From Actinomyces sp. Marseille-P3109 (lineage in GTDB: Bacteria > Actinomycetota > Actinomycetes > Actinomycetales > Actinomycetaceae), in assembly GCF_900323545.1 (NCBI RefSeq), contig NZ_OOHN01000008.1, positions 1,479,144 through 1,543,143 on the forward strand: a stretch of 64,000 bases of DNA, given 5' to 3'. How positions within the stretch are numbered: the stretch's first letter is position 1; every line of letters starts with the position of its first letter. Under the pieces are notes generated by a model, which saw nothing but the letters and a program-made list of their open reading frames with translations, had not been told where the DNA came from and did not search any database. Shown piece after piece: positions 1 through 64,000 of this stretch. Made by a program: the position numbers and the translations under genes.

Positions 1-1189
1 GGGGGAGGACGTCGTCAACGAGCTCGGTGACGACCGCCTCCTGGGCTCCGTACTCGATGCCGACGGCGCGTAAAGGAACGAGGCCGCCTACAGGCACGAT
101 TCTGCGGCGCATGAGCTCCTGATAGAAGGAGACGACACCGGGAGAGCGGTATCGCGTCACTGCACTTGCACCTTTAACCGTGACCTTCGGACTCAACTGA
201 GCCACAACGGTTGACAGCCCCCGCCAAAATGCCCGGTCTGTCGGCAACTTGCGCGGCATGTAGACGGGCGTTTTGAACTTCTTGGTCTGAGGCTCGGAGT
301 AGCGCCATGCGGTCATCGGTTCCACCAGATACCGGTTCTGAGGTGTTGCCTTATCTCCGTTGCCGAGGAAAAGACCGGTGACTCCCGCATCATCACCGTG
401 CAGCAACACGCGGCGCGTCTGCCACGTATAGCAGGAAACAGGTCCCGTAGGTTCCAGGTCGTGGGAACCCGCCGGACCTTCATTCTCGTGCTCCCACGGA
501 GCAAGATCCTGCTCCGGATCGACGTCAACCAGATCAGGGAGGTTCTCGCAGACGGCGGTATTGAGGAGCAGCGTCCGCTCCAGGCTTTCGCCCGTCACGG
601 TCACGGTGCCGATCTGCCCTGTCCACCCAGGGCCGATTGGGTACCCCTTTCCTCCCTTGACCAAAGGGTCTCCGACGGCTCCGGTGCGGATACCGGACGG
701 GTCGAAGGCATGAACGTGCACCAGCCATCTGGCCGCCTCCGCCCAGCTGATGGACTCCAATCCTTGAGCCATACGGGTCGTGAAGAAGGGATTGCCGTTG
801 GGGACGTCCACGATGAGGGACTCCAGCCCCGAAGTCTTGCCTGATGCCGCGTGGATACCCGCAACCTGGAAGAAGGGACGGTCCGGGTCGCGCAGGTCAA
901 AGCGCTCCCGGTAACGCTCCAGGTAGGCACTGGCGTCCCGCCCCAGGCGCTCGGGCTCCTCCCAGTACTCCCTCCAGGTGTCCAGGTCCTCCGGCCCATC
1001 CATGGCGCGGTGGCAGATGGCCAGCAGCAGGCGCAGGATGGCCACGTCCTGGCTGGCGATCTCGCCATGGATCCCAGTGATGTCCGTCGCCTCCCGGAAC
1101 AGGGTGAGGAGGGAGACCTCATCGGGCGTGCCGTCGAGCCTGGTTACCCGGATCCAGGACTCGTCGAGAAGATTGAAACGCTGCGTCAT
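1..1189 (-). CDS. casA: CRISPR type I-E Cascade large subunit CasA/Cse1 (Cas8e), 3' part off the left edge
   Basis: Translation from the ATG at 1189 gives about 396 residues with no stop before the window edge. It begins MTQRFNLLDESWIRV, the characteristic N-terminus of the Cse1/CasA family (FNLLDEPWI-type motif). CasA is the large Cascade subunit; it reads the PAM, binds the non-target strand and recruits Cas3. The start overlaps the cas3 stop as ATGA (1186-1189), so the two are translationally coupled, and GGAGG lies 9-10 bases upstream inside the end of cas3. The cas3-casA order is the normal start of a type I-E operon; cse2, cas7, cas5, cas6e, cas1, cas2 and the array would be expected further left, outside the window. 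The truncation is an artefact of the window. Confidence 0.92.
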   Translation of the reverse strand, partial: MTQRFNLLDESWIRVTRLDGTPDEVSLLTLFREATDITGIHGEIASQDVAILRLLLAICHRAMDGPEDLDTWREYWEEPERLGRDASAYLERYRERFDLRDPDRPFFQVAGIHAASGKTSGLESLIVDVPNGNPFFTTRMAQGLESISWAEAARWLVHVHAFDPSGIRTGAVGDPLVKGGKGYPIGPGWTGQIGTVTVTGESLERTLLLNTAVCENLPDLVDVDPEQDLAPWEHENEGPAGSHDLEPTGPVSCYTWQTRRVLLHGDDAGVTGLFLGNGDKATPQNRYLVEPMTAWRYSEPQTKKFKTPVYMPRKLPTDRAFWRGLSTVVAQLSPKVTVKGASAVTRYRSPGVVSFYQELMRRRIVPVGGLVPLRAVGIEYGAQEAVVTELVDDVLP

Positions 1190-4137
1190 TCTGATTGGAC
1201 CTCCTTGAGTCCGGTGGATGGGGAGTACTCGAGTACGGTGTCGGCCAGCTGCGCCCGGCCCTCCTCCAGAAGAAGGAACAACTGTCCTCGGAGCTGCGGA
1301 TCATCCTGCCAAGCGGGTACGACGCATTTCTCCAGCTCATCGATAACCTCGTCGATCCGGCGCGGATTGCTCAGGCGCGGAGGCAACCTCACGGCGGACA
1401 GGGCCATGGCGCGGGCGATCTTCTTGTCCGGGGCACGGTCTGTGGGGATCATGGCTCCTGGAGCCTCCGGTGCGGATGGCAGGGTGCGCAGCTCCTCCTG
1501 GCCGCCTACCCGGCACAGGTCCAGGAGGATGACCTCCAGGGAGTCCTCGCCGTCGCGGACCTGGGCGCGTCCCCTCTCCTCGTTGTCGGAGGCCGTCACG
1601 TGCAGCCAGTCGATCAGGGAGGCACTCTTCCCTCTCCGCTCGGGCTCATTCAGAAGGAATCCCTGAGCGGCCTCATGTTTCGCACGGTTGCTCGTCGCGT
1701 ATTTCTCTCGAGCTCGGTCAACAGCTTCCCTCCACGACGGCGGTACTGGGGCATCGGGACCGTAGACGGCCTCGATGAGGTCGTGGACATCGTCGGGAAC
1801 CGTGACGACGCCGGGGCCGTCGACCACCCGGTTCAGTGCGGCCGCGCTCATGAGCATGTCCTGCTCGCCGTAAATCGCCTTGGCCCCCGGTTCCAACGAG
1901 GGCTCGGGGGACGATGTCGACGGCAGCCAGTCGATGTAGCAGACGGGCTCGGCAAGTAGGGGCGGTCGTCGCCGCTGGTGACGGTGCAGGCGTCCCATGC
2001 GCTGGAGGACCAGGTCGATGGGAGCGAGGTCGGTGACGAGCAGATCGAAGTCTACGTCGAGGGACTGCTCGACGACCTGGGTGGCGACGACGATGGCTCT
2101 GCACGGGCGCTTTCCAGCCTTGCGCGGAGGACCGAAGCGGTTGAGAAGATCCTTGTCCTTGGCGAGCCGGTCGCCGATCGTGAACCGGGCATGGTTGAGA
2201 CTGACGTCCTCGCCGAAGTGCTCGCGCAGCCGCTCATAGGTCTCCTGGGCGCGCCGTACCGTATTGCGGACCACTAGCGCGCAGCCGCCGTCGACGAGGG
2301 CCTCCTCCAAGAGCGGGGTCAGAGCATCCTTCGTGAGCCGTCTGATCCGGACTGTGCTGCGTCGTCCCGACGCGGTCGGGACGATCTCGGTGCGATCCTC
2401 ACCAGCAGCGACCAGGCAGGGGAAGGGAGTGTGTACGTTGTCCGGGGAGGGACGCCGGCGGACGCGCTTACCCGCTGCCAGGCGCAGGCCCCGTCGGTAG
2501 GCGTCGACCATGGCGGAGCATCGGGCCTCGGACAGTGTGGCCGACAGGAGCACCACCGGCACCCCGTAGGCTGCGAGCCAGGTCAGGACCCGGTCCAGGT
2601 AGACGTTCATGTACGTGGAGTAGGAGTGCACCTCGTCGACAATGACGACCTTGCGGGACAGTCCCAGGTGTCGCATGGCCAGGTGCGGGGAACGCATTGC
2701 CCCGAACAGCAGGTGGTCCACGGTGGTGACGACGAAGTCCGACAGCATCGACTTCTTGCGCCCGCTGAACCAGGCCAGGATCGCCAGGTCGGCTCTGCGG
2801 CCATCCTCGGAGTCTGCGGCACGGCCCGTTCGAGCCTCTTCCTCATCCCATCCGATCCCGATAGGGCGTGGGGTCTCGCCGGTCGAGTCGTCAAGCGATC
2901 CAAGGAGCCGGTCGCGGATCTCGTAACCGCGGCGTCGCAGAAGCTGCGCCTCCTTGTTGAGTCGAGACCGTCCGTGCAGGAGCTGAGCGGCGAACTCCGA
3001 CGGCGCCCCCTCGTCGGCGTAGGCCTCCTCAATGTTCCCCAGCCAGTCGAGCTCGCGGGAGAACATGGCGTCCGTCGTCGCCTGGGTGGGTAGGGCGAAG
3101 AGGATTCCGGAGCGGCGAGTGCGGGCGGCGAGCACCTCGGCGGCCATGAAAGCCGCCTCGGTCTTCCCTCCTCCCGTGGACTCCTGGACGATGAGCATTC
3201 CCGGCAGGTCCATGGTGCGGGCAGCCTGCAGTGTGCACACCTGGACGTCGGTGGCGCGGGCACCGTCGGGCAGGTTGAAACGGCTGGTGAGCATACAGTC
3301 GGGGGCGGAGCCCTCGTCGCGGGGACGCCATGGCGCGGGGATCTCCAGACGCGACAGACCGGTGGCCGCACGAAGGGCATGGGCATCGGGCGCGAGCAGG
3401 CGCGCACCATCGTCCTCGAGGGACAGCAGCGGGAAATAGGCTTCGGTCGAGGCGATCCAGTCCGAGACGATGAGCAGCCCCGAGAGCTCCACGAGGAAAG
3501 GCTGGGACCATCGGTGACGCGCCCAGCGAGGGAGAAGAGCCGCGGCACCGGTGCGTCGTGTCACGAGTTCGAGGAGCTCGTGGCGGGTCGCGCTCCACGC
3601 CTCATCCTCACCGAGGAGGTGCTCATGCCCGTAGTAGTCGGTGGTGATAGCCGCCGTCGTAGGCGGAATGCCGTGGTGAGCTCCGACAACCGAGGCCAGG
3701 GCCACTGCCGGTTCATAGTCCCAACCGTGCTCGCCCATGAGCCAGCTCTCCAGGATCACGTGCCCCGCCAGGGCATGCGGAACCTTGCGCCGCTCGAGTC
3801 GATCAACCGGCTCGTGGAGCAGCCCCACCTCCTTCATGCGGTCGTCGAGGCCCGGGGCCTGGACGGAGAAGGCCGGGGTGCACTTGCCAATGTCGTGGAC
3901 ACCGGCGATCCAAGAGGCGAGCAGGCAGAACTCCTCCACCGAGGTCAGCCCAGACTCGGAGCCCGCGAACTCGCGCTCGATGAGCTCACGAGTGGTAGGT
4001 GCCAGCCAGTGTCTGGCGAGGTGCTCGGCCACCGCCGCGGCGTCGAGTAGGTGCAGCCAGAGCGGCAGCCAATGATGACTCTCAGGGTCGTAGCCGAATT
4101 TGGCCCATACGGATCGGACTTGCGCCGAGAGCGTCAC
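1186..4137 (-). CDS. cas3: CRISPR-associated helicase/nuclease Cas3 (type I-E)
   Basis: A 983-residue Cas3 with an N-terminal HD nuclease and a C-terminal superfamily 2 helicase, which unwinds and degrades DNA marked by Cascade. The HD signature is GVHDIGK near residue 80. Walker A (STGGGKTEAA) is near residue 320, the DEVH box near 502, and motif III (LLSATL) near 530. Motif VI (LQRMGRLHRH) falls further on. I chose the GTG at 4137 because AAGGAG sits just upstream; an in-frame ATG at 4182 lacks a good ribosome-binding site and adds 15 non-conserved residues. The stop overlaps casA. All catalytic motifs look intact, so the interference nuclease is probably functional. Confidence 0.94.
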   Translation of the reverse strand: MTLSAQVRSVWAKFGYDPESHHWLPLWLHLLDAAAVAEHLARHWLAPTTRELIEREFAGSESGLTSVEEFCLLASWIAGVHDIGKCTPAFSVQAPGLDDRMKEVGLLHEPVDRLERRKVPHALAGHVILESWLMGEHGWDYEPAVALASVVGAHHGIPPTTAAITTDYYGHEHLLGEDEAWSATRHELLELVTRRTGAAALLPRWARHRWSQPFLVELSGLLIVSDWIASTEAYFPLLSLEDDGARLLAPDAHALRAATGLSRLEIPAPWRPRDEGSAPDCMLTSRFNLPDGARATDVQVCTLQAARTMDLPGMLIVQESTGGGKTEAAFMAAEVLAARTRRSGILFALPTQATTDAMFSRELDWLGNIEEAYADEGAPSEFAAQLLHGRSRLNKEAQLLRRRGYEIRDRLLGSLDDSTGETPRPIGIGWDEEEARTGRAADSEDGRRADLAILAWFSGRKKSMLSDFVVTTVDHLLFGAMRSPHLAMRHLGLSRKVVIVDEVHSYSTYMNVYLDRVLTWLAAYGVPVVLLSATLSEARCSAMVDAYRRGLRLAAGKRVRRRPSPDNVHTPFPCLVAAGEDRTEIVPTASGRRSTVRIRRLTKDALTPLLEEALVDGGCALVVRNTVRRAQETYERLREHFGEDVSLNHARFTIGDRLAKDKDLLNRFGPPRKAGKRPCRAIVVATQVVEQSLDVDFDLLVTDLAPIDLVLQRMGRLHRHQRRRPPLLAEPVCYIDWLPSTSSPEPSLEPGAKAIYGEQDMLMSAAALNRVVDGPGVVTVPDDVHDLIEAVYGPDAPVPPSWREAVDRAREKYATSNRAKHEAAQGFLLNEPERRGKSASLIDWLHVTASDNEERGRAQVRDGEDSLEVILLDLCRVGGQEELRTLPSAPEAPGAMIPTDRAPDKKIARAMALSAVRLPPRLSNPRRIDEVIDELEKCVVPAWQDDPQLRGQLFLLLEEGRAQLADTVLEYSPSTGLKEVQSE

Positions 4138-4490
4138 AGGGATCTCCTTCGTTGGAGGGTGAAGCCGAATGGACCTCGACACTGAGGTTCGTCCGCAGGG
4201 GAATTTGGAGTGTTTCAGCGGAAACCGCGTGCTGCCGCACAGTAGTGACAGCCTACCCCTAACACACTCGGATCATTCAACCAAAGGAGCACCGGGGGCC
4301 GAGTTTCCACGGATGATAGTAGCATGCACACCACTCGTCATAAAAACTGCGACGCAGGGGAATATCTGATACTCAAGACCCTCGGTGGGCGATCGATGAA
4401 GCGACTTTAACCGGTACGGTTAATTTTCTGCCGCACTGTCTCTGGCGACGTATTTCGATGCACATCAAGAATTCTGGTGACTAGACGCGC
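4138..4490. promoter_or_regulatory. Cas operon upstream region with a 17-bp inverted repeat
   Basis: No gene is visible between cas3 and the ileS terminator. The stretch is richer in A+T than its neighbours and must hold the cas3 promoter. An inverted repeat, TTAACCG-GTA-CGGTTAA, sits at 4407-4423 and has the look of a dimer operator. No CRISPR repeats were seen here. Which regulator would bind is unknown. Confidence 0.45.
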
Positions 4491-4535
4491 GAGTGGGGCT
4501 GGCAGCCCGATTCGCTCGGGCTGCCAGCCCCACTC
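4491..4535 (-). terminator. Strong hairpin terminator downstream of ileS
   Basis: Two perfectly complementary 20-base arms (4491-4510 and 4516-4535) enclose a 5-base loop, 22 bases past the ileS stop. There is no U-tract on the minus strand, which is common for actinobacterial terminators. The symmetrical stem could also stop transcripts entering from the opposite side. Confidence 0.8.
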
Positions 4536-4556
4536 GTAGTCAGGTTCGAGCCCCGA

Positions 4557-7500
4557 TCAGGCCTCGGCCGTCTCCGCGGCCTTCTCGGTGACCTTCTTGA
4601 CCGTGGCGGTGGGCTCCTTGGCACCCGGGACCGCCACAACGGAGGCGTCCACGCAGCCGACCTCCCGCTTGATGAGGTCCAGGTGGGCACCGGTCCAGGC
4701 GCCCTTGTCCTCGGGGACGGTCAGCTCCAGACGGATGCGGTCTCCCACGTGCAGGCCGGCGGCCTTGCGCTCGTCCTGAACCAGACGCACCAGGTCGCGG
4801 GCCCACCCCTCGGCCTCCAGGGCGTCGTCGAGGGCGGTATCCAGGACCACGAAGGCTCCCGAGGGCAGCATGGTGGCGGCCAGGGAGTCGTCGTCGACCT
4901 CGATGCGGGTGGTCAGCGTGAAGGCGCTGTCCTCCGCCTCCAGGACCACGGGGGCACCGTCGAGTAGCACGTCGTCGAAGCGCACGTCCCCGTCCTCGGT
5001 GAGCTCCCACTCCCCCGCCTTGACGGCGGCGAAGAGCTTGGAGGTGAGCTTGCGGACCTCGGGGCTGAAGGCGCGCGGGTTGAGGCTCAGGTCCGTCCGG
5101 GCCTCGTAGCCGGCGGACTCGGCGTCCAGGAGCCGGACCTCCTTGACGTTGACCTCCTCGGCCACGAGCTCGCGGAAGGGGGCCAGCCCCGCCGGGTCGG
5201 CCGTGGCGATGGTCAGGCTGCGCAGCGGCTGGCGCACGCGCAGCTTCTCGGCCTTGCGCAGGCTCAGGGCCGCCGAGACCGCCGCACGGGCCTCGTCCAT
5301 GGCGGTCACCAGCTCGGCGTTGGCGACGTGGGCCGGCAGCACCGGCCAGTCGGTCAGGTGCACGGAGCGCTCACCGGTCAGCCCCCGCCAGATCTCCTCG
5401 CTCACCAGCGGCGCCAGCGGCGCCATGACCTCGGTGAGCACGCGCAGAACCGTGGCCAGGGCGTCGAAGGCGGTCTTGTCGCCGTCGGTGAAGCGCTGAC
5501 GCGAGGTGCGCAGGTACCAGTTGGTGAGCACGTCGAGGAAGTCGCGGATCGTGGCGCAGGCTCCGGCGATGTCGTAGCCGTCCATCTGAGCGGCCACCGT
5601 CTCGGCCAGGTCCTTGGTGCGGCCCAGGACGTAACGGTCCATGACGTGCAGGCCGCCCCGCTTGGCGAACAGGCTCGCATCGTCGAGGTCGACGCCGTCG
5701 GTGACATAGCCGCCGCCGTCCACCTGGCCCGCGTAGAGGGAGAAGAAGTACCAGGTGTTCCACAGCGGCAGCACCACCTGGCGCACCGCGTCACGGACGG
5801 CCTTGTCGGTGACAACGAGGTTGCCACCGCGCATGACCGGCGCCGAGAGCAGGAGCCAGCGCATGGCGTCGGCCCCGTCGCGGTCGAAGACCATGGAGAC
5901 GTCCGGGTAGTTGCGCAGCGACTTGCTCATCTTCGCCCCGTCGTTGCCCAGGAGGATGCCGTGGGACACGCAGGAGGTGAAGGCGGGCCGGTCGAACAGG
6001 GCGGTGGCCAGGACGTGGAGGGTGTAGAACCAGCCGCGGGTCTGGCCGATGTACTCCACGATGAAGTCGCCCGGGTAGTGCGACTCGAACCACTCGACGT
6101 TCTCGAACGGATAGTGCACCTGGGCGAAGGGCATCGAACCGGACTCGAACCAGCAGTCCAGGACGTCGGGGATGCGGCGCATCATGGACTTGCCCGTGGG
6201 GTCGTCGGGGTTGGGCCGCACGAGGGTGTCGATGAAGGGCCGGTGCAGATCCTTGACCTCGACGCCGAAGTCGCGCTCGAGCTCGGCGTAGGAGCCGTAG
6301 ACGTCGGTGCGCGGGTAGTCGGGGTTGTCGCTGACCCACACCGGGATGGGGGCGCCCCAGAAGCGGTTGCGGGAGATCGACCAGTCGCGGGCGCCCGCCA
6401 GCCACTTGCCGAAGATGCCGTCCTTGATGTGGCCGGGGTACCAGTCGATGTCCTGGTTGAGCTCGACCATGCGGTCGCGGATCGCCGAGACCCGCACGAA
6501 CCAGGAGGAGACCGCCTTGTAGATGAGCGGCTTGCGGCAGCGCCAGCAGTGCGGGTAGGAGTGCACATAGGACGCCTGGCGCACCAGGACTGCGCGCCGG
6601 GTCTCGTCGCGGCGGGCCAGCGGACCGGTGCCGTCGCGCAGGTCGGCGACGATGTGCTTGTTGGCGTCGAAGACCTGCAGCCCGGTGTAGTCGCGCACCT
6701 CCTCGGTCAGGCAGCCGCCGTCGTCGACGGGGACGACGGTCTCGATGCCGGCCTCGGTGCAGGCGATCATGTCGTCCTCACCGAAGGCCGAGGCCATGTG
6801 GACCATTCCGGTTCCGTCGGAGGTGGTCACGAAGTCGGCGGCGATGATCGTCCAGGCATTCGGCCCGGGCGCCGCGCCCTCGGCCCGGTGGGCGGCGTCA
6901 TCAAAGTAGTCGAAGATCGGGTGGTAGCGCCGCCCCACCAGGTCGGCCCCGGTGCAGGTGGCCAGCACCTGCGGGTCCTCGCCGAGCTCGCGGGCGTAGG
7001 AGCCCAGGAGGTCACGCGCCATGACGACGTCCTGGCCGGCAACCGGCGAGTCGAGGTCCTCATCGACGTGGACGGTCACGTACTCGACGTCGGGGCCCAC
7101 GGCGATAGCCAGGTTGGAGGGCAGGGTCCAGGGCGTAGTGGTCCAGATGAGGACCAGCTCGGGGCGCTCGGCGCCCTGGCGCAGCGGTTCCTCCAGGCGC
7201 AGGCCCACCGTGACCGTGTTGTCCTGTCGGTCCTGGTAGACGTCGTCGTCCATCTTGAGCTCGTGGTTGCTCAAGGGAGTGCGGTCGTGCCAGCAGTAGG
7301 GCAGGACGCGGTAGCCCTGGTAGGCCAGTCCCTTGTCCCACAGCTGCTTGAAGGCCCACAGGACCGACTCCATGTAGTCGGGGTCGAGGGTCTTGTAGTC
7401 GTTGTCGAAGTCGACCCAGCGCGCCTGGCGGGTGACGTAGTCCTCCCACTCCTTGGTGTAGCGCAGGACGGAGGTACGGCACTCCTCGTTGAACTTCTCG

Positions 7501-7937
7501 ATGCCGATGCCGCCGGGGCGGGTGATCTCGGTGACGTCGTCGATGCCGAGCAGGCGCTGGGCCTCGAGCTCGGCGGGCAGGCCGTGGGTGTCCCAGCCGA
7601 AGCGGCGCTCGACGCGCTTGCCGCGCTGGGTCTGGTAGCGCCCGACGGCGTCCTTGACGTAGCCGGTCAGCAGGTGGCCGTAGTGGGGCAGGCCGTTGGC
7701 GAAGGGCGGGCCGTCGTAGAAGACGAACTCGTCGCAGGGCTCATTGCGGTTGTCGATGGAGGCCTGGAAGGTGCCGTCGGCCTTCCAGTAGGCCAGGACC
7801 TCCTCCTCGATGGCGGGGAAGGAGGGCGAGGGGTCGATCTGCTCCCCCGGCCGGTGCAGGGGGTAGAAGGCGGCGCCGGTCGGCTCGCTGCTGCGGTTAC
7901 CGGCGGGGACGGGGCTCTCGGCCATCTTCTCAACCAT
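4557..7937 (-). CDS. ileS: Isoleucine-tRNA ligase
   Basis: A 1126-residue class I aminoacyl-tRNA synthetase charging tRNA-Ile in the cytoplasm. The HIGH-type motif appears as PHYGH near residue 84, after the conserved [16 protein letters not shown] region, and the KMSKS loop is intact as GAKMSKS. A CP1 editing domain and a long C-terminal anticodon-binding region follow the eukaryote-like/long IleS architecture seen in many actinobacteria. The ATG at 7937 (MVEKMAES) is chosen because it falls just after the T-box leader; the frame stays open to 8099, but that stretch is leader RNA. It is monocistronic, ended by the hairpin at 4491-4535, and should be induced when tRNA-Ile is uncharged. Confidence 0.97.
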
Positions 7938-8225
7938 CGCGGTGTGCTCTCGTCTCACTCGTTCCTGCCGCCTCGGGCGGGTGCCCGGGGCCTGACGAGG
8001 ACGACGTCGGCTCCCGGCCGGGGATGCTTCCCCGACTGGTGCCGCACCGCGGTACCACCTCGCTTGCCGTGCATGGAGCCCTGGGGGGCCGGCCTGCACG
8101 ACCGCTTCGTTTCCAGCTGTGACGGGCTGTCCCGTCCGGTTCTACTGAGGACCGACGACGGCGTGGTGCGCCGAGGTGGCCCGGTTCTTCCGGAGGCTCA
8201 CCGGTGATGGCCGGGTCTGTGCCTT
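7938..8225 (-). promoter_or_regulatory. T-box riboswitch leader of ileS, translational type
   Basis: On the minus strand the T-box consensus AGGTGGTACCGCG lies at 8060-8048. Upstream is a Stem I-like region with an ATC (Ile) specifier candidate at 8208-8206, followed by AGTAGAACCGGACGGG, a sequence I recognise from actinobacterial ileS T-boxes. The T-box segment CGCGGTG (8051-8045) is complementary to CACCGCG (7944-7938), which abuts the ileS ATG. That suggests the start region is sequestered unless uncharged tRNA-Ile binds, and no intrinsic terminator is seen between T-box and ATG. The exact 5' end is not determined. The remaining stretch 8226-8359 up to the next gene holds no gene. Confidence 0.88.
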
Positions 8226-8359
8226 TGCTCCGGGGAGTGTAGTGGGCGGTGCACCACCGGGGCCAGTTCGCGACCCGCCTCAGCGACGTCGTCCTGCCCA
8301 CACCCGGCGGTGGAATAGACGCCCGTTGCCGGGCAGTGATCCGCTCGGTCCCACCCGAT

Positions 8360-9307
8360 CTAGCCGACTGCGTTGAGCTCCTCGAGGGCCTCCTCGGGGA
8401 GGGGGTGGCGGGTGGCCTCAACCGCCTCGGTCAGCTGGGCGACGCTGCTGACCCCCACAATGGGGGTGATCGCCGGCTGCTGGGCGTTGAGGAGGGCCAG
8501 GACGATCTGGCTCGGCTTCATGGCCAGACTGTCCGACCACCTGCGCAGCGCCGTCAGCCGGTTGTCAGTCCCCGGATGCCTGTAGGCCTCGGGGAGCGGG
8601 CGCTCCGGGTGCTCGTAGGCGCCGGTGAGCAGCGGCGTGTAGGCCCACAGGTCCAGCCCGCAACGTTCGGCGAGGTCCTTGCTCTCGATCGTCATCATCC
8701 CGTGAGGATGATCCTCGCCCTCAACAGGGACGTCGGGCCTGGGGTGAAGATAGGACTCCCGTAGCTGGAGAGCGGTGAAGCGGGTCGATCCCCGCTGCTG
8801 GGCATACACGTTGGCCGCGGCGGCGTACCAGGCCGGATGATTCGACAAGCCGATCCGTGTGGTCAGTCCTTGAGCCACCAGCTCACCGAAGGTCTCGGCG
8901 ACATCCGAGACCGACTGTTCTCGATCCTCCATGTGGGCCCAGTACAGATCGACGCGCTCCGTCTGCAACCGTTGCAGGCTGTCTCGGATGGCACGGAGGA
9001 CGACGTCCTTCCCCAGGCCTTCCACCGCGTCCGGGAAACCATGGGGACGGGTGGGCTCCGCACCGACCTTGGTGCTGATCCTCACCTGATCGCGCACGCC
9101 ACGATCAACGAGCCACTGGCCGATCACGGTCTCGCTCTGGCCGCCGAGACCGGTCTCGGAGCCCCAGAACGCGTAGCAGTTCGCGGTATCGATCCACTGG
9201 CCGCCAAGATCCAGGTAGGCGTCGAGGATCTCCCGGGACTGGGCGGCGGGCAGGCGGGTTCCGAAGTGCATGGTGCCCAGAGCCATGCGAGGGGGTGCGT
9301 CAGTCAT
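8360..9307 (-). CDS. Aldo/keto reductase family oxidoreductase
   Basis: A 315-residue protein of the AKR (beta/alpha)8 family, using NADPH to reduce aldehydes or ketones; the substrate is not evident. It starts MTDAPPRMALGTMHFGT. The catalytic Asp/Tyr pair is visible in GGQWIDTANCYAFWG near residues 38-47, the Lys in STKVGAEPTRPHG, and the region DLYWAHMEDRE matches the conserved His segment. GGGAG lies upstream of the ATG at 9307. It stands alone between the ileS leader and a terminator hairpin, so its context gives no pathway. Confidence 0.88.
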   Translation of the reverse strand: MTDAPPRMALGTMHFGTRLPAAQSREILDAYLDLGGQWIDTANCYAFWGSETGLGGQSETVIGQWLVDRGVRDQVRISTKVGAEPTRPHGFPDAVEGLGKDVVLRAIRDSLQRLQTERVDLYWAHMEDREQSVSDVAETFGELVAQGLTTRIGLSNHPAWYAAAANVYAQQRGSTRFTALQLRESYLHPRPDVPVEGEDHPHGMMTIESKDLAERCGLDLWAYTPLLTGAYEHPERPLPEAYRHPGTDNRLTALRRWSDSLAMKPSQIVLALLNAQQPAITPIVGVSSVAQLTEAVEATRHPLPEEALEELNAVG

Positions 9308-9391
9308 CGGGGTGCTCCCTTCCGTGTCATCAGGGTCAGCGGTGCGGGACGTGCCAGCGACCGTAACCGATTCTGCAGAGCTCAACAAGAA

Positions 9392-9427
9392 CTTCAGAGA
9401 CGACACGGATACGCGTCGTCTCTGAAG
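9392..9427 (-). terminator. Hairpin terminator after the Gly-rich membrane protein gene
   Basis: Perfect 13-base arms (9392-9404 and 9415-9427) with a 10-base loop. On the minus strand the stem is followed by TTCTTGTTGA, a T-rich tail, so it fits termination of the gene ending at 9455. It also insulates the downstream aldo/keto reductase. Confidence 0.75.
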
Positions 9428-9454
9428 AAAATGTTGATCTAGATGGTGGCGCCG

Positions 9455-10306
9455 TCAGCTGTCTGAGCTCGGGGTGGCGTCCTGCTGCTGGAGGACGCCG
9501 GAGGAGCCGGAGTCTCCCTGCTGGCCGTCCTCGCCTGATCCGGAGCCGCCAGGCGCGTCCCCGTTGGGAGTGGTCCGGCCGGCTCCACCGGAGCCTCCTC
9601 CCGGACCGCCCTGACCACCGGGGCCTCCCTGGCCCCCACCGGGACCACCGCCGGGCATCTGTCCGCCGGGACCGCCCTGGCCTCCGGGGCCTCCTTGCCC
9701 GCCGGGACCGCCCTGGCCGTTGCCGGGATCCTGCTGGGCGTGACTACCACGGGCGTCACTGTCGTGGCCGAGCAGCTCATTGGTGCCCCAGCCGGCCGCG
9801 AAGGTCCCAGCCAGCAGCGCCACCCCGGCAGCCGCCACAACGACGCGACGGCGGTACCAGGGCTTGCGAGCCTTGGCGCGCGCCTTCTTGGCGGCGTCGG
9901 AGACAGAGCCGCCGACGCCGATGGTCGCAGCGTTCTGAGCGCCCGGCGTGGCCCATGACCGCTCCAGTCGCGTGTCGGAGGTGGAGTTGCCGGCGACGGC
10001 GGCGCGAACCGCGCTGGCCGGCGCGTTCGCGGCGGCATGATCAGCACGATCCGCGGAAGCCTCCTCACGTGATCCGGAAGCGGCGCCGTTGCGCCCACCA
10101 TCCTGGTCCGCGTCCGGCACGGGGGCTGTCGCGGGATCCTTGGTGACATCCTTCGTGGCACCTTCTGCGACGCCGCCGCCGGTCGAGCTCTGCGGGAGAG
10201 CCCGCGTGCCGTCGTCGGTGCCGCCCTGGGTGGAGAAGCTCTCTGTGACGGCGTCGCGCCGGGACGCTGAGGTGTCGTCACCACTGGAGGAGACGTGCTT
10301 GCTCAT
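9455..10306 (-). CDS. Membrane-anchored protein with a Gly/Pro/Gln-rich outer domain, function unknown
   Basis: A 283-residue protein that I do not recognise. The first 145 or so residues are hydrophilic and rich in Ser, Thr, Asp and Gly. A basic stretch (KARAKARKPWYRRR) precedes one transmembrane helix near residues 148-168 (VVVAAAGVALLAGTFAAG). The C-terminal part is a low-complexity GGQGGPGG-type repeat followed by a Ser/Gly-rich end. The basic stretch before the helix predicts a cytoplasmic N-terminus and an extracytoplasmic Gly-rich tail. No LPXTG sorting signal or catalytic motif is visible. AAAGGA precedes the ATG. It is a single gene with its own terminator. Confidence 0.75.
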   Translation of the reverse strand: MSKHVSSSGDDTSASRRDAVTESFSTQGGTDDGTRALPQSSTGGGVAEGATKDVTKDPATAPVPDADQDGGRNGAASGSREEASADRADHAAANAPASAVRAAVAGNSTSDTRLERSWATPGAQNAATIGVGGSVSDAAKKARAKARKPWYRRRVVVAAAGVALLAGTFAAGWGTNELLGHDSDARGSHAQQDPGNGQGGPGGQGGPGGQGGPGGQMPGGGPGGGQGGPGGQGGPGGGSGGAGRTTPNGDAPGGSGSGEDGQQGDSGSSGVLQQQDATPSSDS

Positions 10307-10483
10307 GGATGTCCTTTCAGTCTGGTTCCCGGCCCAGCCGGGGCTGGCGCAGACGTTAGGGACCGGCTCTGTGCCCGCGGCAGGTCAGACCTGTGGGCAA
10401 CCTATGACCGGGAGGACCGGCCCATCCAGCGGCGCTCGGCCACGGCACGCCACCGAGCTGCCCGCGCATCTCACGAGGCTCCC

Positions 10484-11266
10484 TCACAGATCGCGGGAGA
10501 CGAGCGTGTTGGAGGCCTGGGCCCGCGGCCGCACCACCATGGAGTCGATGTTGACGTGGGCGGGCAGCTCCAGCGTCCAGGCGATGCAGGCGGCGACGTC
10601 GTCGGCGCTCAGAGGCTCGGCGACGCCGGCATAGACCTTCGCGGCCGCATCGGCGTCCCCATGGAGACGGTTGAGGGAGAACTCCTCGGTGGCCACCATG
10701 CCCGGGGCGATCTCGATGACGCGCACCGGCTCACCCACCAGCTCCAGGCGCAGGGTGTTCGCGATGATCCGCTCGGCGTGCTTGGCGGCCACGTAGCCGC
10801 CTCCCCCGGGGTAGGTGTCATGGGCGGCCGTGGAGGTGAGGAACACCAGGTCCCCGCCCTGCTCGCGCATGCCGGGCAGGAAGGCCTGGCTCACGCGCAG
10901 GGCCGCGAGGACGTTGCGCTCGTACATGGTGGCCCACTCCTCGGCCTTGCCCTCGGCGACCGGGTCGACTCCCAGCGCACCGCCGGCGTTGTTGACGACC
11001 GCGTCGACCGGGCCGGCGTCGAGCACTTCGCGGGCCAGGCGCTCGACGTCGCCGGGTTCCTGGAGGTCTGCGGCCACCCAGGTGCAGCCGGTCTCCGCGG
11101 CCAGGGCCTGGAGGCGTTCCGCCCGCCGCGCCGTGGCGACCACCTGCCAGCCGTGGGAGCGCAGCAGCCGGACGGTGGCGGCGCCGATGCCGGTCGAGGC
11201 CCCGGTGACCAGGGCGCGGCGGGCAGACGGGAGGCTGTTGGTGAGGTCGTGGTGGTTCTCGCTCAT
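10484..11266 (-). CDS. Short-chain dehydrogenase/reductase (SDR family)
   Basis: A 260-residue classical SDR. The NADP-binding motif TGASTGIG is near residue 20, the NNAGG motif near 92, and the catalytic Ser-Tyr-Lys set is seen in FLTSTAAH and GYVAAKHAE. The C-terminus (HVNIDSMVVRPRAQ) resembles the NADP-dependent serine/3-hydroxy acid dehydrogenase group, so an oxidation of serine or a 3-hydroxy acid is possible, but I do not assign a substrate. I used the ATG at 11266 (MSENHHDLTN); the frame remains open further upstream but overlaps the divergent promoter region. It is divergent from the antiporter gene. Confidence 0.87.
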   Translation of the reverse strand: MSENHHDLTNSLPSARRALVTGASTGIGAATVRLLRSHGWQVVATARRAERLQALAAETGCTWVAADLQEPGDVERLAREVLDAGPVDAVVNNAGGALGVDPVAEGKAEEWATMYERNVLAALRVSQAFLPGMREQGGDLVFLTSTAAHDTYPGGGGYVAAKHAERIIANTLRLELVGEPVRVIEIAPGMVATEEFSLNRLHGDADAAAKVYAGVAEPLSADDVAACIAWTLELPAHVNIDSMVVRPRAQASNTLVSRDL

Positions 11267-11380
11267 TGCTCCACGATACGTCCCCGTCACGCCGGCCTGG
11301 CACAATCGGCCCCGGTTCGGTGGGGCCCGCCAGGCTCCGGCCGAACCGCACAACCCGGTACCCCATCGGAAGGCCTCCCC

Positions 11381-12748
11381 GTGAACGCCGTCATCCTCGC
11401 AGTCCTGGTCATGCTCGTCCTGGCGACACTGCGCGTCCATGTGGTGCTCTCGCTGTTCGTCGGCGCGCTCGTGGGCGGACTGACCGCCGGCCTGGGAATC
11501 AGCGAGACGATGGTGGCCTTCCAGGACGGTCTGGCCGACGGCGCCAAGATCGCCCTGTCCTACGCCCTGCTGGGGGCCTTCGCCATGGCTGTGGCGCACT
11601 CGGGCCTGCCCCAGCTGCTGGCGAACTGGCTTATCGCCAGGATCGAGACCGAGGACGGTTCCACCTCCCAGCGAGCCGTGCGCATGACGACCATGATGGT
11701 GCTGGGCGGACTGACGGCCATGGCGATCATGAGCCAGAACCTCATCCCGGTCCACATCGCCTTCATCCCGCTGGTGGTCCCGCCGCTGCTCATCGTCATG
11801 AGCCGCCTGCAGCTGGACCGCAGAGCGGTGGCCTGCACGATCACCTTCGGCCTGGTGACCACCTACATGTTTCTGCCGCTGGGCTTCGGGCGGGTCTTCC
11901 TCCACGACATCCTCTACGCCAACATCAAGGACGCGGGCCTGGACGTCTCCCACATCTCGCCCACTCACGCCATGGGTATCCCCGCGCTGGGCATGATCGC
12001 GGGTCTGCTCATCGCCGTGTTCGTCACCTACCGCAAACCCCGTGCCTACCGGATCGACACCGGCGCCGACTCCGACTCGGGAGAGGAGATCTCCGGTCCC
12101 GCCGAGATCGACCGCCGCAAGGTGGCGATCGCACTGGTCGCCGTCGTCGCCTGCTTCGCGGTCCAGACCTCCCTGACCTGGATGGAGTCCAAGGCCGATC
12201 CGCTCCTGGTCGGGGCGCTCCTGGGCCTGCTGCTGTTCATGGCCACCCGTGTCGTCGCCATCGCCGAGGCCGACGACGTCTTCACCGGCGGCATGCGGAT
12301 GATGGCCCTCATCGGGCTCATCATGATCACGGCGCAGGGCTTCGCCAATGTCCTCAAGGAGACCAAGCAGATCGAGCCGCTGGTGAAGTCGGCGACCTCC
12401 CTGTTCGCCGGCTCCAAGCCCGCGGCCGCCTTCGTCATGCTGCTCGTGGGCCTCATCGTGACGATGGGGATCGGCTCGTCCTTCTCCACCCTGCCGATCA
12501 TCTCGGCGATCTACGTGCCCCTGTGCCTGTCCCTGGGCTTCTCACCGGTGGCGACGGTCTCCCTCATCGGGACCGCCGGGGCGCTGGGCGACGCCGGCTC
12601 ACCGGCGTCGGACTCCACACTGGGCCCCACGGCGGGTCTCAACGCCGACGGACAGCACGACCACATGCGCGACTCGGTCATCCCGACCTTCCTGCACTTC
12701 AACATCCCCTTGCTCATCGCCGGCTGGATCGCCGCCATGGTCCTCTGA
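11381..12748 (+). CDS. Na+/H+ antiporter family (YuiF/NhaC-like) permease
   Basis: A 455-residue integral membrane protein with about 11-12 hydrophobic helices starting at the N-terminus (VNAVILAVLVMLVLATLR). The C-terminal signature GALGDAGSPASDSTLGPT and the closing hydrophobic helix are typical of the YuiF/HI1586-like Na+/H+ antiporter group; some members have been considered amino-acid or organic-anion permeases, so the substrate is uncertain. The start is GTG at 11381 with GGAAGG upstream. It is divergently transcribed from the SDR gene, with a gap of 114 bases that must hold both promoters. Confidence 0.83.
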   Translation: MNAVILAVLVMLVLATLRVHVVLSLFVGALVGGLTAGLGISETMVAFQDGLADGAKIALSYALLGAFAMAVAHSGLPQLLANWLIARIETEDGSTSQRAVRMTTMMVLGGLTAMAIMSQNLIPVHIAFIPLVVPPLLIVMSRLQLDRRAVACTITFGLVTTYMFLPLGFGRVFLHDILYANIKDAGLDVSHISPTHAMGIPALGMIAGLLIAVFVTYRKPRAYRIDTGADSDSGEEISGPAEIDRRKVAIALVAVVACFAVQTSLTWMESKADPLLVGALLGLLLFMATRVVAIAEADDVFTGGMRMMALIGLIMITAQGFANVLKETKQIEPLVKSATSLFAGSKPAAAFVMLLVGLIVTMGIGSSFSTLPIISAIYVPLCLSLGFSPVATVSLIGTAGALGDAGSPASDSTLGPTAGLNADGQHDHMRDSVIPTFLHFNIPLLIAGWIAAMVL

Positions 12749-12875
12749 GGCCGGTCGGGCGGTCGCGGGTGCCGGCAGTGCGCCACGAACCGACCGACTC
12801 TCCGGAAGTCGCTCCTCCCGGCGCACCGGCGCGGTACCGTGTTGGTCTCACGTCACAGACGAGCAGGAGGCCCTC

Positions 12876-13700
12876 ATGCGGATCGGTTTCATCGGTGCCG
12901 GCAACATGGTCAGCGCGATCGTGCGAGGGGCGGTGGCCGCGGGAACACCGGCCGGGCACCTCCTGCTCACCAGCAAGCACGGCTCCGCCGAGCGCCTGGC
13001 CGGCCAGGTCGGGGCCGTCCACGTGCCCGACGCCGCCGACCTGGTCTCGCGCAGCGACATCCTCATCCTCGGGCTCAAGCCCTATGTCATCCCCACCGTC
13101 CTGAACCGGCTGTCCGAGGCCATCGGCCGCAGCGAGCCCCTGGTGGTCTCCATCGCGGCCGGCCTGACGCTCGAGCGCCTGGAGTCGATGCTGCCCGAGG
13201 GCACCCGCGTCGTGCGCACGATGCCGAATATGGCGGCGGCCGTGGGCGAGTCCATGACGGCGCTGGCGCCGGGACGCAACGCGAGCGCCCGTGACCTGGA
13301 GACAGTGCGCACCCTCATGGAGGCGATCGGGCGCACCGTCATCCTGGAGGAGAAGGACTTCTCCGCCTTCATCGGCCTGGCGGGCTCCTCCCCCGCCCTG
13401 GTGTGCGCCTTCGTCGATGCCCTGGCGCGCGCCGGCGTCATGGGAGGAATCCCCAAGGCCCTCGCCGTCCAGATCGTGGCCCAGGCGGTGCTGGGGACCG
13501 CCCGCACCGTGCAGACCGAGGCCCAGCGCACTGCCGAGGGCGGGCACGGCCGCACGCCGGCCGACCTCATCGACGCGGTCTGCTCCCCCGGCGGCACGTC
13601 GGTGGCCGGGATGGTGGCCCTGGAGCGGGCCGGTTTCTCCGACGCCGTCGTGCGCGCCTTCGAGGCCATCGTCGAGCGCGACCGCCAGCTGGGCGCGTAG
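12876..13700 (+). CDS. proC: Pyrroline-5-carboxylate reductase
   Basis: A 274-residue enzyme that reduces 1-pyrroline-5-carboxylate to proline with NAD(P)H in the cytoplasm, the last step of proline synthesis. The Rossmann motif GFIGAGNM is at residues 4-11, and the family signature DLIDAVCSPGGTSVAGM is near residue 230. Length matches the family norm of about 270. AGGAGG lies five bases before the ATG. It is a single gene, followed by a 180-base gap before the sulfur operon leader. Confidence 0.96.
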   Translation: MRIGFIGAGNMVSAIVRGAVAAGTPAGHLLLTSKHGSAERLAGQVGAVHVPDAADLVSRSDILILGLKPYVIPTVLNRLSEAIGRSEPLVVSIAAGLTLERLESMLPEGTRVVRTMPNMAAAVGESMTALAPGRNASARDLETVRTLMEAIGRTVILEEKDFSAFIGLAGSSPALVCAFVDALARAGVMGGIPKALAVQIVAQAVLGTARTVQTEAQRTAEGGHGRTPADLIDAVCSPGGTSVAGMVALERAGFSDAVVRAFEAIVERDRQLGA

Positions 13701-13763
13701 CCGCGAGCACGGGCCAGCAGGTCCCACCCCACTCCCGCGCGCCGACGGGGACACGTCTCGCAT

Positions 13764-13810
13764 GGAGCCACCGTTTTTCCGCACCTCTATGCGAAAAGAT
13801 CGCTCTCGGC
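13764..13810. repeat. Intergenic repeat, copy 1
   Basis: A segment of about 47 bases that reappears with roughly 80 percent identity at 21691-21740. Both copies share CCGTT-TTCCG-ACC-CTA and end CGCTCTCGGC. This copy lies between proC and the sulfur operon promoter; the other lies just past the end of the same operon. Confidence 0.6.
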
Positions 13811-13846
13811 AACGGCGTCGTGACCGGAAGCACATATCATTCTTGC

Positions 13847-13875
13847 TTGCTGTCAGATAAACCCGTCGCTATTGT
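13847..13875 (+). promoter_or_regulatory. Candidate sigma-70-type promoter of the sulfur operon
   Basis: TTGCTG at 13847-13852 and TATTGT at 13870-13875 are separated by 17 bases. The ATG of the leader peptide begins 8 bases after the -10 hexamer ends, which would make the transcript start at or within a base or two of that ATG. Confidence 0.55.
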
Positions 13876-13882
13876 TTCGGCC

Positions 13883-13969
13883 ATGACCTTCTCTCACGCA
13901 GTTCTTCTCAGCGGTGCTTATCCCGCTGACATTCTGCGTGCCCACGCGGTCATGTGTTGTCGGGCCTGA
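13883..13969 (+). CDS. Cys-containing leader peptide of the sulfate-assimilation operon
   Basis: A 28-codon reading frame from ATG 13883 to TGA 13969 whose C-terminus reads LRAHAVMCCRA, with tandem TGT TGT codons at 13955-13960. Actinobacteria are known to place short Cys-rich reading frames before sulfur genes, where ribosome stalling on Cys codons when Cys-tRNA is scarce relieves attenuation; in mycobacteria such frames are leaderless. Here the position of the promoter also implies a leaderless message, and the gene just downstream is the same one (sirA followed by cysH). Function is inferred from position, codons and that precedent. Confidence 0.72.
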   Translation: MTFSHAVLLSGAYPADILRAHAVMCCRA

Positions 13970-14116
13970 CCAGCGCCTGACACCACGGGGACTTCAACCC
14001 CCGCAACGAGGTATCCGGCGCAATGAAGCGTCCGGAAGGCCCCGTTGAGACGGCTGACGCCAACCGAACGGCTCTGCAGGCTCTGCACGCAGCAGCGCAC
14101 CAGGCCGGCCCCGGAC

Positions 14117-14157
14117 GCTCCTCATGTGCCAATGACACGCCACCGTCATGGAGGAGC
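14117..14157 (+). promoter_or_regulatory. Hairpin masking the sirA ribosome-binding site
   Basis: GCTCCTC at 14117-14123 is exactly complementary to GAGGAGC at 14151-14157, which contains the sirA Shine-Dalgarno sequence two bases before the ATG; two further A-T pairs can extend the stem past one bulge. In the RNA this would hide the ribosome-binding site, fitting attenuation at the level of translation. The region 13970-14116 holds no convincing gene and may carry competing structures. Confidence 0.55.
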
Positions 14158-14158
14158 A

Positions 14159-15862
14159 ATGACCACCACCGTCACGCCACCTGTCCGCACCGTGCGCCCG
14201 CCGCGCAAGGCCCGGTCGAACGGCCAGTGGGCCCTCGACGGGCGCACGCCGCTCAATGACAACGAGGCCTTCAAGCAGGACGGGTCCCCGCTGGCGGTGC
14301 GCGACCGGATCGTCAACATCTACGGCCCCGGCGGCTACGAGACCATCGCACCCGACGACCTCAACGGCCGTTTCCGCTGGTGGGGTCTGTACACCCAGCG
14401 CAAGCAGGGCATTGACGGCGGCCGTACGGCACAGCTGGACGCCTCCGAGCTGTCCGACCGCTACTTCCTGCAGCGGGTGCGTCTGGACGGTGGGAGTCTG
14501 AGCCGCGAGCAGCTGCGGGTACTGGGCTCGGTCTCCAACGACTTCGCCCGCGGCACCGCCGACATCACCGATCGCCAGAACATCCAGCTCCACTGGGTGG
14601 AGATCGGCAGCGTGCCCGAGCTGTGGCAGCGCCTGGAGTCGGTGGGTCTGACCACGATCGAGGGCTGCGGGGACACGCCCCGGGGGTTCCTGGTCTCCCC
14701 GGTGGCCGGCATCGCCAAGGACGAGGTCATCGATCCGACCCCACTGGCCCGGGCCATCAAGGACACCTACCTGGGCGACCCCGAGCTGGCCAACCTGCCC
14801 CGCAAGTTCAAGACGGCCATCACCGGCTCCCCCAGCCTCGACATCCTCCACGAGATCAACGACATCTCCTTCGTCGGCGTCAACCACCCCGAGCTCGGTC
14901 CCGGCTACGACCTGTGGGTGGCCGGCGCCCTGTCCACCGCCCCACGTCTGGGCCAGCGGCTGGGGGCCTTCGTCACGCCGGAGGACGCCCTCGACGTCTG
15001 GTACGGCGTCATCCGCATCTTCCGCGACTACGGCTACCGTCGCCTGCGCAACAAGGCCCGGCTGAAGTTCCTCATGGCCGAGTGGGGGCCGGAGAGATTC
15101 CGCCAGGTCCTCCAGGACGACTACCTGGGGCGCGCCCTGCCCGACGGGCCGGCCCCCGAGGAGCCGAGCGGGGACTCCGACCACATCGGCGTCCACGAGC
15201 AGAAGGACGGCCGCTTCTGGGTGGGTGCCAAGCCACCCGTCGGCCGGTTGAGCGGTGACGTCCTGCTGGGCCTGGCCGACCTGGCCGGCAGGGTCGGCTC
15301 CAACCGGGTGCGCACCACCCCGCTGCAGAACCTTCTGCTCCTGGACGTGCCGGCCGACAGGGTCGACGACGCCGTCGCCGGCCTGCGAGAGCTGGGGCTC
15401 GATCCGGACCCGGGCGCCTTCACCCGCTCGACCCTGGCCTGCACCGGGCTGGAGTTCTGCAAGTTCGCGATCGTGGAGACCAAGAAGCTGGCGGCGCGCG
15501 TATCGGCCGAGCTCGACGCGCGTCTGGCGGACACCGACCTCGAGCGGCGCATCACCCTGACCGTCAACGGCTGCCCGAACTCCTGCGCCCGCATCCAGAT
15601 CGCGGACATCGGCCTCAAGGGTCAGATCATCACGGTCGACGGCGAGCAGATGCCCGGCTTCCAGGTGCACCTGGGCGGGGGCCTGGCCACCGACGGACGC
15701 GCCGAGGCCGGCCTGGGCCGCACGGTGCGCGGACTCAAGGTTCCCGCCTCCGGCCTGACCGACTACGTCGAGCGCCTGGTGCGTCGGTACCTGGACCAGC
15801 GCATCCCCGAGGAGACCTTCGCCCAGTGGGCGCACCGAGCCGATGAGGAGGCCCTGCAATGA
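14159..15862 (+). CDS. sirA: Ferredoxin-dependent sulfite (or nitrite) reductase
   Basis: A 567-residue siroheme/4Fe-4S enzyme of the nitrite/sulfite reductase family. The cluster-binding cysteines are seen as ACTGLEFC (C-x5-C) and NGCPNSC (C-x3-C) in the second half. It would reduce sulfite to sulfide with six electrons from ferredoxin. Sulfite rather than nitrite is inferred from the downstream cysH, cysD and cysN. The ATG at 14159 has GGAGGAG directly upstream; the frame stays open to 14045, but that lies in the regulatory leader. The stop overlaps cysH as ATGA. It is the first structural gene of a seven-gene operon that also supplies siroheme. Confidence 0.93.
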   Translation: MTTTVTPPVRTVRPPRKARSNGQWALDGRTPLNDNEAFKQDGSPLAVRDRIVNIYGPGGYETIAPDDLNGRFRWWGLYTQRKQGIDGGRTAQLDASELSDRYFLQRVRLDGGSLSREQLRVLGSVSNDFARGTADITDRQNIQLHWVEIGSVPELWQRLESVGLTTIEGCGDTPRGFLVSPVAGIAKDEVIDPTPLARAIKDTYLGDPELANLPRKFKTAITGSPSLDILHEINDISFVGVNHPELGPGYDLWVAGALSTAPRLGQRLGAFVTPEDALDVWYGVIRIFRDYGYRRLRNKARLKFLMAEWGPERFRQVLQDDYLGRALPDGPAPEEPSGDSDHIGVHEQKDGRFWVGAKPPVGRLSGDVLLGLADLAGRVGSNRVRTTPLQNLLLLDVPADRVDDAVAGLRELGLDPDPGAFTRSTLACTGLEFCKFAIVETKKLAARVSAELDARLADTDLERRITLTVNGCPNSCARIQIADIGLKGQIITVDGEQMPGFQVHLGGGLATDGRAEAGLGRTVRGLKVPASGLTDYVERLVRRYLDQRIPEETFAQWAHRADEEALQ

Positions 15863-16650
15863 GCGCCGTGACCGCTGAGGGCACCCAGGTGCCCCTGGGC
15901 CCGCCACACCACGCTCCTACCGCATCGAAGTCACAGGGCACAGGCCGGGCTCCGCTGCGGCCCAAGGAGGAGCTGCGCGCCCTGGCCGAGGTCGGCGCGC
16001 GCGAGCTCGGTGACAACGCCCCTGCCCTCGACGTCGTCCAGTGGGCGGCCCAGAACTTCCCCGGCACGCTCGCCGTGGCCTGCTCCATGGCCGATGCCGT
16101 CCTGCCTCACGTGGTCTCCCGGGTCCTGCCCGGCGTCGACGTCCTGTTCCTGGACACCGGGTACCACTTCGCGGAGACCATGGGCACCCGCGACGCCGTC
16201 GCCGCCACCATGGACGTCACCGTCGTCGACGTGGCTCCCGAACTGACCGTGGCCGAGCAGGACGAGCGCTACGGACCGGACCTGTGGTCGCGGGACCCGG
16301 CCGCCTGCTGCCGCCTGCGCAAGGTCGAGCCACTGGCCCGGGCCCTGAGCGGCTACGAGGCCTGGGCCACCGGCGTGCGCCGCGAGGACGCCCCCACCCG
16401 CACCCGTACGCCGCTGATCGGATGGGACGCCACCCACGAGATCGTCAAGATCAACCCCCTGGCCGCCTGGACCATGGAGGACCTGACCGGCTACGCCGAC
16501 CAGTACGGCGTGCTCATCAACCCTCTCCTGCACGACGGATACCCCTCGATCGGCTGCGCCCCGTGCACAGCGCGAGTCAAACCCGGAGACGATCCCCGTT
16601 CCGGCCGCTGGGCCGGATTCACCAAGACAGAATGCGGAATCCACCTATGA
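15859..16650 (+). CDS. cysH: Adenylyl-sulfate (APS) reductase, CysH family
   Basis: A 263-residue PAPS/APS reductase. It has the PP-loop-type N-terminal half (ACSMADAVLPH, FLDTGYHFAET), the cysteine pairs CCRLRK and CAPC that bind a 4Fe-4S cluster in APS reductases, and the C-terminal catalytic ECGIHL. The four cluster cysteines argue for APS rather than PAPS as substrate, and no APS kinase (CysC) gene or fusion is seen nearby, which agrees. It reduces APS to sulfite using thioredoxin. It overlaps sirA and cysD by ATGA junctions. Confidence 0.94.
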   Translation: MSAVTAEGTQVPLGPPHHAPTASKSQGTGRAPLRPKEELRALAEVGARELGDNAPALDVVQWAAQNFPGTLAVACSMADAVLPHVVSRVLPGVDVLFLDTGYHFAETMGTRDAVAATMDVTVVDVAPELTVAEQDERYGPDLWSRDPAACCRLRKVEPLARALSGYEAWATGVRREDAPTRTRTPLIGWDATHEIVKINPLAAWTMEDLTGYADQYGVLINPLLHDGYPSIGCAPCTARVKPGDDPRSGRWAGFTKTECGIHL

Positions 16651-17657
16651 GCATCACCCTGACCCACACCCAGCCGGCCCCGGCCCCCTCCCCTGGCCCT
16701 GCTCAGGCGCCGGACCTCGAACCGGCCGGTCTCGCCGACCTTTCCAAGGCCCCCGCAGCCACTGAGGCCCTGGACATCCTTGACGTCCTGGAGGCCGAGG
16801 CCATCCTCGTCATCCGGGAGATCGCCGCCGAGTGCCGCCGCCCCGTCCTGCTGTTCTCCGGAGGCAAGGACTCCGTGGTCATGCTGCACCTGGCGCGCAA
16901 GGCCTTCTGGCCCGCTCCGATCCCCTTCCCCGTCCTGCACGTGGACACCGGCCACAACTTCCCCGAGGTGCTGGCCTACCGTGACAAGACGGTCGAGGAC
17001 CTCGGTCTGCGGCTCGTGGTGGCCCGCGTCCAGGACTACATCGACGACGGCCGTCTGCGCGAGCGCACCGACGGCACCCGCAATCCTCTCCAGACGATCC
17101 CGCTTCTCGACGCCATCGAGGAGGGCGGCTTCGACGGAGTCTTCGGCGGCGGACGCCGCGACGAGGAGAAGGCCCGGGCCAAGGAGCGCATCGTCTCCCT
17201 GCGCGACGAGTTCGGCCAGTGGGACCCGCGCAACCAGCGCCCCGAGCTGTGGAACCTGCTCAATCCCCGTCACCGTCCCGGGGAGCACGTGCGGGTCTTC
17301 CCCTTGAGCAACTGGACCGAGCTCGACGTGTGGCGCTACATCGAGCGCGAGGACATCGCGCTGCCCGGCCTCTACTACGCCCACGAGCGCGAGGTCTTCC
17401 GGCGCGATGGGATGTGGCTGGCCGCCGGCGGTGTCAACGCGCTGCGCACCGGCGAGGAGGTCGTCACCCGCACCGTGCGCTACCGCACCGTGGGCGACAT
17501 GTCCTGCACGGGAGCCGTCGAGTCCGATGCCGCCACCAACCACGACATCGTCCTGGAGGTCGCCGCCTCCACCCTGACCGAGCGGGGAGCCACCCGCGCC
17601 GATGACCGCCTGAGCGAGGCGGCCATGGAGGACCGCAAGAAGGAGGGCTACTTCTGA
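16647..17657 (+). CDS. cysD: Sulfate adenylyltransferase subunit 2
   Basis: A 336-residue ATP sulfurylase small subunit of the PAPS reductase-like superfamily, with the PP-loop SGGKDSVVMLHLARKAF near residue 73 and the conserved GGRRDEEKARAKERI segment. With CysN it forms APS from sulfate and ATP. The first 40 residues are a Pro/Ala-rich extension not typical of the family core. The start overlaps the cysH stop as ATGA, and the stop overlaps cysN as TGATG. Confidence 0.96.
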   Translation: MSITLTHTQPAPAPSPGPAQAPDLEPAGLADLSKAPAATEALDILDVLEAEAILVIREIAAECRRPVLLFSGGKDSVVMLHLARKAFWPAPIPFPVLHVDTGHNFPEVLAYRDKTVEDLGLRLVVARVQDYIDDGRLRERTDGTRNPLQTIPLLDAIEEGGFDGVFGGGRRDEEKARAKERIVSLRDEFGQWDPRNQRPELWNLLNPRHRPGEHVRVFPLSNWTELDVWRYIEREDIALPGLYYAHEREVFRRDGMWLAAGGVNALRTGEEVVTRTVRYRTVGDMSCTGAVESDAATNHDIVLEVAASTLTERGATRADDRLSEAAMEDRKKEGYF

Positions 17658-18994
17658 TGAGCACCCCCACCCTCACCGATATCCCCGCCGAGGCCGAGGC
17701 GCGCGCCGCAGCCACCGGCTCGCTGCTGCGACTGGCCACGGCCGGCAGCGTCGACGACGGCAAGTCCACGCTCGTGGGCCGCCTGCTGTTCGACTCCAAG
17801 TCCGTCCTGCGAGACCAGCTGGCCGCCGTCGAGCAGGTCAGCCTGGACCGGGGACTGACCAGCGCGGACCTCGCACTGCTGACCGACGGGCTGCGGGCCG
17901 AGCGGGAACAGGGCATCACGATCGACGTCGCCTACCGCTACTTCGCCACCCCGAGGCGCTCCTTCATCCTGGCCGACTGCCCCGGGCACGTGCAGTACAC
18001 CCGCAACACGGTCACCGGCTGCTCCACGGCCGACGTCGTCGTGCTGCTGGTGGACGCGCGCAACGGGGTCCTGGAGCAGACACGCCGCCACCTGGCGGTC
18101 GCCGCCCTGCTGCGGGTCCCGCACGTCATCGTCGCGGTCAACAAGATCGACCTGGTGGACTTCTCCGCCGAGGTCTACGCCGCCATCGAGGCCGACATCC
18201 GCGCCGTGGCCGCGGAGCTGGGCGTGGCCGCGATCCACGTCCTGCCGACCTCCGCGCTCCTGGGCGACAACATCGTCGAGGCCTCCGCCAGCACGCCCTT
18301 CTATGCGGGGCCGACCTTGCTGGGGCTCCTGGAGTCCCTGCCCACCGCCCGCGATGAGGGAGCCTTCCGCCTCCCGGTCCAGCTGGTCATCCGTCCCCAG
18401 GGCGCCGCACCGACACCCGAGCTGCGCGACTACCGCGGCTACGCCGGGCAGATCACCTCGGGCACGGTGCACGTCGGCGACCCCGTGGTGGTCCTGCCCT
18501 CGGGCAGGCGCTCGCGCGTGGCCGGCATCGACCTGGGCGAACGCAGCCTGGAGGAGGCCGGTGAGGGCCAGTCCGTCACGGTTCGTCTGGCCGACGACGT
18601 CGACGTCGCCCGCGGCGACACCCTGGCCGCGGCGGGCGACGCGCCCCAGGTGCTCACCGAGGTCGAGGCCCGCGTGTCCTGGCTGAGCGAGGAGCCCCTG
18701 CGCCCCCGGGCACGGGTGCTGCTCAAGCACGGCGCCCAGACGGTCCAGGCGATCGTGCGCACCATCGAGGGCCGCCTCGACCTGGACGACCTGACCACGG
18801 TGCCGGCGGACGCCCTTGAGCTCAACGACATCGGCCTGGTGCAGCTGCGCCTGGCCTCCCCGGTGCCGTTGGCCGACTACTCGCTCTCCCGGTCCGACGG
18901 CGCCTTCCTCCTCATCGACGCCCACGAGGGCGGCACGCTGGCGGCCGGAATGGTGAGACTGCCCAACCGTCCCGCCAGGGCCGGTCGGGCGTGA
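17657..18994 (+). CDS. cysN: Sulfate adenylyltransferase subunit 1 (GTPase)
   Basis: A 445-residue translation-factor-like GTPase that drives APS formation by CysD through GTP hydrolysis. G1 (GSVDDGKST) is near residue 30, G3 (DCPGHVQYTRN) near 110, and G4 (NKIDLVDF) near 165. It ends without a CysC kinase domain, unlike the CysNC fusions of several actinobacteria, which fits the direct APS-reduction route. It overlaps cysD by one base. Confidence 0.96.
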   Translation: MSTPTLTDIPAEAEARAAATGSLLRLATAGSVDDGKSTLVGRLLFDSKSVLRDQLAAVEQVSLDRGLTSADLALLTDGLRAEREQGITIDVAYRYFATPRRSFILADCPGHVQYTRNTVTGCSTADVVVLLVDARNGVLEQTRRHLAVAALLRVPHVIVAVNKIDLVDFSAEVYAAIEADIRAVAAELGVAAIHVLPTSALLGDNIVEASASTPFYAGPTLLGLLESLPTARDEGAFRLPVQLVIRPQGAAPTPELRDYRGYAGQITSGTVHVGDPVVVLPSGRRSRVAGIDLGERSLEEAGEGQSVTVRLADDVDVARGDTLAAAGDAPQVLTEVEARVSWLSEEPLRPRARVLLKHGAQTVQAIVRTIEGRLDLDDLTTVPADALELNDIGLVQLRLASPVPLADYSLSRSDGAFLLIDAHEGGTLAAGMVRLPNRPARAGRA

Positions 18995-19013
18995 GGGACG
19001 GGTCAGCATCGTC

Positions 19014-19883
19014 ATGTCACGTGCACAGATCACCGAGGTCGCTCCGGCGCAACCGGCACCTCCGTCTCCTTCCGTTCCTTCCCCGGTGCCGCCCGTGCCC
19101 GAGGTCCTCCCGGAGTCCTTCACCGGATCCGGACAGGGGTGGGTGGCCCTGGTGGGCGGAGGCCCGGGCAGCAACGACCTCATCACCGCCCGTGGTCTGG
19201 AGCTGCTGGACCAGGCGGACGTGGTCGTCGTCGACGCACTGGCTCCTCGCGGGCTGCTGAAGGACCTGCACCCGGACACGGAGGTCATCGACGCCTCCAA
19301 GCGACGTGGCGAGCACGTCATGAGTCAGGCGCAGATCGATGCGCTCCTGGTCGACCTGGCCCGTCGAGGCAAGGGAGTGGTCCGCCTCAAGGGCGGGGAC
19401 CCCTACGTCCTGGGGCGAGGCGGGGAGGAGGCGGTCGCCTGCCAGCGTGCGGGCGTGGCCGTCGAGGTGGTCCCGGGGATCACGAGCGCCGTCTCCGTCC
19501 CGGCTGCGGCGGGCATCCCCGTCACCCACCGCGGTCTGTCGCGCGGCTTCTCGGTCATCACGGCCCACGCCGACCTGGGGGTCCTCCCTCAGCGCCGCGA
19601 CCATACGCTCATCCTGCTCATGGGTGTCTCCCGCCTGCGGGACTCGGTGACCTCCCTGCTGGAGGCCGGCAGCGATCCGGCCACTCCGGCGGCGGTCATC
19701 GAGCGCGGCTACCACCCCGACCAGCGCGTGATGACCACCGAGCTGCGATGTCTGGCCGACGTCGCCGCCCGGTACGGCGTGACCGCCCCCGCGGTCATCG
19801 TCATCGGCGACGTCGTCACCCTCAGTCCTCACTGGGCTGATCGAGTCGTCGAGGAGACCAGGCCGGCGAGCCCCGCCGCCTAG
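19014..19883 (+). CDS. cobA: Uroporphyrinogen-III C-methyltransferase (SUMT)
   Basis: A 289-residue SAM-dependent methyltransferase making precorrin-2, the first step to siroheme. It carries LVGGGPGSNDLIT near residue 45, RLKGGDPYVLGRGGEE near 125 and the PGITSA motif near 160. A Pro/Ser-rich stretch of about 40 residues precedes the core. In this operon its job is to supply siroheme for SirA. A separate precorrin-2 dehydrogenase is not seen in the window, so that step must be encoded elsewhere or be done by another enzyme. It follows cysN by 19 bases. Confidence 0.93.
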   Translation: MSRAQITEVAPAQPAPPSPSVPSPVPPVPEVLPESFTGSGQGWVALVGGGPGSNDLITARGLELLDQADVVVVDALAPRGLLKDLHPDTEVIDASKRRGEHVMSQAQIDALLVDLARRGKGVVRLKGGDPYVLGRGGEEAVACQRAGVAVEVVPGITSAVSVPAAAGIPVTHRGLSRGFSVITAHADLGVLPQRRDHTLILLMGVSRLRDSVTSLLEAGSDPATPAAVIERGYHPDQRVMTTELRCLADVAARYGVTAPAVIVIGDVVTLSPHWADRVVEETRPASPAA

Positions 19884-19924
19884 CCCGCCTCGGCGCACAC
19901 AGACCGAACGTCCTGGAGTCACTG

Positions 19925-20968
19925 ATGCGCAAGCTTGTTCTACTCGCCCTCGTCGGCCTGGCCGCTCAGCTGGTCGACGGCTCCCTCGGGATGGGGTACG
20001 GCATGACCTCGTCCTCCCTGCTGCTTCTGGCCGGACTGAGCCCGGCACTGGCCTCGGCCTCGGTGCACCTGGCTGAGATCGGCACGACCCTGGCCTCGGG
20101 GGCCTCCCACTGGCGGCTGGGCAACACCGATCCCCGCCTGGTGGTCCGGCTGGGGCTGCCCGGTGCGGTGGGTGCCTTCAGCGGCGCCACGGTCCTGTCT
20201 CACCTGTCAACCCGCGCGGCGACCCCGGTGACCGCGAGCCTGCTGATCCTGCTGGGGGCCTACGTCCTGGGGCGTTTCGCCCTGCGCCCGCCCCGCGGCT
20301 CTGGTAACCGGCGCTCCCCGCACGGCAGGCGGCTCCTGGTTCCCCTGGGGCTGGTGGGCGGTTTCGTCGACGCCACCGGCGGTGGCGGCTGGGGACCGGT
20401 GGTGACGACGACGCTGCTCACTGGCGGTCGCACGGCGCCGCGCACAGTAGTCGGCTCGGTGGGGGCCTCGGAGTTCCTGGTGACGGTGGCGGCCTCGGCC
20501 GGTTTCCTCACCGGCCTGGGAACGGCGGGCATCAGCCCGGGGATCGTCCTGGCCCTGCTGGCCGGCGGTCTGGTGGCTGCACCGATCGCCGCCTGGCTGG
20601 TCTCCCGTCTGCCCGGAGCGGTGCTGGGCACCGCCGTCGGCGGGCTGATCCTGGCCACGAACCTGCGCGTCCTGCTGTCCTGGGCCGAGGCCTCAGTCCG
20701 GACCGGGGTCCTGTTGTACGGCGCGCTCGGGGCGGCCTGGACGGCCTTCCTGGCCCTGGCGGTGCGCAAGGCGCGGACTGCCGCCAAGGACGTCCGGGAG
20801 GAGACCGATCAGGTGCTTGAGGAGGTTCGATCCGCTCATCGGCATGACCATGCACCTGAGGCCGCCGTACCGGACGAGCCGGCCACCGCCGGTGGCACCG
20901 GCGGGTCGACGTCGATCGAGTCGGCCCGTTCTCGCACGCGCGCAGATCTGGTGGTGGAGCCGGTATGA
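19925..20968 (+). CDS. TauE/SafE (TSUP) family sulfur-compound transporter
   Basis: A 347-residue membrane protein with about eight helices, starting MRKLVLLALVGLAAQLVDG and showing the TSUP hallmark DGSLGMGYGMTSSSLL. The second repeat half has FVDATGGGGWGPVV. TSUP members move sulfite, sulfate, sulfonates or related anions. Its place inside a sulfate-assimilation operon with no other sulfate permease makes sulfate uptake or sulfite export the likely roles. A hydrophilic, His/Glu-rich tail of about 70 residues follows the last helix. GGAG precedes the ATG, and the stop overlaps the next gene as ATGA. Confidence 0.88.
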   Translation: MRKLVLLALVGLAAQLVDGSLGMGYGMTSSSLLLLAGLSPALASASVHLAEIGTTLASGASHWRLGNTDPRLVVRLGLPGAVGAFSGATVLSHLSTRAATPVTASLLILLGAYVLGRFALRPPRGSGNRRSPHGRRLLVPLGLVGGFVDATGGGGWGPVVTTTLLTGGRTAPRTVVGSVGASEFLVTVAASAGFLTGLGTAGISPGIVLALLAGGLVAAPIAAWLVSRLPGAVLGTAVGGLILATNLRVLLSWAEASVRTGVLLYGALGAAWTAFLALAVRKARTAAKDVREETDQVLEEVRSAHRHDHAPEAAVPDEPATAGGTGGSTSIESARSRTRADLVVEPV

Positions 20969-21651
20969 GTGCACGTCCTCTGGTGCTCCTCGCCCACGGC
21001 TCGCGCCGGCCCGGGCCGTCCTGCCTGCTGTCGCGCACCGCCGAGCGCGTCCGCACGATCCTGCCGGAGGTGGAGGTGCGCACCGGCTACGTCGAGCTCC
21101 AGCACCCGGATCCGGCCACGGCGATGGAGGGGCTGGTGGATCCGGTGGTCCTTCCCTTCTTCCTGGCCCGGGGCTACCACGTCCTCAATGACGTACCGGC
21201 CGCGGTGGAACGGCACGGCTCAGGGACGGTCACCGGGCACCTGGGGGTCGAGGAGCACCTGGTGGAGGCCGTCGCGCAGCGTCTCCACGAGGCATCCGCA
21301 CCCCTGGGCGGGCTCGCAGGACTCGACCACATCGTCCTGGGCGCGGCCGGATCACGTCAGGGGGCGGCACTGGAGGAGGTCGAGGACATCACCCACCTGC
21401 TCGGGGCGCACCTGGGACGCGAGGTGACGCCCGCCTACCTCTCAGCTGCGCGCCCCAGCGTCCGTGACGCGGTGAGCACGGCCCGGGCCCGGGGTGCCAG
21501 GCGGGTGGGCGTGGCCACCTACCTGCTGGCGGAGGGACGTTTCCACCGGGCCCTGCACTCCACGGGCGCCGACGTCGTGGCCGCTCCCATCGGCGACCAT
21601 CCGGCGGTCGCCGACCTGGTGGTCCACCGCTACCGGGAGCTGATCGACTGA
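20965..21651 (+). CDS. Sirohydrochlorin chelatase (CbiX/SirB family)
   Basis: A 228-residue class II chelatase with LLAHGSRRPG at the N-terminus, where the metal-binding His lies, PFFLARGYHV near residue 73, and a repeat of the fold in the second half (VGVATYLLAEGRFH). It would insert ferrous iron into sirohydrochlorin to give siroheme for SirA. It is the last gene of the operon and faces the convergent TetR gene. Cobalt insertion for cobalamin is an alternative, but no other cobalamin genes are nearby. Confidence 0.88.
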   Translation: MSARPLVLLAHGSRRPGPSCLLSRTAERVRTILPEVEVRTGYVELQHPDPATAMEGLVDPVVLPFFLARGYHVLNDVPAAVERHGSGTVTGHLGVEEHLVEAVAQRLHEASAPLGGLAGLDHIVLGAAGSRQGAALEEVEDITHLLGAHLGREVTPAYLSAARPSVRDAVSTARARGARRVGVATYLLAEGRFHRALHSTGADVVAAPIGDHPAVADLVVHRYRELID

Positions 21652-21690
21652 CCGCGAGCGCACCCCACCGCCGAGCCGGGCATTCCTCAC

Positions 21691-21740
21691 GGAGGGCAAC
21701 CGTTCTTCCGTACCCCTACGAGAAACATGCCGCTCTCGGC
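21691..21740. repeat. Intergenic repeat, copy 2
   Basis: Related to 13764-13810 at roughly 80 percent identity over about 40 aligned bases. It lies in the 101-base convergent gap between the chelatase gene and the TetR gene, so the two copies bracket the sulfur operon. Confidence 0.6.
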
Positions 21741-21752
21741 GGAGGAGGAACG

Positions 21753-22553
21753 TCAGTCACCACCATTCTCAAGGAGTCGCTCGGACAGTCTCTGGATGAT
21801 GGGCTCGACCTCCTGCGAGGTGGTGGCTGCGGCGCTCACGCGCCCGAAGATGCTCACCGCGAGGAGCCCGAAGGCCGTCTCCTCGTCCTGCTGGCTCGGC
21901 TCGCGGCGTCCGTGGGAACGGGCCACCATGAGGGAGGTCTCTTTCAGCCATCGGCGCCAGCTGCCGGCCAGCCGGTCCCGGGAGTCCTCATGACGAATCG
22001 CGTAGAGCCAGGTCTCCAGGTGCAGGACAACATCCTCCACGGGAAGCTCCTGAAGCTGCTCGCCCCACCGGTCGGGACTCGCCGGCTCCTGAGCGACCTC
22101 ATCCGAGCTCTCCTCACCACAGGTGACGACCTCCAGGAACAGGGCCTCCTTGGAGGGGAAGGAGGAGTAGAAGGCGCCCTTGGTGAATCCAGCCGCCGAG
22201 GCGATGTCACTGACCGACGCCCCCTCGTAGCCCTTGGCAGCGAAGACCTCTCTGGCCGCAGCAAGGATTCGCGCCCGGGTCTCCTCGCTGCGACGACGTC
22301 CGCCGCCCCGCCCCGGGACGGTAGCACCGACCGCAGTGGAGGCGGAGGCCAGCTTCCGGGAGGCAAGATCCAGGGAGGCTGCTACCGCACTCTCGCTGCT
22401 CCGGCGCGCTCCCTGACCGGCCGCTCCCACTGCTCGGGAGAAGGCGCTGATCGCCTCATTGAGGGCGCGCGTCGCCTCCCTGATGTCGTCAGAGGCGGAG
22501 GCCCTGGAGTCGCTGTCACTGTTCTGCCCGTGGTCGGAGCTCCTGGCGGTCAT
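21753..22553 (-). CDS. TetR/AcrR family transcriptional regulator
   Basis: A 266-residue regulator. The TetR helix-turn-helix is central: ARILAAAREVFAAKGYEGASV followed by SDIASAAGFTKGAFYSSFPSKEALF, near residues 95-145. An unusually long Ser/Ala-rich N-terminal extension of about 90 residues precedes it. The C-terminal ligand domain is not specific enough to name an effector. It is the third gene after the ATPase and permease genes on the same strand, so it probably represses that exporter and itself through the palindrome at 24598-24617. Confidence 0.88.
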   Translation of the reverse strand: MTARSSDHGQNSDSDSRASASDDIREATRALNEAISAFSRAVGAAGQGARRSSESAVAASLDLASRKLASASTAVGATVPGRGGGRRRSEETRARILAAAREVFAAKGYEGASVSDIASAAGFTKGAFYSSFPSKEALFLEVVTCGEESSDEVAQEPASPDRWGEQLQELPVEDVVLHLETWLYAIRHEDSRDRLAGSWRRWLKETSLMVARSHGRREPSQQDEETAFGLLAVSIFGRVSAAATTSQEVEPIIQRLSERLLENGGD

Positions 22554-22657
22554 GTCCCCACTGTAGATGAGGCTTCTCAGGATGGGGCCACGGCACTTCC
22601 TCCGCAGCCCACCGTGCTTTCCCGCTATTCCCCAACCATCCGTAGACCTCGGCCGGC

Positions 22658-23467
22658 TCAGGGCCGCCTTCCCAGGGCCCATGACGCTCCGACGACGGCC
22701 ACCAGGCACCATCCGCCCAGCAGAATCCAGGAACGGACGGACATGGCGGCGTCGTGGGAGAACAGACCGGCGCGCACCACCTGGGCCATGGACTCGAAGG
22801 GCAGCCACCGGTGGGTCTCCTGGGCCCAGCCGGGGAGCCTGTCGGCGGGGAAGCTGACGGGCGAGAACAACATGATGCCGAAGGCGAGCACCTGGGAAAG
22901 GACCTGGGCCAGGGCCGGGGCCAGGAGAACGGCAATGGCGTAACCGATGCAGGCGGCCGTCAGGGCGACCAGCACGGCTCCGGGAGCCAGCCACCACTGC
23001 GGAGCGAGGTCGACGTCGAAGCGGGCGTTGGCGACGAGGATGCCTATCAACAGCCCGGGCAGCGCCAGAAGGGTCCAGATCGTCAGGTCGGCCAGGAGGA
23101 AGGCGATCCTGGGGACGGGCAGGGTGCGCATCCAGTCCAGGCTGCCCTCAGTGCGGGACTGGGAGACCCACTGGGGCGTCATGATGAGTCCCAGCGAGAT
23201 GAGCGCGATCGCCGGGCCGCCGCCGGCCAGGTGAAGGCTCGCCTCGCGTCCCGGGTGGCCCGCGATGAGCCCGTATCCCAGGACCATTGAAACGGACAGC
23301 AGCGTCTGGACGATGATGAAGAGAGGAAGCACGGGCAGGCTGCGGCGGAACCGCCACTGGATGAGGAGGCCGAGCTGGCGCCGGAGCGGAGTCGTCTGGG
23401 GCGCCGCTCCGGGATCGGTCGTACCGACCTGGCTCGTTTCGGTGCTCGCACTGGTTGGAGTAGTCAT
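22658..23467 (-). CDS. ABC-2 type transporter permease
   Basis: A 269-residue membrane protein with six predicted helices, beginning at QWRFRRSLPVLPLFIIVQTLL, after a short Thr/Ser-rich tail. Hydrophobic segments fit an ABC-2 export permease such as fluoroquinolone or drug exporters. AAGGAG lies nine bases before the ATG. It pairs with the ATPase gene just upstream on the same strand. Confidence 0.82.
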   Translation of the reverse strand: MTTPTSASTETSQVGTTDPGAAPQTTPLRRQLGLLIQWRFRRSLPVLPLFIIVQTLLSVSMVLGYGLIAGHPGREASLHLAGGGPAIALISLGLIMTPQWVSQSRTEGSLDWMRTLPVPRIAFLLADLTIWTLLALPGLLIGILVANARFDVDLAPQWWLAPGAVLVALTAACIGYAIAVLLAPALAQVLSQVLAFGIMLFSPVSFPADRLPGWAQETHRWLPFESMAQVVRAGLFSHDAAMSVRSWILLGGWCLVAVVGASWALGRRP

Positions 23468-23586
23468 CAGGGTCTCCTTCGTTCCTTGATCTTGTGGGGT
23501 CGGGGGTCGCATCCGCCCATGCGGCAGCGGCGGGGTTCGATGCGGATCGACACGGATCATCAGATGTGGCTGGGGCTCAGCCGGTT

Positions 23587-24540
23587 TCACGCGGCACGAC
23601 GTCGCGGCCCATCTCCCCCTTCTCCGGTGAGGTCGACGTAGACCTCCTCCAGTGAGATCGGTGCCAGCTCGTAGCGCTCGATCACTCCGTCCTCGAGGGC
23701 GTGAGCGGCCCACTCCACGGCCTGCGTCGTAAGGTGAGAGGGAACCGCCACGGATGTGCGCACGTCGTCGTGCCGTGTCAGGCTCATATCTGTCGGAGGC
23801 TCGAGCTCACGGCCGGGAACCCGGGTGACCTCCATGACGAAGGGCGATCCGTGACCGGCCACGAGTGCCGCAGGGGTTCCCTCAGCGATGACGTGGCCGT
23901 GATCCAGGACGGCGAGCCGGTCGACTGCCCGCTCGGCCTCCCGCACGTTGTGGGTCACCAGGAGGACCGCGGACCCGGCCTCGGCCAGGAGACGGATCTG
24001 GTCCCACAGCAGGCGGCGGCGTACCGGGTCGACGTCGTTGGTGGGCTCATCGAGGATGACCAGGCGCCCGGGGACGACGGCGCACATGGCGAAGGCAGTC
24101 AGACGGGCAACGCCGCCGGAGATCTTCTGAGCCGGCGTCCTCGCCCACTCCCCCAGGTCAAGGGCGTCGATCAGCTCCTCGGCGCGCCTGCGCGTCTGAC
24201 GCGGACGCCCTCCTCGCATGCGCCCCACGAGGTCGATCGCCGTTAGAGGAGTGAGCCCCGTGATGGGGACATTGGCCTGCGCCTGGACGTTGGTGAGGCG
24301 ACGGGCGAGGGCGGGGTTGGCGACGGCGTCGACGCCGTCGAGCACGATGCGTCCAGAGGTGGGGCGCAACAGGCCCACTACCTGGTTGGCCAGAGTGGTC
24401 TTGCCGGCGCCGTTGTGCCCGAGGAGGCCGACCACCTCGCCCGCCCCCACCGTCATGGTGATCCCGGCATTGGCCTGGACGATGTGCGAACCGCTTCCGA
24501 AGTGCTTGTGGAGGTCCTCGATGGTCAGTACGTCAGCCAT
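23587..24540 (-). CDS. ABC exporter ATP-binding protein
   Basis: A 317-residue ABC ATPase with Walker A GHNGAGKTT near residue 40 and Walker B RLVILDEPTNDVDP. The signature motif is ISGGVARL, a departure from LSGGQ in which the glutamine is replaced by valine. It partners with the permease at 22658-23467. The ATG at 24540 (MADVLTIEDL) follows a purine-rich AAAGGAAAGGG. Its promoter carries the palindromic operator described below, so it is probably repressed by the TetR protein encoded last in the operon. Confidence 0.87.
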   Translation of the reverse strand: MADVLTIEDLHKHFGSGSHIVQANAGITMTVGAGEVVGLLGHNGAGKTTLANQVVGLLRPTSGRIVLDGVDAVANPALARRLTNVQAQANVPITGLTPLTAIDLVGRMRGGRPRQTRRRAEELIDALDLGEWARTPAQKISGGVARLTAFAMCAVVPGRLVILDEPTNDVDPVRRRLLWDQIRLLAEAGSAVLLVTHNVREAERAVDRLAVLDHGHVIAEGTPAALVAGHGSPFVMEVTRVPGRELEPPTDMSLTRHDDVRTSVAVPSHLTTQAVEWAAHALEDGVIERYELAPISLEEVYVDLTGEGGDGPRRRAA

Positions 24541-24597
24541 GGATCCCTTTCCTTTCGGCGTTGTGTCTGGAATCGAAGGCATGAGGTCAACAACAGA

Positions 24598-24654
24598 TCC
24601 ATACCGTTCAGTATGGACGAAACCATACGATACTTTCCTGCTTTTGACTAGCAA
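24598..24654 (-). promoter_or_regulatory. Promoter and palindromic operator of the TetR-linked ABC exporter
   Basis: TCCATAC-N6-GTATGGA occupies 24598-24617. On the minus strand a candidate -35 TTGCTA (24654-24649) and -10 TATCGT (24632-24627), 16 bases apart, place this palindrome at and just past the transcription start, an ideal repressor site. A second palindrome with the same arms is found at 24671-24690 inside the neighbouring terminator. Confidence 0.6.
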
Positions 24655-24661
24655 ACACAAT

Positions 24662-24699
24662 GATGCCGTTTCCATACCGAGTGGTATGGAAACGGCATC
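24662..24699 (-). terminator. Hairpin terminator after the siderophore-type ABC transporter pair
   Basis: Perfect 17-base arms (24662-24678 and 24683-24699) with a 4-base loop, 38 bases after the stop of the gene at 24738. The minus-strand tail ATTGTGTTTG is T-rich. The stem core repeats the operator arms TCCATAC and GTATGGA. Confidence 0.75.
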
Positions 24700-24737
24700 G
24701 GTCTGCGTGCAGCGGGGTCAGCCTCTTCCGTCCGGGG

Positions 24738-26480
24738 TCACACCCGCTGGCGGATGTGCCAGCGCGAGGAGGCTGAGGAGGCCTCGATGAACTCGCGGAA
24801 GGGTCCGGGGACGGTAGCCAACTCCTGCGGCGTACCGCACTGGGCCACGCGGGCACCGGCCTCGGCCGGTTCGAGGAAGACGACCTCGTCGGCCTGACGG
24901 ACAGTGGACAGACGGTGGGCCACCACGATGACGGTGCGCCCCTCGGAGAGCTCGCGCACCACCTCGGTGATGGCGGACTCGTTCTCACCGTCCAGGGCCG
25001 AGGTGATCTCATCGAGCAGGAGGATCGGGGCGTCCTTGACGAAGGCTCGGGCGATGGCGACGCGCTGACGCTCCCCGCCGGACAGGCTCAGCCCACCGGG
25101 ACCGACCTGCGTGTCCCACCCGCGCGGCAGCGCCTCGATGACGCGGTCCAGGCGGGCACGCCGGGCGGCCTCGGCCAGCTCGGCGTCGGTGGCCTCGGGC
25201 CGGGCGATGCGCAGGTTCTCCCGGATGGTCGTGTCGAACAGGTAGACGTCCTGGAAGACCATGGAGGTCATACCCATGATCGTCGAGGCCCGCATGGAGC
25301 GAACCGGAACCCCGCCGATGGTGACGGTCCCGTCGTCGACGTCCCAGAACCGGGCTGCCAGGCGCAGGATTGTGGACTTGCCCGCACCCGACGGGCCGAC
25401 CAGGGCGGTGACCCGGCCCTGGGGCGCGGTCAGGGAGACGCCGGCCAGGACGGGGCGGCCGGCGTCGTAGGAGAAGGAGACGTCGCTCATTGCGATCGTG
25501 GTTCCCCGGGGCTCGACCTCCTGGCCGGGCTCGGGGTCGGGCAGTGGACGCGCGTCGAGGATGCCCCCTACGGCCCGCAGGGCGACCTTCGCGTTGTTGG
25601 CCTCGGAGGCGTACATGGCGGCCTTCGTCAGCGGCAGCAGCGTGCGCGCGGTGACGGCCATGATCGCGAGGTATCCGACGACGTCGAGCCGGTGCCCGCT
25701 CACGCGTGACAGACCGACTGCCATGACCAGTGCGAAGGCGATGTTGACGATGAGGTTGAAGTACTGTCCGGGCCTGCCCTTGACTCGCAGCCCCTCCAGG
25801 GTGGAGGCGGAGTCGTCCTCAAGGGCGGTGCGCACCGGCTCCCAGCCGGTTCCGATGACACCGGTGGCGCGCAGCACCGGCTGGAGCCGGGCGAGCTCCA
25901 CGAGGCGCCCGGCGGCGGCGCTCGAGGTGCGGTCCTCCATCTCGTTGGCGCGGGTGGTGGCCACTCCCATGAGTCGCCACACGAGGGTCAGCGGGATGAT
26001 GGTGGCGGCCATGATGAGCGCCAGGGGCCACTCGACGACGGCCGTGACCCCCAGCATGACCAGTGGCACGATGAAGGCGTTGCACAGGTTGGGGATCACC
26101 AAGGAGGCCAGGTGGGAGAGGGTGTTGACCTCCTTGGAGGTGGCGTTGACGACCGCGGCCTCCCGCTCGGCGCTGAACCATCCCAGGGGCAGAGTCAGGA
26201 CGTGCTCGGCGATGCGGTCGATCATGGTGTCGCAGACCTCGAAGACACTGACCCGGTAGGACCGGTGCATGGCGGTGGTGTCGACGACGACGGTGCTCAC
26301 TCCCATGAGCACGACAGCGATCAGCCAACCGGTCAGCGACTCCGAGCGCGAGTAGAGGGCGCGCAGAAAGGGGATCATGAGAGCCAGGGTGAGGCCCTGA
26401 AGGACGGCGGAGGCAGCGAACCAGGCGGTGATAGCCCGCATCTCGGCGGCGTTGACGACTCGCATCAGCAGCTTCCACAT
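24738..26480 (-). CDS. Siderophore-type ABC transporter, fused permease/ATPase (YbtQ/IrtB-like)
   Basis: A 580-residue half transporter: six transmembrane helices in the first 310 residues, then an ATPase with Walker A GPSGAGKST, signature LSGGERQR and Walker B LLLDEITSALD. The membrane domain (LPLGWFSAEREAAVVNA) resembles the exporter-fold siderophore importers YbtPQ and IrtAB. The ATG at 26480 follows the stop of the partner gene by two bases, with GGAGAAG upstream, so the two are co-translated and should form a heterodimer. In this locus it would import the ferric metallophore; export cannot be excluded from sequence. Confidence 0.8.
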   Translation of the reverse strand: MWKLLMRVVNAAEMRAITAWFAASAVLQGLTLALMIPFLRALYSRSESLTGWLIAVVLMGVSTVVVDTTAMHRSYRVSVFEVCDTMIDRIAEHVLTLPLGWFSAEREAAVVNATSKEVNTLSHLASLVIPNLCNAFIVPLVMLGVTAVVEWPLALIMAATIIPLTLVWRLMGVATTRANEMEDRTSSAAAGRLVELARLQPVLRATGVIGTGWEPVRTALEDDSASTLEGLRVKGRPGQYFNLIVNIAFALVMAVGLSRVSGHRLDVVGYLAIMAVTARTLLPLTKAAMYASEANNAKVALRAVGGILDARPLPDPEPGQEVEPRGTTIAMSDVSFSYDAGRPVLAGVSLTAPQGRVTALVGPSGAGKSTILRLAARFWDVDDGTVTIGGVPVRSMRASTIMGMTSMVFQDVYLFDTTIRENLRIARPEATDAELAEAARRARLDRVIEALPRGWDTQVGPGGLSLSGGERQRVAIARAFVKDAPILLLDEITSALDGENESAITEVVRELSEGRTVIVVAHRLSTVRQADEVVFLEPAEAGARVAQCGTPQELATVPGPFREFIEASSASSRWHIRQRV

Positions 26481-26482
26481 GG

Positions 26483-28297
26483 CTACTTCTCCTCCTGTCC
26501 CACGGCCTTGTCTCCGGCCGGCTCGGCCGGGGCGGCTGAGGCCGTCAGTGCCGCGGCGTCGGTCTCCTCGCTCAGGTCCTGGCTGGTCCACATCCTCGCG
26601 TAGCGACCACCAACGGCCAGAAGCTCCTCGTGCGTGCCGCGCTCGGTGATGCGTCCGGCGTCGACGACGAGGATCTGGTCGGCATCGCGGATCGTGGACA
26701 GGCGGTGGGCGATGATGATGACGGTCCGCCCGGCCGCCAGCTGGGACAGGGCCCGGTGGATGTCTCGTTCGGAGGCGGGGTCGGCCTGAGCTGTGGCCTC
26801 ATCCAGGACGAGGACCGGGGCGTCCTGGAGGTAGGCGCGCGCCAGGGTGATGCGCTGGCGCTCTCCACCGGAGAGGAAGCCGCCCGTATCTCCCAGGACC
26901 GTGTCGTAGCCGTGGGGCAGACGTGTGATGCGCTCGTGAATGCAGGCCGCGCGGGCCGCCGCCTCGACCTGCTCCCGGGTGGCGCCGGGACGTCCCAGGG
27001 CGATGTTGTGGTGGACGGACTCGTGGGCCAGGGCCACGTCCTGCAGGACGATCGCCACACGTGAGAGCAGCCAGGGGAAGGTCGCCTCACGCACGTCGAT
27101 GCCGCTAAGGCGCACGGCGCCGTCGTCGACGTCGTAGAAGCGGGCGATGAGGCGGGCCAGGGTCGACTTGCCGCCCCCGGAGGGGCCGACGAGCGCCGTC
27201 ACGGTTCCCGGCTCGGCGGTGAAGGACACACCGTGCAGGACCGGGGAGCCCACCTCGTAGGAGAAGGTGACGCCCTCGACCTCGACACGCCCGGGGACGG
27301 CCCCCTCACCGTCGTCGTGGGTCCCCTCGGGCATCGACGGCTGGGAGAGCAGATCGGCGGTGGCCTGAGCGGCCATCCTGGACTCGTACATGTGCTGCAT
27401 GAGACCGACGAGGATCATGAGCCCCTCCGGCAGCCCGAGGGCCACCAGGAAGAACGGCAGCGTGGCTGACAGCGGCGTCCACCCCTGGGAGGTGAACAGG
27501 ACGGCCAGCAGCGCGACCGTGGTGAAGACCGTGGAGGGGCGCAGGACCGCGGTCATGGCGCTCATACTGCGGCCGGACCGGCTCACCCACGAGTAGGACA
27601 GCCGAGAGAACTCGGCGCGGGCCTGGCTGAAGCGCGTCCGGGAGGCGTCGGTGGCCTGGAACCCCTTGATCTCCTTGATGCCCTCGATCATCTCGACGGT
27701 CGCGGCGGCCAGCGCGGTCTGCGCGGCGCCGAAGCGCTCAGTGATACCTGACATGCCGGCCAGGGTCAGAGACATGATCCCCAGGGCGAGTACCCACAGC
27801 CCGAGCAGCGCGCAGGCCAGTCGCCAGTCGGTCCACAGCAGGTAGGCCGCCCCGGCACCCGCCATGACGACGGCGTTGGTGGCGTCCCCGGGGACGTGGG
27901 CCACGAGGGTGTGGATGGAGGCGGTGTCATCGCAGACCATCTTGCGGATGGTGCCGTGCGGGATCTGCGCAACCTTGCCCAGAGGCAGCCGGCTGATGGC
28001 GTCAACGATCCGCTGGCGCAGGCGGTGACGCAGTCTGGCCTCAGCCAGGTGCGTGATCCCGAGGCCGGCCAGGTACAGGGCCTGGGAGGCGAACAGGGCG
28101 ACGACTGCGATCGCCGCCCAGATCCACAGGCTGCCGCGCCATCCCTCCGGCGAGGTCTCCCCCAGCCAGATAGCCGCCATGTTGCGCATGGCCTCGAAGG
28201 GGACGATGGACATCAGGGCCCCCATAGCGGTCAGTACTCCCGAAACGACCATGGCCCGTCGCGCAGGTCTGATGAGCTCATTGACAGTAACTGTCAT
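26483..28297 (-). CDS. Siderophore-type ABC transporter, fused permease/ATPase (YbtP/IrtA-like)
   Basis: A 604-residue partner of the gene at 24738-26480. Six helices are followed by an ATPase with Walker A GPSGGGKST, signature LSGGERQR and Walker B LVLDEATAQADP. The intracellular segment RLPLGKVAQIPHGTIRKMVCDD is of the YbtP/IrtA kind. It lacks the N-terminal siderophore-interaction (flavin reductase) domain of mycobacterial IrtA. GAGAGGAC lies upstream of the ATG. The first gene of a two-gene operon, its promoter must lie in the 500 bases upstream. Confidence 0.8.
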   Translation of the reverse strand: MTVTVNELIRPARRAMVVSGVLTAMGALMSIVPFEAMRNMAAIWLGETSPEGWRGSLWIWAAIAVVALFASQALYLAGLGITHLAEARLRHRLRQRIVDAISRLPLGKVAQIPHGTIRKMVCDDTASIHTLVAHVPGDATNAVVMAGAGAAYLLWTDWRLACALLGLWVLALGIMSLTLAGMSGITERFGAAQTALAAATVEMIEGIKEIKGFQATDASRTRFSQARAEFSRLSYSWVSRSGRSMSAMTAVLRPSTVFTTVALLAVLFTSQGWTPLSATLPFFLVALGLPEGLMILVGLMQHMYESRMAAQATADLLSQPSMPEGTHDDGEGAVPGRVEVEGVTFSYEVGSPVLHGVSFTAEPGTVTALVGPSGGGKSTLARLIARFYDVDDGAVRLSGIDVREATFPWLLSRVAIVLQDVALAHESVHHNIALGRPGATREQVEAAARAACIHERITRLPHGYDTVLGDTGGFLSGGERQRITLARAYLQDAPVLVLDEATAQADPASERDIHRALSQLAAGRTVIIIAHRLSTIRDADQILVVDAGRITERGTHEELLAVGGRYARMWTSQDLSEETDAAALTASAAPAEPAGDKAVGQEEK

Positions 28298-28795
28298 GCT
28301 GCTGTCCTCTCCTCAGGTTCCTTGATCCCCCTAAGAACGATTCGTCCTGCCTCGTCGGAGCCGCCCCGGGGAGGGGCAGACTCATGACAGATCTCGCGAA
28401 AGAGCAGCTCTCAGTCGAGAACATATTAATCGCAAGATTTCATCGTCCATGTGCTGAACGAGGGGTGAAGGTTCCGTTCCGTCTGGAATAATGCGGACGA
28501 TTGAAGTCCGGGCGTTCCAGAGAAGAGGTACCTTCGCGGTGAAGGATACCGGGATATGCCCGCGGGTGAGGGTGGAATCAGGCAGAGTCGCGGCAATCAG
28601 GCAGGCCAGGATGGCAGGAGCGCTGCCAGGACGCGGCCTGGGGGCTACCTGGAGACGACGCTCCGACAGGCGGCCGGGATCAGCGCCTCACGGCCTCCGG
28701 CGATCCACATCGACGTCGACTCCAACACCCCCAGGCTCAACTGAGGCACGAGATCGGGGCCAGTGCGGTTGGTGCTCCATCCGAGCACCGTTGAA
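28298..28795. other. Gene-free stretch upstream of the YbtPQ-like pair
   Basis: No convincing gene. The part nearest the transporter, around 28425-28445, is A+T-rich and likely holds its promoter. An imperfect inverted repeat (GGTACCTTC and GAAGGATACC around a GCGGT centre) lies at about 28527-28550. I looked for an iron box like the one at 61480 and did not find one. The 3' end of the glycosyltransferase gene bounds the stretch. Confidence 0.5.
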
Positions 28796-30019
28796 TCAGG
28801 CCCGAGACGAGCCACCACCAACGAGGGAAAGCTCGAGCAGCAGGTCAACCGCTGCATCAACTCCCGGATCGTCCGCCGTTCGATAAGCCAAGCCATGCGC
28901 AGCCTCATCATAGGACCCGCTCACGAGCTCCTCGATACGCGACACAAGAACAGGACGCGTCAGCTCTCCCCGCTGAGCATCGATATAGTCCGGCCCCGCC
29001 CCATTACGGAACACGGTTTGCGCGTGAAAATGCTGATCTCCCCCGAAGGCAATCACCAAGCACGGCACGCCGGCACGCGCCCCGGCCCCCGTAGCACCCA
29101 AGGAACCATGGCAGATCATCCCGCGACACTGCGGTAACACGGCGCCGTACGGCACCCTCGCAACACCAATAATTCCATTCCTCTCACCGTTGGGACGGCT
29201 GGGGTCGACAATAATTGCCCGCAATTTCCGCTCCAGCAGAATCTCTTCAATCCAGGTCCGAGCCTGCGGTAGACGGAAGGACACCACGCTACCGAAAGTG
29301 ACGAGCAACGGAGCATCTCCGCGACCAAGGAAGTTTTCCACCTGCGCATCGAGACGCTCAGAGGCAGAGGAGTTATCAATCCATTCCCCAGTTACATACA
29401 CATTGCTCCCCCAAGCCGGATCCGGCGGATTGAGCGAAGGACTGAACTGGTAGATCGTTCTCACACGCCTTGGAACAGACCGCCGAGAAAGGCCTAGACG
29501 GCGCCGCCACGCGCTCATCACCGGAGCCATTGCCCAGACCATCATGAGGTTCGACAACCGGTGTATGACTGGCGCTCGCCATGTACCGTCATGGCGACGA
29601 GGATCCACTAAACTGTACGACCGACAGGGATCACTGGGGTAGACCTGCACGCGTACGCACGGCACACCTGCTGCCGCAGAGAGAAGACGCGCCACTTCCC
29701 CGAACTGGTTGTACATGACGACGTCGACATCTCGCATCACCCCTTCCAGGGCATCGAATATCCCGGGGTTGCCGAGCATCTCGCGAACACCCCGAACCGC
29801 ATCCGCAACACTCTCAACATCACCCAGCAAACGTCTCATGAGCTGCTCACAGCTTCCAGGAACAGCAATGTAGTCAATTCCGTCCGCTTCTACGCGAGCA
29901 GCGAACTCCTGGAATCCCGCAATCATCATCTTATGACCGCGCTCAGCAAGACGCCTCCCCAGCACGATGAACGGGGAGACATCACCTTCAGAACCCAGAA
30001 CGACTGCAAGAGCCTTCAC
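28796..30019 (-). CDS. Family 1 (MGT-type) glycosyltransferase
   Basis: A 407-residue GT-B enzyme. The N-terminal ALAVVLGSEGDVSPFIVLG matches the GSRGDVxPxxALG signature of family 28/family 1 enzymes, and the nucleotide-sugar region near residue 310 reads CHGSLGATGAGARAGVPCLV then FGGDQHF. Such enzymes transfer a sugar from UDP- or TDP-sugar to small molecules. The start is GTG at 30019 with AAGGG upstream; an earlier ATG at 30118 is less likely. Base composition is less GC-rich than its neighbours, suggesting transfer. Its position suggests modification of the metallophore, as IroB does with enterobactin, but that is inference. The 167 bases upstream are A+T-rich and hold its promoter. Confidence 0.83.
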   Translation of the reverse strand: MKALAVVLGSEGDVSPFIVLGRRLAERGHKMMIAGFQEFAARVEADGIDYIAVPGSCEQLMRRLLGDVESVADAVRGVREMLGNPGIFDALEGVMRDVDVVMYNQFGEVARLLSAAAGVPCVRVQVYPSDPCRSYSLVDPRRHDGTWRAPVIHRLSNLMMVWAMAPVMSAWRRRLGLSRRSVPRRVRTIYQFSPSLNPPDPAWGSNVYVTGEWIDNSSASERLDAQVENFLGRGDAPLLVTFGSVVSFRLPQARTWIEEILLERKLRAIIVDPSRPNGERNGIIGVARVPYGAVLPQCRGMICHGSLGATGAGARAGVPCLVIAFGGDQHFHAQTVFRNGAGPDYIDAQRGELTRPVLVSRIEELVSGSYDEAAHGLAYRTADDPGVDAAVDLLLELSLVGGGSSRA

Positions 30020-30186
30020 AATACAACACCCTTCTAACCGCAGTGAAATAACGCAACTATTTTCCGATGCAAGCCACTCATACGCGGCCACAACCATCCA
30101 GTCAGATATTGACGACACAAGAAAAACTCATGACGCACAAACGACACCGTGACAGCACCTCCCAATCATCCAAATACATCAGTTCA

Positions 30187-32487
30187 TCACGTCAAGGCGG
30201 GGAGCTCTATCGTGGCCGTCATATCCTCATTCACCGCTCCAGGAGAACCATGAGCCATGGCCCAGCAGGCGACCTCCGACAACGGTGCCGATGACAACGA
30301 CGCCAGGACGCCTGTCCTCCAGTTCCACTTCGGAGGCTGAGAGGAAACCCTGGATGTTGATGTCTCTGAACCGATGGAGGTGTGACCCATGAACTGGGCC
30401 GCGTGGAGTCGGGTGTAGGTGCCGTCGGCCGCGATGAGCTCATCGTGGCTGCCCTGCTCGACGATGTCGCCGTGCTCCATGACCAGGATGGTGTCGGCGT
30501 CGCGGATCGTGGACAGGCGGTGGGCGATGATGAAGCTCGTGCGGCCCTGGCGCAGCGCGTTCATGGCCTGCTGGACCAGCAGCTCGGTGCGGGTGTCCAC
30601 GCTGCTGGTGGCCTCATCGAGGATGAGCACGGCCGGGTTGGCCACGAAGGCCCGCGCGATCGTGAGCAGCTGGCGCTCGCCGGCGGAGATGTTCGCGGCG
30701 TCCTCCTCCAGAACAGTGTCGTATCCCTGCGGCAGGGCCTTGATGATGTGGTCGACGAAGCACGCCCTGGCAGCGGCCTCGACCTCGGCATCACTGGCCC
30801 CGGGGCGCCCGTAGCGGATGTTCTCGCGGATCGTGCCGGCGAACAGCCACGGGTCCTGCAGGACCATGCCGGTGCGACGGCGCACGTTGTGGCGCGTCAT
30901 GGTGGCGATGTCGCGCCCGTCGAGCAGGATGCGCCCGCCGTCCGGCTCGTAGAAGCGCATGAGCAGGTTGACCAGGGTGGTCTTGCCCGCTCCCGTGGGC
31001 CCCACGATCGCGACCGTGTGTCCGGGGTCGACCCGCAGCGACAGGTCACCGATGAGCTCGACCTCCGGGCTGTAGGAGAAGCGCACATGCTCCATCTCGA
31101 TAACACCCGCCTGCTGGCCGACCACATTGGGCAACTGTGAGGACCCCGCCTGGTCGGTCGTCCCCGCTACCGGGGAGCTTTGCCTGCCGGCGGACGCGAG
31201 TGTTCCAGCGACGCCATATGTACTGCCGGCGGTGCGGGTAGCGGGGGTGTCGGGGCGCTCCTCGTCGGCGTCGAGCAGCTCGAAGATCCGCTCGGCGCTG
31301 GCGGTGCCGGACTGCACGGCCGTGGCCATGCCGCCGAGCTGACTCATTGGTCGGTTAAGTTGTTGGGAGTACTGGATGAAGGCCTGCACGTCGCCCAGGC
31401 GCAGGGACCCGGAGGCGACCATGGCGCCGCCGACCACCGCGATGGCCACGTAGGTGAGGTTCCCGATGACCAGCATGATCGGCATCATGATCCCGGAGAG
31501 GAACTGCGCGCGCAGCGAGGCGGCGTAGAGCTCCTCGTTCTCGGCGGCGAAGGCCTCGCGCACCGCCTCGGTGCGCCCGTAGACCTGGACCAGGGCGTGT
31601 CCGGAGAAGGACTCCTCCACCCGGGTGTTGATCCGCCCGGTGCGCGCCCACTGACTGGTGAAGGCCTTCTGCGAGCGCGGCCCGATACCGGCGAAGACCA
31701 CGCCCATGAGCGGGAAGATGACCAGCGCCACCAGCGCCAGGCGCCAGGAGATGGAGAACATCATCCCCAGCACGCCCACGACCGTGAGGATCGAGGTCAG
31801 GGCGCTGGACAGGGACTGCTGGAGGGTGTTGGTGATGTTGTCGACGTCGTTGGTCACCCGGCTGAGCAGCTCTCCGCGCGCGACGGTGTCGAAGTAGCTC
31901 AGCGGCAGACGGTGGACCTTGTCCTCCACCCGGGCGCGCAACCGGAACAGGACCCTGACCGTGACGCGGTTGAGGAGCCAGCCCTGCAGCCAGTTCAGGA
32001 CCGCCGAGCCGATATAGAGGGCCAGCACCACCGACAGGACCCGCCCCAGACGGGTGTAGTCGATGCCCACACCCTGCAGCACACTCTCGAAGATGACGTT
32101 GGTGGCCTGACCCAGCACCTTGGGGGCCGCCACCGCCAGCACCACCGTGCCCACCGCGGCCAGGGCCACAACCACCAACGAGACCCGGTAGGCGCCCAGC
32201 AGCCCGACCATCCGCTTGAAGGAGGGCCAGAAGACCTCGGCCCTGCCCGAGGCCGGACCAGAAGCCAACTCACCAAGAGATGCCTGCGCCCCAGCCACCG
32301 GCTCGACGTCCTCCCCGCCGGACTCCGGCGCCGTCATGATCACCGAGTCGCGGACCGGGGCCTGCGCAGGTACACGACGACCTCTCCGGGCTCTCCGTGA
32401 AAAGCACAACCAGCCGGTGGCCCTGCGCGCGTGCCGCGGCCCACCGGACAGTCGCGATCGCTTCCGAGGACTTACCGAGGCATTCAT
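30187..32487 (-). CDS. Heterodimeric ABC exporter, canonical-site subunit
   Basis: Up to 766 residues: a six-helix exporter domain (GAYRVSLVVVALAAVG onward) and an ATPase with Walker A GPTGAGKTT, signature ISAGERQLL and Walker B VLILDEATSSVD, with the catalytic Glu present. A linker of about 45 residues separates the two. It overlaps its partner gene by ATGA at 32484-32487. The first 50 residues are Arg-rich and look non-native, so MTAPESGG at 32337 may be the true start. A tail of about 65 residues follows the usual end of the ATPase. The family includes BmrCD-like drug exporters; the substrate is unknown. Confidence 0.85.
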   Translation of the reverse strand: MNASVSPRKRSRLSGGPRHARRATGWLCFSRRARRGRRVPAQAPVRDSVIMTAPESGGEDVEPVAGAQASLGELASGPASGRAEVFWPSFKRMVGLLGAYRVSLVVVALAAVGTVVLAVAAPKVLGQATNVIFESVLQGVGIDYTRLGRVLSVVLALYIGSAVLNWLQGWLLNRVTVRVLFRLRARVEDKVHRLPLSYFDTVARGELLSRVTNDVDNITNTLQQSLSSALTSILTVVGVLGMMFSISWRLALVALVIFPLMGVVFAGIGPRSQKAFTSQWARTGRINTRVEESFSGHALVQVYGRTEAVREAFAAENEELYAASLRAQFLSGIMMPIMLVIGNLTYVAIAVVGGAMVASGSLRLGDVQAFIQYSQQLNRPMSQLGGMATAVQSGTASAERIFELLDADEERPDTPATRTAGSTYGVAGTLASAGRQSSPVAGTTDQAGSSQLPNVVGQQAGVIEMEHVRFSYSPEVELIGDLSLRVDPGHTVAIVGPTGAGKTTLVNLLMRFYEPDGGRILLDGRDIATMTRHNVRRRTGMVLQDPWLFAGTIRENIRYGRPGASDAEVEAAARACFVDHIIKALPQGYDTVLEEDAANISAGERQLLTIARAFVANPAVLILDEATSSVDTRTELLVQQAMNALRQGRTSFIIAHRLSTIRDADTILVMEHGDIVEQGSHDELIAADGTYTRLHAAQFMGHTSIGSETSTSRVSSQPPKWNWRTGVLASLSSAPLSEVACWAMAHGSPGAVNEDMTATIELPALT

Positions 32488-34217
32488 GCTGTGGTTTCCG
32501 CCCCGAGCTGGGAGGTGACGATCTCGCGGTAGACGGGGCAGGTGGCCAGCAGGCTCTTGTGGGTGCCGCTGCCCACCAGGTGGCCGCCGTCCAGGACGAG
32601 GATCTGGTCGGCCTCGACGATCGTGGAGATGCGCTGGGCCACGATCACCTTCGTGATGCCGGCCGTCGCCGGCCCCATGGCCTCGCGCAGCCGCGCGTCA
32701 GTGGACACGTCCAGGGCCGAGAAGGAGTCGTCGAAGATGAGGATGTCCGGCCGGCGCACCAGGGCCCGGGCGATCGCCAGGCGCTGACGCTGACCGCCAG
32801 AGACGTTCGTGCCACCCTGGGCGATGGAGGCCTGGAGGCCCCCGTCCATCGCCTCAACGAAGTCCTTGGCCTGGGCGACCTGAAGGGCCTCCCACAGCTC
32901 GTCGTCGGTGGCCTGCTCGCGCCCCAGACGCAGGTTGGAGGCCACGGTCCCGGCGAACAGGAAGGGCTGCTGGGGCACGAGCCCCATCTGCGACCACAGC
33001 GCCTCGGGGTCGGCCTCGCGCACGTCGGTGCCGCCGATGAGCACCTGCCCGCTGCTGGCCTGAAGCAGCCGGGCCAGCAGCCGCACCACCGTGGACTTGC
33101 CCGACGCCGTCGAGCCGACGATCGCCGTCGTCGTACCGGGCTGGACCGTGAAGCTCACCTCCGCCAGGACACGGGCGTCGGCGTCGGGGTAGACGAAGGT
33201 GACGTCCCGCATCTCAACCGTTCCGGGAGCCGGGAAGCTGGTCACGGCCCCCGGCACCGAGACGATAGCCGGCGCGGTGGCCAGTACCTCGCTGATGCGC
33301 TCGGCGCACACGGCGGCGCGCGGGATCATGATCGTCATGAAGCTCGCCATGACGATGCCCATGAGGATCTGCATGAGGTAGGACATGAAGGCGATGAGGG
33401 TGCCGACCTCCACGTCACCGTCACCGACCTGGTGCCCGCCAAACCAGATGACACCCACGATCGTGACATCCAGCACCAGCATCACCAGCGGGAACAGCAG
33501 CACGAAGAGCTGGCCCACCCTCTCACCGACCCAGGCGATATCAGTGTTGGCCCCCTCGAAGCGCCGCGTCTCGGCCTGCTCGCGCACGAAGGCGCGGATC
33601 ACCCGGATACCGGTGAGCTGCTCGCGCATCACCCGGTTGATGGCGTCGAGCCTGTCCTGGTAGGAGCGGAACAGGGGCAGCATCCGGCCCACGATGCCGC
33701 CCACCGCCACCAGCAGGACCGGCACCGACACCCCGATCAACCACGACAGGCCCGGCGCCCGGGTGACCGCCATGATGATGCCGCCCACCGCCATGAATGG
33801 CGCCGTCACCAGCATCGTGGCACTCATCATCACCAGCATCTGGACCTGCTGGACGTCATTGGTATTACGGGTGATGAGCGAGCCCACCCCGAAAGCGGAG
33901 ATCTCCCGCTCACAGAAGCCACTGACCCGGTCGAAGACCTCGCCGCGCAGGTCCCGGCCCATGCTCATCGCCGCGCGCGCCGCGAGATAGGTCGCCGCGA
34001 CCGAACACACGCCCTGGGCCAGGCTGACCCCCAGCATGAACGCGCCCATCCGCCAGATGTAGCCGGTGTCCCCGGTGGCCACACCCTTGTCGATGATGTC
34101 GGCGTTGAGGGTGGGGAGGTACAGGGAGGCCATCACCTCAGCGAACTGAAGCACCAACACACACAGCAACAGGGCTACATACGGACACAGACACCTACGC
34201 AGCAGCGCAATAAGCAC
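32484..34217 (-). CDS. Heterodimeric ABC exporter, degenerate-site subunit
   Basis: A 577-residue fused permease/ATPase. Walker A is GSTASGKST, signature VSGGQRQR, and Walker B LIFDDSFSALD, in which Asp replaces the catalytic Glu. That is the usual mark of the degenerate site in heterodimeric exporters, matching the canonical Glu of its partner at 30187-32487. The start is GTG at 34217 with TTTGGAGA just upstream. Only about 70 bases separate it from the insertion sequence, so its original promoter may have been displaced. Confidence 0.87.
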   Translation of the reverse strand: MLIALLRRCLCPYVALLLCVLVLQFAEVMASLYLPTLNADIIDKGVATGDTGYIWRMGAFMLGVSLAQGVCSVAATYLAARAAMSMGRDLRGEVFDRVSGFCEREISAFGVGSLITRNTNDVQQVQMLVMMSATMLVTAPFMAVGGIIMAVTRAPGLSWLIGVSVPVLLVAVGGIVGRMLPLFRSYQDRLDAINRVMREQLTGIRVIRAFVREQAETRRFEGANTDIAWVGERVGQLFVLLFPLVMLVLDVTIVGVIWFGGHQVGDGDVEVGTLIAFMSYLMQILMGIVMASFMTIMIPRAAVCAERISEVLATAPAIVSVPGAVTSFPAPGTVEMRDVTFVYPDADARVLAEVSFTVQPGTTTAIVGSTASGKSTVVRLLARLLQASSGQVLIGGTDVREADPEALWSQMGLVPQQPFLFAGTVASNLRLGREQATDDELWEALQVAQAKDFVEAMDGGLQASIAQGGTNVSGGQRQRLAIARALVRRPDILIFDDSFSALDVSTDARLREAMGPATAGITKVIVAQRISTIVEADQILVLDGGHLVGSGTHKSLLATCPVYREIVTSQLGAETTA

Positions 34218-34290
34218 GTCTCCAAATCTAACAGATGACAGGCATCAGCGGAGCCTCAGTGAGATTTTCCACGGTTTAGATGCATTGGTG

Positions 34291-36028
34291 TCAGACCTGA
34301 GTCCTGACAGTTTAGTGCCCGTTTGGGGTGTCAGATCTCGGGGGCGATGTCTAGCGCGTTGAGGATGGTCTGGGCTTGGGGCGTGAGTGGGTGGCTAGCG
34401 GTGATCGTCTGGCCGGCTAGGTGGATCTGGGCGGTCTGGATTGGTTTGAGTGTATGGATGATCTTCTTGATTGATGTGCCGGTGGTGTCTTGGAGGTAGC
34501 GGGCGACGGCGAGAGCGGTGATCACCATGGTCAAGTGCGCTTCGATGGAGTCTTTGCGGTGGTGGAAGATCGGGCGGGCGCGCAGGTCGTGCTTGCTCAT
34601 TCGCCATGACTGCTCCACGTGCCACAGGCTCCGGTAGGAGCTGACGACCTCAGCAGCATTCATGCGCTTACTTGTCATATTGGTGACATAGCCCTTCAGG
34701 CCCGCTGTTGCGCGGGCCCGCTTGAGGGATGCCTCATCAAGTGACAAGTGGTCTGCGGATCCCTTCACGAACCTGGGGCGGCGGGCAGTCTTCTCGCCGT
34801 CGATCACAGCCTTGGCCTTATTCTCCTGCGCCGTCAGGGTCGTGTTGTCGTGGGCGAAGCGCTTGGCGCTGTAGTGCCACACGACCCGCCACGACTCCGG
34901 GTTGTCCTGCGGCGTCCAGGCCGGGCGGCTCCTGAACTTCGACCTGCCCTTGAGAGACTTGATTCCCTTCCTGGGAGTGGTGGTCTCGATGATCTGGCCA
35001 TCGGTATAGGCCTCACCGTGGAAATGCGTGTGCTCGGCCAGGTCCCAGGGCGCCTTGGTGGTCTTGGACCCGACGATGAACGACAAACCAGCCTTATCCA
35101 AGGCGGTCAGGTTCGTGTAGGACATCATGCCGGCATCCGCCACCACCACCAGGTCTGCCGGATCGACACCATGGGCGTCCAGGAAGCCTTGGACCGTGGG
35201 TACGATGGTCTTGGTCTCGGCGTGGTTTCCTTCCCAGCACCCCACCTGGAGGGGGAAGCCGCCTCTATCGACGAGCATGCCGACCGTGATCTGCGGATCT
35301 ACCCTGCGCTCTTTGGAGAAACCGACCTTGCGCAGGTCATCCTCCGTCTCCGTCTCGAAGTACAACGTGGTCACGTCGTATAAGACCAGTGAGAGGTCAC
35401 CGCAGGCGTTGACACGCTTGTAGAGGGCGGCCTGGATACTGCTCCTCCAGTCATTGTCGACGCAACTGGCCAGCGACCGGTAGAGCGTACGGACCGTCAG
35501 CGGCTGAACCCCGATCTCGCCCAGCACCCGCGGAACCTGCGCCTTGCTGGTGGGCTCCACCAGCCGTGCGAAGACCATCTGCTTAAAGCCCTCATCGCCG
35601 TCGACCGCCTCGCCCAGACCAAGGACCTCCCAGGCATGAGACAGGACCTGGATCAGCAGCGCGCTCGTCGTAGCGCCCATCAGGGCGCTGCCCGACACGA
35701 TCGGCTTGGGCGCGCCGACCAGGGCTTCCAGGTCCAAGCTCGTCTGGCCCGCCTGAGCGATCTGGCGAGCCTTTTCCATCAGGACGGCGAGCTCGGCCTC
35801 ATCATGAGCCGAGCCAACGTGCTTAACCATGCGCCTACCGCGGCTCTTGAACACGACCTTGACCGCCGTCGCCCCAGAAGACGTCACATAAGTGTTGATC
35901 GAAGGCGTCACCCACCAACCCTACACACCCCGAATTAGTGCCCGAACCAACTCAGCCACCCGCACAATCCCAACGAAAACCCACCACCAACACCTTCAAC
36001 CAACAAAAAAGTCAGGAGTCAGGTCAGA
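34291..36028 (-). mobile_element. IS1634-type insertion sequence
   Basis: A single transposase gene is flanked by inverted repeats: TCAGACCTGAGTCCTGAC at 34291-34308 and its near complement at 36011-36028 (16 of 18 positions match). I could not identify a target-site duplication with confidence, so the exact ends may differ by a few bases. It lies between the phosphopantetheinyl transferase gene and the heterodimeric exporter genes. Confidence 0.82.
34331..35911 (-). CDS. IS1634 family transposase
   Basis: A 526-residue DDE-type transposase. It begins VTPSINTYVTSSGATAVKV and has the family regions LVLYDVTTLYFETE, VVADAGMMSYTNL (second catalytic Asp) and YRSLWHVEQSWRMSKHDL (YREK-like catalytic Glu region). 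The frame is uninterrupted and of normal family length, so it may still be active. The start is GTG at 35911. It is read in the same direction as the flanking metallophore genes. Confidence 0.9.
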   Translation of the reverse strand: MTPSINTYVTSSGATAVKVVFKSRGRRMVKHVGSAHDEAELAVLMEKARQIAQAGQTSLDLEALVGAPKPIVSGSALMGATTSALLIQVLSHAWEVLGLGEAVDGDEGFKQMVFARLVEPTSKAQVPRVLGEIGVQPLTVRTLYRSLASCVDNDWRSSIQAALYKRVNACGDLSLVLYDVTTLYFETETEDDLRKVGFSKERRVDPQITVGMLVDRGGFPLQVGCWEGNHAETKTIVPTVQGFLDAHGVDPADLVVVADAGMMSYTNLTALDKAGLSFIVGSKTTKAPWDLAEHTHFHGEAYTDGQIIETTTPRKGIKSLKGRSKFRSRPAWTPQDNPESWRVVWHYSAKRFAHDNTTLTAQENKAKAVIDGEKTARRPRFVKGSADHLSLDEASLKRARATAGLKGYVTNMTSKRMNAAEVVSSYRSLWHVEQSWRMSKHDLRARPIFHHRKDSIEAHLTMVITALAVARYLQDTTGTSIKKIIHTLKPIQTAQIHLAGQTITASHPLTPQAQTILNALDIAPEI

Positions 36029-36157
36029 TCCTTTGACGACACCTGTCCCGACATGGGCGCATGAACTTTAATGTTCACCCTCCGATACGGACAGTAAGCG
36101 GCCAGCGACTCAGCGCTCCGGGCGCTCGTCAAACGACCACGCCCGCTGCATCAACAC

Positions 36158-36940
36158 TCACACTCGCTCAGTCGTTGACACTTGCGAGCAGCCTCTCCAT
36201 GCGGCGCGCGCCACAGCACCAACACATCGACTGTCCCGCCAGACAGTCAGATCGACCTCTCCACAAGTCGCACTCCACCAGCGCCGGTTCACCTGAGTGC
36301 TGACTGGCCCGTTCAACAACAGTGCCGAAAGATCCGCCCGACGAAACCCATCCAGGGTGACCGCGCCGATCTTAACCAAGGCCTCCTTGGCCACCCAGAG
36401 CCGCAGCAGGTCGATCTCATCGCAACCTTCTTCATGAACAATTCTCAGTTCACTCTGACTGCACATAATATCGCGAACCGCCGCCACGTCATTGGCTCTA
36501 GACAGATCCTCGACATCTACGCCCACGACCCCGGAGTGAGTCACCGCAACCGCAACGCTTGACACCGAATGAGAAATGCTCAGCTCAGTTCCGCACGCAA
36601 CCACAGGACGACCGGATGCCTCATGACTGATAACAGAACCTGGGCCATCGATCCCCTCCACATGGTCCGCCAGCATATTTTTGGCGAGGCAGTGCGCCAA
36701 GAAGTGACTGCGACGGTCCTCCATTCTCCTCAATCGCATGATGCGGTCAGTCTCCGAGTCGGCGAACCATGCACTGAGGGGCACTCCACCAGGATTCACC
36801 ACCCACCAACGAACTTCCGCGTGCGCGTCTGCGGAGCCCCATCGCCCTAGCTCCTCGCCGTAACCGACAACAATTCTTCCCACAGATACAGCACCCGGAG
36901 TCATCGGATGAACGAGACCGCAAAATACCGCACCCATCAC
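36158..36940 (-). CDS. 4'-phosphopantetheinyl transferase (Sfp type)
   Basis: A 260-residue enzyme that converts apo carrier proteins to the holo form with coenzyme A. The family signatures VGVDVEDL (near residue 138) and LWVAKEALVK (near 182) are present, carrying the Mg-binding Asp/Glu and the Lys. Starts GTG 36940 or ATG 36937 both overlap the stop of the thioesterase gene, so the pair is coupled; AAGGAG is very close. Its targets should be the four carrier domains of the two NRPSs. It is less GC-rich than the flanking chromosomal genes. Confidence 0.9.
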   Translation of the reverse strand: MMGAVFCGLVHPMTPGAVSVGRIVVGYGEELGRWGSADAHAEVRWWVVNPGGVPLSAWFADSETDRIMRLRRMEDRRSHFLAHCLAKNMLADHVEGIDGPGSVISHEASGRPVVACGTELSISHSVSSVAVAVTHSGVVGVDVEDLSRANDVAAVRDIMCSQSELRIVHEEGCDEIDLLRLWVAKEALVKIGAVTLDGFRRADLSALLLNGPVSTQVNRRWWSATCGEVDLTVWRDSRCVGAVARAAWRGCSQVSTTERV

Positions 36941-37722
36941 TCCTTCACAGAGTTCTGGGGAAAGATCAACTTATCTCCCAACGCAATCCGATCGATGTCA
37001 TCCACCAGATCCTCAAGAAAACTGATCCCGCAGTCCACGGGAAAGAAATGACCTCCAGGAACAGTCTTGAGCATGAAGGAAGCGGAAGTGTACTGAGACC
37101 ACTTCTCCATCATCTGCGGCGTCACCGTCGGATCCTCAGAACCTGCAAGAGCGAGGATGGGGCACCTCAGCACCGTCGAAGCGTGACAGAAGGACTCATG
37201 CAGCGCGTAGTCGCGGCGCACACTTGGAAGCAGAACCTCCATGAGAGCGTCATCTGCGAGGATCTCGGGAGGGGTACCCCCCACCTTCACCAGCTCCTCG
37301 CGCAACGCAGCCAGCCCCATGCAGCTGCGGTACTCCCCCTCGACCACCTCCCCGGGGGCCTGGCGCGCGGCGACGACGACAGCCAATGGAACATGGTGGT
37401 AAGTCTCTTGAAGATGGGCAGCGCACTGATATGCAAGGGCTGCCCCCATGCTGTGCCCATAGAGCACCACCGGAACTCCGTGCGCCAGAAGATGAATGTT
37501 GTCAGCAAGGCTTCTGACCAACAGAGAAAAATCATCAATCCACTGCTCACTCATTCGGGTCGCCTTGCCCGGGAGCTCAACCGGAACGACGGCGACCCGA
37601 GGATCACGTTCCACCCAGTAACGGTATACTGAAGCACTCCCTCCCGCATGATGGAAACAGAACAACAACCGATCACCAGCGGAGTCAACAAAAAATGGAA
37701 ACGGCCTCATGTCGAGCCCCAC
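36937..37722 (-). CDS. Type II thioesterase of the metallophore NRPS
   Basis: A 261-residue alpha/beta hydrolase that frees misprimed carrier domains. It opens with FCFHHAGGSASVYRYW, typical of type II thioesterases, has the nucleophile elbow GHSMG near residue 95 with a normal Ser, and a C-terminal GGHFF with the catalytic His. The GTG at 37722 is chosen because GAGGAG lies six bases upstream; ATG 37710 is the alternative. It overlaps the phosphopantetheinyl transferase gene, which again links the two to the NRPS locus. Confidence 0.9.
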   Translation of the reverse strand: MGLDMRPFPFFVDSAGDRLLFCFHHAGGSASVYRYWVERDPRVAVVPVELPGKATRMSEQWIDDFSLLVRSLADNIHLLAHGVPVVLYGHSMGAALAYQCAAHLQETYHHVPLAVVVAARQAPGEVVEGEYRSCMGLAALREELVKVGGTPPEILADDALMEVLLPSVRRDYALHESFCHASTVLRCPILALAGSEDPTVTPQMMEKWSQYTSASFMLKTVPGGHFFPVDCGISFLEDLVDDIDRIALGDKLIFPQNSVKE

Positions 37723-37766
37723 CGTTTTCTCCTCTTCTTTTACCGACAGAAATGCTGTCGACCATC

Positions 37767-38549
37767 CTAGCGCTGGAGACCATTCATCTTGCGACTCAGG
37801 ACCAGCGCACTGAGAAGGACCAGCCCTACGAACCAGCAGAAAAAAACCAGAATCTGCCATGCTTGGACCCGCTCGGAGACGATAGCATCGACAAGACGTG
37901 AGACCGCGGTTACCGGAGAGGCGTCGACAAAAGGACGAAGTGCAGCCGCGTACATGTCCCGCGGCATCATGGCTGTATTGAAGACCGTGAACGCCATGAC
38001 AAGAGGAGTGAAACTGAAAGCGCCTTGCGGGGTCTCCACGACGTAGCCGAGCATGACTCCGAAAGCACCCGCCGCCATGGCAACGACCGTCAGGCTGGCA
38101 ATGATCCCCAGGAGGTGCACCGGCCCACCGAAGGATGCACCGCACAGTGCCCCGACGGCCAAGGCCACCAGCATCGAGGCGAAAGCGCGTATCGACTCGG
38201 CGAGAATGCGTCCAGAAATTGCTGTGCCACGGGGTCCCGGTAACGTGGCCAGCCGCTGCGGCAGTCCCTCGTGACGTTCCTGAACGATTGCGCCCGCCCC
38301 AGACAGCCCGCCGGTGAAGGCCTGGGAGACCGCGACCATGATGGCCACATCGGTCATATCCATCGGTGTCCCGCTGAACTGCTGGACCATCCCGGAGAAC
38401 ATCAACCTGATGATGGCAACCATGGCTACCGGTACGCCCACGGTATAGACGATTGCAGCCGGTGACCGCATCCAGCGCGTCAGCAGCCTGCCTGCATGCA
38501 CCTCGACGGCCTGCAGCCAGCTGACACGAAGCTTCTCGGTGTCAGTCAT
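37767..38549 (-). CDS. ABC-2 type exporter permease (DrrB/DrrC-like)
   Basis: A 260-residue permease with six predicted helices, starting MTDTEKLRVSWLQAVEVHAGRLL. The central motif QERHEGLPQRLATLPGPR matches the coupling-helix region of ABC-2 permeases. The start overlaps the stop of the upstream permease gene by eight bases, with GGAGGCGG before the ATG. With the other permease and the ATPase it forms a DrrABC-like exporter, probably for the finished metallophore. Confidence 0.85.
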   Translation of the reverse strand: MTDTEKLRVSWLQAVEVHAGRLLTRWMRSPAAIVYTVGVPVAMVAIIRLMFSGMVQQFSGTPMDMTDVAIMVAVSQAFTGGLSGAGAIVQERHEGLPQRLATLPGPRGTAISGRILAESIRAFASMLVALAVGALCGASFGGPVHLLGIIASLTVVAMAAGAFGVMLGYVVETPQGAFSFTPLVMAFTVFNTAMMPRDMYAAALRPFVDASPVTAVSRLVDAIVSERVQAWQILVFFCWFVGLVLLSALVLSRKMNGLQR

Positions 38550-39333
38550 TCCGCCTCCGAAACTCTCGAGACACCCACCACGACCCCAGGACGAGCCCGC
38601 CGGCCAGCCAGGCCAGCGTTTCCCAGCCAGAGCCGCCGGGAGAGACACCCGTTAACAGGGCACGGTTGGTATCGATCATCGGAGAGAAGGGCATGTGGGC
38701 GATGATCGGCTCGAGCCAGTCCGGTAACGTGCTCAGTGGAATGAACGCCGTTGACAGCATGAGCAACGGCATCTCCAGAGCCTGTATGAGTCCCGCCGTC
38801 TGAACCGGATGACTTGAACGCAGGGCGATGCCCAGGAAAACCAGTACCAGTACCTCACCCATCACCAAAGCCACGAGGAACGTCAGGCCGAGCCTTGTCC
38901 AGCTCGCCGGTCTTGCACCGCAGGCGAGCCCAACTCCGATCACAGCGCACAACGAGGCGATCGAGCGCACCAGGTCTGCGAGCATACGACCACCGATGAC
39001 TACCATGGCGTGGATCGGCATCGCTCGCATCCGCCCCAGAAGTCCGGACTCCACGTCAACGGCCAGTGCCATCGCCGACCCTCCGGCGGCGAACATCACC
39101 GCCTGGAACATGGATGCCGCCATGAGGAACAGGGCGTAGTCGAATCCGGAGCGGCTGGCGGCATGACCGAAAACGGCCCAGAACGCCAGCATGAATACTC
39201 CGGGGATCACCAGCGCCGAGACCAAGGACGCCGAGTTTCGTGACAGACGCACCGAGTTGCGCCAGGTGGCGCCCCATAACGCGGTGAGATTGCTCGGCAG
39301 GATCTCGGCGTCCGACGTCAAGGAACGGCCCAT
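38542..39333 (-). CDS. ABC-2 type exporter permease (DrrB/DrrC-like)
   Basis: A 263-residue permease with six predicted helices (first at SALVIPGVFMLAFWAVFG). DVESGLLGRMRAMPIH is the ABC-2 coupling region. It is the second gene of the three-gene exporter operon, three bases after the ATPase stop and overlapping the next permease by eight bases. The two permeases are distantly related to each other, suggesting a heterodimer. Confidence 0.86.
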   Translation of the reverse strand: MGRSLTSDAEILPSNLTALWGATWRNSVRLSRNSASLVSALVIPGVFMLAFWAVFGHAASRSGFDYALFLMAASMFQAVMFAAGGSAMALAVDVESGLLGRMRAMPIHAMVVIGGRMLADLVRSIASLCAVIGVGLACGARPASWTRLGLTFLVALVMGEVLVLVFLGIALRSSHPVQTAGLIQALEMPLLMLSTAFIPLSTLPDWLEPIIAHMPFSPMIDTNRALLTGVSPGGSGWETLAWLAGGLVLGSWWVSREFRRRND

Positions 39334-39336
39334 GCT

Positions 39337-40329
39337 TCAGTCCTCCGCAACAGCTTCGAATGCTGTGCCCATGAAGACCTCATCGAGGGACGGAGGGCTG
39401 AGCGAAGCCGAAACCACGTCGATCCCGAGGGCCGCCAGCCCCTCCGCCCCTCGGGACAGGTCGTGAATCCCGTCGTGTGAAGTGAACAAAACCTCCAGAG
39501 TATCGACCTGGAAGTCGCTGGCTGGACGATCGAGTACCTCCGGAAGAAGAGACTCGGCGCATCGTCTGGCCGTATCGGCCTCATCGAAGCCCAGGCGGCA
39601 CATCGGTGCACCGAATTGACGGCGGAGCTCACTGGCAGTGCCCTGGGACACCACCCGCCCCTCGCGCAGCACCACGATGTCATCGGAGAGCCTTTCGGCC
39701 TCATCGAGATACTGGGTGGTGAGCAGCACCGACACCCCACGGTCACGCAGGTCGTCGATCACGTCCCACAGCTCATGACGGGACAACGGGTCCAGGCCGG
39801 TCGTCGGCTCATCGAGGAAGAGCAGGGAGGGCTCAACGATCAGCGAGGCGGCAATGTCAAGACGGCGCCGCATTCCACCCGAGTAGTTCGCCACTCGTCG
39901 ATCGCCGACGTCGGCCAGCCGGAAAGCCTCTAGGAGCTCGTCAGCACGTTCACGAGCCCCGGCCGCGCTCAGTCCGTGCAGGCGGCCGAAGAACACCAGG
40001 TTCTCCCTGCCGGTCAGCTCTCCGTCCACCGCGGCGAACTGTCCCGTCAGGGAGATGCACCGCCTCACTGCCGCGGGGTCCGCCACCACATCCGTGCCAC
40101 ACACGGAGATCTCACCCGAGGTCGGGAGCATGAGCGTGGAGGCTATGTTGACCAGTGTCGTCTTACCGGCGCCGTTAGCGCCGAGCAGAGACACAACGTG
40201 TCCTTGCGGCACCTCAAACGTGAGCCCTTTGAGCACATCAGTCGCTTTGCTCCCGCGTCCGAACGTCTTACACAGGTCACACACACGCAGTGCTGCTTGA
40301 TCATGTTCTGCTGTCGGTAACTGGAACAT
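39337..40329 (-). CDS. ABC exporter ATP-binding protein (DrrA-like)
   Basis: A 330-residue ATPase with Walker A GANGAGKTT near residue 55, signature YSGGMRRRL and Walker B LLFLDEPTTGLDP, the pattern of DrrA/daunorubicin-resistance ATPases. The C-terminal region (SLDEVFMGTAF) is also DrrA-like. AAGGGAGAG precedes the ATG at 40329. It heads an apparent operon through the two permeases, thioesterase and phosphopantetheinyl transferase, all on the minus strand with short gaps. A palindrome lies about 77 bases upstream. Confidence 0.9.
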   Translation of the reverse strand: MFQLPTAEHDQAALRVCDLCKTFGRGSKATDVLKGLTFEVPQGHVVSLLGANGAGKTTLVNIASTLMLPTSGEISVCGTDVVADPAAVRRCISLTGQFAAVDGELTGRENLVFFGRLHGLSAAGARERADELLEAFRLADVGDRRVANYSGGMRRRLDIAASLIVEPSLLFLDEPTTGLDPLSRHELWDVIDDLRDRGVSVLLTTQYLDEAERLSDDIVVLREGRVVSQGTASELRRQFGAPMCRLGFDEADTARRCAESLLPEVLDRPASDFQVDTLEVLFTSHDGIHDLSRGAEGLAALGIDVVSASLSPPSLDEVFMGTAFEAVAED

Positions 40330-40405
40330 AAGTGCTCTCCCTTCACGACGCGGCTGTCAACGAGCAGCTCGTCATCCACGAAGACGTAGGACCACAGACG
40401 TAAGC

Positions 40406-40420
40406 GTGAACGAAGTTCAC
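40406..40420. promoter_or_regulatory. Palindrome upstream of the DrrABC-like exporter operon
   Basis: GTGAAC-GAA-GTTCAC is a perfect 15-base palindrome, and the flanks (TAAGC before, CTTAA after) extend the symmetry with one offset. It sits in the 240-base gap between the exporter ATPase gene and the ECF ATPase gene, where the exporter promoter must be. It does not match the DtxR/IdeR consensus. No other feature was seen in this gap. Confidence 0.45.
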
Positions 40421-40569
40421 CTTAATCGACTCTTACCAAGAGCACCAGATGCTGCCTGAAGTATGAGACGACTCACCGGCGGCGGGACACGAGACATGCA
40501 AGCAGATCGGCACCGAATCGGACCGGCGCACGACACAGACGACGCGACCCCATTCACAGATCCTCCCTG

Positions 40570-42045
40570 TCAGTTTCCTTCCTTCAGCAGTCCCATAATT
40601 TCACGTAGCACATCAGTATCGCAGTGCTTCGCAATCCCGACCTCCCCGCCATCAATGAGCAGAAGGAAGTCGCAGCACTCAGCGAGGAGCTCGATGTCAT
40701 GAGTAACGACGAAAACTGTTCTGCCCTGTAGGGCGAGATCGCCGAGCTCCTTGGCGACCTGCTTCATGTGCCTGTAGTCCAGCCCGCTGGTAGGCTCATC
40801 GAAAATGAGGATCTCTCTGCCGCACACCAAGGCACCGGCTATGGCGACCCGCTGACGCTCACCACCGGAAAGTGACATCGGGTGCCTATCCCGTTTGTCA
40901 GCCAGGTTCAGTGACGTCAGAATCTCGGTAATCTCAGATTCTCGATCACGAAGAAAACTCTCGGAGTCAATGAACAGATCACTATCGATACTCTCGCCGA
41001 AGAGCTGGTGATTGACGTCCTGCATGACAAGGTAGACGTGCCGCAGGCGCTCTTTCGGCCTGCGATAGGTGCACCCTCCGTGGTGGAGAACTCCTTTGGC
41101 CTTGGAATCAAGTCCCGCCAGTGACCGCACAAACGTCGTTTTACCGGCTCCGTTCTTACCGACAACGCCGATAACTCGCCCCTCGGGGAGCGTCAGGCGC
41201 TCGATGTTCAGAGCCGGATGAGACGTTCCCCGATAGCGGAAGCTGAAAGACTCCAGAAGCAGCTCCCTGTCACTTGAGCCGCGTTCATCCGCCACCTCCG
41301 GCACCGGATTAATAGACCTGAGACCAAGTTCACGCAGATAGTCGTCTCCCAGGGACCGGAACTCCTCTCCCGTGAACTCGGCAGCGATGCGTCCGTCTTT
41401 CAGATAGATCACCTGATCGACGACGTCGGCAAGATAGTAGAGACGATGTTCGGCGATCAGTATGGTTTTCCCTTGTTCCTTCCAGGTCGTCACGGTCCGT
41501 CTCAGATCCTCGACGGCACCGACGTCGAGATTGGCAGAGGGCTCGTCAAGCAGGAGAACTTGCGGCTCCATCGCTGCTACGGATGCGCAAGCAATTTTCT
41601 GTTTCTCACCCCCGGAGAGCTGAATGAGGCTCCTTTCCGCAAGGTGTCCCATGCTGAAGTCCTGCTCAACGTCCGCCAGGCGTCTGATGATCTCATCGGG
41701 TTGAATCCCGAGGTTCTCGCAGCCGAATGCGAGCTCACTTCTCACGTCAAGCGTGAAGAACTGAGACTTCGGGTTCTGAAACACTGAGCCGACCGTCTGG
41801 GCGATGTCGCTCGCCTCTTGATGAGCGATGTTCTCACCGTTCAGCAGAACCTCGCCGGATACCTGAGCCTGGAAGAAGTAGCGCGCGACCCCGTTAATCA
41901 TCCACAGCATGCTCGTCTTGCCGCAACCGGACTCACCACAAAGCAGGACGACCTCACCCTGCTCGATACGCAGGCTGATGTCATCAAGCACCGGAGGGCC
42001 GTCCTCCTCGCCATACGCCATCGTCACGTTCTTCAGTTCAAGCAT
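40570..42045 (-). CDS. ECF transporter ATPase, two ABC domains fused (EcfA-EcfA)
   Basis: A 491-residue protein with two complete ATPase modules. The first has Walker A GESGCGKTS near residue 40, signature LSGGEKQK and Walker B LLLDEPSANLD; the second has GKNGAGKTT near 295, LSGGERQR and LIFDEPTSGLD. Such fused subunits power energy-coupling-factor importers. The EcfT gene ends four bases upstream and EcfS overlaps EcfT, so this is a complete three-gene ECF importer lodged between the NRPS and exporter genes. Its base composition is less GC-rich than the NRPS genes. Confidence 0.92.
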   Translation of the reverse strand: MLELKNVTMAYGEEDGPPVLDDISLRIEQGEVVLLCGESGCGKTSMLWMINGVARYFFQAQVSGEVLLNGENIAHQEASDIAQTVGSVFQNPKSQFFTLDVRSELAFGCENLGIQPDEIIRRLADVEQDFSMGHLAERSLIQLSGGEKQKIACASVAAMEPQVLLLDEPSANLDVGAVEDLRRTVTTWKEQGKTILIAEHRLYYLADVVDQVIYLKDGRIAAEFTGEEFRSLGDDYLRELGLRSINPVPEVADERGSSDRELLLESFSFRYRGTSHPALNIERLTLPEGRVIGVVGKNGAGKTTFVRSLAGLDSKAKGVLHHGGCTYRRPKERLRHVYLVMQDVNHQLFGESIDSDLFIDSESFLRDRESEITEILTSLNLADKRDRHPMSLSGGERQRVAIAGALVCGREILIFDEPTSGLDYRHMKQVAKELGDLALQGRTVFVVTHDIELLAECCDFLLLIDGGEVGIAKHCDTDVLREIMGLLKEGN

Positions 42046-42048
42046 GCA

Positions 42049-42792
42049 CTACCACACCTTTCCGATAAACACGACCCAGGCACAGGCTGCAAGCAGCACT
42101 AGTGCTGCGCCGTCAATGATCCGGAACCTGATGTCGCAAACACTGGTTCTCTTGCGCTTGGCCCCCAGCGCCCTCGTGACCGCGGACCGCGACAGCTCGT
42201 TACCGATACTGACTACCGAGACCAACAGAGGAACAAGCCGGTACTCCAGCATTCTGATCGGTTGCCGGATGCCTCCGACACCTCGCATCCGCATGGCGGT
42301 CTTGATGTCTCGATACTCCTCCCTCACGGTTGGGAAGAAGCGGAAGATAATGGCGGTGGGGATGGTGAGCACGTCCGGGCAGTGAATACGTTGCATCGCC
42401 ACAAGAAACTCACTAGCGGTCGTGGTACGCAGCATGTAAAGTCCGCACGTCATTCCTGGGACAATGAGAGAGAGCGCCCCCAGCCATGTAAGAGTGATAT
42501 CGAGCATGGCGTTGCCCGCAGTCATGACCCTCCATATGAGCGGAGGCAGGCCGGCAAGAGCTGCGTAGGTTATTGCATAGCGCAGGGCAGGCCCATAGAT
42601 CCTCGAGAGAACGAGCAGGAAGAAGGGCAGGGCTATAAGAAGCCATCTCACCACCATGACAGACCTGGACTCGCTACCGGAGGTGGACATGAGCACCCAG
42701 GAGACGATTACGACAATGAGAAGCTTCGTCCGCGGATCCAGCACCAGCCCACCAGTGGATCCACCCAGCCCTGGGGATGCCGCACGCATCAC
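42049..42792 (-). CDS. ECF transporter transmembrane subunit (EcfT)
   Basis: A 247-residue membrane protein with about five helices (LDPRTKLLIVVIVSWVLMS at the start). The conserved cytoplasmic motif near residue 190, AMRMRGVGG, contains the Ala-Arg-Gly-type signature by which EcfT couples to the ATPases. GTG 42792 or ATG 42789 overlaps the stop of the S-component gene. It works with the flanking S component and fused ATPase. Confidence 0.88.
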   Translation of the reverse strand: MMRAASPGLGGSTGGLVLDPRTKLLIVVIVSWVLMSTSGSESRSVMVVRWLLIALPFFLLVLSRIYGPALRYAITYAALAGLPPLIWRVMTAGNAMLDITLTWLGALSLIVPGMTCGLYMLRTTTASEFLVAMQRIHCPDVLTIPTAIIFRFFPTVREEYRDIKTAMRMRGVGGIRQPIRMLEYRLVPLLVSVVSIGNELSRSAVTRALGAKRKRTSVCDIRFRIIDGAALVLLAACAWVVFIGKVW

Positions 42793-43418
42793 ACGATTCC
42801 TGCGCGCCGGAAGTGCTTGTTGAACACTTTTCTTCCGAGGATACCACCAAGAAGGGACGTCACGGCCGTCGCTCCAACGATGACGGCATACAGAGCAAAG
42901 CCTCGTTCGCCGATCTCGGTCATCCCCCTGGCCATCCCCTCACTATATTTCCCCGCCATGTCACTATTCAGAATGTAGCTTCTTGTGGCAAAGAACAGCG
43001 GAATATAGTTCGCTGTGACGGCGATCGAGGTGAGCATATATGCGATAACGCTGTTGCGGGCACTCTTGTACTGACCGGACCATAGGATGAGCTCTGCAAC
43101 CAGAGCCAGCAGCACCCCAACGATCAAGTGATACGGACCGAGCGCCATGAGAAGGCTGAACGTCCCCGACAATATCGCCGTGATCAGCAGCATCCCGGGC
43201 TTTTTGACCTTGGAGTAGAACAGCATGGTGGGGATGCCGAGAACCAGACCCTGGATGGAGCTGACCATCACGAACGTCACTGGAGTGATCCCCACGAATG
43301 CCACGACCGTTCCCACCAGCGTGATGATGACGAAGAAAATACCTATCGTCATGAAGTCCGTAATATTGAGTCTTTGATATCTCGACGCTTGACTGCGGTC
43401 ATTCACCTTGTCTTCCAT
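42789..43418 (-). CDS. ECF transporter substrate-binding (S) component, Trep_Strep/MptD-like
   Basis: A 209-residue membrane protein with about six helices and the LNITDFMTIGIFFVI start of the Trep_Strep family of predicted ECF S components. The substrate is not known for the family; its place in a metallophore locus suggests the ferric or metal complex. AAGTGGAG lies before the ATG. It follows NRPS1 by 139 bases, in which no gene is seen. Confidence 0.82.
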   Translation of the reverse strand: MEDKVNDRSQASRYQRLNITDFMTIGIFFVIITLVGTVVAFVGITPVTFVMVSSIQGLVLGIPTMLFYSKVKKPGMLLITAILSGTFSLLMALGPYHLIVGVLLALVAELILWSGQYKSARNSVIAYMLTSIAVTANYIPLFFATRSYILNSDMAGKYSEGMARGMTEIGERGFALYAVIVGATAVTSLLGGILGRKVFNKHFRRAGIV

Positions 43419-43557
43419 CTCATCTCCACTTCAGCGGCTACGGAATACTTTTCATCTCTCACCGACAAAAGCCGTGCGGTTCTTGCCGGCATCAGGTCTC
43501 AACATCAGCTGTTCACGTGTCACCGATCCTTTCAATGAGGCAGCCTGCAGGCTTCAC

Positions 43558-46500
43558 CTATAACTCACCTTCATCGACATCTGCCCCAAGACTCTTCTCA
43601 ATGCGCTCTACCAGAGAACGAATCGTCGGAGCCATGAAGACGTCTTGTATAGAGACCTCCACCGACATCTCTCGCTTGATCGAGTTGACAAGATGAACGG
43701 CGGCGAGAGAATCACCTCCGAGCTGGAAGAAGTCGTCATCAATGCCAACCTCCTTCTCATCCAGGATTCTTGTCCACATCTCAAGAACTCTTCTTTCCCT
43801 GTCGTTACCTGGAGCAGCGGGTTCCGCCCGCCGATCAAACGACTCCGACCCTAAAAGGTTTCTGTCAATTTTTCCGTTCCACGTACGAGGAAGATCATCA
43901 CGCAGAATGACTCGGCGAGGCTGCATATAGTCAGGGAGGAACTCGGCCAGGTGCTGGCTTATCAGGGCGTCCCGAGTCTTATCGGTGACAACGGCGTACA
44001 GGAGGATGACGCCGTCGGTGACGGTGGCTACACAGTCGCGCACACCGGGCAGGTCAAGGGCGACGGACTCGATCTCCTTCAGCTCGATCCGGTAGCCACC
44101 GACCTTGACCTGGCTGTCGCTCCGTCCGAGGAACACGATTTTGCCATCGCGACCATACATGGCCCGGTCACCCGTACGATAGAGCCGCTCGCCCGATCTC
44201 GGATGGTGGATAAACGACTCTGCTGTTTTTTCAGGATCGTTCCAGTAGCCCAGTGCCAGCCCCCGACCTCCGATATACAGGTCTCCGGGGACGAGACTCG
44301 GACGGTGTTCAAGGGCCGAGTCGAGGATGTACATCTTTTGATTCGCCAGTGGCCGGCCGTACGGTATGCTCGCCAACATGGCGTCCGCGGCGCTGATCTC
44401 GTACCAGTTGGACCAGATCGATGCCTCCGTCGCTCCGCCCAGCCCATAGGCTCGACAGCTCTTGAAGGTCTCTGCGACGCGCAGCGCGATGTCGACCGGG
44501 ATCCAGTCACCGCTCAGGAGCACCGCTCGGGTGGTTTCGTCGACAAGTGCTCTGTCCTTGAGATGGCCGGCATACATCGAGAAGAGCGCGGGTACGGAGT
44601 TCCACAGCGTGACGCCATGTGACCGCACCAGATCCCACCAGTGCGACGGCTCGAGCTCGGCTGCCGGTGAGGGCATGACCACTGCCCCGCCACAGGCGAG
44701 CATTCCGAAGACGTCATAGACGGACAGGTCGAAGTTCATCTGAGACAGGGCCAGAATCCGGTCGTCGGGCCCGGCATTGAGTCGGTGGTTGACGTCACGG
44801 ATGGTGTTCACCGCGGAGCGGTTGGTGATCGCCACTCCCTTGGGTCTTCCAGTGGTCCCCGAGGTATAGATGATGTAGGCCGGTTCATCCGCGCGGGAGT
44901 CCGTGTGACGCGGGAAGGGTTCCACGGACGCCCTCGCTGACCCGCGCCATGCATCATCATCCTGCTCACCCGTTGCGCGGGTAGGACGGACGGCATCGAC
45001 TGTGCCGGCAGTACTTTCTTGCACCTCCGGCACTGACATGACGACGCACTGCCGCACCATGGTCTCGCTCACGTGGTCATGGCTATCGGTCAGGATGATG
45101 CGGGCTCCGGCGTCGGCGATGATTCTGCCGTTGCGGGCCTGAGGATGAGTGGCATTGAGCGGCAGGTACGCGCAGCCCGCCTTGAGCACGCCGAGAGCTG
45201 CACTGACCTGGTAGGCCGACTTCTCCATGAGTATCGCCACGACGCTGCCCGGTGCAAGCGCCTGGGCGGCGATGAGCCGGGCCCATTGATCCGACTCGGC
45301 GTCCAGCTCGGCATAGGTCAGCTCGCGTGACTGATCGATCACCGCTGCCCGTTCGGCGTGGCGATGACGGCTCTCATGGAACAGTTCGAGCAGCGTCGGG
45401 TCGGTGGTTCTCGTGTCCAAGGCTCCGGCATCCGATGTCTCGGTGGCGTTGAGCTCGGCGATCGCCTCCGTGTTGAACCTCGGGCAGACCGTGAGCGTCT
45501 CATCGCAGAAGATTGAGGTCGTCGCCAGTAGCCGTACAGCCTGAGTGAGCGCCCGGAACATCTCGGCCACCATCCCGTCGGGGAAGATGCCTTCGACGGA
45601 GTCGAGGTTGAGGACAAGGCTTCCGGCGTCGTCGTACACCTGCAGGTCCATCCACACCTGAGGTGTCTGAGACAGACCGTGGTCGATACTCCCCAGATAC
45701 GGATGAGCAGTATCTGGGCCCTGCTCGACGACGCCCAGCCCGCAGGTGAACACCACTGGCATGGTGATCTGGGACCTGCGCTGCCGGTTGAGCATGCGTT
45801 CCACCGCGACTCCGGAGACGTGACTGTGAGCGAGGTTGCTCCACATCCGCCGTTGAAGTGCACGAGCGCGCTCACTGAAGGAGGAGCCGCTGTGAGTGTC
45901 CACGCTCAGGATCGACAGGCTCGTGAAGTCACCCACGATGGAGTCGACCTCGGGAGCGAACCGGATCCGGTCGAACTGCGTCAGGTTGATGCTGAGCCTC
46001 GGGCTCTCGCTGTAGGCAGCCAGTACCTCCGCGTAGACCTCCGCCAGGAACGCGGCCTCGGTCAGGCCCTCGGCTCGTATCCGCTCCTTGGCAGCGCCCC
46101 AGACGGGGGCGTCGATACGTGCCTGCTGCCTCACGAACTCCGAGGAGGCGTCGACGGGCGACACGGGCAGCTGCGGCGCCGGGTGGATCTGGCTCAGGTG
46201 ATCCTCCCAGTACTGCAGGTCCCGGCGATACGCATCGCCGGCCCTCAGACGGACTGTGGCCTCCACGTAGTCCTTGAAGGAGTATGCGGTCGCCTCCGCG
46301 TCAATGGACAGGGGGCCTACCTCATACAGCTCCTTCCACTCGCGGAACACCTGGAACATGCTCCAACCGTCGACGAAGGTGTTGTCGAAGCTGAGGAAGA
46401 GCCGTGCTCCGCGGTCCCCGAAGGCCGTGTAGCGCACGTCGAAGCACGGCCAGCGGCGGGGATCGAACCTTTGACACGACATCTCCCGCCTCACCTCGGC

Positions 46501-49500
46501 GATCCGTCTGTCCTCAGGTGTCTTGTCGTCCGGGACTTCGACGATCGTGTAGTGAGGCGCTTCTGGCAGGAAGCGTTGAGTCAGACCGTCATCGCAGACA
46601 ACGGCGCGGAGCATAGGGTGTCGGCTGATGAGAGCGTTGAAGGAGTCCTCCAACCTCTCCAGATCGAGCACGGGCACGTCCATCTCGACGTAGCAGTGGC
46701 TCGATACGTCCCCCAGCTCAATGGCTCCCGAGCTCCCGATGAGGTAGGACTGCTGCACATCGGTCAGGGGGAAGGGCTCGTACTGGTCCTCACCGTGCTC
46801 CATCGCTGGCAGCTCGGCCTTGGAAGGGACCTGGCTCGCACTGGCCTCGATTCGCGCCGCCATATCAGCGAGTACCGGAGCCTCGAAGACGACCTCCAGG
46901 CTGAACTCGATCTCGAAGCACTCCTCGATCTGCCGCCTGAGCCTGGTGGCCATCAACGAGTCACCACCGAGTCGGAAGTAGTCGCTGTCGGGACTGGCAT
47001 CCGTCCCCAGCAGAGCGTTCCAGATCTCGATCAGCCTGGCCTCGGTCTGCGTCACAGGCTCTGCGCGAGTGCCCTGGCCGTCTTCAGACTGCTCCAGCGG
47101 TACCAGAGCCGCGAGCGCTTTGCGGTCCACCTTGCCGTTGGCCGTCACAGGAAAGTCCGATACGCGCACGATCCTGTGGGGCAGCATGTAGTCGGGCAAT
47201 CGCCTCGACAACAGCACGATGGCCTCTTCGTAGTGCTGCTGCGACAGGAGGGTGGGAGTCTCCGCTCCAGTCCCGGAGGCGATGAGGAGGATCAGGGAGT
47301 CCGTCAGGTTGGTGCGCGAGACCCGGGTGTAGCCCGTGCGTTCCAGCGCCTCGGCCCATTCCTCCGCGGTGAGAAGCATGTCTCCGGTATGACGGCGAGC
47401 ATCTCGATAGTCGGGGCTGAAGAATGCCGCGCTGATGTCGGCCAACGGGGACGCCCCCGTCGGCTCGAGGAGGATCAGCGTTCCCTGCGGCTTGAGCAGC
47501 TTGCGGATTCTGCGAAGAGTCGCGTCGATGTCGACGGACTGATGGAGCGTCTGGTTGCAGATCGCCAGGTCGATCCCTTGGTCGGCGAAAGTCCCCTTCT
47601 CGGCGGCCGGGGCCTGAGCCCGGGGCGTGAGCAGCATCTGCTCGAACCGTCCGTCTGCAAGCCGTTCCACCTGGTCCAGGTAGTACCGGGAGTAGTCCGC
47701 GACGACATAGAGGGACGGCTGGGTGGCGCGGAGGTACTCCTCGGTCTCGTTCATCCGTCTGGCACCGACCTCGAGCACCCTCAGCCCGCTGCCGAGCTGT
47801 CGGTGGATCTCGTCCAGGAGTGCTCGGATCGCACGATGGGTGAGCCGGCCCAGAGGCCGATCGGCGATGAAGGCCTCGATGGGCAGGAAGTCGGGTGACT
47901 GAACAAGATCGGCCGCGTTCATCGGCGCCTCGTCGTCGATGAACGTCTTGCCGAAGGGGGTGATGAAGCCGTCGAGCTCCGCTCGCTCAGCTGCCGTCAC
48001 AGGAGTCGTCACCGTGTCCTGGGTGAGCCACTGCGCCCACCGTCGCCTCAGTCGATCAAGCCGGATGGGTGAGTCGGCTGCGTCGGGACCGGCATCGCGA
48101 TCTGCGAGGCGCTGGATCCACCGCCGCATGGTCTGGCGGGCGTATGCGTCCTGTACCTTCTCGTCGTGCGCGATGGCCTCAAGCATCGCGTCGTCGGTGA
48201 GTAGAGGCGCGAGCACGTCGGCGGCTTCCAGGCTCACTGCCTCGGACGGCGCGGGATCGGGAACCGGAGCGGTCTCCGGCTGGATGAACGTCACCAGGGA
48301 CTGGGCGCTCTGCCCCGGGTGCAGGACGCACACGGCCCGTTTCGCGGCGAGCAGCGCCTCACAGGCCGCCTCGATCTCACCGAGCTCGATGCGGTGACCG
48401 CGCAGCTTGATCTGGGTGTCGGACCGGCCGAGGAACTCCAGGGTGCCGTCGTGCCAGAACCTTCCCAGGTCGCCGGTGCGGTACCAGCGGCTTCCTTCGT
48501 GGACGACGAACTTGTCCTGCGTGAGTCGGGGGTCGTCAACGTATCCCCTGGCCACACCGAGCCCGCCGATCCACAGCTCGCCGACGACGTAGTCCGGGCA
48601 GTCCCGCCCGGTGGCGTCGACCACGCGGTAGGCCTGGCGATCCAGCGCGCGCCCGTAGGGGATGGACACCCATTCCTCGGGAACCTCATCGACGTCGAGA
48701 GCGTTCGACCAGATCGCGGCCTCGGTGGCCCCTCCCATCGCGAGCAGGCGGCAGCTGGGCAAGAGCGTCCTCAGCCGTGCCGGCAGGCTCACGTCGATCC
48801 AGTCGCCGGAAAGCAGGACGTGGCGCAGGCTCGCCAGCGGGCGCGGGTCCTGTTCGGCGCTGGTCAGAAGCATCTCGAACAGCACGGGAACCGAGTTCCA
48901 CACGGTGATGCGGTGAGATTGAACCGCCCTGAGCCAGTAGTCGGCGTCTCGACGAGCCGACTCGGGAATCGTCACCAGCGTCCCCCCGGCGCAGAGAGTG
49001 CCGAAGGCGTCGTAGACCGAGAGGTCGAAGTCGAAGGCCGAGACGCCCAGGACCGCATCCTGGGGGCCTAGCCCGATCCTTCTGCTCACCGTCTCAATCG
49101 TGTTCCACACGGCCCCGTGGCTCATCTCCACACCCTTGGGCGTCCCTGTCGTTCCCGACGTGTAGATGACGTAGGCGGAATCCGCCGGCCCCACGGCGGG
49201 AAGACTGACGTCCTGGTCACCGGCAAGGGCCTCATCGAAGGTGATGACGGTAACGCCGGCTTGCGCCCAGTGGTCCGGTGAGGGGTCGTCAGTCAGGAGG
49301 AAACGCAGTCGAGGAGAGGAGACAATGGTGGCGACCCGTTGCTGAGGCTGGCTCGGGCTGATCGGTACGTAGGCCATGCCGGCGGCCATCACTCCGAGCG
49401 CCGCGACGATCTGCTCCGGTCCCCGGGGAAGCATCACGGCCGTCAGGTCTCCTGTGCCCGCTCCGGCTGCCACCAGGGACTGGGCGACTGCTCGCGCGCG

Positions 49501-51294
49501 AGCGGCCAGCTCATGGTACGTCGTCACCTGGCCGTCGCCGGTGCTGACGGCCTCGGACTGCGGGTGACGTGCCGCGGTGTCGAAGAAGCGGTCGATGAGC
49601 GTCGAGTCGGGCAGCCGCCACCGGGGCAGGTCCGCAAGCGCCCAACGGCGCTGAGCCACGCCGCGGCTCTCGACGACGTCGCCGTGATCCAGCCCGGCGG
49701 AGATGACCCGTTCGATCTCACGGACAAGGCAGTCGAACATCTCATCCAGGAGTCCGGTGGGAAAGATCTGCTCGACGGCGTCCCAGATGAGGGTGAACCC
49801 GTCGATGGTGTTGAAGACCTGCAGGTCGATCCACACCTGAGGAGTCTGCGAGATCATGTATCCGATCTCGCCGAATGCCTCGACGAACTCCTCGTCCACC
49901 AGGGGGCTGCCAAGATTGCAGGAGAACACCACCGGGGCGAGGACCTGCTCGCCCCGCTGAGAGCGCAGGTCACGCAGCACCTTGACCGCGGAGTACGCCG
50001 AGTGGGAGACATCCTCATAGAAGGAGTCCTGGATGGCGCCGAGGTCATCGACGAAGCGGCGGTGACACGACTGATCGACCTGGGTGAGGGTGAGGGTGGT
50101 GAAGTCGGCGACGACGTCCTCGATCGCAGGATCGGAGTCCCGGTTGAACAGTGGGATGCTGATGAGAAACCGCTTGTCCTCACTCCAGCCGGCAATGGTG
50201 CGCGCGTACGCGGTCAGCAGGACCATGGCCGGGGTCGTCCCGTGGTCCTCGCACAGTGCCCGCAGGTCCTGCCAGGACTTCTGGTTGAAGGTGTGCGAAC
50301 GGCGGGTGAAACGTGGGATCGTCGTCGTCAGCTCGGAGCCCTGGCGCACAGGGAGCTGAGGACCTCCGGTCAGCTCGGGGAGGCGCGAGCGCCAGTACTC
50401 CTCGTCCTGTTCACGGTTCGCCGCGTCCCGACGCGCCTTCTCCTTCAGATAGGTCGCAAAGCTCCAGGACGGGTCCACCCTGGGTGGCTGTCCAGTGAGA
50501 TAGTGATGGGCTAGGTCGCGCAGGATGATCTGGAAGCTGCGCACATCGCACACGAGAAGGTCGATGTCGAAGTGGACGATGGCGCGGTCCTGACTCAGGC
50601 GGCTGACCTGGAGGCAGCACACCTGGCCGTTCTCAATGTCCAGCAGCCGGTGGGACAGCGTGTCGCGCATCTCCAGGAGCGCCGCCTGCTGTCCTTGCTC
50701 ATCCAGGTCGGTCAGATCGTGCACGACGACGGTGGCGTCCGGTGGCTCGGGCAGCACGCGCTGCTGGCCGTCTCGGGTGTAGCAGGCCCTGAGCATGGGG
50801 TGTGCTCGCAGCACGGCGTTCCAACTGGCCTCCAGCCGTGGCGCGTCGATAGCCCCGGCCTCGATCTCGACATACCCGTGGCAACCGACACCGCCCAGCT
50901 GCTGCTCCCGACCACGACCGATCCAATAGGCGTACTGGACGTCTGTGAGGTCGAAGGGCTCGAAGTCTGCAGCGTCGGAGGGATGAGGGTTGCTATCCGC
51001 CGGAGCGGCTTCGTCAGGACCGTCAGCCTGGTCGTCAGCCGAGTCGTCGGCCGGCCCTCCGGGAGCGGCTTCGTACAGCATGTCGGCCCACTGAGCGATG
51101 GTAGGACTGCGCATGAAGGAGCCGAAGGACACGCGGTACCCCTGTTTGATCCACTCGGCGAGCAGCCGCATGGTGGGGAGGGACTCCAGCCCCAGCTTAA
51201 GAAGGTTGTCCGTGTCCTCCAGCGCGACCTCATCACCGATCAACGTGGACAGGGACTTACGGAGCCGCTCACGGATCTCGTCTTTGGTCAGCAC
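43558..51294 (-). CDS. Nonribosomal peptide synthetase 1, aryl carrier plus two cysteine-cyclizing modules
   Basis: About 2578 residues. Domains in order: aryl carrier (LGLESLPTM, Ser near 38), cyclization 1 (TDVQYAYWIGR near 118; DLLVCD near 245), adenylation 1 (IYTSGTTGTPKG near 710), an inserted methyltransferase-like segment (about 990-1350) lacking the Gly-rich loop, carrier (LGGDSL, Ser near 1446), cyclization 2 (DNTFVD), adenylation 2, and carrier (LGGDSL). Both A domains show FDLSVYD, WNSVP, LLSGD and an IWS motif, matching the cysteine code. It would build an aryl-bis-thiazoline. The GTG at 51294 has GGAAGGA upstream; ATG 51327 would overlap the AMP-ligase gene. Confidence 0.93.
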   Translation of the reverse strand: MLTKDEIRERLRKSLSTLIGDEVALEDTDNLLKLGLESLPTMRLLAEWIKQGYRVSFGSFMRSPTIAQWADMLYEAAPGGPADDSADDQADGPDEAAPADSNPHPSDAADFEPFDLTDVQYAYWIGRGREQQLGGVGCHGYVEIEAGAIDAPRLEASWNAVLRAHPMLRACYTRDGQQRVLPEPPDATVVVHDLTDLDEQGQQAALLEMRDTLSHRLLDIENGQVCCLQVSRLSQDRAIVHFDIDLLVCDVRSFQIILRDLAHHYLTGQPPRVDPSWSFATYLKEKARRDAANREQDEEYWRSRLPELTGGPQLPVRQGSELTTTIPRFTRRSHTFNQKSWQDLRALCEDHGTTPAMVLLTAYARTIAGWSEDKRFLISIPLFNRDSDPAIEDVVADFTTLTLTQVDQSCHRRFVDDLGAIQDSFYEDVSHSAYSAVKVLRDLRSQRGEQVLAPVVFSCNLGSPLVDEEFVEAFGEIGYMISQTPQVWIDLQVFNTIDGFTLIWDAVEQIFPTGLLDEMFDCLVREIERVISAGLDHGDVVESRGVAQRRWALADLPRWRLPDSTLIDRFFDTAARHPQSEAVSTGDGQVTTYHELAARARAVAQSLVAAGAGTGDLTAVMLPRGPEQIVAALGVMAAGMAYVPISPSQPQQRVATIVSSPRLRFLLTDDPSPDHWAQAGVTVITFDEALAGDQDVSLPAVGPADSAYVIYTSGTTGTPKGVEMSHGAVWNTIETVSRRIGLGPQDAVLGVSAFDFDLSVYDAFGTLCAGGTLVTIPESARRDADYWLRAVQSHRITVWNSVPVLFEMLLTSAEQDPRPLASLRHVLLSGDWIDVSLPARLRTLLPSCRLLAMGGATEAAIWSNALDVDEVPEEWVSIPYGRALDRQAYRVVDATGRDCPDYVVGELWIGGLGVARGYVDDPRLTQDKFVVHEGSRWYRTGDLGRFWHDGTLEFLGRSDTQIKLRGHRIELGEIEAACEALLAAKRAVCVLHPGQSAQSLVTFIQPETAPVPDPAPSEAVSLEAADVLAPLLTDDAMLEAIAHDEKVQDAYARQTMRRWIQRLADRDAGPDAADSPIRLDRLRRRWAQWLTQDTVTTPVTAAERAELDGFITPFGKTFIDDEAPMNAADLVQSPDFLPIEAFIADRPLGRLTHRAIRALLDEIHRQLGSGLRVLEVGARRMNETEEYLRATQPSLYVVADYSRYYLDQVERLADGRFEQMLLTPRAQAPAAEKGTFADQGIDLAICNQTLHQSVDIDATLRRIRKLLKPQGTLILLEPTGASPLADISAAFFSPDYRDARRHTGDMLLTAEEWAEALERTGYTRVSRTNLTDSLILLIASGTGAETPTLLSQQHYEEAIVLLSRRLPDYMLPHRIVRVSDFPVTANGKVDRKALAALVPLEQSEDGQGTRAEPVTQTEARLIEIWNALLGTDASPDSDYFRLGGDSLMATRLRRQIEECFEIEFSLEVVFEAPVLADMAARIEASASQVPSKAELPAMEHGEDQYEPFPLTDVQQSYLIGSSGAIELGDVSSHCYVEMDVPVLDLERLEDSFNALISRHPMLRAVVCDDGLTQRFLPEAPHYTIVEVPDDKTPEDRRIAEVRREMSCQRFDPRRWPCFDVRYTAFGDRGARLFLSFDNTFVDGWSMFQVFREWKELYEVGPLSIDAEATAYSFKDYVEATVRLRAGDAYRRDLQYWEDHLSQIHPAPQLPVSPVDASSEFVRQQARIDAPVWGAAKERIRAEGLTEAAFLAEVYAEVLAAYSESPRLSINLTQFDRIRFAPEVDSIVGDFTSLSILSVDTHSGSSFSERARALQRRMWSNLAHSHVSGVAVERMLNRQRRSQITMPVVFTCGLGVVEQGPDTAHPYLGSIDHGLSQTPQVWMDLQVYDDAGSLVLNLDSVEGIFPDGMVAEMFRALTQAVRLLATTSIFCDETLTVCPRFNTEAIAELNATETSDAGALDTRTTDPTLLELFHESRHRHAERAAVIDQSRELTYAELDAESDQWARLIAAQALAPGSVVAILMEKSAYQVSAALGVLKAGCAYLPLNATHPQARNGRIIADAGARIILTDSHDHVSETMVRQCVVMSVPEVQESTAGTVDAVRPTRATGEQDDDAWRGSARASVEPFPRHTDSRADEPAYIIYTSGTTGRPKGVAITNRSAVNTIRDVNHRLNAGPDDRILALSQMNFDLSVYDVFGMLACGGAVVMPSPAAELEPSHWWDLVRSHGVTLWNSVPALFSMYAGHLKDRALVDETTRAVLLSGDWIPVDIALRVAETFKSCRAYGLGGATEASIWSNWYEISAADAMLASIPYGRPLANQKMYILDSALEHRPSLVPGDLYIGGRGLALGYWNDPEKTAESFIHHPRSGERLYRTGDRAMYGRDGKIVFLGRSDSQVKVGGYRIELKEIESVALDLPGVRDCVATVTDGVILLYAVVTDKTRDALISQHLAEFLPDYMQPRRVILRDDLPRTWNGKIDRNLLGSESFDRRAEPAAPGNDRERRVLEMWTRILDEKEVGIDDDFFQLGGDSLAAVHLVNSIKREMSVEVSIQDVFMAPTIRSLVERIEKSLGADVDEGEL

Positions 51295-51307
51295 GCGTCG
51301 TCCTTCC

Positions 51308-52963
51308 TCAATCCGCCTGGTCGGCATGTCGCTCCGATACCAGCGCTCGAAGCGATTTCTTGTCGGTCTTGCCGATGTTGGTCAGGGGAATCGCCTCGAC
51401 GACGACCACCTCATCGGGCACCTTGTAGCGGGCTATCCCCCGTTTGACGAAGCTGTCCAGGACGGCTCGGCGATCGAGTCCCGACGACTCGGTCACAACA
51501 GCCGCTACTGTCCTCTCCCCCAGCTCCGCGTCCGGCACACCGAAGACGGCCGCCTCCCGGATCTGCTCGAGCTGCTCCAGCAGCTGCTCGATCTCCTGAG
51601 GCGAGACGTTCTCCCCCAGCCGGTTGATCTGCTCGACGACGCGGCCACGGACGACGAGGTTGCCCTCCTCGTCGAGGTACCCCCGGTCGCCGGTCCGGAA
51701 GAAGCCGTCGTCGGTGAAGCTGTCGTCCGAGGCGTGTGAACCTTGGTAGCCGAGGAAGGTGTAGGGACCCTTCTCGATGATCTCCCCAGAGGCCCCCGCA
51801 GGAAGGCACCGCCCCTGCGGATCGACGATCCGCAGCTCGTCTCCGGAGGAGATCGGTTTTCCCTGCGTTCTCAGTGCCACCGGTAGGGGGTCGTCAAGCG
51901 AGGTGAATGTCGTGATCCCCTCACCCAGCCCGTAGCCCTGCTGGATCGTCACTCCGGTCTTCGAGATGATCTCCCGCCCCAACGCTTCCTCGAACCTGGC
52001 CGCGCCCACAAGGATCTGTCGCAGGGAGGAGGTGTCGGCGGGGTACCAGTCCCATGCCTCGTTCCACACCTCGGCGATCGCCGGAACGATGGCTGTCATG
52101 GTCACTGCGTTGGCCTCGATCGCGGCGAAGGCCTCGTCGAATGCTGCGGTGTGGCACATGACGACTGTTCCACCGTGAAGAAGGGTTCCCAGGATGCCGG
52201 GGTTGGCCAGCGGAAAGTCGTGAGAGGTGGAGAGCACCGCCATGTAGACGCTGTCGGAGTCGACACCGCATCGCCGCGCGGCGGCCTGCGCGTTGTAGGC
52301 GTACGCCTCATGCACCCGCGGGATGATCTTCGGGTTGTTCGTGGTACCACCGGAGAGCAGGTTGAGCGCCACGTCCCGGTAGTGCGGCGGGTCCACCGAG
52401 GTGGCACCGTCGACTGCGTTGGGACAGTCAGAAGGCTCGCCGACCTGCAGGCCGGGTAAACGGTGACGAGGCACGTCGCCGTCGCGTTCGGGCCCGGAGT
52501 CGGCGTAGATCAACCCGATTCCCAAAGACCCGGGATCCATCTGCTCCACCATCTCGACGCAGTCGAAACCAAGCTGGTCCCGGCCACCGATGTAGGCGAC
52601 GGGGTGGAGCTCGTGGGCCAGGGAGACCACCTCGCTGCGGCGGTGGGATGGCAGCAGCAGCGTCGGCACGACGCCGATACGCATGAGCGCGAACAGCGTT
52701 ACCACGTAGGCCGCACTGTTGGGCAGCTGCAGCAGCACCTGATCACCTTTAGCCAGGCCCTTGGCCAGGAAGCTCCGTGCGTACCCGGTGATGGCCCGGT
52801 CGAGCTGCTCGTAGGTAAGCGTGGCGTCCGTGGCGACAACGGCCCGCGCGCCCGGCCGGAGCCGGCACACCTCGCTCAGCTCCTCGCCAAGAGTCTTCCT
52901 GGAGAGATATCCGCTCGACTCGTACTCGGTAAGCACCCGTTCGGGTTGCATCCTTGCCCCCAT
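51308..52963 (-). CDS. Aryl-AMP ligase (salicylate or 2,3-dihydroxybenzoate activating)
   Basis: A 551-residue stand-alone adenylation enzyme of the DhbE/YbtE/EntE family that activates an aryl acid and loads it on the aryl carrier of NRPS1. The P-loop-like motif reads LLSGGTTNNPKIIPR near 190, an unusual form of the common SGGSTGLPKLIPR; YRTGD-type FRTGDRGYLDEEG and the C-terminal NIGKTDKK Lys motif are present. The choice between salicylate and dihydroxybenzoate cannot be made from sequence by eye. The ATG at 52963 overlaps the stop of the VOC gene by one base. Confidence 0.92.
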   Translation of the reverse strand: MGARMQPERVLTEYESSGYLSRKTLGEELSEVCRLRPGARAVVATDATLTYEQLDRAITGYARSFLAKGLAKGDQVLLQLPNSAAYVVTLFALMRIGVVPTLLLPSHRRSEVVSLAHELHPVAYIGGRDQLGFDCVEMVEQMDPGSLGIGLIYADSGPERDGDVPRHRLPGLQVGEPSDCPNAVDGATSVDPPHYRDVALNLLSGGTTNNPKIIPRVHEAYAYNAQAAARRCGVDSDSVYMAVLSTSHDFPLANPGILGTLLHGGTVVMCHTAAFDEAFAAIEANAVTMTAIVPAIAEVWNEAWDWYPADTSSLRQILVGAARFEEALGREIISKTGVTIQQGYGLGEGITTFTSLDDPLPVALRTQGKPISSGDELRIVDPQGRCLPAGASGEIIEKGPYTFLGYQGSHASDDSFTDDGFFRTGDRGYLDEEGNLVVRGRVVEQINRLGENVSPQEIEQLLEQLEQIREAAVFGVPDAELGERTVAAVVTESSGLDRRAVLDSFVKRGIARYKVPDEVVVVEAIPLTNIGKTDKKSLRALVSERHADQAD

Positions 52964-53574
52964 CACGCGAACCTCACCGAGATGTCTCCTCCACCGAGGC
53001 GGCACCTGAGCCTGTCCTCGGCCCCGGATCGGCGGCAGATGTCCACAGCGATGGCGCTCCCCTCGAAGACGATCTGCTCGATCCGTGTGATCCCGTTGGG
53101 GTGGGCCGAGCGCCGGTGCGTGTCGATGTCGAAGGGCGTGACGAACATCGGGACACTCCAGTCGTCCGGTACGAGGCAGAGGCACGACAGTCGTCTGCCG
53201 TGCACATCCTTGCGGGAGATCGTCGGGGTGAGTGTTCTCAGACCGTGCTCCCGGCAGATGCTCGCCAGCTCGGTGAACTCCTCCCGTTCCACCTCGAGGA
53301 CGACTCGGCTGTATCCCTCACGCTGCTGCGCAACGGAGTCCGAGACCGCCACCATGCGGTGTTGACCGAGAATCTTGAGGTATGCACGGGCAAGACGGGG
53401 TATGAACACGCCGGAGATGATCTCCAGGTACGGTCCCGTGGAGAAGTAGATCACCGCGTTCCTGGGGCTCCTCGCCTGCCCGTACTCGACCTCAAAGCCC
53501 TCCTGCCGGAAACGCGAGACGGCCTGTGCAAGATCATCGGCCTTGTAGATGACGTGCCCGATCCTGGCCACCAC
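52963..53574 (-). CDS. VOC-superfamily (glyoxalase-like) protein of the metallophore operon
   Basis: A 203-residue protein starting VVARIGHVIYKADDLAQAVSRFRQEGF, a typical glyoxalase-like/VOC opening with a candidate metal-binding His, followed by AVIYFSTGPYLEIIS. The C-terminal half repeats the fold loosely. VOC proteins include lyases, dioxygenases and binding proteins, and I cannot assign a reaction. It is three bases downstream of NRPS2 and overlaps the aryl-AMP ligase start, so it is certainly co-expressed with the assembly line. Possible roles are starter supply, tailoring or self-protection. Confidence 0.78.
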   Translation of the reverse strand: MVARIGHVIYKADDLAQAVSRFRQEGFEVEYGQARSPRNAVIYFSTGPYLEIISGVFIPRLARAYLKILGQHRMVAVSDSVAQQREGYSRVVLEVEREEFTELASICREHGLRTLTPTISRKDVHGRRLSCLCLVPDDWSVPMFVTPFDIDTHRRSAHPNGITRIEQIVFEGSAIAVDICRRSGAEDRLRCRLGGGDISVRFA

Positions 53575-53577
53575 CCG

Positions 53578-56500
53578 TCACCTGCTCTCGTCGAAGTAGC
53601 GGATGATGGACTCGACGTTGCCCTCGAGCAGGCAGGTTGCGTGCGAGCCTCTGACGGTCGCCGTCTCCAGCTCTCCCAGGACGGTGCCGGGCCAGTCGAC
53701 GTCACCGCCCAGCGAGGGGTAGAAGCCGTCCACGCCGTGCTCCGGCTGCAGGACGAGGACCCTGCCCAGATACACGTCCGGGACGTAGCCGATCGTTCCC
53801 CGCAGGGAGTGTCTGAAGACGTCGTACAGAATCTCCAGCATGGTCCGGGCGCTGTCGGAGTCGGCATCGATTCCCTCGATGGCCTCGTAGATGAGCCGTC
53901 GACGGCGTCGTGGAGACATTCGCGACAGGTCGGTGAAGAATGCGCCGATGGCGGCGTAGTCCCCATCGAGGGAGCAGAGCTCCTCATCGGCGATGTCGCG
54001 GTTGACGCCGTCGAGAATCTGACTGAGCGCGTCGTGGAGCTGACCGAGGCTGAAGGACGCTCCGATGGTACGAGGATCCATATCGAGAATGCAGCCGTAG
54101 GCGAGCTCGCACAGGAGCTCGTTGGTGATGCGGTGCGGGCACAGGTGGGTGCTGAGGGCAACGACCCTTTCGACGTGCTTTCCCAACTCGGTGAGGATCT
54201 TCGCCGTCTCGATGGCGAAGAATCCTCCGATGCAGTACCCGACCAGCTCATAGCTGTCCATGTTGAGGTCCACGAGATCCTGGGCATACAGTCGCGCCCG
54301 CTCGGTCATGAGCGAATCCGTGGGGCTATCCAGGTACTCGTCCGCGTCCGCGGCGGTGAACCCGATGTGGGCGGCATAGGGGTCCATCTCCATGAGGGCC
54401 GGCACGAGGTGCTCGTAGTCCTTGAGCCGGCCGGTTCCCGTGTGGAACACGGCTCGGCACCGCTTGCTGCCGTCAGGGATCGTGTAGACATGCACGCGCT
54501 CGGTCCGGTCCGGCTCAATGAGTGCGTCGCCCTGAGCAGGCGCGGCCTCCCTGGTCGCTGAGGCGATGTCAGCCACCGTGGGGTGCTTGAGCATCTCTCG
54601 CATGATGAAGTCCCAGCTCTGCCCGCTCAGGGCGTCAACCTCCTGGCGCATCCTCGTAACGGTCTGGGCCATCAGGAGCGAGTCCCCGCCCAGGGCGTAG
54701 AAGTCCTGATCCCGACCTACTCCCTCGACGTCGAGCACGTCACGCCACACCGCGGCGATCCTCTCCTCCAGATCGCCCTGCGGCCGGGTGGTTGCCGAAG
54801 CGCTGGGGGCGGGGCCGGGAGAGCCCGCCCCGACCAGCGACCGCCTGTCGATCTTCCCCTGAGGGCTCAGCGGCATGGCGTCCACGACCTTGACGGAGGC
54901 GGGAACCATGTAGCCCGGGAGGTTCTCACGTAGGAGGTCCAGCAGGTCCTCCTCGAGGACCGGGCGCGCGCCACCCTCCCCGACGACGAGGAGCCGTTGA
55001 CCGCACTCGCGAAGGGGGTCTCCCGCAGCCGGGTACTCGGCGACCCGTTCCAGCCCGGCTCGGGCGAAGACATCTCTCCACTGCTCGTCCGTGATGAACA
55101 CCTTGTGGCCGCCGGCACGCACGTCCGTGAACTCCGTCAGACTCAGTTTGATGAATATCGAGATCAGCGCTATGTACAACTCAGTTACCGGTTCCACCAT
55201 GACGATGATCCCGCCCGGACTGCGCAGCCGGTTCAACCGGGCGAAGACATCATCGATGTTGATCGCGTTGTGCAGGACGTTGGCGCACACGATAACGTCG
55301 TACGAGCCCCCCTCGATATCCTGGTGGCCACAATCGGCATTGATATCGAAAATCCCATAGGTCATGAAATCATACTGACGATAATTCTCTTTCGCGCGAC
55401 GCAGGAAGAATTCGGATACGTCGGTGAATCTGTACTCGGAGACGGTGCCGGGAAGTCGAGGAAGAATGTGCTCGGTCGTCGCTCCCACACCGGCGCCGAC
55501 CTCGAGGATCCTGGTTGGTCGGTCCCCGCGTGCCTCGATGATGCTCACCAGCGCATCAGACACGGCCGTGTTGATCGAGCCGCTCGCACGATTCCCCCCG
55601 TAGATCGCGCGGGCCTTGCCCGTCCCGCCTCCGGGGAACAGTATCTCCACCGGATTCACCTCGCCTCGCACCTGACTCAGCAGGGTATTTGCCGCACGAC
55701 GTTGATACTCGAATGACTCGGAGCTGTTGCCCACCTGATCATCAAGCGCAGCGAATCGGTTCCATCTCTCCTTCATGCGATAACGCTCGAGGCTGTCCCG
55801 GGTGATGCTGAATCCACGGTCGTCGCGCAGCAGGATGCCCTCGGAGACGAGGATGTCAAGCCAGCGGTCCACCAGCCTCCTGAGATCGGGGGCGGGAGCG
55901 AGACGGGCAACGATATCGCCGTCGTCACCACCTTGATGGTGGGTGCCCGGCTCAGTGAAGAGCCCGGCCTCGGTGAACGCCGCCAGCAGGGCGGCCAGGG
56001 ACGCCTCGTTACCGGCCCGCATCCATGCTGCGTAGGTTGCGGCGTCCGGGCCGGCGGGTGAGGCCTTCACGGCCCACTGACGGGTGAGAGCCTCCACCAG
56101 CGGACCGGGGTTCCTAGAGGCCTCATGAGCCGCTTCGACGGCCGAGGAGGTCTCCTTCCGGGCGGGCGTCACGAATGCCCTCAGCGCCTTGCGCCCGTTG
56201 ACGTCCTCGGCGATGACGACGGCCTGCTCCACGTCCTGGTGCCCACGTAGAACGGATTCGATCTCGCCCATCTCGACCCGGTACCCGTTGATCTTGACCT
56301 GGTTGTCCGCCCGGCCGCGGAAGTCGATGACCCCATCGGGACGGTGGCTGCCGATGTCACCGGTGTCGTAGAGACGGCGATTCTGCCGCGCGGAGACGAA
56401 GAACTTCTGCTCCGTGGTCTGCGGGTCATCGAGGTACTCCACCGCCAGGCCGTCTCCGGAGATATGGATCCTGCCCTTGACGCCGTCGGGGCACTCGTTG

Positions 56501-59049
56501 AGGAGCTCGTCGAGCACGTACACCGCCTGACGCGACAGAGGCACTCCGTAGGGGATGTTCTCCTCACCGGTGTGATCGGTCATCACGTGGTAGATCGACC
56601 AGATACCCGCCTCGGTGGCGCCTCCCAGGCTGATGAGCTCGGCGCGGGGGAAGACCGGCACGGCGCGCGCCGGCAACGTGCGGGGGATGACGTCGCCCGA
56701 CAGCAGGACGAACTCCAGGTTCACGTCAGGCGACAGCTGCCCGGCCCGGCGTTCCTCCAGGAGCATCTCGAACAGGGCGGGCACGGAGTTCCAGGTGTCC
56801 ACGCCGCCGGCACGGATCAGCTCGATCCACGCGCTCGGGTCCCTGACCTCGGACTCTGTCGGCAGGACGAGGGTCCCTGCGCTTGAGAAGGCCCCGAAGA
56901 TGTCGTAGACGGACAGGTCGAAGGAGAGGCGGGAGACTCCGAGCACAGTCCTTGGGCGGGAGCGCCCGAAGCGCTCATTGACGTCGGCGATCGTGTTCAT
57001 CGCGGCGGCATGCGTCATGACAACGCCCTTGGGGGTTCCGGTACTACCGGAGGTGAAGATGATGTAGGCGGGCGCGTTGGCCGGCACGGGCGGCGGGAGC
57101 GGACCGGTCCAGGTGGTGGGCTGCAGCTCGTCGACATCGACGACGTGGGGTGCACTGTTCCCCGCGCTGTAGCCTGCGTCGGCGATGATCAGCCGCGGGT
57201 GGCAGACCGACACCATCCGTTCCTGGCGAGCGGCCGGCTGGTCGTGGTCGATCGGGACGTAGATCGCCCCTCTGGACAGGACGGCGAGCACGGCGGCCAC
57301 CTGCCAGACGCTCTTGCCCAGGACGATGGCAACCCGATCTCCTTCCCCGATGCCTGACAGCAGCGGGTCCAGGGCCTGGACGTATCCCGCCAGATGTCGG
57401 TACGAGTGGCTCCTGCCACCGTGCACCAGGGCGATGTCGTCGGGACGGTCCCGGACCTGATCCCAGAAACCGGCGTGCAGCGTCGTGGCGGGCCGCTCGG
57501 TGTCCGTTCGCCGTATGCGGGCACGCACGGCCTGCATCCGGCTCCCGAGGCGTACGACGTCGTCGGACTGCCAGACGGACTCGTCATCGGCCAGGCGGTC
57601 AAGCGCCTGCGTGAAGCTCTCCCACATGTCCTGGAGAATCGCCGGCGGGATGGTGCCCTCCCGCACGTCCCAGTTGACGTTGCAGGTGGCACCGTCCTCC
57701 AGCGCCTGACAGTCGATCCACACCTGCGGTGTCCGGCTGACGCCGTGAACGAGCTCGACCGCTGCGTCGTCCTGACGCCGCGGTCCGGTTCCCAGCGCAC
57801 CGGTGAAGACCACGGGGACCACGACGCTCTCGCCCTTCGCCCTGCTCATCTCACGCAAAACCTCCGTCCCGGAGAAGGCTGTGTGAGAGAGCTCCTCGGC
57901 CATCTGATGCTGGGTGACCCTGACTCTGTCGATGAAAGGTCCGGGGTGCGCGCGGCTGGCGTGGACGGTGACGTCCGTGAAGTCCCCGACGACGCGCTCG
58001 ATCCCGGGCACGCGGTCGCCGCGGCTCATGGAGGTCACGTTGACGCAGAAGTCCGGTGAGGTCGACCATCGCCGAAGGACGTCGGTGTAAACGGTCAGGA
58101 GGACGTTCGACGGTGTCACTGCGTACTTCTTCGCCCGGGTCACCAACGCGGCCCACGACTCCGGCGAGCACCTCCAGGTGCGGCGGGTGAAGCGGACGGG
58201 ACCGTCGACCTCCCCGACGCCACGTTCAATCGGGAGGGACGGCCTGGCCGGAAGGGAGCCGATGGCGTCCAGCCAGTACTGCCTGGCGCTGTCGTACTCC
58301 CCCCTCCCGGCTGCGGAAGCACGCCAAGAGATACGGGAGACGACGATGTCTCTGAAGGACGCCTCGGGCAGAGGGGCGAGTGGCCTGCCGGCGTAGAGGG
58401 CCATGAGCTCATCCACCATGACCTGAACGCTGACGAAGTCGGCGATCGTCATGTCGACGGAGAACTGCACGATGCTGCACTCATCGAACTGGAGCAGGCG
58501 GAACTCATGAAGCGGCCACTCATCCGGGGAGTAGGTCCTGTCCTCCATCTCGCGACGGCAGCTCAGGTAGTCCTCATCCGGGATCTGAGGGTCGTGCCCG
58601 CGCAGATCGCGCTCCTTGAGCACAGGTCCCTCCCCGAAGGGGACGACCTGGAGCATGTCCGGCGCCACCACCACCGCCGACAGCAGGTCATGCCGCTGGA
58701 TCAGGGCGTGCCAGGCGGTCTCCAGACGTGCTCGGTCCAGGCGCGGAGTACGCAGCTCGACGTAGCTGTGGCAACCGGTTCCCCCGAGCTCGTAGCCGGC
58801 ATGCCGCCCGGTGTTGTAGGCGCGCTGAATATCCGTCATGGGGAACGGCTCGTACCGCGACTCGGCGTCATGCTGGATTGCTCCCACAGATCGCAGATGG
58901 GCCAGGATCTCATGCTTACGCTTCTTCAGAGCAGCGAAGTCCTGCTCGCCCAACACACCTGTGGGCGCCCGGTAACCCAGCTTGTCGCCGTTGTCCCACA
59001 GGACGACACCGCGAAGCCGGAGCCCCTCGATCAGTTCCTCAATATCCAC
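53578..59049 (-). CDS. Nonribosomal peptide synthetase 2, cyclization module with methyltransferase and thioesterase
   Basis: About 1823 residues. Domains in order: a TubC-type docking domain (about 1-55; GDKLGYRAPTG), cyclization (TDIQRAYNTGR near 72; DMTIAD near 199), adenylation (FTSGSTGTPKG near 665, with FDLSVYD, WNSVP, LLSGD and GIWS, a cysteine-like code), inserted methyltransferase (about 1100-1350, intact EVGAGVGATTE), carrier (LGGDSL, Ser near 1457), and thioesterase (about 1510-1823). The thioesterase elbow is GYCIGG, so the nucleophile is Cys near 1606, with HATCL as the likely His. The GTG at 59049 has AGGAG seven bases upstream. It adds the third ring and releases the product. 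Confidence 0.93.
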   Translation of the reverse strand: MDIEELIEGLRLRGVVLWDNGDKLGYRAPTGVLGEQDFAALKKRKHEILAHLRSVGAIQHDAESRYEPFPMTDIQRAYNTGRHAGYELGGTGCHSYVELRTPRLDRARLETAWHALIQRHDLLSAVVVAPDMLQVVPFGEGPVLKERDLRGHDPQIPDEDYLSCRREMEDRTYSPDEWPLHEFRLLQFDECSIVQFSVDMTIADFVSVQVMVDELMALYAGRPLAPLPEASFRDIVVSRISWRASAAGRGEYDSARQYWLDAIGSLPARPSLPIERGVGEVDGPVRFTRRTWRCSPESWAALVTRAKKYAVTPSNVLLTVYTDVLRRWSTSPDFCVNVTSMSRGDRVPGIERVVGDFTDVTVHASRAHPGPFIDRVRVTQHQMAEELSHTAFSGTEVLREMSRAKGESVVVPVVFTGALGTGPRRQDDAAVELVHGVSRTPQVWIDCQALEDGATCNVNWDVREGTIPPAILQDMWESFTQALDRLADDESVWQSDDVVRLGSRMQAVRARIRRTDTERPATTLHAGFWDQVRDRPDDIALVHGGRSHSYRHLAGYVQALDPLLSGIGEGDRVAIVLGKSVWQVAAVLAVLSRGAIYVPIDHDQPAARQERMVSVCHPRLIIADAGYSAGNSAPHVVDVDELQPTTWTGPLPPPVPANAPAYIIFTSGSTGTPKGVVMTHAAAMNTIADVNERFGRSRPRTVLGVSRLSFDLSVYDIFGAFSSAGTLVLPTESEVRDPSAWIELIRAGGVDTWNSVPALFEMLLEERRAGQLSPDVNLEFVLLSGDVIPRTLPARAVPVFPRAELISLGGATEAGIWSIYHVMTDHTGEENIPYGVPLSRQAVYVLDELLNECPDGVKGRIHISGDGLAVEYLDDPQTTEQKFFVSARQNRRLYDTGDIGSHRPDGVIDFRGRADNQVKINGYRVEMGEIESVLRGHQDVEQAVVIAEDVNGRKALRAFVTPARKETSSAVEAAHEASRNPGPLVEALTRQWAVKASPAGPDAATYAAWMRAGNEASLAALLAAFTEAGLFTEPGTHHQGGDDGDIVARLAPAPDLRRLVDRWLDILVSEGILLRDDRGFSITRDSLERYRMKERWNRFAALDDQVGNSSESFEYQRRAANTLLSQVRGEVNPVEILFPGGGTGKARAIYGGNRASGSINTAVSDALVSIIEARGDRPTRILEVGAGVGATTEHILPRLPGTVSEYRFTDVSEFFLRRAKENYRQYDFMTYGIFDINADCGHQDIEGGSYDVIVCANVLHNAINIDDVFARLNRLRSPGGIIVMVEPVTELYIALISIFIKLSLTEFTDVRAGGHKVFITDEQWRDVFARAGLERVAEYPAAGDPLRECGQRLLVVGEGGARPVLEEDLLDLLRENLPGYMVPASVKVVDAMPLSPQGKIDRRSLVGAGSPGPAPSASATTRPQGDLEERIAAVWRDVLDVEGVGRDQDFYALGGDSLLMAQTVTRMRQEVDALSGQSWDFIMREMLKHPTVADIASATREAAPAQGDALIEPDRTERVHVYTIPDGSKRCRAVFHTGTGRLKDYEHLVPALMEMDPYAAHIGFTAADADEYLDSPTDSLMTERARLYAQDLVDLNMDSYELVGYCIGGFFAIETAKILTELGKHVERVVALSTHLCPHRITNELLCELAYGCILDMDPRTIGASFSLGQLHDALSQILDGVNRDIADEELCSLDGDYAAIGAFFTDLSRMSPRRRRRLIYEAIEGIDADSDSARTMLEILYDVFRHSLRGTIGYVPDVYLGRVLVLQPEHGVDGFYPSLGGDVDWPGTVLGELETATVRGSHATCLLEGNVESIIRYFDESR

Positions 59050-59101
59050 AGAAAATCTCCTGACACTCTTGCAACCGTGAACGACGTGCTTGTCACCGTC
59101 G

Positions 59102-60184
59102 CTACCCGCCGGCACCGACGGAGGCGTACTCCATGAGCCGCGCCAAGGAGAGATGGTCGGGGGACATCTGAGATCCCAGCTCCCGTGACGACCCCAGGAG
59201 GCCTCCCATCTGAGCCCATACGGAGCAAAGAGCCAACGTGTACTCGGCTTCATGAGCGCGTTCGGTCGGGTGGTTCATCTGACGGAGGGCCTCATCGAGA
59301 AACTCGGCCACCGCGTCCGGCCACACCAGCTCGAACAGGCTGCGACGCGTCACGTTCGTCTCAACGGCCAGTTCCTCGTGGAGCACCGCCGAGCTCATAC
59401 GCTCGTCGGCATCGACATCCAGAACGCCTTGCCCAGTACGAGGGCTGACAATGTTCGGATGCCAGATGATCTTCCCATCCGTCTCAGTGAGCACGAGAGT
59501 CCCGGCCGAGGTGAAGACGCTGATTCTGTGACCCGCGTGAGCAAAGTCGTCCGGATTCGAGGGATTCATCCTGTTGACCACGCGAAAACTGACGGGAACA
59601 TCTCTGAACGAGGCGAGGACGGTTGTGAAAACCTCGGACTCGCCGCCCTGCAGATCAAGGCTCCACGGCGTGAACCCGCCGGTCGTTCTCCCGACGATGT
59701 CTATCATGGAGAAAAGAAAATGTATGCTGCACTCGGCCTGAACATGAATGATTCCATACTGGACACGCAGAGCCTCCACCAGCTTGAGGTAGGTCCTGAT
59801 CGTGGAGCTGTGCCGGTAAAAGCTGTTGATGATGAACGCGCGCCCGCTTCCGGCCGCCTCTCGGTAGCAGCTCACCGCGTCGGACCTGTGAACAGGGTGC
59901 TCCATGACCACGTGCTTTCCTGCGGCGAGGAACCGTTGAGCCAAGCGCGTCCCTTCCCCGCCCATGACCCCTGATCGGACCACGACGAAGGACACGTCGT
60001 GACCGGGAAGGTCCTCGATATCCGTATACAGGGGCACTCCCTGCCTCCTCGCGAAATCACGAGACTGCTCGCTGCCCCGGGAGAGCATGCCGACCAGCTC
60101 GTAGCTCAGAGGGCGGAGCCGAAGCCCCGCAACGTAGAGACGACCGAAGGTGGTGCCACATACCACTGCCCGCAACTTACTCAC
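59102..60184 (-). CDS. Thiazolinyl imide reductase (Irp3/PchG-like)
   Basis: A 360-residue NADPH-dependent oxidoreductase of the Gfo/Idh/MocA-like fold used in thiazoline siderophore pathways to reduce one thiazoline to thiazolidine while bound to the NRPS. The start VVCGTTFGRLYVAGLR matches the family Rossmann motif, and EHPVHRSDAVSCYR fits the conserved EHPxH region. GTG 60184 is used, with GGGGGAG upstream; the frame stays open to 60214. It precedes NRPS2 by 52 bases on the same strand. Confidence 0.92.
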   Translation of the reverse strand: MSKLRAVVCGTTFGRLYVAGLRLRPLSYELVGMLSRGSEQSRDFARRQGVPLYTDIEDLPGHDVSFVVVRSGVMGGEGTRLAQRFLAAGKHVVMEHPVHRSDAVSCYREAAGSGRAFIINSFYRHSSTIRTYLKLVEALRVQYGIIHVQAECSIHFLFSMIDIVGRTTGGFTPWSLDLQGGESEVFTTVLASFRDVPVSFRVVNRMNPSNPDDFAHAGHRISVFTSAGTLVLTETDGKIIWHPNIVSPRTGQGVLDVDADERMSSAVLHEELAVETNVTRRSLFELVWPDAVAEFLDEALRQMNHPTERAHEAEYTLALCSVWAQMGGLLGSSRELGSQMSPDHLSLARLMEYASVGAGG

Positions 60185-60274
60185 TTGCACTCCCCCGAAG
60201 CCCTCAGAACACACTTTCCAGAACCACGCATTTCACAGAACAGCTGACCACGGTCCAGTAAGGACCACCCCCGA

Positions 60275-61426
60275 TCACAGGAAACCGGATTCGATCAGCT
60301 CAGACTCGTGGGCGCTGGCACCCGCAGTCGTCGCCCCCTCTGCTTCAACGCTGACGCCCATGAGGCGCAAGGCATCCAGAAGCGGATCCACCTTCATGAG
60401 CTCGTAGCCCCACACGACCCCCTGCAGACAGTCCGATTCGAGGCCGCGAACCACCGACTGCGCCAGAAAGGCCGCTGTCAGCTCACTGCTGTCTCGAGAG
60501 CGGACGGTCATCGTGCTCCGTTGGGGCCTGCCTCGGAGATATCCGCGCGCCGTCACCTGGATGGCGAACCAGTTCTTCTTGCCTGCATCCAGTCTTGATT
60601 TGGCGTCGTCGATCTGAGAGAGCATGCCGATGAGATCGTCTGTATCACCCTCCTGACTGCACGTCATCGCCTTGAGAAGGAGGTGCAACGAGTCTCGATC
60701 CGGAATCACCAGGATTCCCGTCAAGGCAGGGATGCCTGAGTCGATCGCCACCTGGCGCAGCTCGTCCGTCACAAAAGGAGAGCGAATACTGTCATCGTCC
60801 GCTGGGAAGGCGTCAGTGTCCTCCGCCTCCTCCGTCCTCTCAACGTAGGGGTGAGGGCGACCATCCAGCACCATCTGGTTGGGATAGCCATATCCTTCAC
60901 GCGTACTGAGAATGACGTCGGCGAATCCCGCGACGCCACCCTGCTCCCTCCCACCACTGCAGACGGTCACCGCGCTGCAGACGTCCAATCGCGAGGCCAG
61001 ATGTCGCACCAGGAGCCCGCTGAGACCAGGAGTGCAGCCCGCATTGACGATTCTCAAGCCCTGCCCGCGATATCCCTCAAAGAGGTTACCGCCGAAAGGA
61101 TCGACGTAGACCACACTCTCCGGCAGAGCTGCGGCGACTCTGTCTGCGATGAGGTAGGACGGGCCGGCGCAGTTCACCAACGCACGGCACCCACGGGCGA
61201 ACCTCCGCACACTGTCCGGTTCATGAGCGTCAACGACGACGGCGTCCTCGTCGGAGCCTCTCCTGGTCCGGTTGCCGCAGACCACCTCGTACCCCGCACT
61301 GCGCAGGAGGGCGACCAGCACCCGCCCGACAGCACCGTGGGAGCCGATGACCCCGATGCGGTGCCCGCTAGCAGCTTGCGACAAGACGCCTCCCCACAGA
61401 TCGATAGCCGAGCCACAGAAGCGCAC
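60275..61426 (-). CDS. Saccharopine dehydrogenase-like NAD(P)-binding protein, first gene of the metallophore operon
   Basis: A 383-residue protein with a Rossmann motif IGVIGSHGAVGRVLVALL near residue 23 and a saccharopine-dehydrogenase-like layout (VNCAGPSYLIADRVA, VNAGCTPGLSG). The C-terminal half matches nothing I recognise. The family covers opine-type and trans-acting reductases, so a reductive tailoring step is possible, but the reaction is unknown. The start is taken as GTG 61426 with GGAGGTGA upstream; a TTG in front of LSQAASGHR, near GGGAGG, is an alternative. It lies directly behind the iron-box promoter. Confidence 0.75.
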   Translation of the reverse strand: MRFCGSAIDLWGGVLSQAASGHRIGVIGSHGAVGRVLVALLRSAGYEVVCGNRTRRGSDEDAVVVDAHEPDSVRRFARGCRALVNCAGPSYLIADRVAAALPESVVYVDPFGGNLFEGYRGQGLRIVNAGCTPGLSGLLVRHLASRLDVCSAVTVCSGGREQGGVAGFADVILSTREGYGYPNQMVLDGRPHPYVERTEEAEDTDAFPADDDSIRSPFVTDELRQVAIDSGIPALTGILVIPDRDSLHLLLKAMTCSQEGDTDDLIGMLSQIDDAKSRLDAGKKNWFAIQVTARGYLRGRPQRSTMTVRSRDSSELTAAFLAQSVVRGLESDCLQGVVWGYELMKVDPLLDALRLMGVSVEAEGATTAGASAHESELIESGFL

Positions 61427-61784
61427 GACGCGACGTCACCTCCGGTGGCTGCTCTCCGCAAAATATACTGTTTCTTTGGTTAGGTATACTTTGCCTTAGT
61501 TGCAGTTCCGTGTCAATATCGGTTCCACCCGACTCGGGAACGCATGGGGCGAGCACCTTCAGCCAGAGCGACCCTCTGCTCAGCGCGCGAGGCCGATTCG
61601 CTCGACCGTCAGACATGCTGCAATATTCGCTGCAATCACTGGATTTTAGAAGACTGGCACATGTTCTTGATCGCGGCGGCCATCTCTCTTTGCTCACACC
61701 CGTCGAACGCGCAGCTCGCCGCTACTTTGATTACATGGTGCCGTAAAAATAGGGACTCATCTCTCGTGTCCAGGGGTGCCGCCG
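61427..61784. other. A+T-rich promoter region of the metallophore operon
   Basis: No gene is visible in these 358 bases. The part at 61450-61505 is strongly A+T-rich, with a TATATT element at about 61468-61463 on the minus strand that could be the -10. The iron box overlaps where the -35 would lie. The rest up to the ECF gene end shows no clear terminator. Confidence 0.5.
61480..61498 (-). promoter_or_regulatory. DtxR/IdeR-type iron box
   Basis: TTAGGTATACTTTGCCTTA matches the 19-base DtxR/IdeR palindrome at about 13 of 19 positions, including the outer TTAGGT and CCTTA arms. It lies about 55 bases upstream of the first metallophore gene start, overlapping the likely promoter, so iron-replete repression is expected. 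No DtxR-family gene is in the window. Confidence 0.65.
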
Positions 61785-64000
61785 TCATGCAACCGCGAGC
61801 CAGGCGATAGCCACCAGCGTCCAGGTGAGCACGACGACTCCCCAGTCGCGCGCTCTCCAGGGCTCGTCGGTCATCTCGGTGCGTCGTCGGTGGGCGCCGA
61901 AGGCGCGCGAGTCCATGGACAGGGCGACGCGCTCGGCGTGCTGGATGGCCAGGATCATCAGCGGCAGGATTGATCCGACCCAGCGGACCACAGGGGCCAG
62001 CAGCCCCCAGCGCCGTCCGATTCCACGCAATGCCCTGGCGGTGCGCAGGAGGACGAAGTCGTCATGGAAGCGGGTGATGAAGGCGATGGCTGCGGTGCCC
62101 GCCGCCCCCAGACGGTAGGGCATATGGAAGGTGGTGGTCAGGGTCCGGATGAGGGCCTCAGGGTCGGTGGAGACGCCGGAGACGAGGATGAGTGCGACGA
62201 GCGCACCGATGCCGGTACCTCCTGTCACCGCGTCACCCAGGTCGTAGAGGCGCGCAGCAGTCTCCTGGTGGTGGCTTCCGCTACTGAAGATCCAGATCAT
62301 GAGCGCAGTGACCGTCCAAGGGGCGACCACCGAGGCGATGATGCGCCGCAGGGAGGCACGCGCGGCGATGACGAGAAGTGAGGAGGTCAGCAGGACGCCC
62401 AGGTTGAGGTGATGGTTGCGCAGGGCGAAGATCATCACCATGACGGGCAGGACCGCCAGGAAGAGGGTGAAGGGGTTGAGGGAGGTGAACAGGCCTCGCC
62501 GCGGCTGGGGCCTGGGCGGGACCGGGGGAAGGCAGGCTGATCCGGAAGGCGAGGCATCCGCCTCGACGTCGACTGTCCTGGCCGTCTCACCGGCGTCCTC
62601 GGCCGCGGCGACCCTTTGCGTTGGGTCCGGGCCCGTTCTGGTTCGCACCGTCGGCCGCGGCAGGGCGATGATGTGGGTGCAGTGCTCCAGGGCGAGCTCG
62701 AGGTCGTGGGTGGCCATGATGACCGTACGCCCCTGGTCGCGCAGCTGGTCGATGAAGTCCATGAGCTCGCAGGTGTTGTCCCAGTCCTGCCCGTAAGTGG
62801 GCTCGTCCAGGACGACGACGTCGCGTTCCTCGCTGACCATGGTGGCCACGGAGAGCCTGCGGGCCTGGCCTCCCGAGAGGGTCAGGGGGTGGTGGTCCCG
62901 ATGGGCAACGAGGTGGAACTGCTGAAGGAGCTGGTCAACCCTCGCCTGTGAGGTCCCTCCGACGGCGAGCTCGGCCCCGACAGTGGTGGCCACGAACTGG
63001 TGCTCGGGGTTCTGGAAGACGTAGCCGACCAGGTGCCGGCCCTTGCCCACCCTCCGGCCACCGACGACCGCCCTGCTCGCGACGGAACCAACGAGGCCGG
63101 CCAGGGCGGACAGGATCGAGGACTTGCCCGCGCCGTTGGGGCCGACCAGCCCCACGAGCTCTCCGCCACCCAGCCGCATCGACACGCGTGGAGAGCGCCC
63201 CGGCACCTCGAGGTCCATCAGCTCGACACTGGTTCTGGGCTCCGACCGGGCGCGGCCGGCGAGCGCGTCACGGGTATCGATGACCTCGACCTGCTGCCAG
63301 CTCTCAGCGGAGTCCCGCGTCTGCTTCTCCAAGTAGCGCACCTCGACGTCCGCGCACAGATCGGCGAGTCGCGGCACATGGATTCCGGCTTCGGCGCAGG
63401 TCAGTGGTACGTCAGGTGCGGAAGAGCTCGCGGGGAGGCCATCCTCGACGTCACGCAGCGCCCGGGGCATCCACACGCCGGCGTCGGTCAGCTCGCTGCG
63501 GTGCCCCATGAAGACCTCACGCGGGGTGCCGACGGCGATGATGCCTCCGGCTGTATCGAGAGCCAGGACCTGGTCCACGATGGGCAGCACCGGGTCGAGA
63601 TCGTGGTCGATGACGACGACCGCCGTCCCGGAGGCCGTCAGAGAGGAGACGAGGTCGTAGAACTCCTCACGGCCAGTGGCATCGATGGTGCTGGTCGGCT
63701 CATCGAGGACGAGGAGCTGCGGGCGCATGGCCAGAGCGACGGCAACCGCGAGCCGTTGGCGCTGCCCGCCTGAGAGCGTCCAGGGGTCGTCCCAGATGCG
63801 CTCGATCAGCCCCACCGCACGCAGGGCGCCCTCGACCCGTGCCGTGATCTCGGTCCGAGGCAGGCACAGGTTCTGCAGGGGGAAGGCGACGTCATCGTGG
63901 ACTCTGCGGGTGACGACCGCGGCATCGGGGCTCTGACCGACGTAGGCGACGGTCTCGGCCAGGGATTGGACAGAGGCGTCGGCGACCTCCGTGCCGGCCA
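61785..64000 (-). CDS. Fused ECF transporter protein EcfA-EcfA-EcfT, 5' part off the right edge
   Basis: About 738 residues are visible, with the N-terminus beyond 64000. The first ATPase module shows the Q-loop (AYVGQSPDAAVV), signature LSGGQRQR and Walker B LVLDEPTSTID. The second has Walker A GPNGAGKSS, signature LSGGQARRL and VVLDEPTYGQD. The C-terminal 250 residues are an EcfT-type membrane domain (LNPFTLFLAVLPVMVM onward) with MDSRAFGAHRRR as its coupling motif. A single polypeptide combining all three coupling parts is known in some actinobacteria. The S component is not in view. It lies upstream of, and on the same strand as, the metallophore operon. Confidence 0.88.
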   Translation of the reverse strand, partial: AGTEVADASVQSLAETVAYVGQSPDAAVVTRRVHDDVAFPLQNLCLPRTEITARVEGALRAVGLIERIWDDPWTLSGGQRQRLAVAVALAMRPQLLVLDEPTSTIDATGREEFYDLVSSLTASGTAVVVIDHDLDPVLPIVDQVLALDTAGGIIAVGTPREVFMGHRSELTDAGVWMPRALRDVEDGLPASSSAPDVPLTCAEAGIHVPRLADLCADVEVRYLEKQTRDSAESWQQVEVIDTRDALAGRARSEPRTSVELMDLEVPGRSPRVSMRLGGGELVGLVGPNGAGKSSILSALAGLVGSVASRAVVGGRRVGKGRHLVGYVFQNPEHQFVATTVGAELAVGGTSQARVDQLLQQFHLVAHRDHHPLTLSGGQARRLSVATMVSEERDVVVLDEPTYGQDWDNTCELMDFIDQLRDQGRTVIMATHDLELALEHCTHIIALPRPTVRTRTGPDPTQRVAAAEDAGETARTVDVEADASPSGSACLPPVPPRPQPRRGLFTSLNPFTLFLAVLPVMVMIFALRNHHLNLGVLLTSSLLVIAARASLRRIIASVVAPWTVTALMIWIFSSGSHHQETAARLYDLGDAVTGGTGIGALVALILVSGVSTDPEALIRTLTTTFHMPYRLGAAGTAAIAFITRFHDDFVLLRTARALRGIGRRWGLLAPVVRWVGSILPLMILAIQHAERVALSMDSRAFGAHRRRTEMTDEPWRARDWGVVVLTWTLVAIAWLAVA

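Follow-up and report, generated by a model that had tools for sequence, protein, structure and literature searches.

Gene content of the locus

The window analysed here is a 64,000-nucleotide stretch of Actinomyces sp. Marseille-P3109. Two NRPSs, a starter-AMP ligase, a thiazolinyl imide reductase and a saccharopine-dehydrogenase-like protein form the core of a cluster at positions 43558–61426 (Table 1). An earlier note on this DNA took these positions as the cluster boundaries, which is too narrow: on one side the cluster reaches as far as about 28.8 kb, and on the other it runs beyond the window end, adding a PPTase, a type II TE, exporter-type ABC genes and two ECF import systems. The start codons listed for NRPS1 and the ligase also lie too far upstream. 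NRPS1 exceeds its near-identical homologues by about 68 residues and the ligase by about 74, and stop codons fall within both N-terminal extensions in relatives; the true NRPS1 start is probably near 59049.

Table 1. Genes and features of the cluster (window positions; L014 position + 59000 = window position)
Feature	Position	Strand	Evidence or remark
ECF-type importer, ATPase-ATPase-CbiQ fusion, 826 aa	61785..64000, cut by window end	-	profiles; L014:2785-5265
ABC_cobalt S component	just past window end, L014:5258-5953		
Saccharopine-dehydrogenase-like NAD(P)-binding protein, 383 aa	60275..61426	-	PF03435 in homologues, fold
Thiazolinyl imide reductase	59102..60214	-	TIGR01761 242.7 bits, cut-off 188.8; PF21390
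NRPS1: TubC_N docking, Cy3, A3 (Cys code) with inserted intact MT, PCP, TE (GYCIGG elbow)	53578..59253	-	
Starter-AMP ligase, salicylate/DHB ligase fold, pocket code DFNALGGT	51308..52963 (ORF open from 53185)	-	
NRPS2: ArCP-like carrier, Cy1, A1 (Cys code) with MT-like insert, PCP, Cy2, A2 (Cys code), PCP	43558..51327	-	
ECF S component, MptD/Trep_Strep family	42789..43418	-	TIGR02185 102.8 bits, cut-off 76.45
ECF T component (CbiQ-like)	42049..42792	-	PF02361
ECF ATPase, two ATPase domains	40570..42045	-	profile matches
DrrA-like ABC exporter ATPase	39337..40329	-	best NCBIfam TIGR01188 296.3 bits, below cut-off 312.45
ABC-2 exporter permease	38542..39333	-	PF01061
Type II thioesterase, GHSMG elbow (Ser)	36937..38145	-	PF00975 131 bits, residues 161-371; first ~130 ORF residues doubtful
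4'-Phosphopantetheinyl transferase	36158..36940	-	PF01648
IS1634-family transposase inside operon run	34331-35911		
ABC permease-ATPase half-transporter, YbtPQ/EqbKL-like arrangement	32484..34217	-	adjoins PPTase in L015
ABC permease-ATPase half-transporter, partner of 32484..34217 gene	30187..32487	-	
EryCIII/MGT-like glycosyltransferase, possibly cluster member	28796..30118	-	61% homologue adjoining TE in A. massiliensis L019

The core gene order from NRPS2 to the saccharopine-dehydrogenase-like gene is kept in three other Actinomyces genomes, and in all four the frames of the NRPSs and the ligase are uninterrupted, so the gene set is not due to chance. Alignment A1 was matched in 7 of 200 genomes in a survey of the family (E ≤ 1e-100) and in 73 of 296 in a survey of the class (E ≤ 1e-130). 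The presence of the cluster in just 4 of the 49 genomes of the genus, the host's own included, and the transposase within the operon run would fit a decaying cluster that makes nothing useful and whose unusual ligase pocket reflects drift. We consider this very improbable: the open frames, the conserved catalytic motifs and an altered pocket kept across 90 proteins (among the best 120 of 562 matches) all argue against it. A pattern scan found no consensus IdeR-like or Zur-like box.

Domains and codes of the assembly line

Pfam and NCBIfam profiles and the translations bear out two NRPSs with three Cy and three A domains, arranged as ArCP-Cy-A(MT-like)-PCP-Cy-A-PCP and docking-Cy-A(MT)-PCP-TE. 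The DxxxxDxxS cores of the three Cy domains are intact (SVDMTIADFVSV, FDIDLLVCDVRSF, FDNTFVDGWSMF). No PKS domains occur in the two NRPSs or among the other proteins scanned, as the earlier note had stated. The FDLSVYD, WNSVP and xIWS motifs of the proposed cysteine code are present in all three A domains; from them the code D-L-Y-N-L-S-M/L-I-W can be read by eye, which matches the published Cys code (PMC3672683). Ser/Thr codes are ruled out because the motifs fit the Cys entry of that table. The description of the product as tri-cysteine thus holds for the three codes, but caution is needed for the residues incorporated. In sorangibactin, all A domains are predicted to be Cys-specific and the first is inferred to use Ser (PMC10127202); by analogy, it is possible that A1 uses Ser despite its Cys code.

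The ArCP-like carrier at the N-terminus of NRPS2 has the motif LGLESL. This motif could be read in three of the four Actinomyces loci, since NRPS2 of A. massiliensis spans two fetched stretches. The single intact MT lies in the last module (NRPS1; motif I LEVGAGVGATT), whereas the MT-like domain of the first module lacks an intact motif I (LEVGARRMN). This insert may be a PchE-type epimerase, because of its place in module 1, its lost SAM motif and the His and Glu seen by eye; a comparison with the PchE E domain gave no sequence match, with hits to MT and A subdomains only. The imide reductase scores well above its TIGR01761 cut-off. A terminal TE is present in NRPS1, but its nucleophile is Cys and not Ser. 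The elbow reads GYCIGG in all four Actinomyces loci, and the Cys recurs in 23 of 25 further relatives (taken from the best 120 of 191 matches), the other two being unreadable at the elbow. Of the product class put forward earlier, the reduced and methylated last ring, pyochelin-like and N-methylated, is well supported as a prediction. A conventional salicylate cap is doubtful.

The saccharopine-dehydrogenase-like protein matches no NCBIfam family and has no PDB relative by sequence search, and PF03435 is carried by 7 of 20 homologues. Alignments with annotated saccharopine dehydrogenases (L053 and L055) show 36% identity across 174 aa and 30% across 355 aa, and the protein's predicted fold is closest to carboxyspermidine and lysine dehydrogenases (TM 0.62–0.70). 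In kind, it resembles the equibactin protein EqbM and the sorangibactin protein SrbE.

Comparison with known systems

The sorangibactin (srb) and coelibactin clusters share with this locus a pair of NRPSs that together comprise three Cy-A modules, with MT and TE in the last, a Cys-nucleophile TE and a saccharopine-dehydrogenase-like gene, and srb also has a thiazolinyl imine reductase (PMC10127202). They differ in having a salicylate synthase and a salicylate-type ligase pocket, neither of which was found here, and the ECF importers also set the present locus apart. No P450 of the CYP105N1/SrbH kind was detected by Pfam among 31 proteins in or beside the cluster (one submitted twice, at two lengths). 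The proposal that the cluster is closer to coelibactin therefore gains from the TE and the saccharopine-dehydrogenase-like gene (PMC10127202) and is weakened by the missing P450 and salicylate synthase. Mupirochelin (mch, Pseudomonas sp. NCIMB 10586) has in common the three-residue NRPS backbone, a saccharopine dehydrogenase, a reductase and a stand-alone TE, but differs by an isochorismate synthase and lyase, a P450, a VOC protein, additional methyltransferases and TonB receptors (PMC10080011).

Equibactin (eqb, Streptococcus equi) resembles the present cluster in having no salicylate synthase and in its E (putative here) and MT domains, EqbM, type II TE, PPTase and YbtPQ-like ABC pair. In equibactin, however, a single A domain serves three PCPs and the ligase has a salicylate code (N-F-C); the three A domains and Asp-type ligase (D-F-N) found here rule out membership. 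Pyochelin and yersiniabactin share the aryl-type carrier, Cy domains, Cys codes, reductase and last-module MT. Pyochelin has two Cys modules, and membership is rejected given the three present here. Yersiniabactin, which uses one A domain for three PCPs together with a PKS part (PMC3672683), is likewise rejected, as the cluster has three A domains and no HMWP1-type PKS module.

The starter ligase

The ligase pocket reads DFNALGGT and differs from the salicylate code NFCAQGVL at five of eight positions; the reference codes are NFCAQGVL/I for salicylate and NY/FSAQGVV for DHB (PMC3672683). At position 235, Asp replaces the Asn of salicylate/DHB ligases. The corresponding motifs are HDFPLANPG and QQGYGLGEGI, and the Asn235 and QQVxGMAEGL-type A5 motif of salicylate/2,3-DHB ligases are absent. 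The fold nevertheless remains that of salicylate ligases, with CahJ as the best Foldseek match (E 3.2e-58, 40% identity; model pLDDT 80).

Asp235 is not confined to this protein. It occurs in 90 of 118 full-length relatives from the best 120 of 562 matches, and these 90 have Gly or Ala at 322 without exception and Thr or Ser at 330 in 89 cases. In a FastTree phylogeny with the two pocket motifs masked, from which the partial matches P0010, P0088 and P0114 had been dropped, the Asp235 ligases form one split (local support 0.972 and 0.999). Judged by ligase sequence alone, the named Asp-code hits among the same best 120 come from Actinomyces, Staphylococcus, Mammaliicoccus, Brachybacterium, Lysinibacillus and Eubacterium. 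Among 22 non-Actinomyces loci (L030–L051), the code could be read by script in five (L030, L031, L042, L045 and L051), all of them Asn-type.

An Asp at this position may indicate an amine in the substrate. According to a review, the conserved Asp is missing from DhbE because the acid that this enzyme activates carries no alpha-amino group (PMC11253843). A point against is that NpsA binds 3-hydroxyanthranilate without the Asp (PMC11253843). One reading of Asp235 is that the substrate is a true alpha- or beta-amino acid; the molecule would then start with a free amine, and its metal would be zinc, copper, nickel or cobalt and not ferric iron. The ECF importers with cobalt-type components are consistent with this, as is an NRPS of S. 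lugdunensis that shares the ECF importer; no iron siderophore was seen in vitro, and its authors suggest inactivity or a non-iron metal (PMC12709192). We regard the amino-acid start as improbable: the first carrier is ArCP-like, Cy1 retains the MISQTPQVW pattern and the ligase is still 39–40% identical to an aryl ligase.

The Cy1 residue at the place of PchE Tyr484 was also considered. It is Phe in all four Actinomyces loci and Tyr in two loci with salicylate genes (L055 and L056). A yersiniabactin-like Vibrio locus (L054), which also has Phe and ends in a partial chorismate-enzyme match, and two loci with Asn-type ligases, where the residue is Asn (L021 and L024), count against taking Phe as support for a non-salicyl starter.

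Supply of the starter

Profile searches of the host genome, which covered chorismate-binding, chorismate mutase and isochorismatase-fold proteins, found no salicylate synthase or isochorismate lyase over the cut-off. The chorismate-binding family has two members there: TrpE (596 bits; cut-off, 471) and a protein resembling isochorismate synthases (218.6 bits, just below 224.75). The chorismate mutase lies above its own cut-off (150 vs 120) and reaches 30 bits with the isochorismate lyase profile, where 126 are needed. The isochorismatase fold occurs twice, in a nicotinamidase-like protein (100.6 bits; cut-off, 174) and in a second protein with only a weak match. The four cluster-bearing genomes have one CM_2 protein each and no extra CM_2/lyase candidate. 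Because of this gap in the genome and the ligase pocket, a conventional salicylate cap appears doubtful.

The A. massiliensis cluster, whose ligase is also Asp-type, holds a DhbC/EntC-like isochorismate synthase (L019:5189-6427; TIGR00543 242.7 bits, cut-off 224.75), which has no counterpart within the window. It is the sole one in its genome and 35–36% identical to those of the other three. Its presence points to some form of aryl cap and favours an isochorismate-derived aryl starter, which may be salicylate or dihydroxynaphthoate. It lowers the odds of an amine-bearing starter, since an amino-acid start would leave this enzyme without a role, and of our reading as a whole, and it raises those of salicylate.

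The ligase could use salicylate to give an ordinary salicyl-capped iron siderophore. The salicylate would be imported, as for equibactin, or an unrecognised lyase would form it from isochorismate. Equibactin has no salicylate synthase and needs added salicylate (PMC3672683), the host has its isochorismate-synthase-like protein, the nearest solved structures to the ligase are salicylate ligases, and the Asp pocket could accept external salicylate. Set against this, EqbD and an Anaerococcus ligase (L025) still have an Asn-type code, NFCGQGII, and both the five altered positions and the lack of a further lyase candidate count against it. We consider salicylate unlikely, though a stronger contender than an amino acid.

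An isochorismate synthase is found in each of the four cluster-bearing genomes, and menB exceeds its cut-off in all four; menaquinone supply was judged from these two genes. A naphthoate starter can be set beside the menB genes, the change of Val to Gly/Ala at 322 and the dihydroxynaphthoate predicted for a Sporomusa thiazoline cluster (PMC12971057). This karamomycin-like cluster of Sporomusa termitida shares the thiazoline NRPS logic without a salicylate synthase (PMC12971057), but its men genes lie within the cluster, whereas the host menB is located elsewhere in the genome.

Proposed pathway and significance

We favor, with a probability of roughly 0.55, a cluster that makes and takes up a linear metallophore with three heterocycles, of the coelibactin/sorangibactin/mupirochelin type, whose starter is neither salicylate nor 2,3-DHB. 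The domain content, codes, motifs, synteny and missing salicylate synthase and isochorismate lyase come from the sequences themselves, whereas the product, starter, metal and transport direction are what we infer here. The stand-alone ligase would activate another carboxylic acid and load the N-terminal carrier of NRPS2. The likeliest starters would be an acid that carries an amine close to its carboxylate (of the anthranilate type, or an amino acid) or a bulkier aryl acid derived from isochorismate or menaquinone biosynthesis, such as 1,4-dihydroxy-2-naphthoate. Cy1 and Cy2 would add and cyclise two cysteines, with the module-1 insert perhaps serving as epimerase, and NRPS1 would add and cyclise the third. 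The reductase and the intact MT would convert the third ring into an N-methylthiazolidine, and the Cys-nucleophile TE would release the chain. The saccharopine-dehydrogenase-like protein may perform a further step; its counterparts EqbM and SrbE are reported to be essential. Secretion would fall to the ABC exporters, and the metal complex would return through one of the ECF systems or both.

The molecule would belong to a known type, small, sulphur-rich and probably metal-scavenging. The ligase, however, is without the usual salicylate-binding residues, which points to a probably different starting block. More tentatively, and with the odds somewhat against it, the Asp-pocket ligases may represent a separate, widespread class of Gram-positive starter enzymes, human-dwelling genera included, that load amine-bearing or naphthoate-like starters and give thiazoline metallophores, perhaps non-ferric, entering via ECF importers. 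Genome mining finds NRP metallophores mainly via chelator-pathway genes, and one survey noted ten clusters without a chelator pathway anywhere in the genome (PMC12971057). Our results suggest that some such clusters may carry a different starter enzyme, recognisable from the eight-residue ligase code, instead of having lost salicylate genes.

A scan of viral contigs found no relative. The host is an Actinomyces close to oral species.

Assembly line and cluster extent

The host is an Actinomyces genome of 3.15 Mb (completeness 99.98%), and its closest named relatives found, judged by the best NRPS1 segment, are Actinomyces sp. ZJ308 (88%), oral taxon 170 (75%) and A. massiliensis (61%). By Pfam and NCBIfam matches, the stretch 43558-61426 codes for two NRPSs together with a free-standing AMP ligase, a thiazolinyl imide reductase and an NAD(P)-binding protein. 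The translations give the domain order ArCP-Cy-A(MT-like)-PCP-Cy-A-PCP for NRPS2 and docking-Cy-A(MT)-PCP-TE for NRPS1. Cysteine motifs are present in all three A domains and the DxxxxDxxS core in all three Cy domains, and both are conserved at three other Actinomyces loci. The NRPS assembly line described in the earlier note is borne out by domains and motifs, and was somewhat understated; the cluster extends further. Of its interpretation as the source of an aryl-capped tri-cysteine metallophore, the assembly logic stands, the cluster content was incomplete, and the aryl cap is doubtful if salicylate was meant.

Features of the cluster and its surroundings (window positions)
Feature	Position	Strand	Remark
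Cas3, type I-E CRISPR system	1186-4182	minus	side observation
Glycosyltransferase	28796-30118	minus	cluster end
Pair of ABC half-transporters		minus	same run
IS1634-family transposase	34331-35911		in operon run, between PPTase and ABC pair
PPTase		minus	same run
Type II thioesterase		minus	same run
DrrAB-like exporter		minus	same run as ECF set
ECF S + T + double-ATPase set	40570-43418	minus	same run
NRPS2	43558-51327	minus	
Ligase	51308-52963	minus	
NRPS1	53578-59253	minus	
Reductase	59102-60214	minus	
Saccharopine-DH-like protein	60275-61426	minus	383 aa
Second ECF gene, ATPase-ATPase-CbiQ			826 aa, cut by window end

Most of the extended cluster is backed by synteny with two other Actinomyces genomes, G036 and G031. 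A third, G017, has in common the core and the ECF-2 set as well as the exporter, a TE and the glycosyltransferase; no match to the PPTase or to the second ECF set turned up in the stretches read. The ABC_cobalt-family S component of the second ECF gene lies just outside the window; next come genes for Pup ligase and a proteasomal ATPase, marking the cluster border on this side. The IS1634-family transposase is probably an insertion into the window cluster, because in G036 (locus L015) the ABC gene adjoins the PPTase with no transposase between them. A second IS1634 match lies near the A. massiliensis cluster (L020:14006-15306). Given the cluster-linked glycosyltransferase, the product may be glycosylated; the A. 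massiliensis gene (L019:3322-4524) sits inside the cluster, its window counterpart at the end. The reductase match in G031 (L004) has one TGA.

Starter ligase pocket

In fold the ligase matches the salicylate ligases, with CahJ as its best solved relative. Its eight-position pocket code, D F N A L G G T, can be set against the published N F C A Q G V L/I (salicylate), N Y/F S A Q G V V (DHB) and N F C G Q G I I (EqbD) (PMC3672683). Among 118 full-length proteins (the query and 117 drawn from the 120 best of 562 matches), Asp occupies position 235 in 90; within this group position 322 is Gly in 78 and Ala in 12, and 87 have Thr330. In the other 28, position 235 is Asn (26 proteins) or Gly (2) and position 322 is V, I or S. 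The Asp group forms a single split in the tree of these 118 proteins, with local supports of 0.972 and 0.999, when both pocket motifs are masked. For DhbE, the missing conserved Asp has been related to a substrate that offers no alpha-amino group to coordinate (PMC11253843). By motif spacing, position 322 is the counterpart of BasE Val336, whose replacement by Gly or Ala was reported to enlarge the pocket and admit 4-substituted salicylates (PMC12005286). A small residue at this position is natural in the Asp-type clade. The Anaerococcus equibactin-like cluster keeps an Asn-type ligase, as do all five readable ligases among 22 non-Actinomyces loci.

The first Cy domain of NRPS2 (Cy1) was also compared with PchE, in which Tyr484 hydrogen-bonds the salicyl hydroxyl (PMC8807600). 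Counted from the D-x-Q motif, this place is Phe at all four Actinomyces loci. It is Tyr in Azospirillum, whose cluster has isochorismate synthase and lyase, in Pseudoalteromonas, whose cluster has a fused ligase-salicylate synthase, and in Streptomyces locus L052, whose ligase is Asn-type. Phe also occurs in a yersiniabactin-like Vibrio locus (L054) that ends in a partial chorismate-enzyme match, and Asn in two loci of a different congener cluster (L021 and L024), both with Asn-type ligases. On these sequences, the residue would carry little weight as a guide to the starter.

Possible routes to the starter

The host genome encodes TrpE, a single isochorismate-synthase-like protein and an ordinary chorismate mutase, also single; no protein scores above cut-off as a salicylate synthase or an isochorismate lyase. 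Each of the other three cluster-bearing genomes likewise has a single CM_2 protein. A. massiliensis has just one isochorismate synthase, which is DhbC/EntC-like (L019:5189-6427) and lies within the cluster between the exporter and the glycosyltransferase. Its identity to the isochorismate synthases of the other three genomes, themselves 84% alike, is 35-36%; the window cluster has no copy. Because this gene lies inside the cluster, its position links the cluster to isochorismate, at least in A. massiliensis. Salicylate could be made from isochorismate by an unrecognised or outside step. The menaquinone pathway is a second possible route on gene content, with menB above cut-off in all four cluster-bearing genomes; for a Sporomusa thiazoline cluster, the predicted cap is 1,4-dihydroxy-2-naphthoate (PMC12971057). 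A second ring of the starter would suit the putatively enlarged ligase pocket.

Relation to known systems

The TE elbow reads GYCIGG, with Cys replacing Ser, at all four Actinomyces loci, and 23 of 25 further relatives read likewise have Cys; the remaining two were a TE-less fragment and a non-homologue. An NRPS annotated as Corynebacterium diphtheriae (P0138) shows 55% identity across the TE region, with the same Cys elbow. The TE of the Anaerococcus equibactin-like cluster likewise has Cys (GHCIGG, L025:30386); EqbG was reported with Ala, and EqbM as required for equibactin production in E. coli (PMC3672683).

The 383-aa neighbour belongs to a saccharopine-DH-like family. PF03435 matches 7 of 20 homologues, identity is 36% (174 aa, Streptomyces NBC_00727) and 30% (355 aa, Azospirillum lipoferum) to proteins annotated as saccharopine dehydrogenase in NRPS clusters, and carboxyspermidine and lysine dehydrogenases come closest in predicted fold. 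A Cys-nucleophile TE and a saccharopine-DH-like gene are both present in sorangibactin and coelibactin, and the TE Cys and srbE/F/G are needed for sorangibactin (PMC10127202). The window cluster has these two features in common with them and resembles them in how it would work, but it is not a strict member of their family: no salicylate synthase reached cut-off in the host genome, and no P450 occurs among the 31 proteins in and beside the cluster that were matched to Pfam. A related cluster on a Streptomyces NBC_00727 plasmid (L053) has tryptophan 2,3-dioxygenase and saccharopine-DH genes, which suggests yet another starter.

Distribution

Of 49 genomes from the genus, six (the host included) have the reductase, and four of these carry the window-type cluster; the other two (G013 and G009) have a different, distantly related cluster with another ligase pocket. 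In two congeners, the thiazoline NRPS cluster at loci L021-L024 is a different one, and its ligase has a third pocket type, HNWPLT-HG. At E ≤ 1e-100 the ligase alignment is matched by 7 genomes in a family sample of 200: the four cluster-bearing Actinomyces, two with Asn-type ligases and one that is unreadable. Named matches with the Asp code, known from ligase sequences alone, include Actinomyces oris, Brachybacterium, Staphylococcus aureus, Mammaliicoccus, Lysinibacillus and Eubacterium cellulosolvens.

In the accessible portions of the open-access literature we found no description of the Actinomyces cluster or of Asp-type ligases, and the available parts of oral and airway BGC surveys (PMC8549736, PMC6469967) do not name the cluster. 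Further literature used was PMC10080011, on mupirochelin, and PMC11934131. The closest published remark concerns an ECF-linked NRPS of S. lugdunensis: the authors tie it to equibactin and raise perhaps a non-iron metal, or inactivity (PMC12709192).
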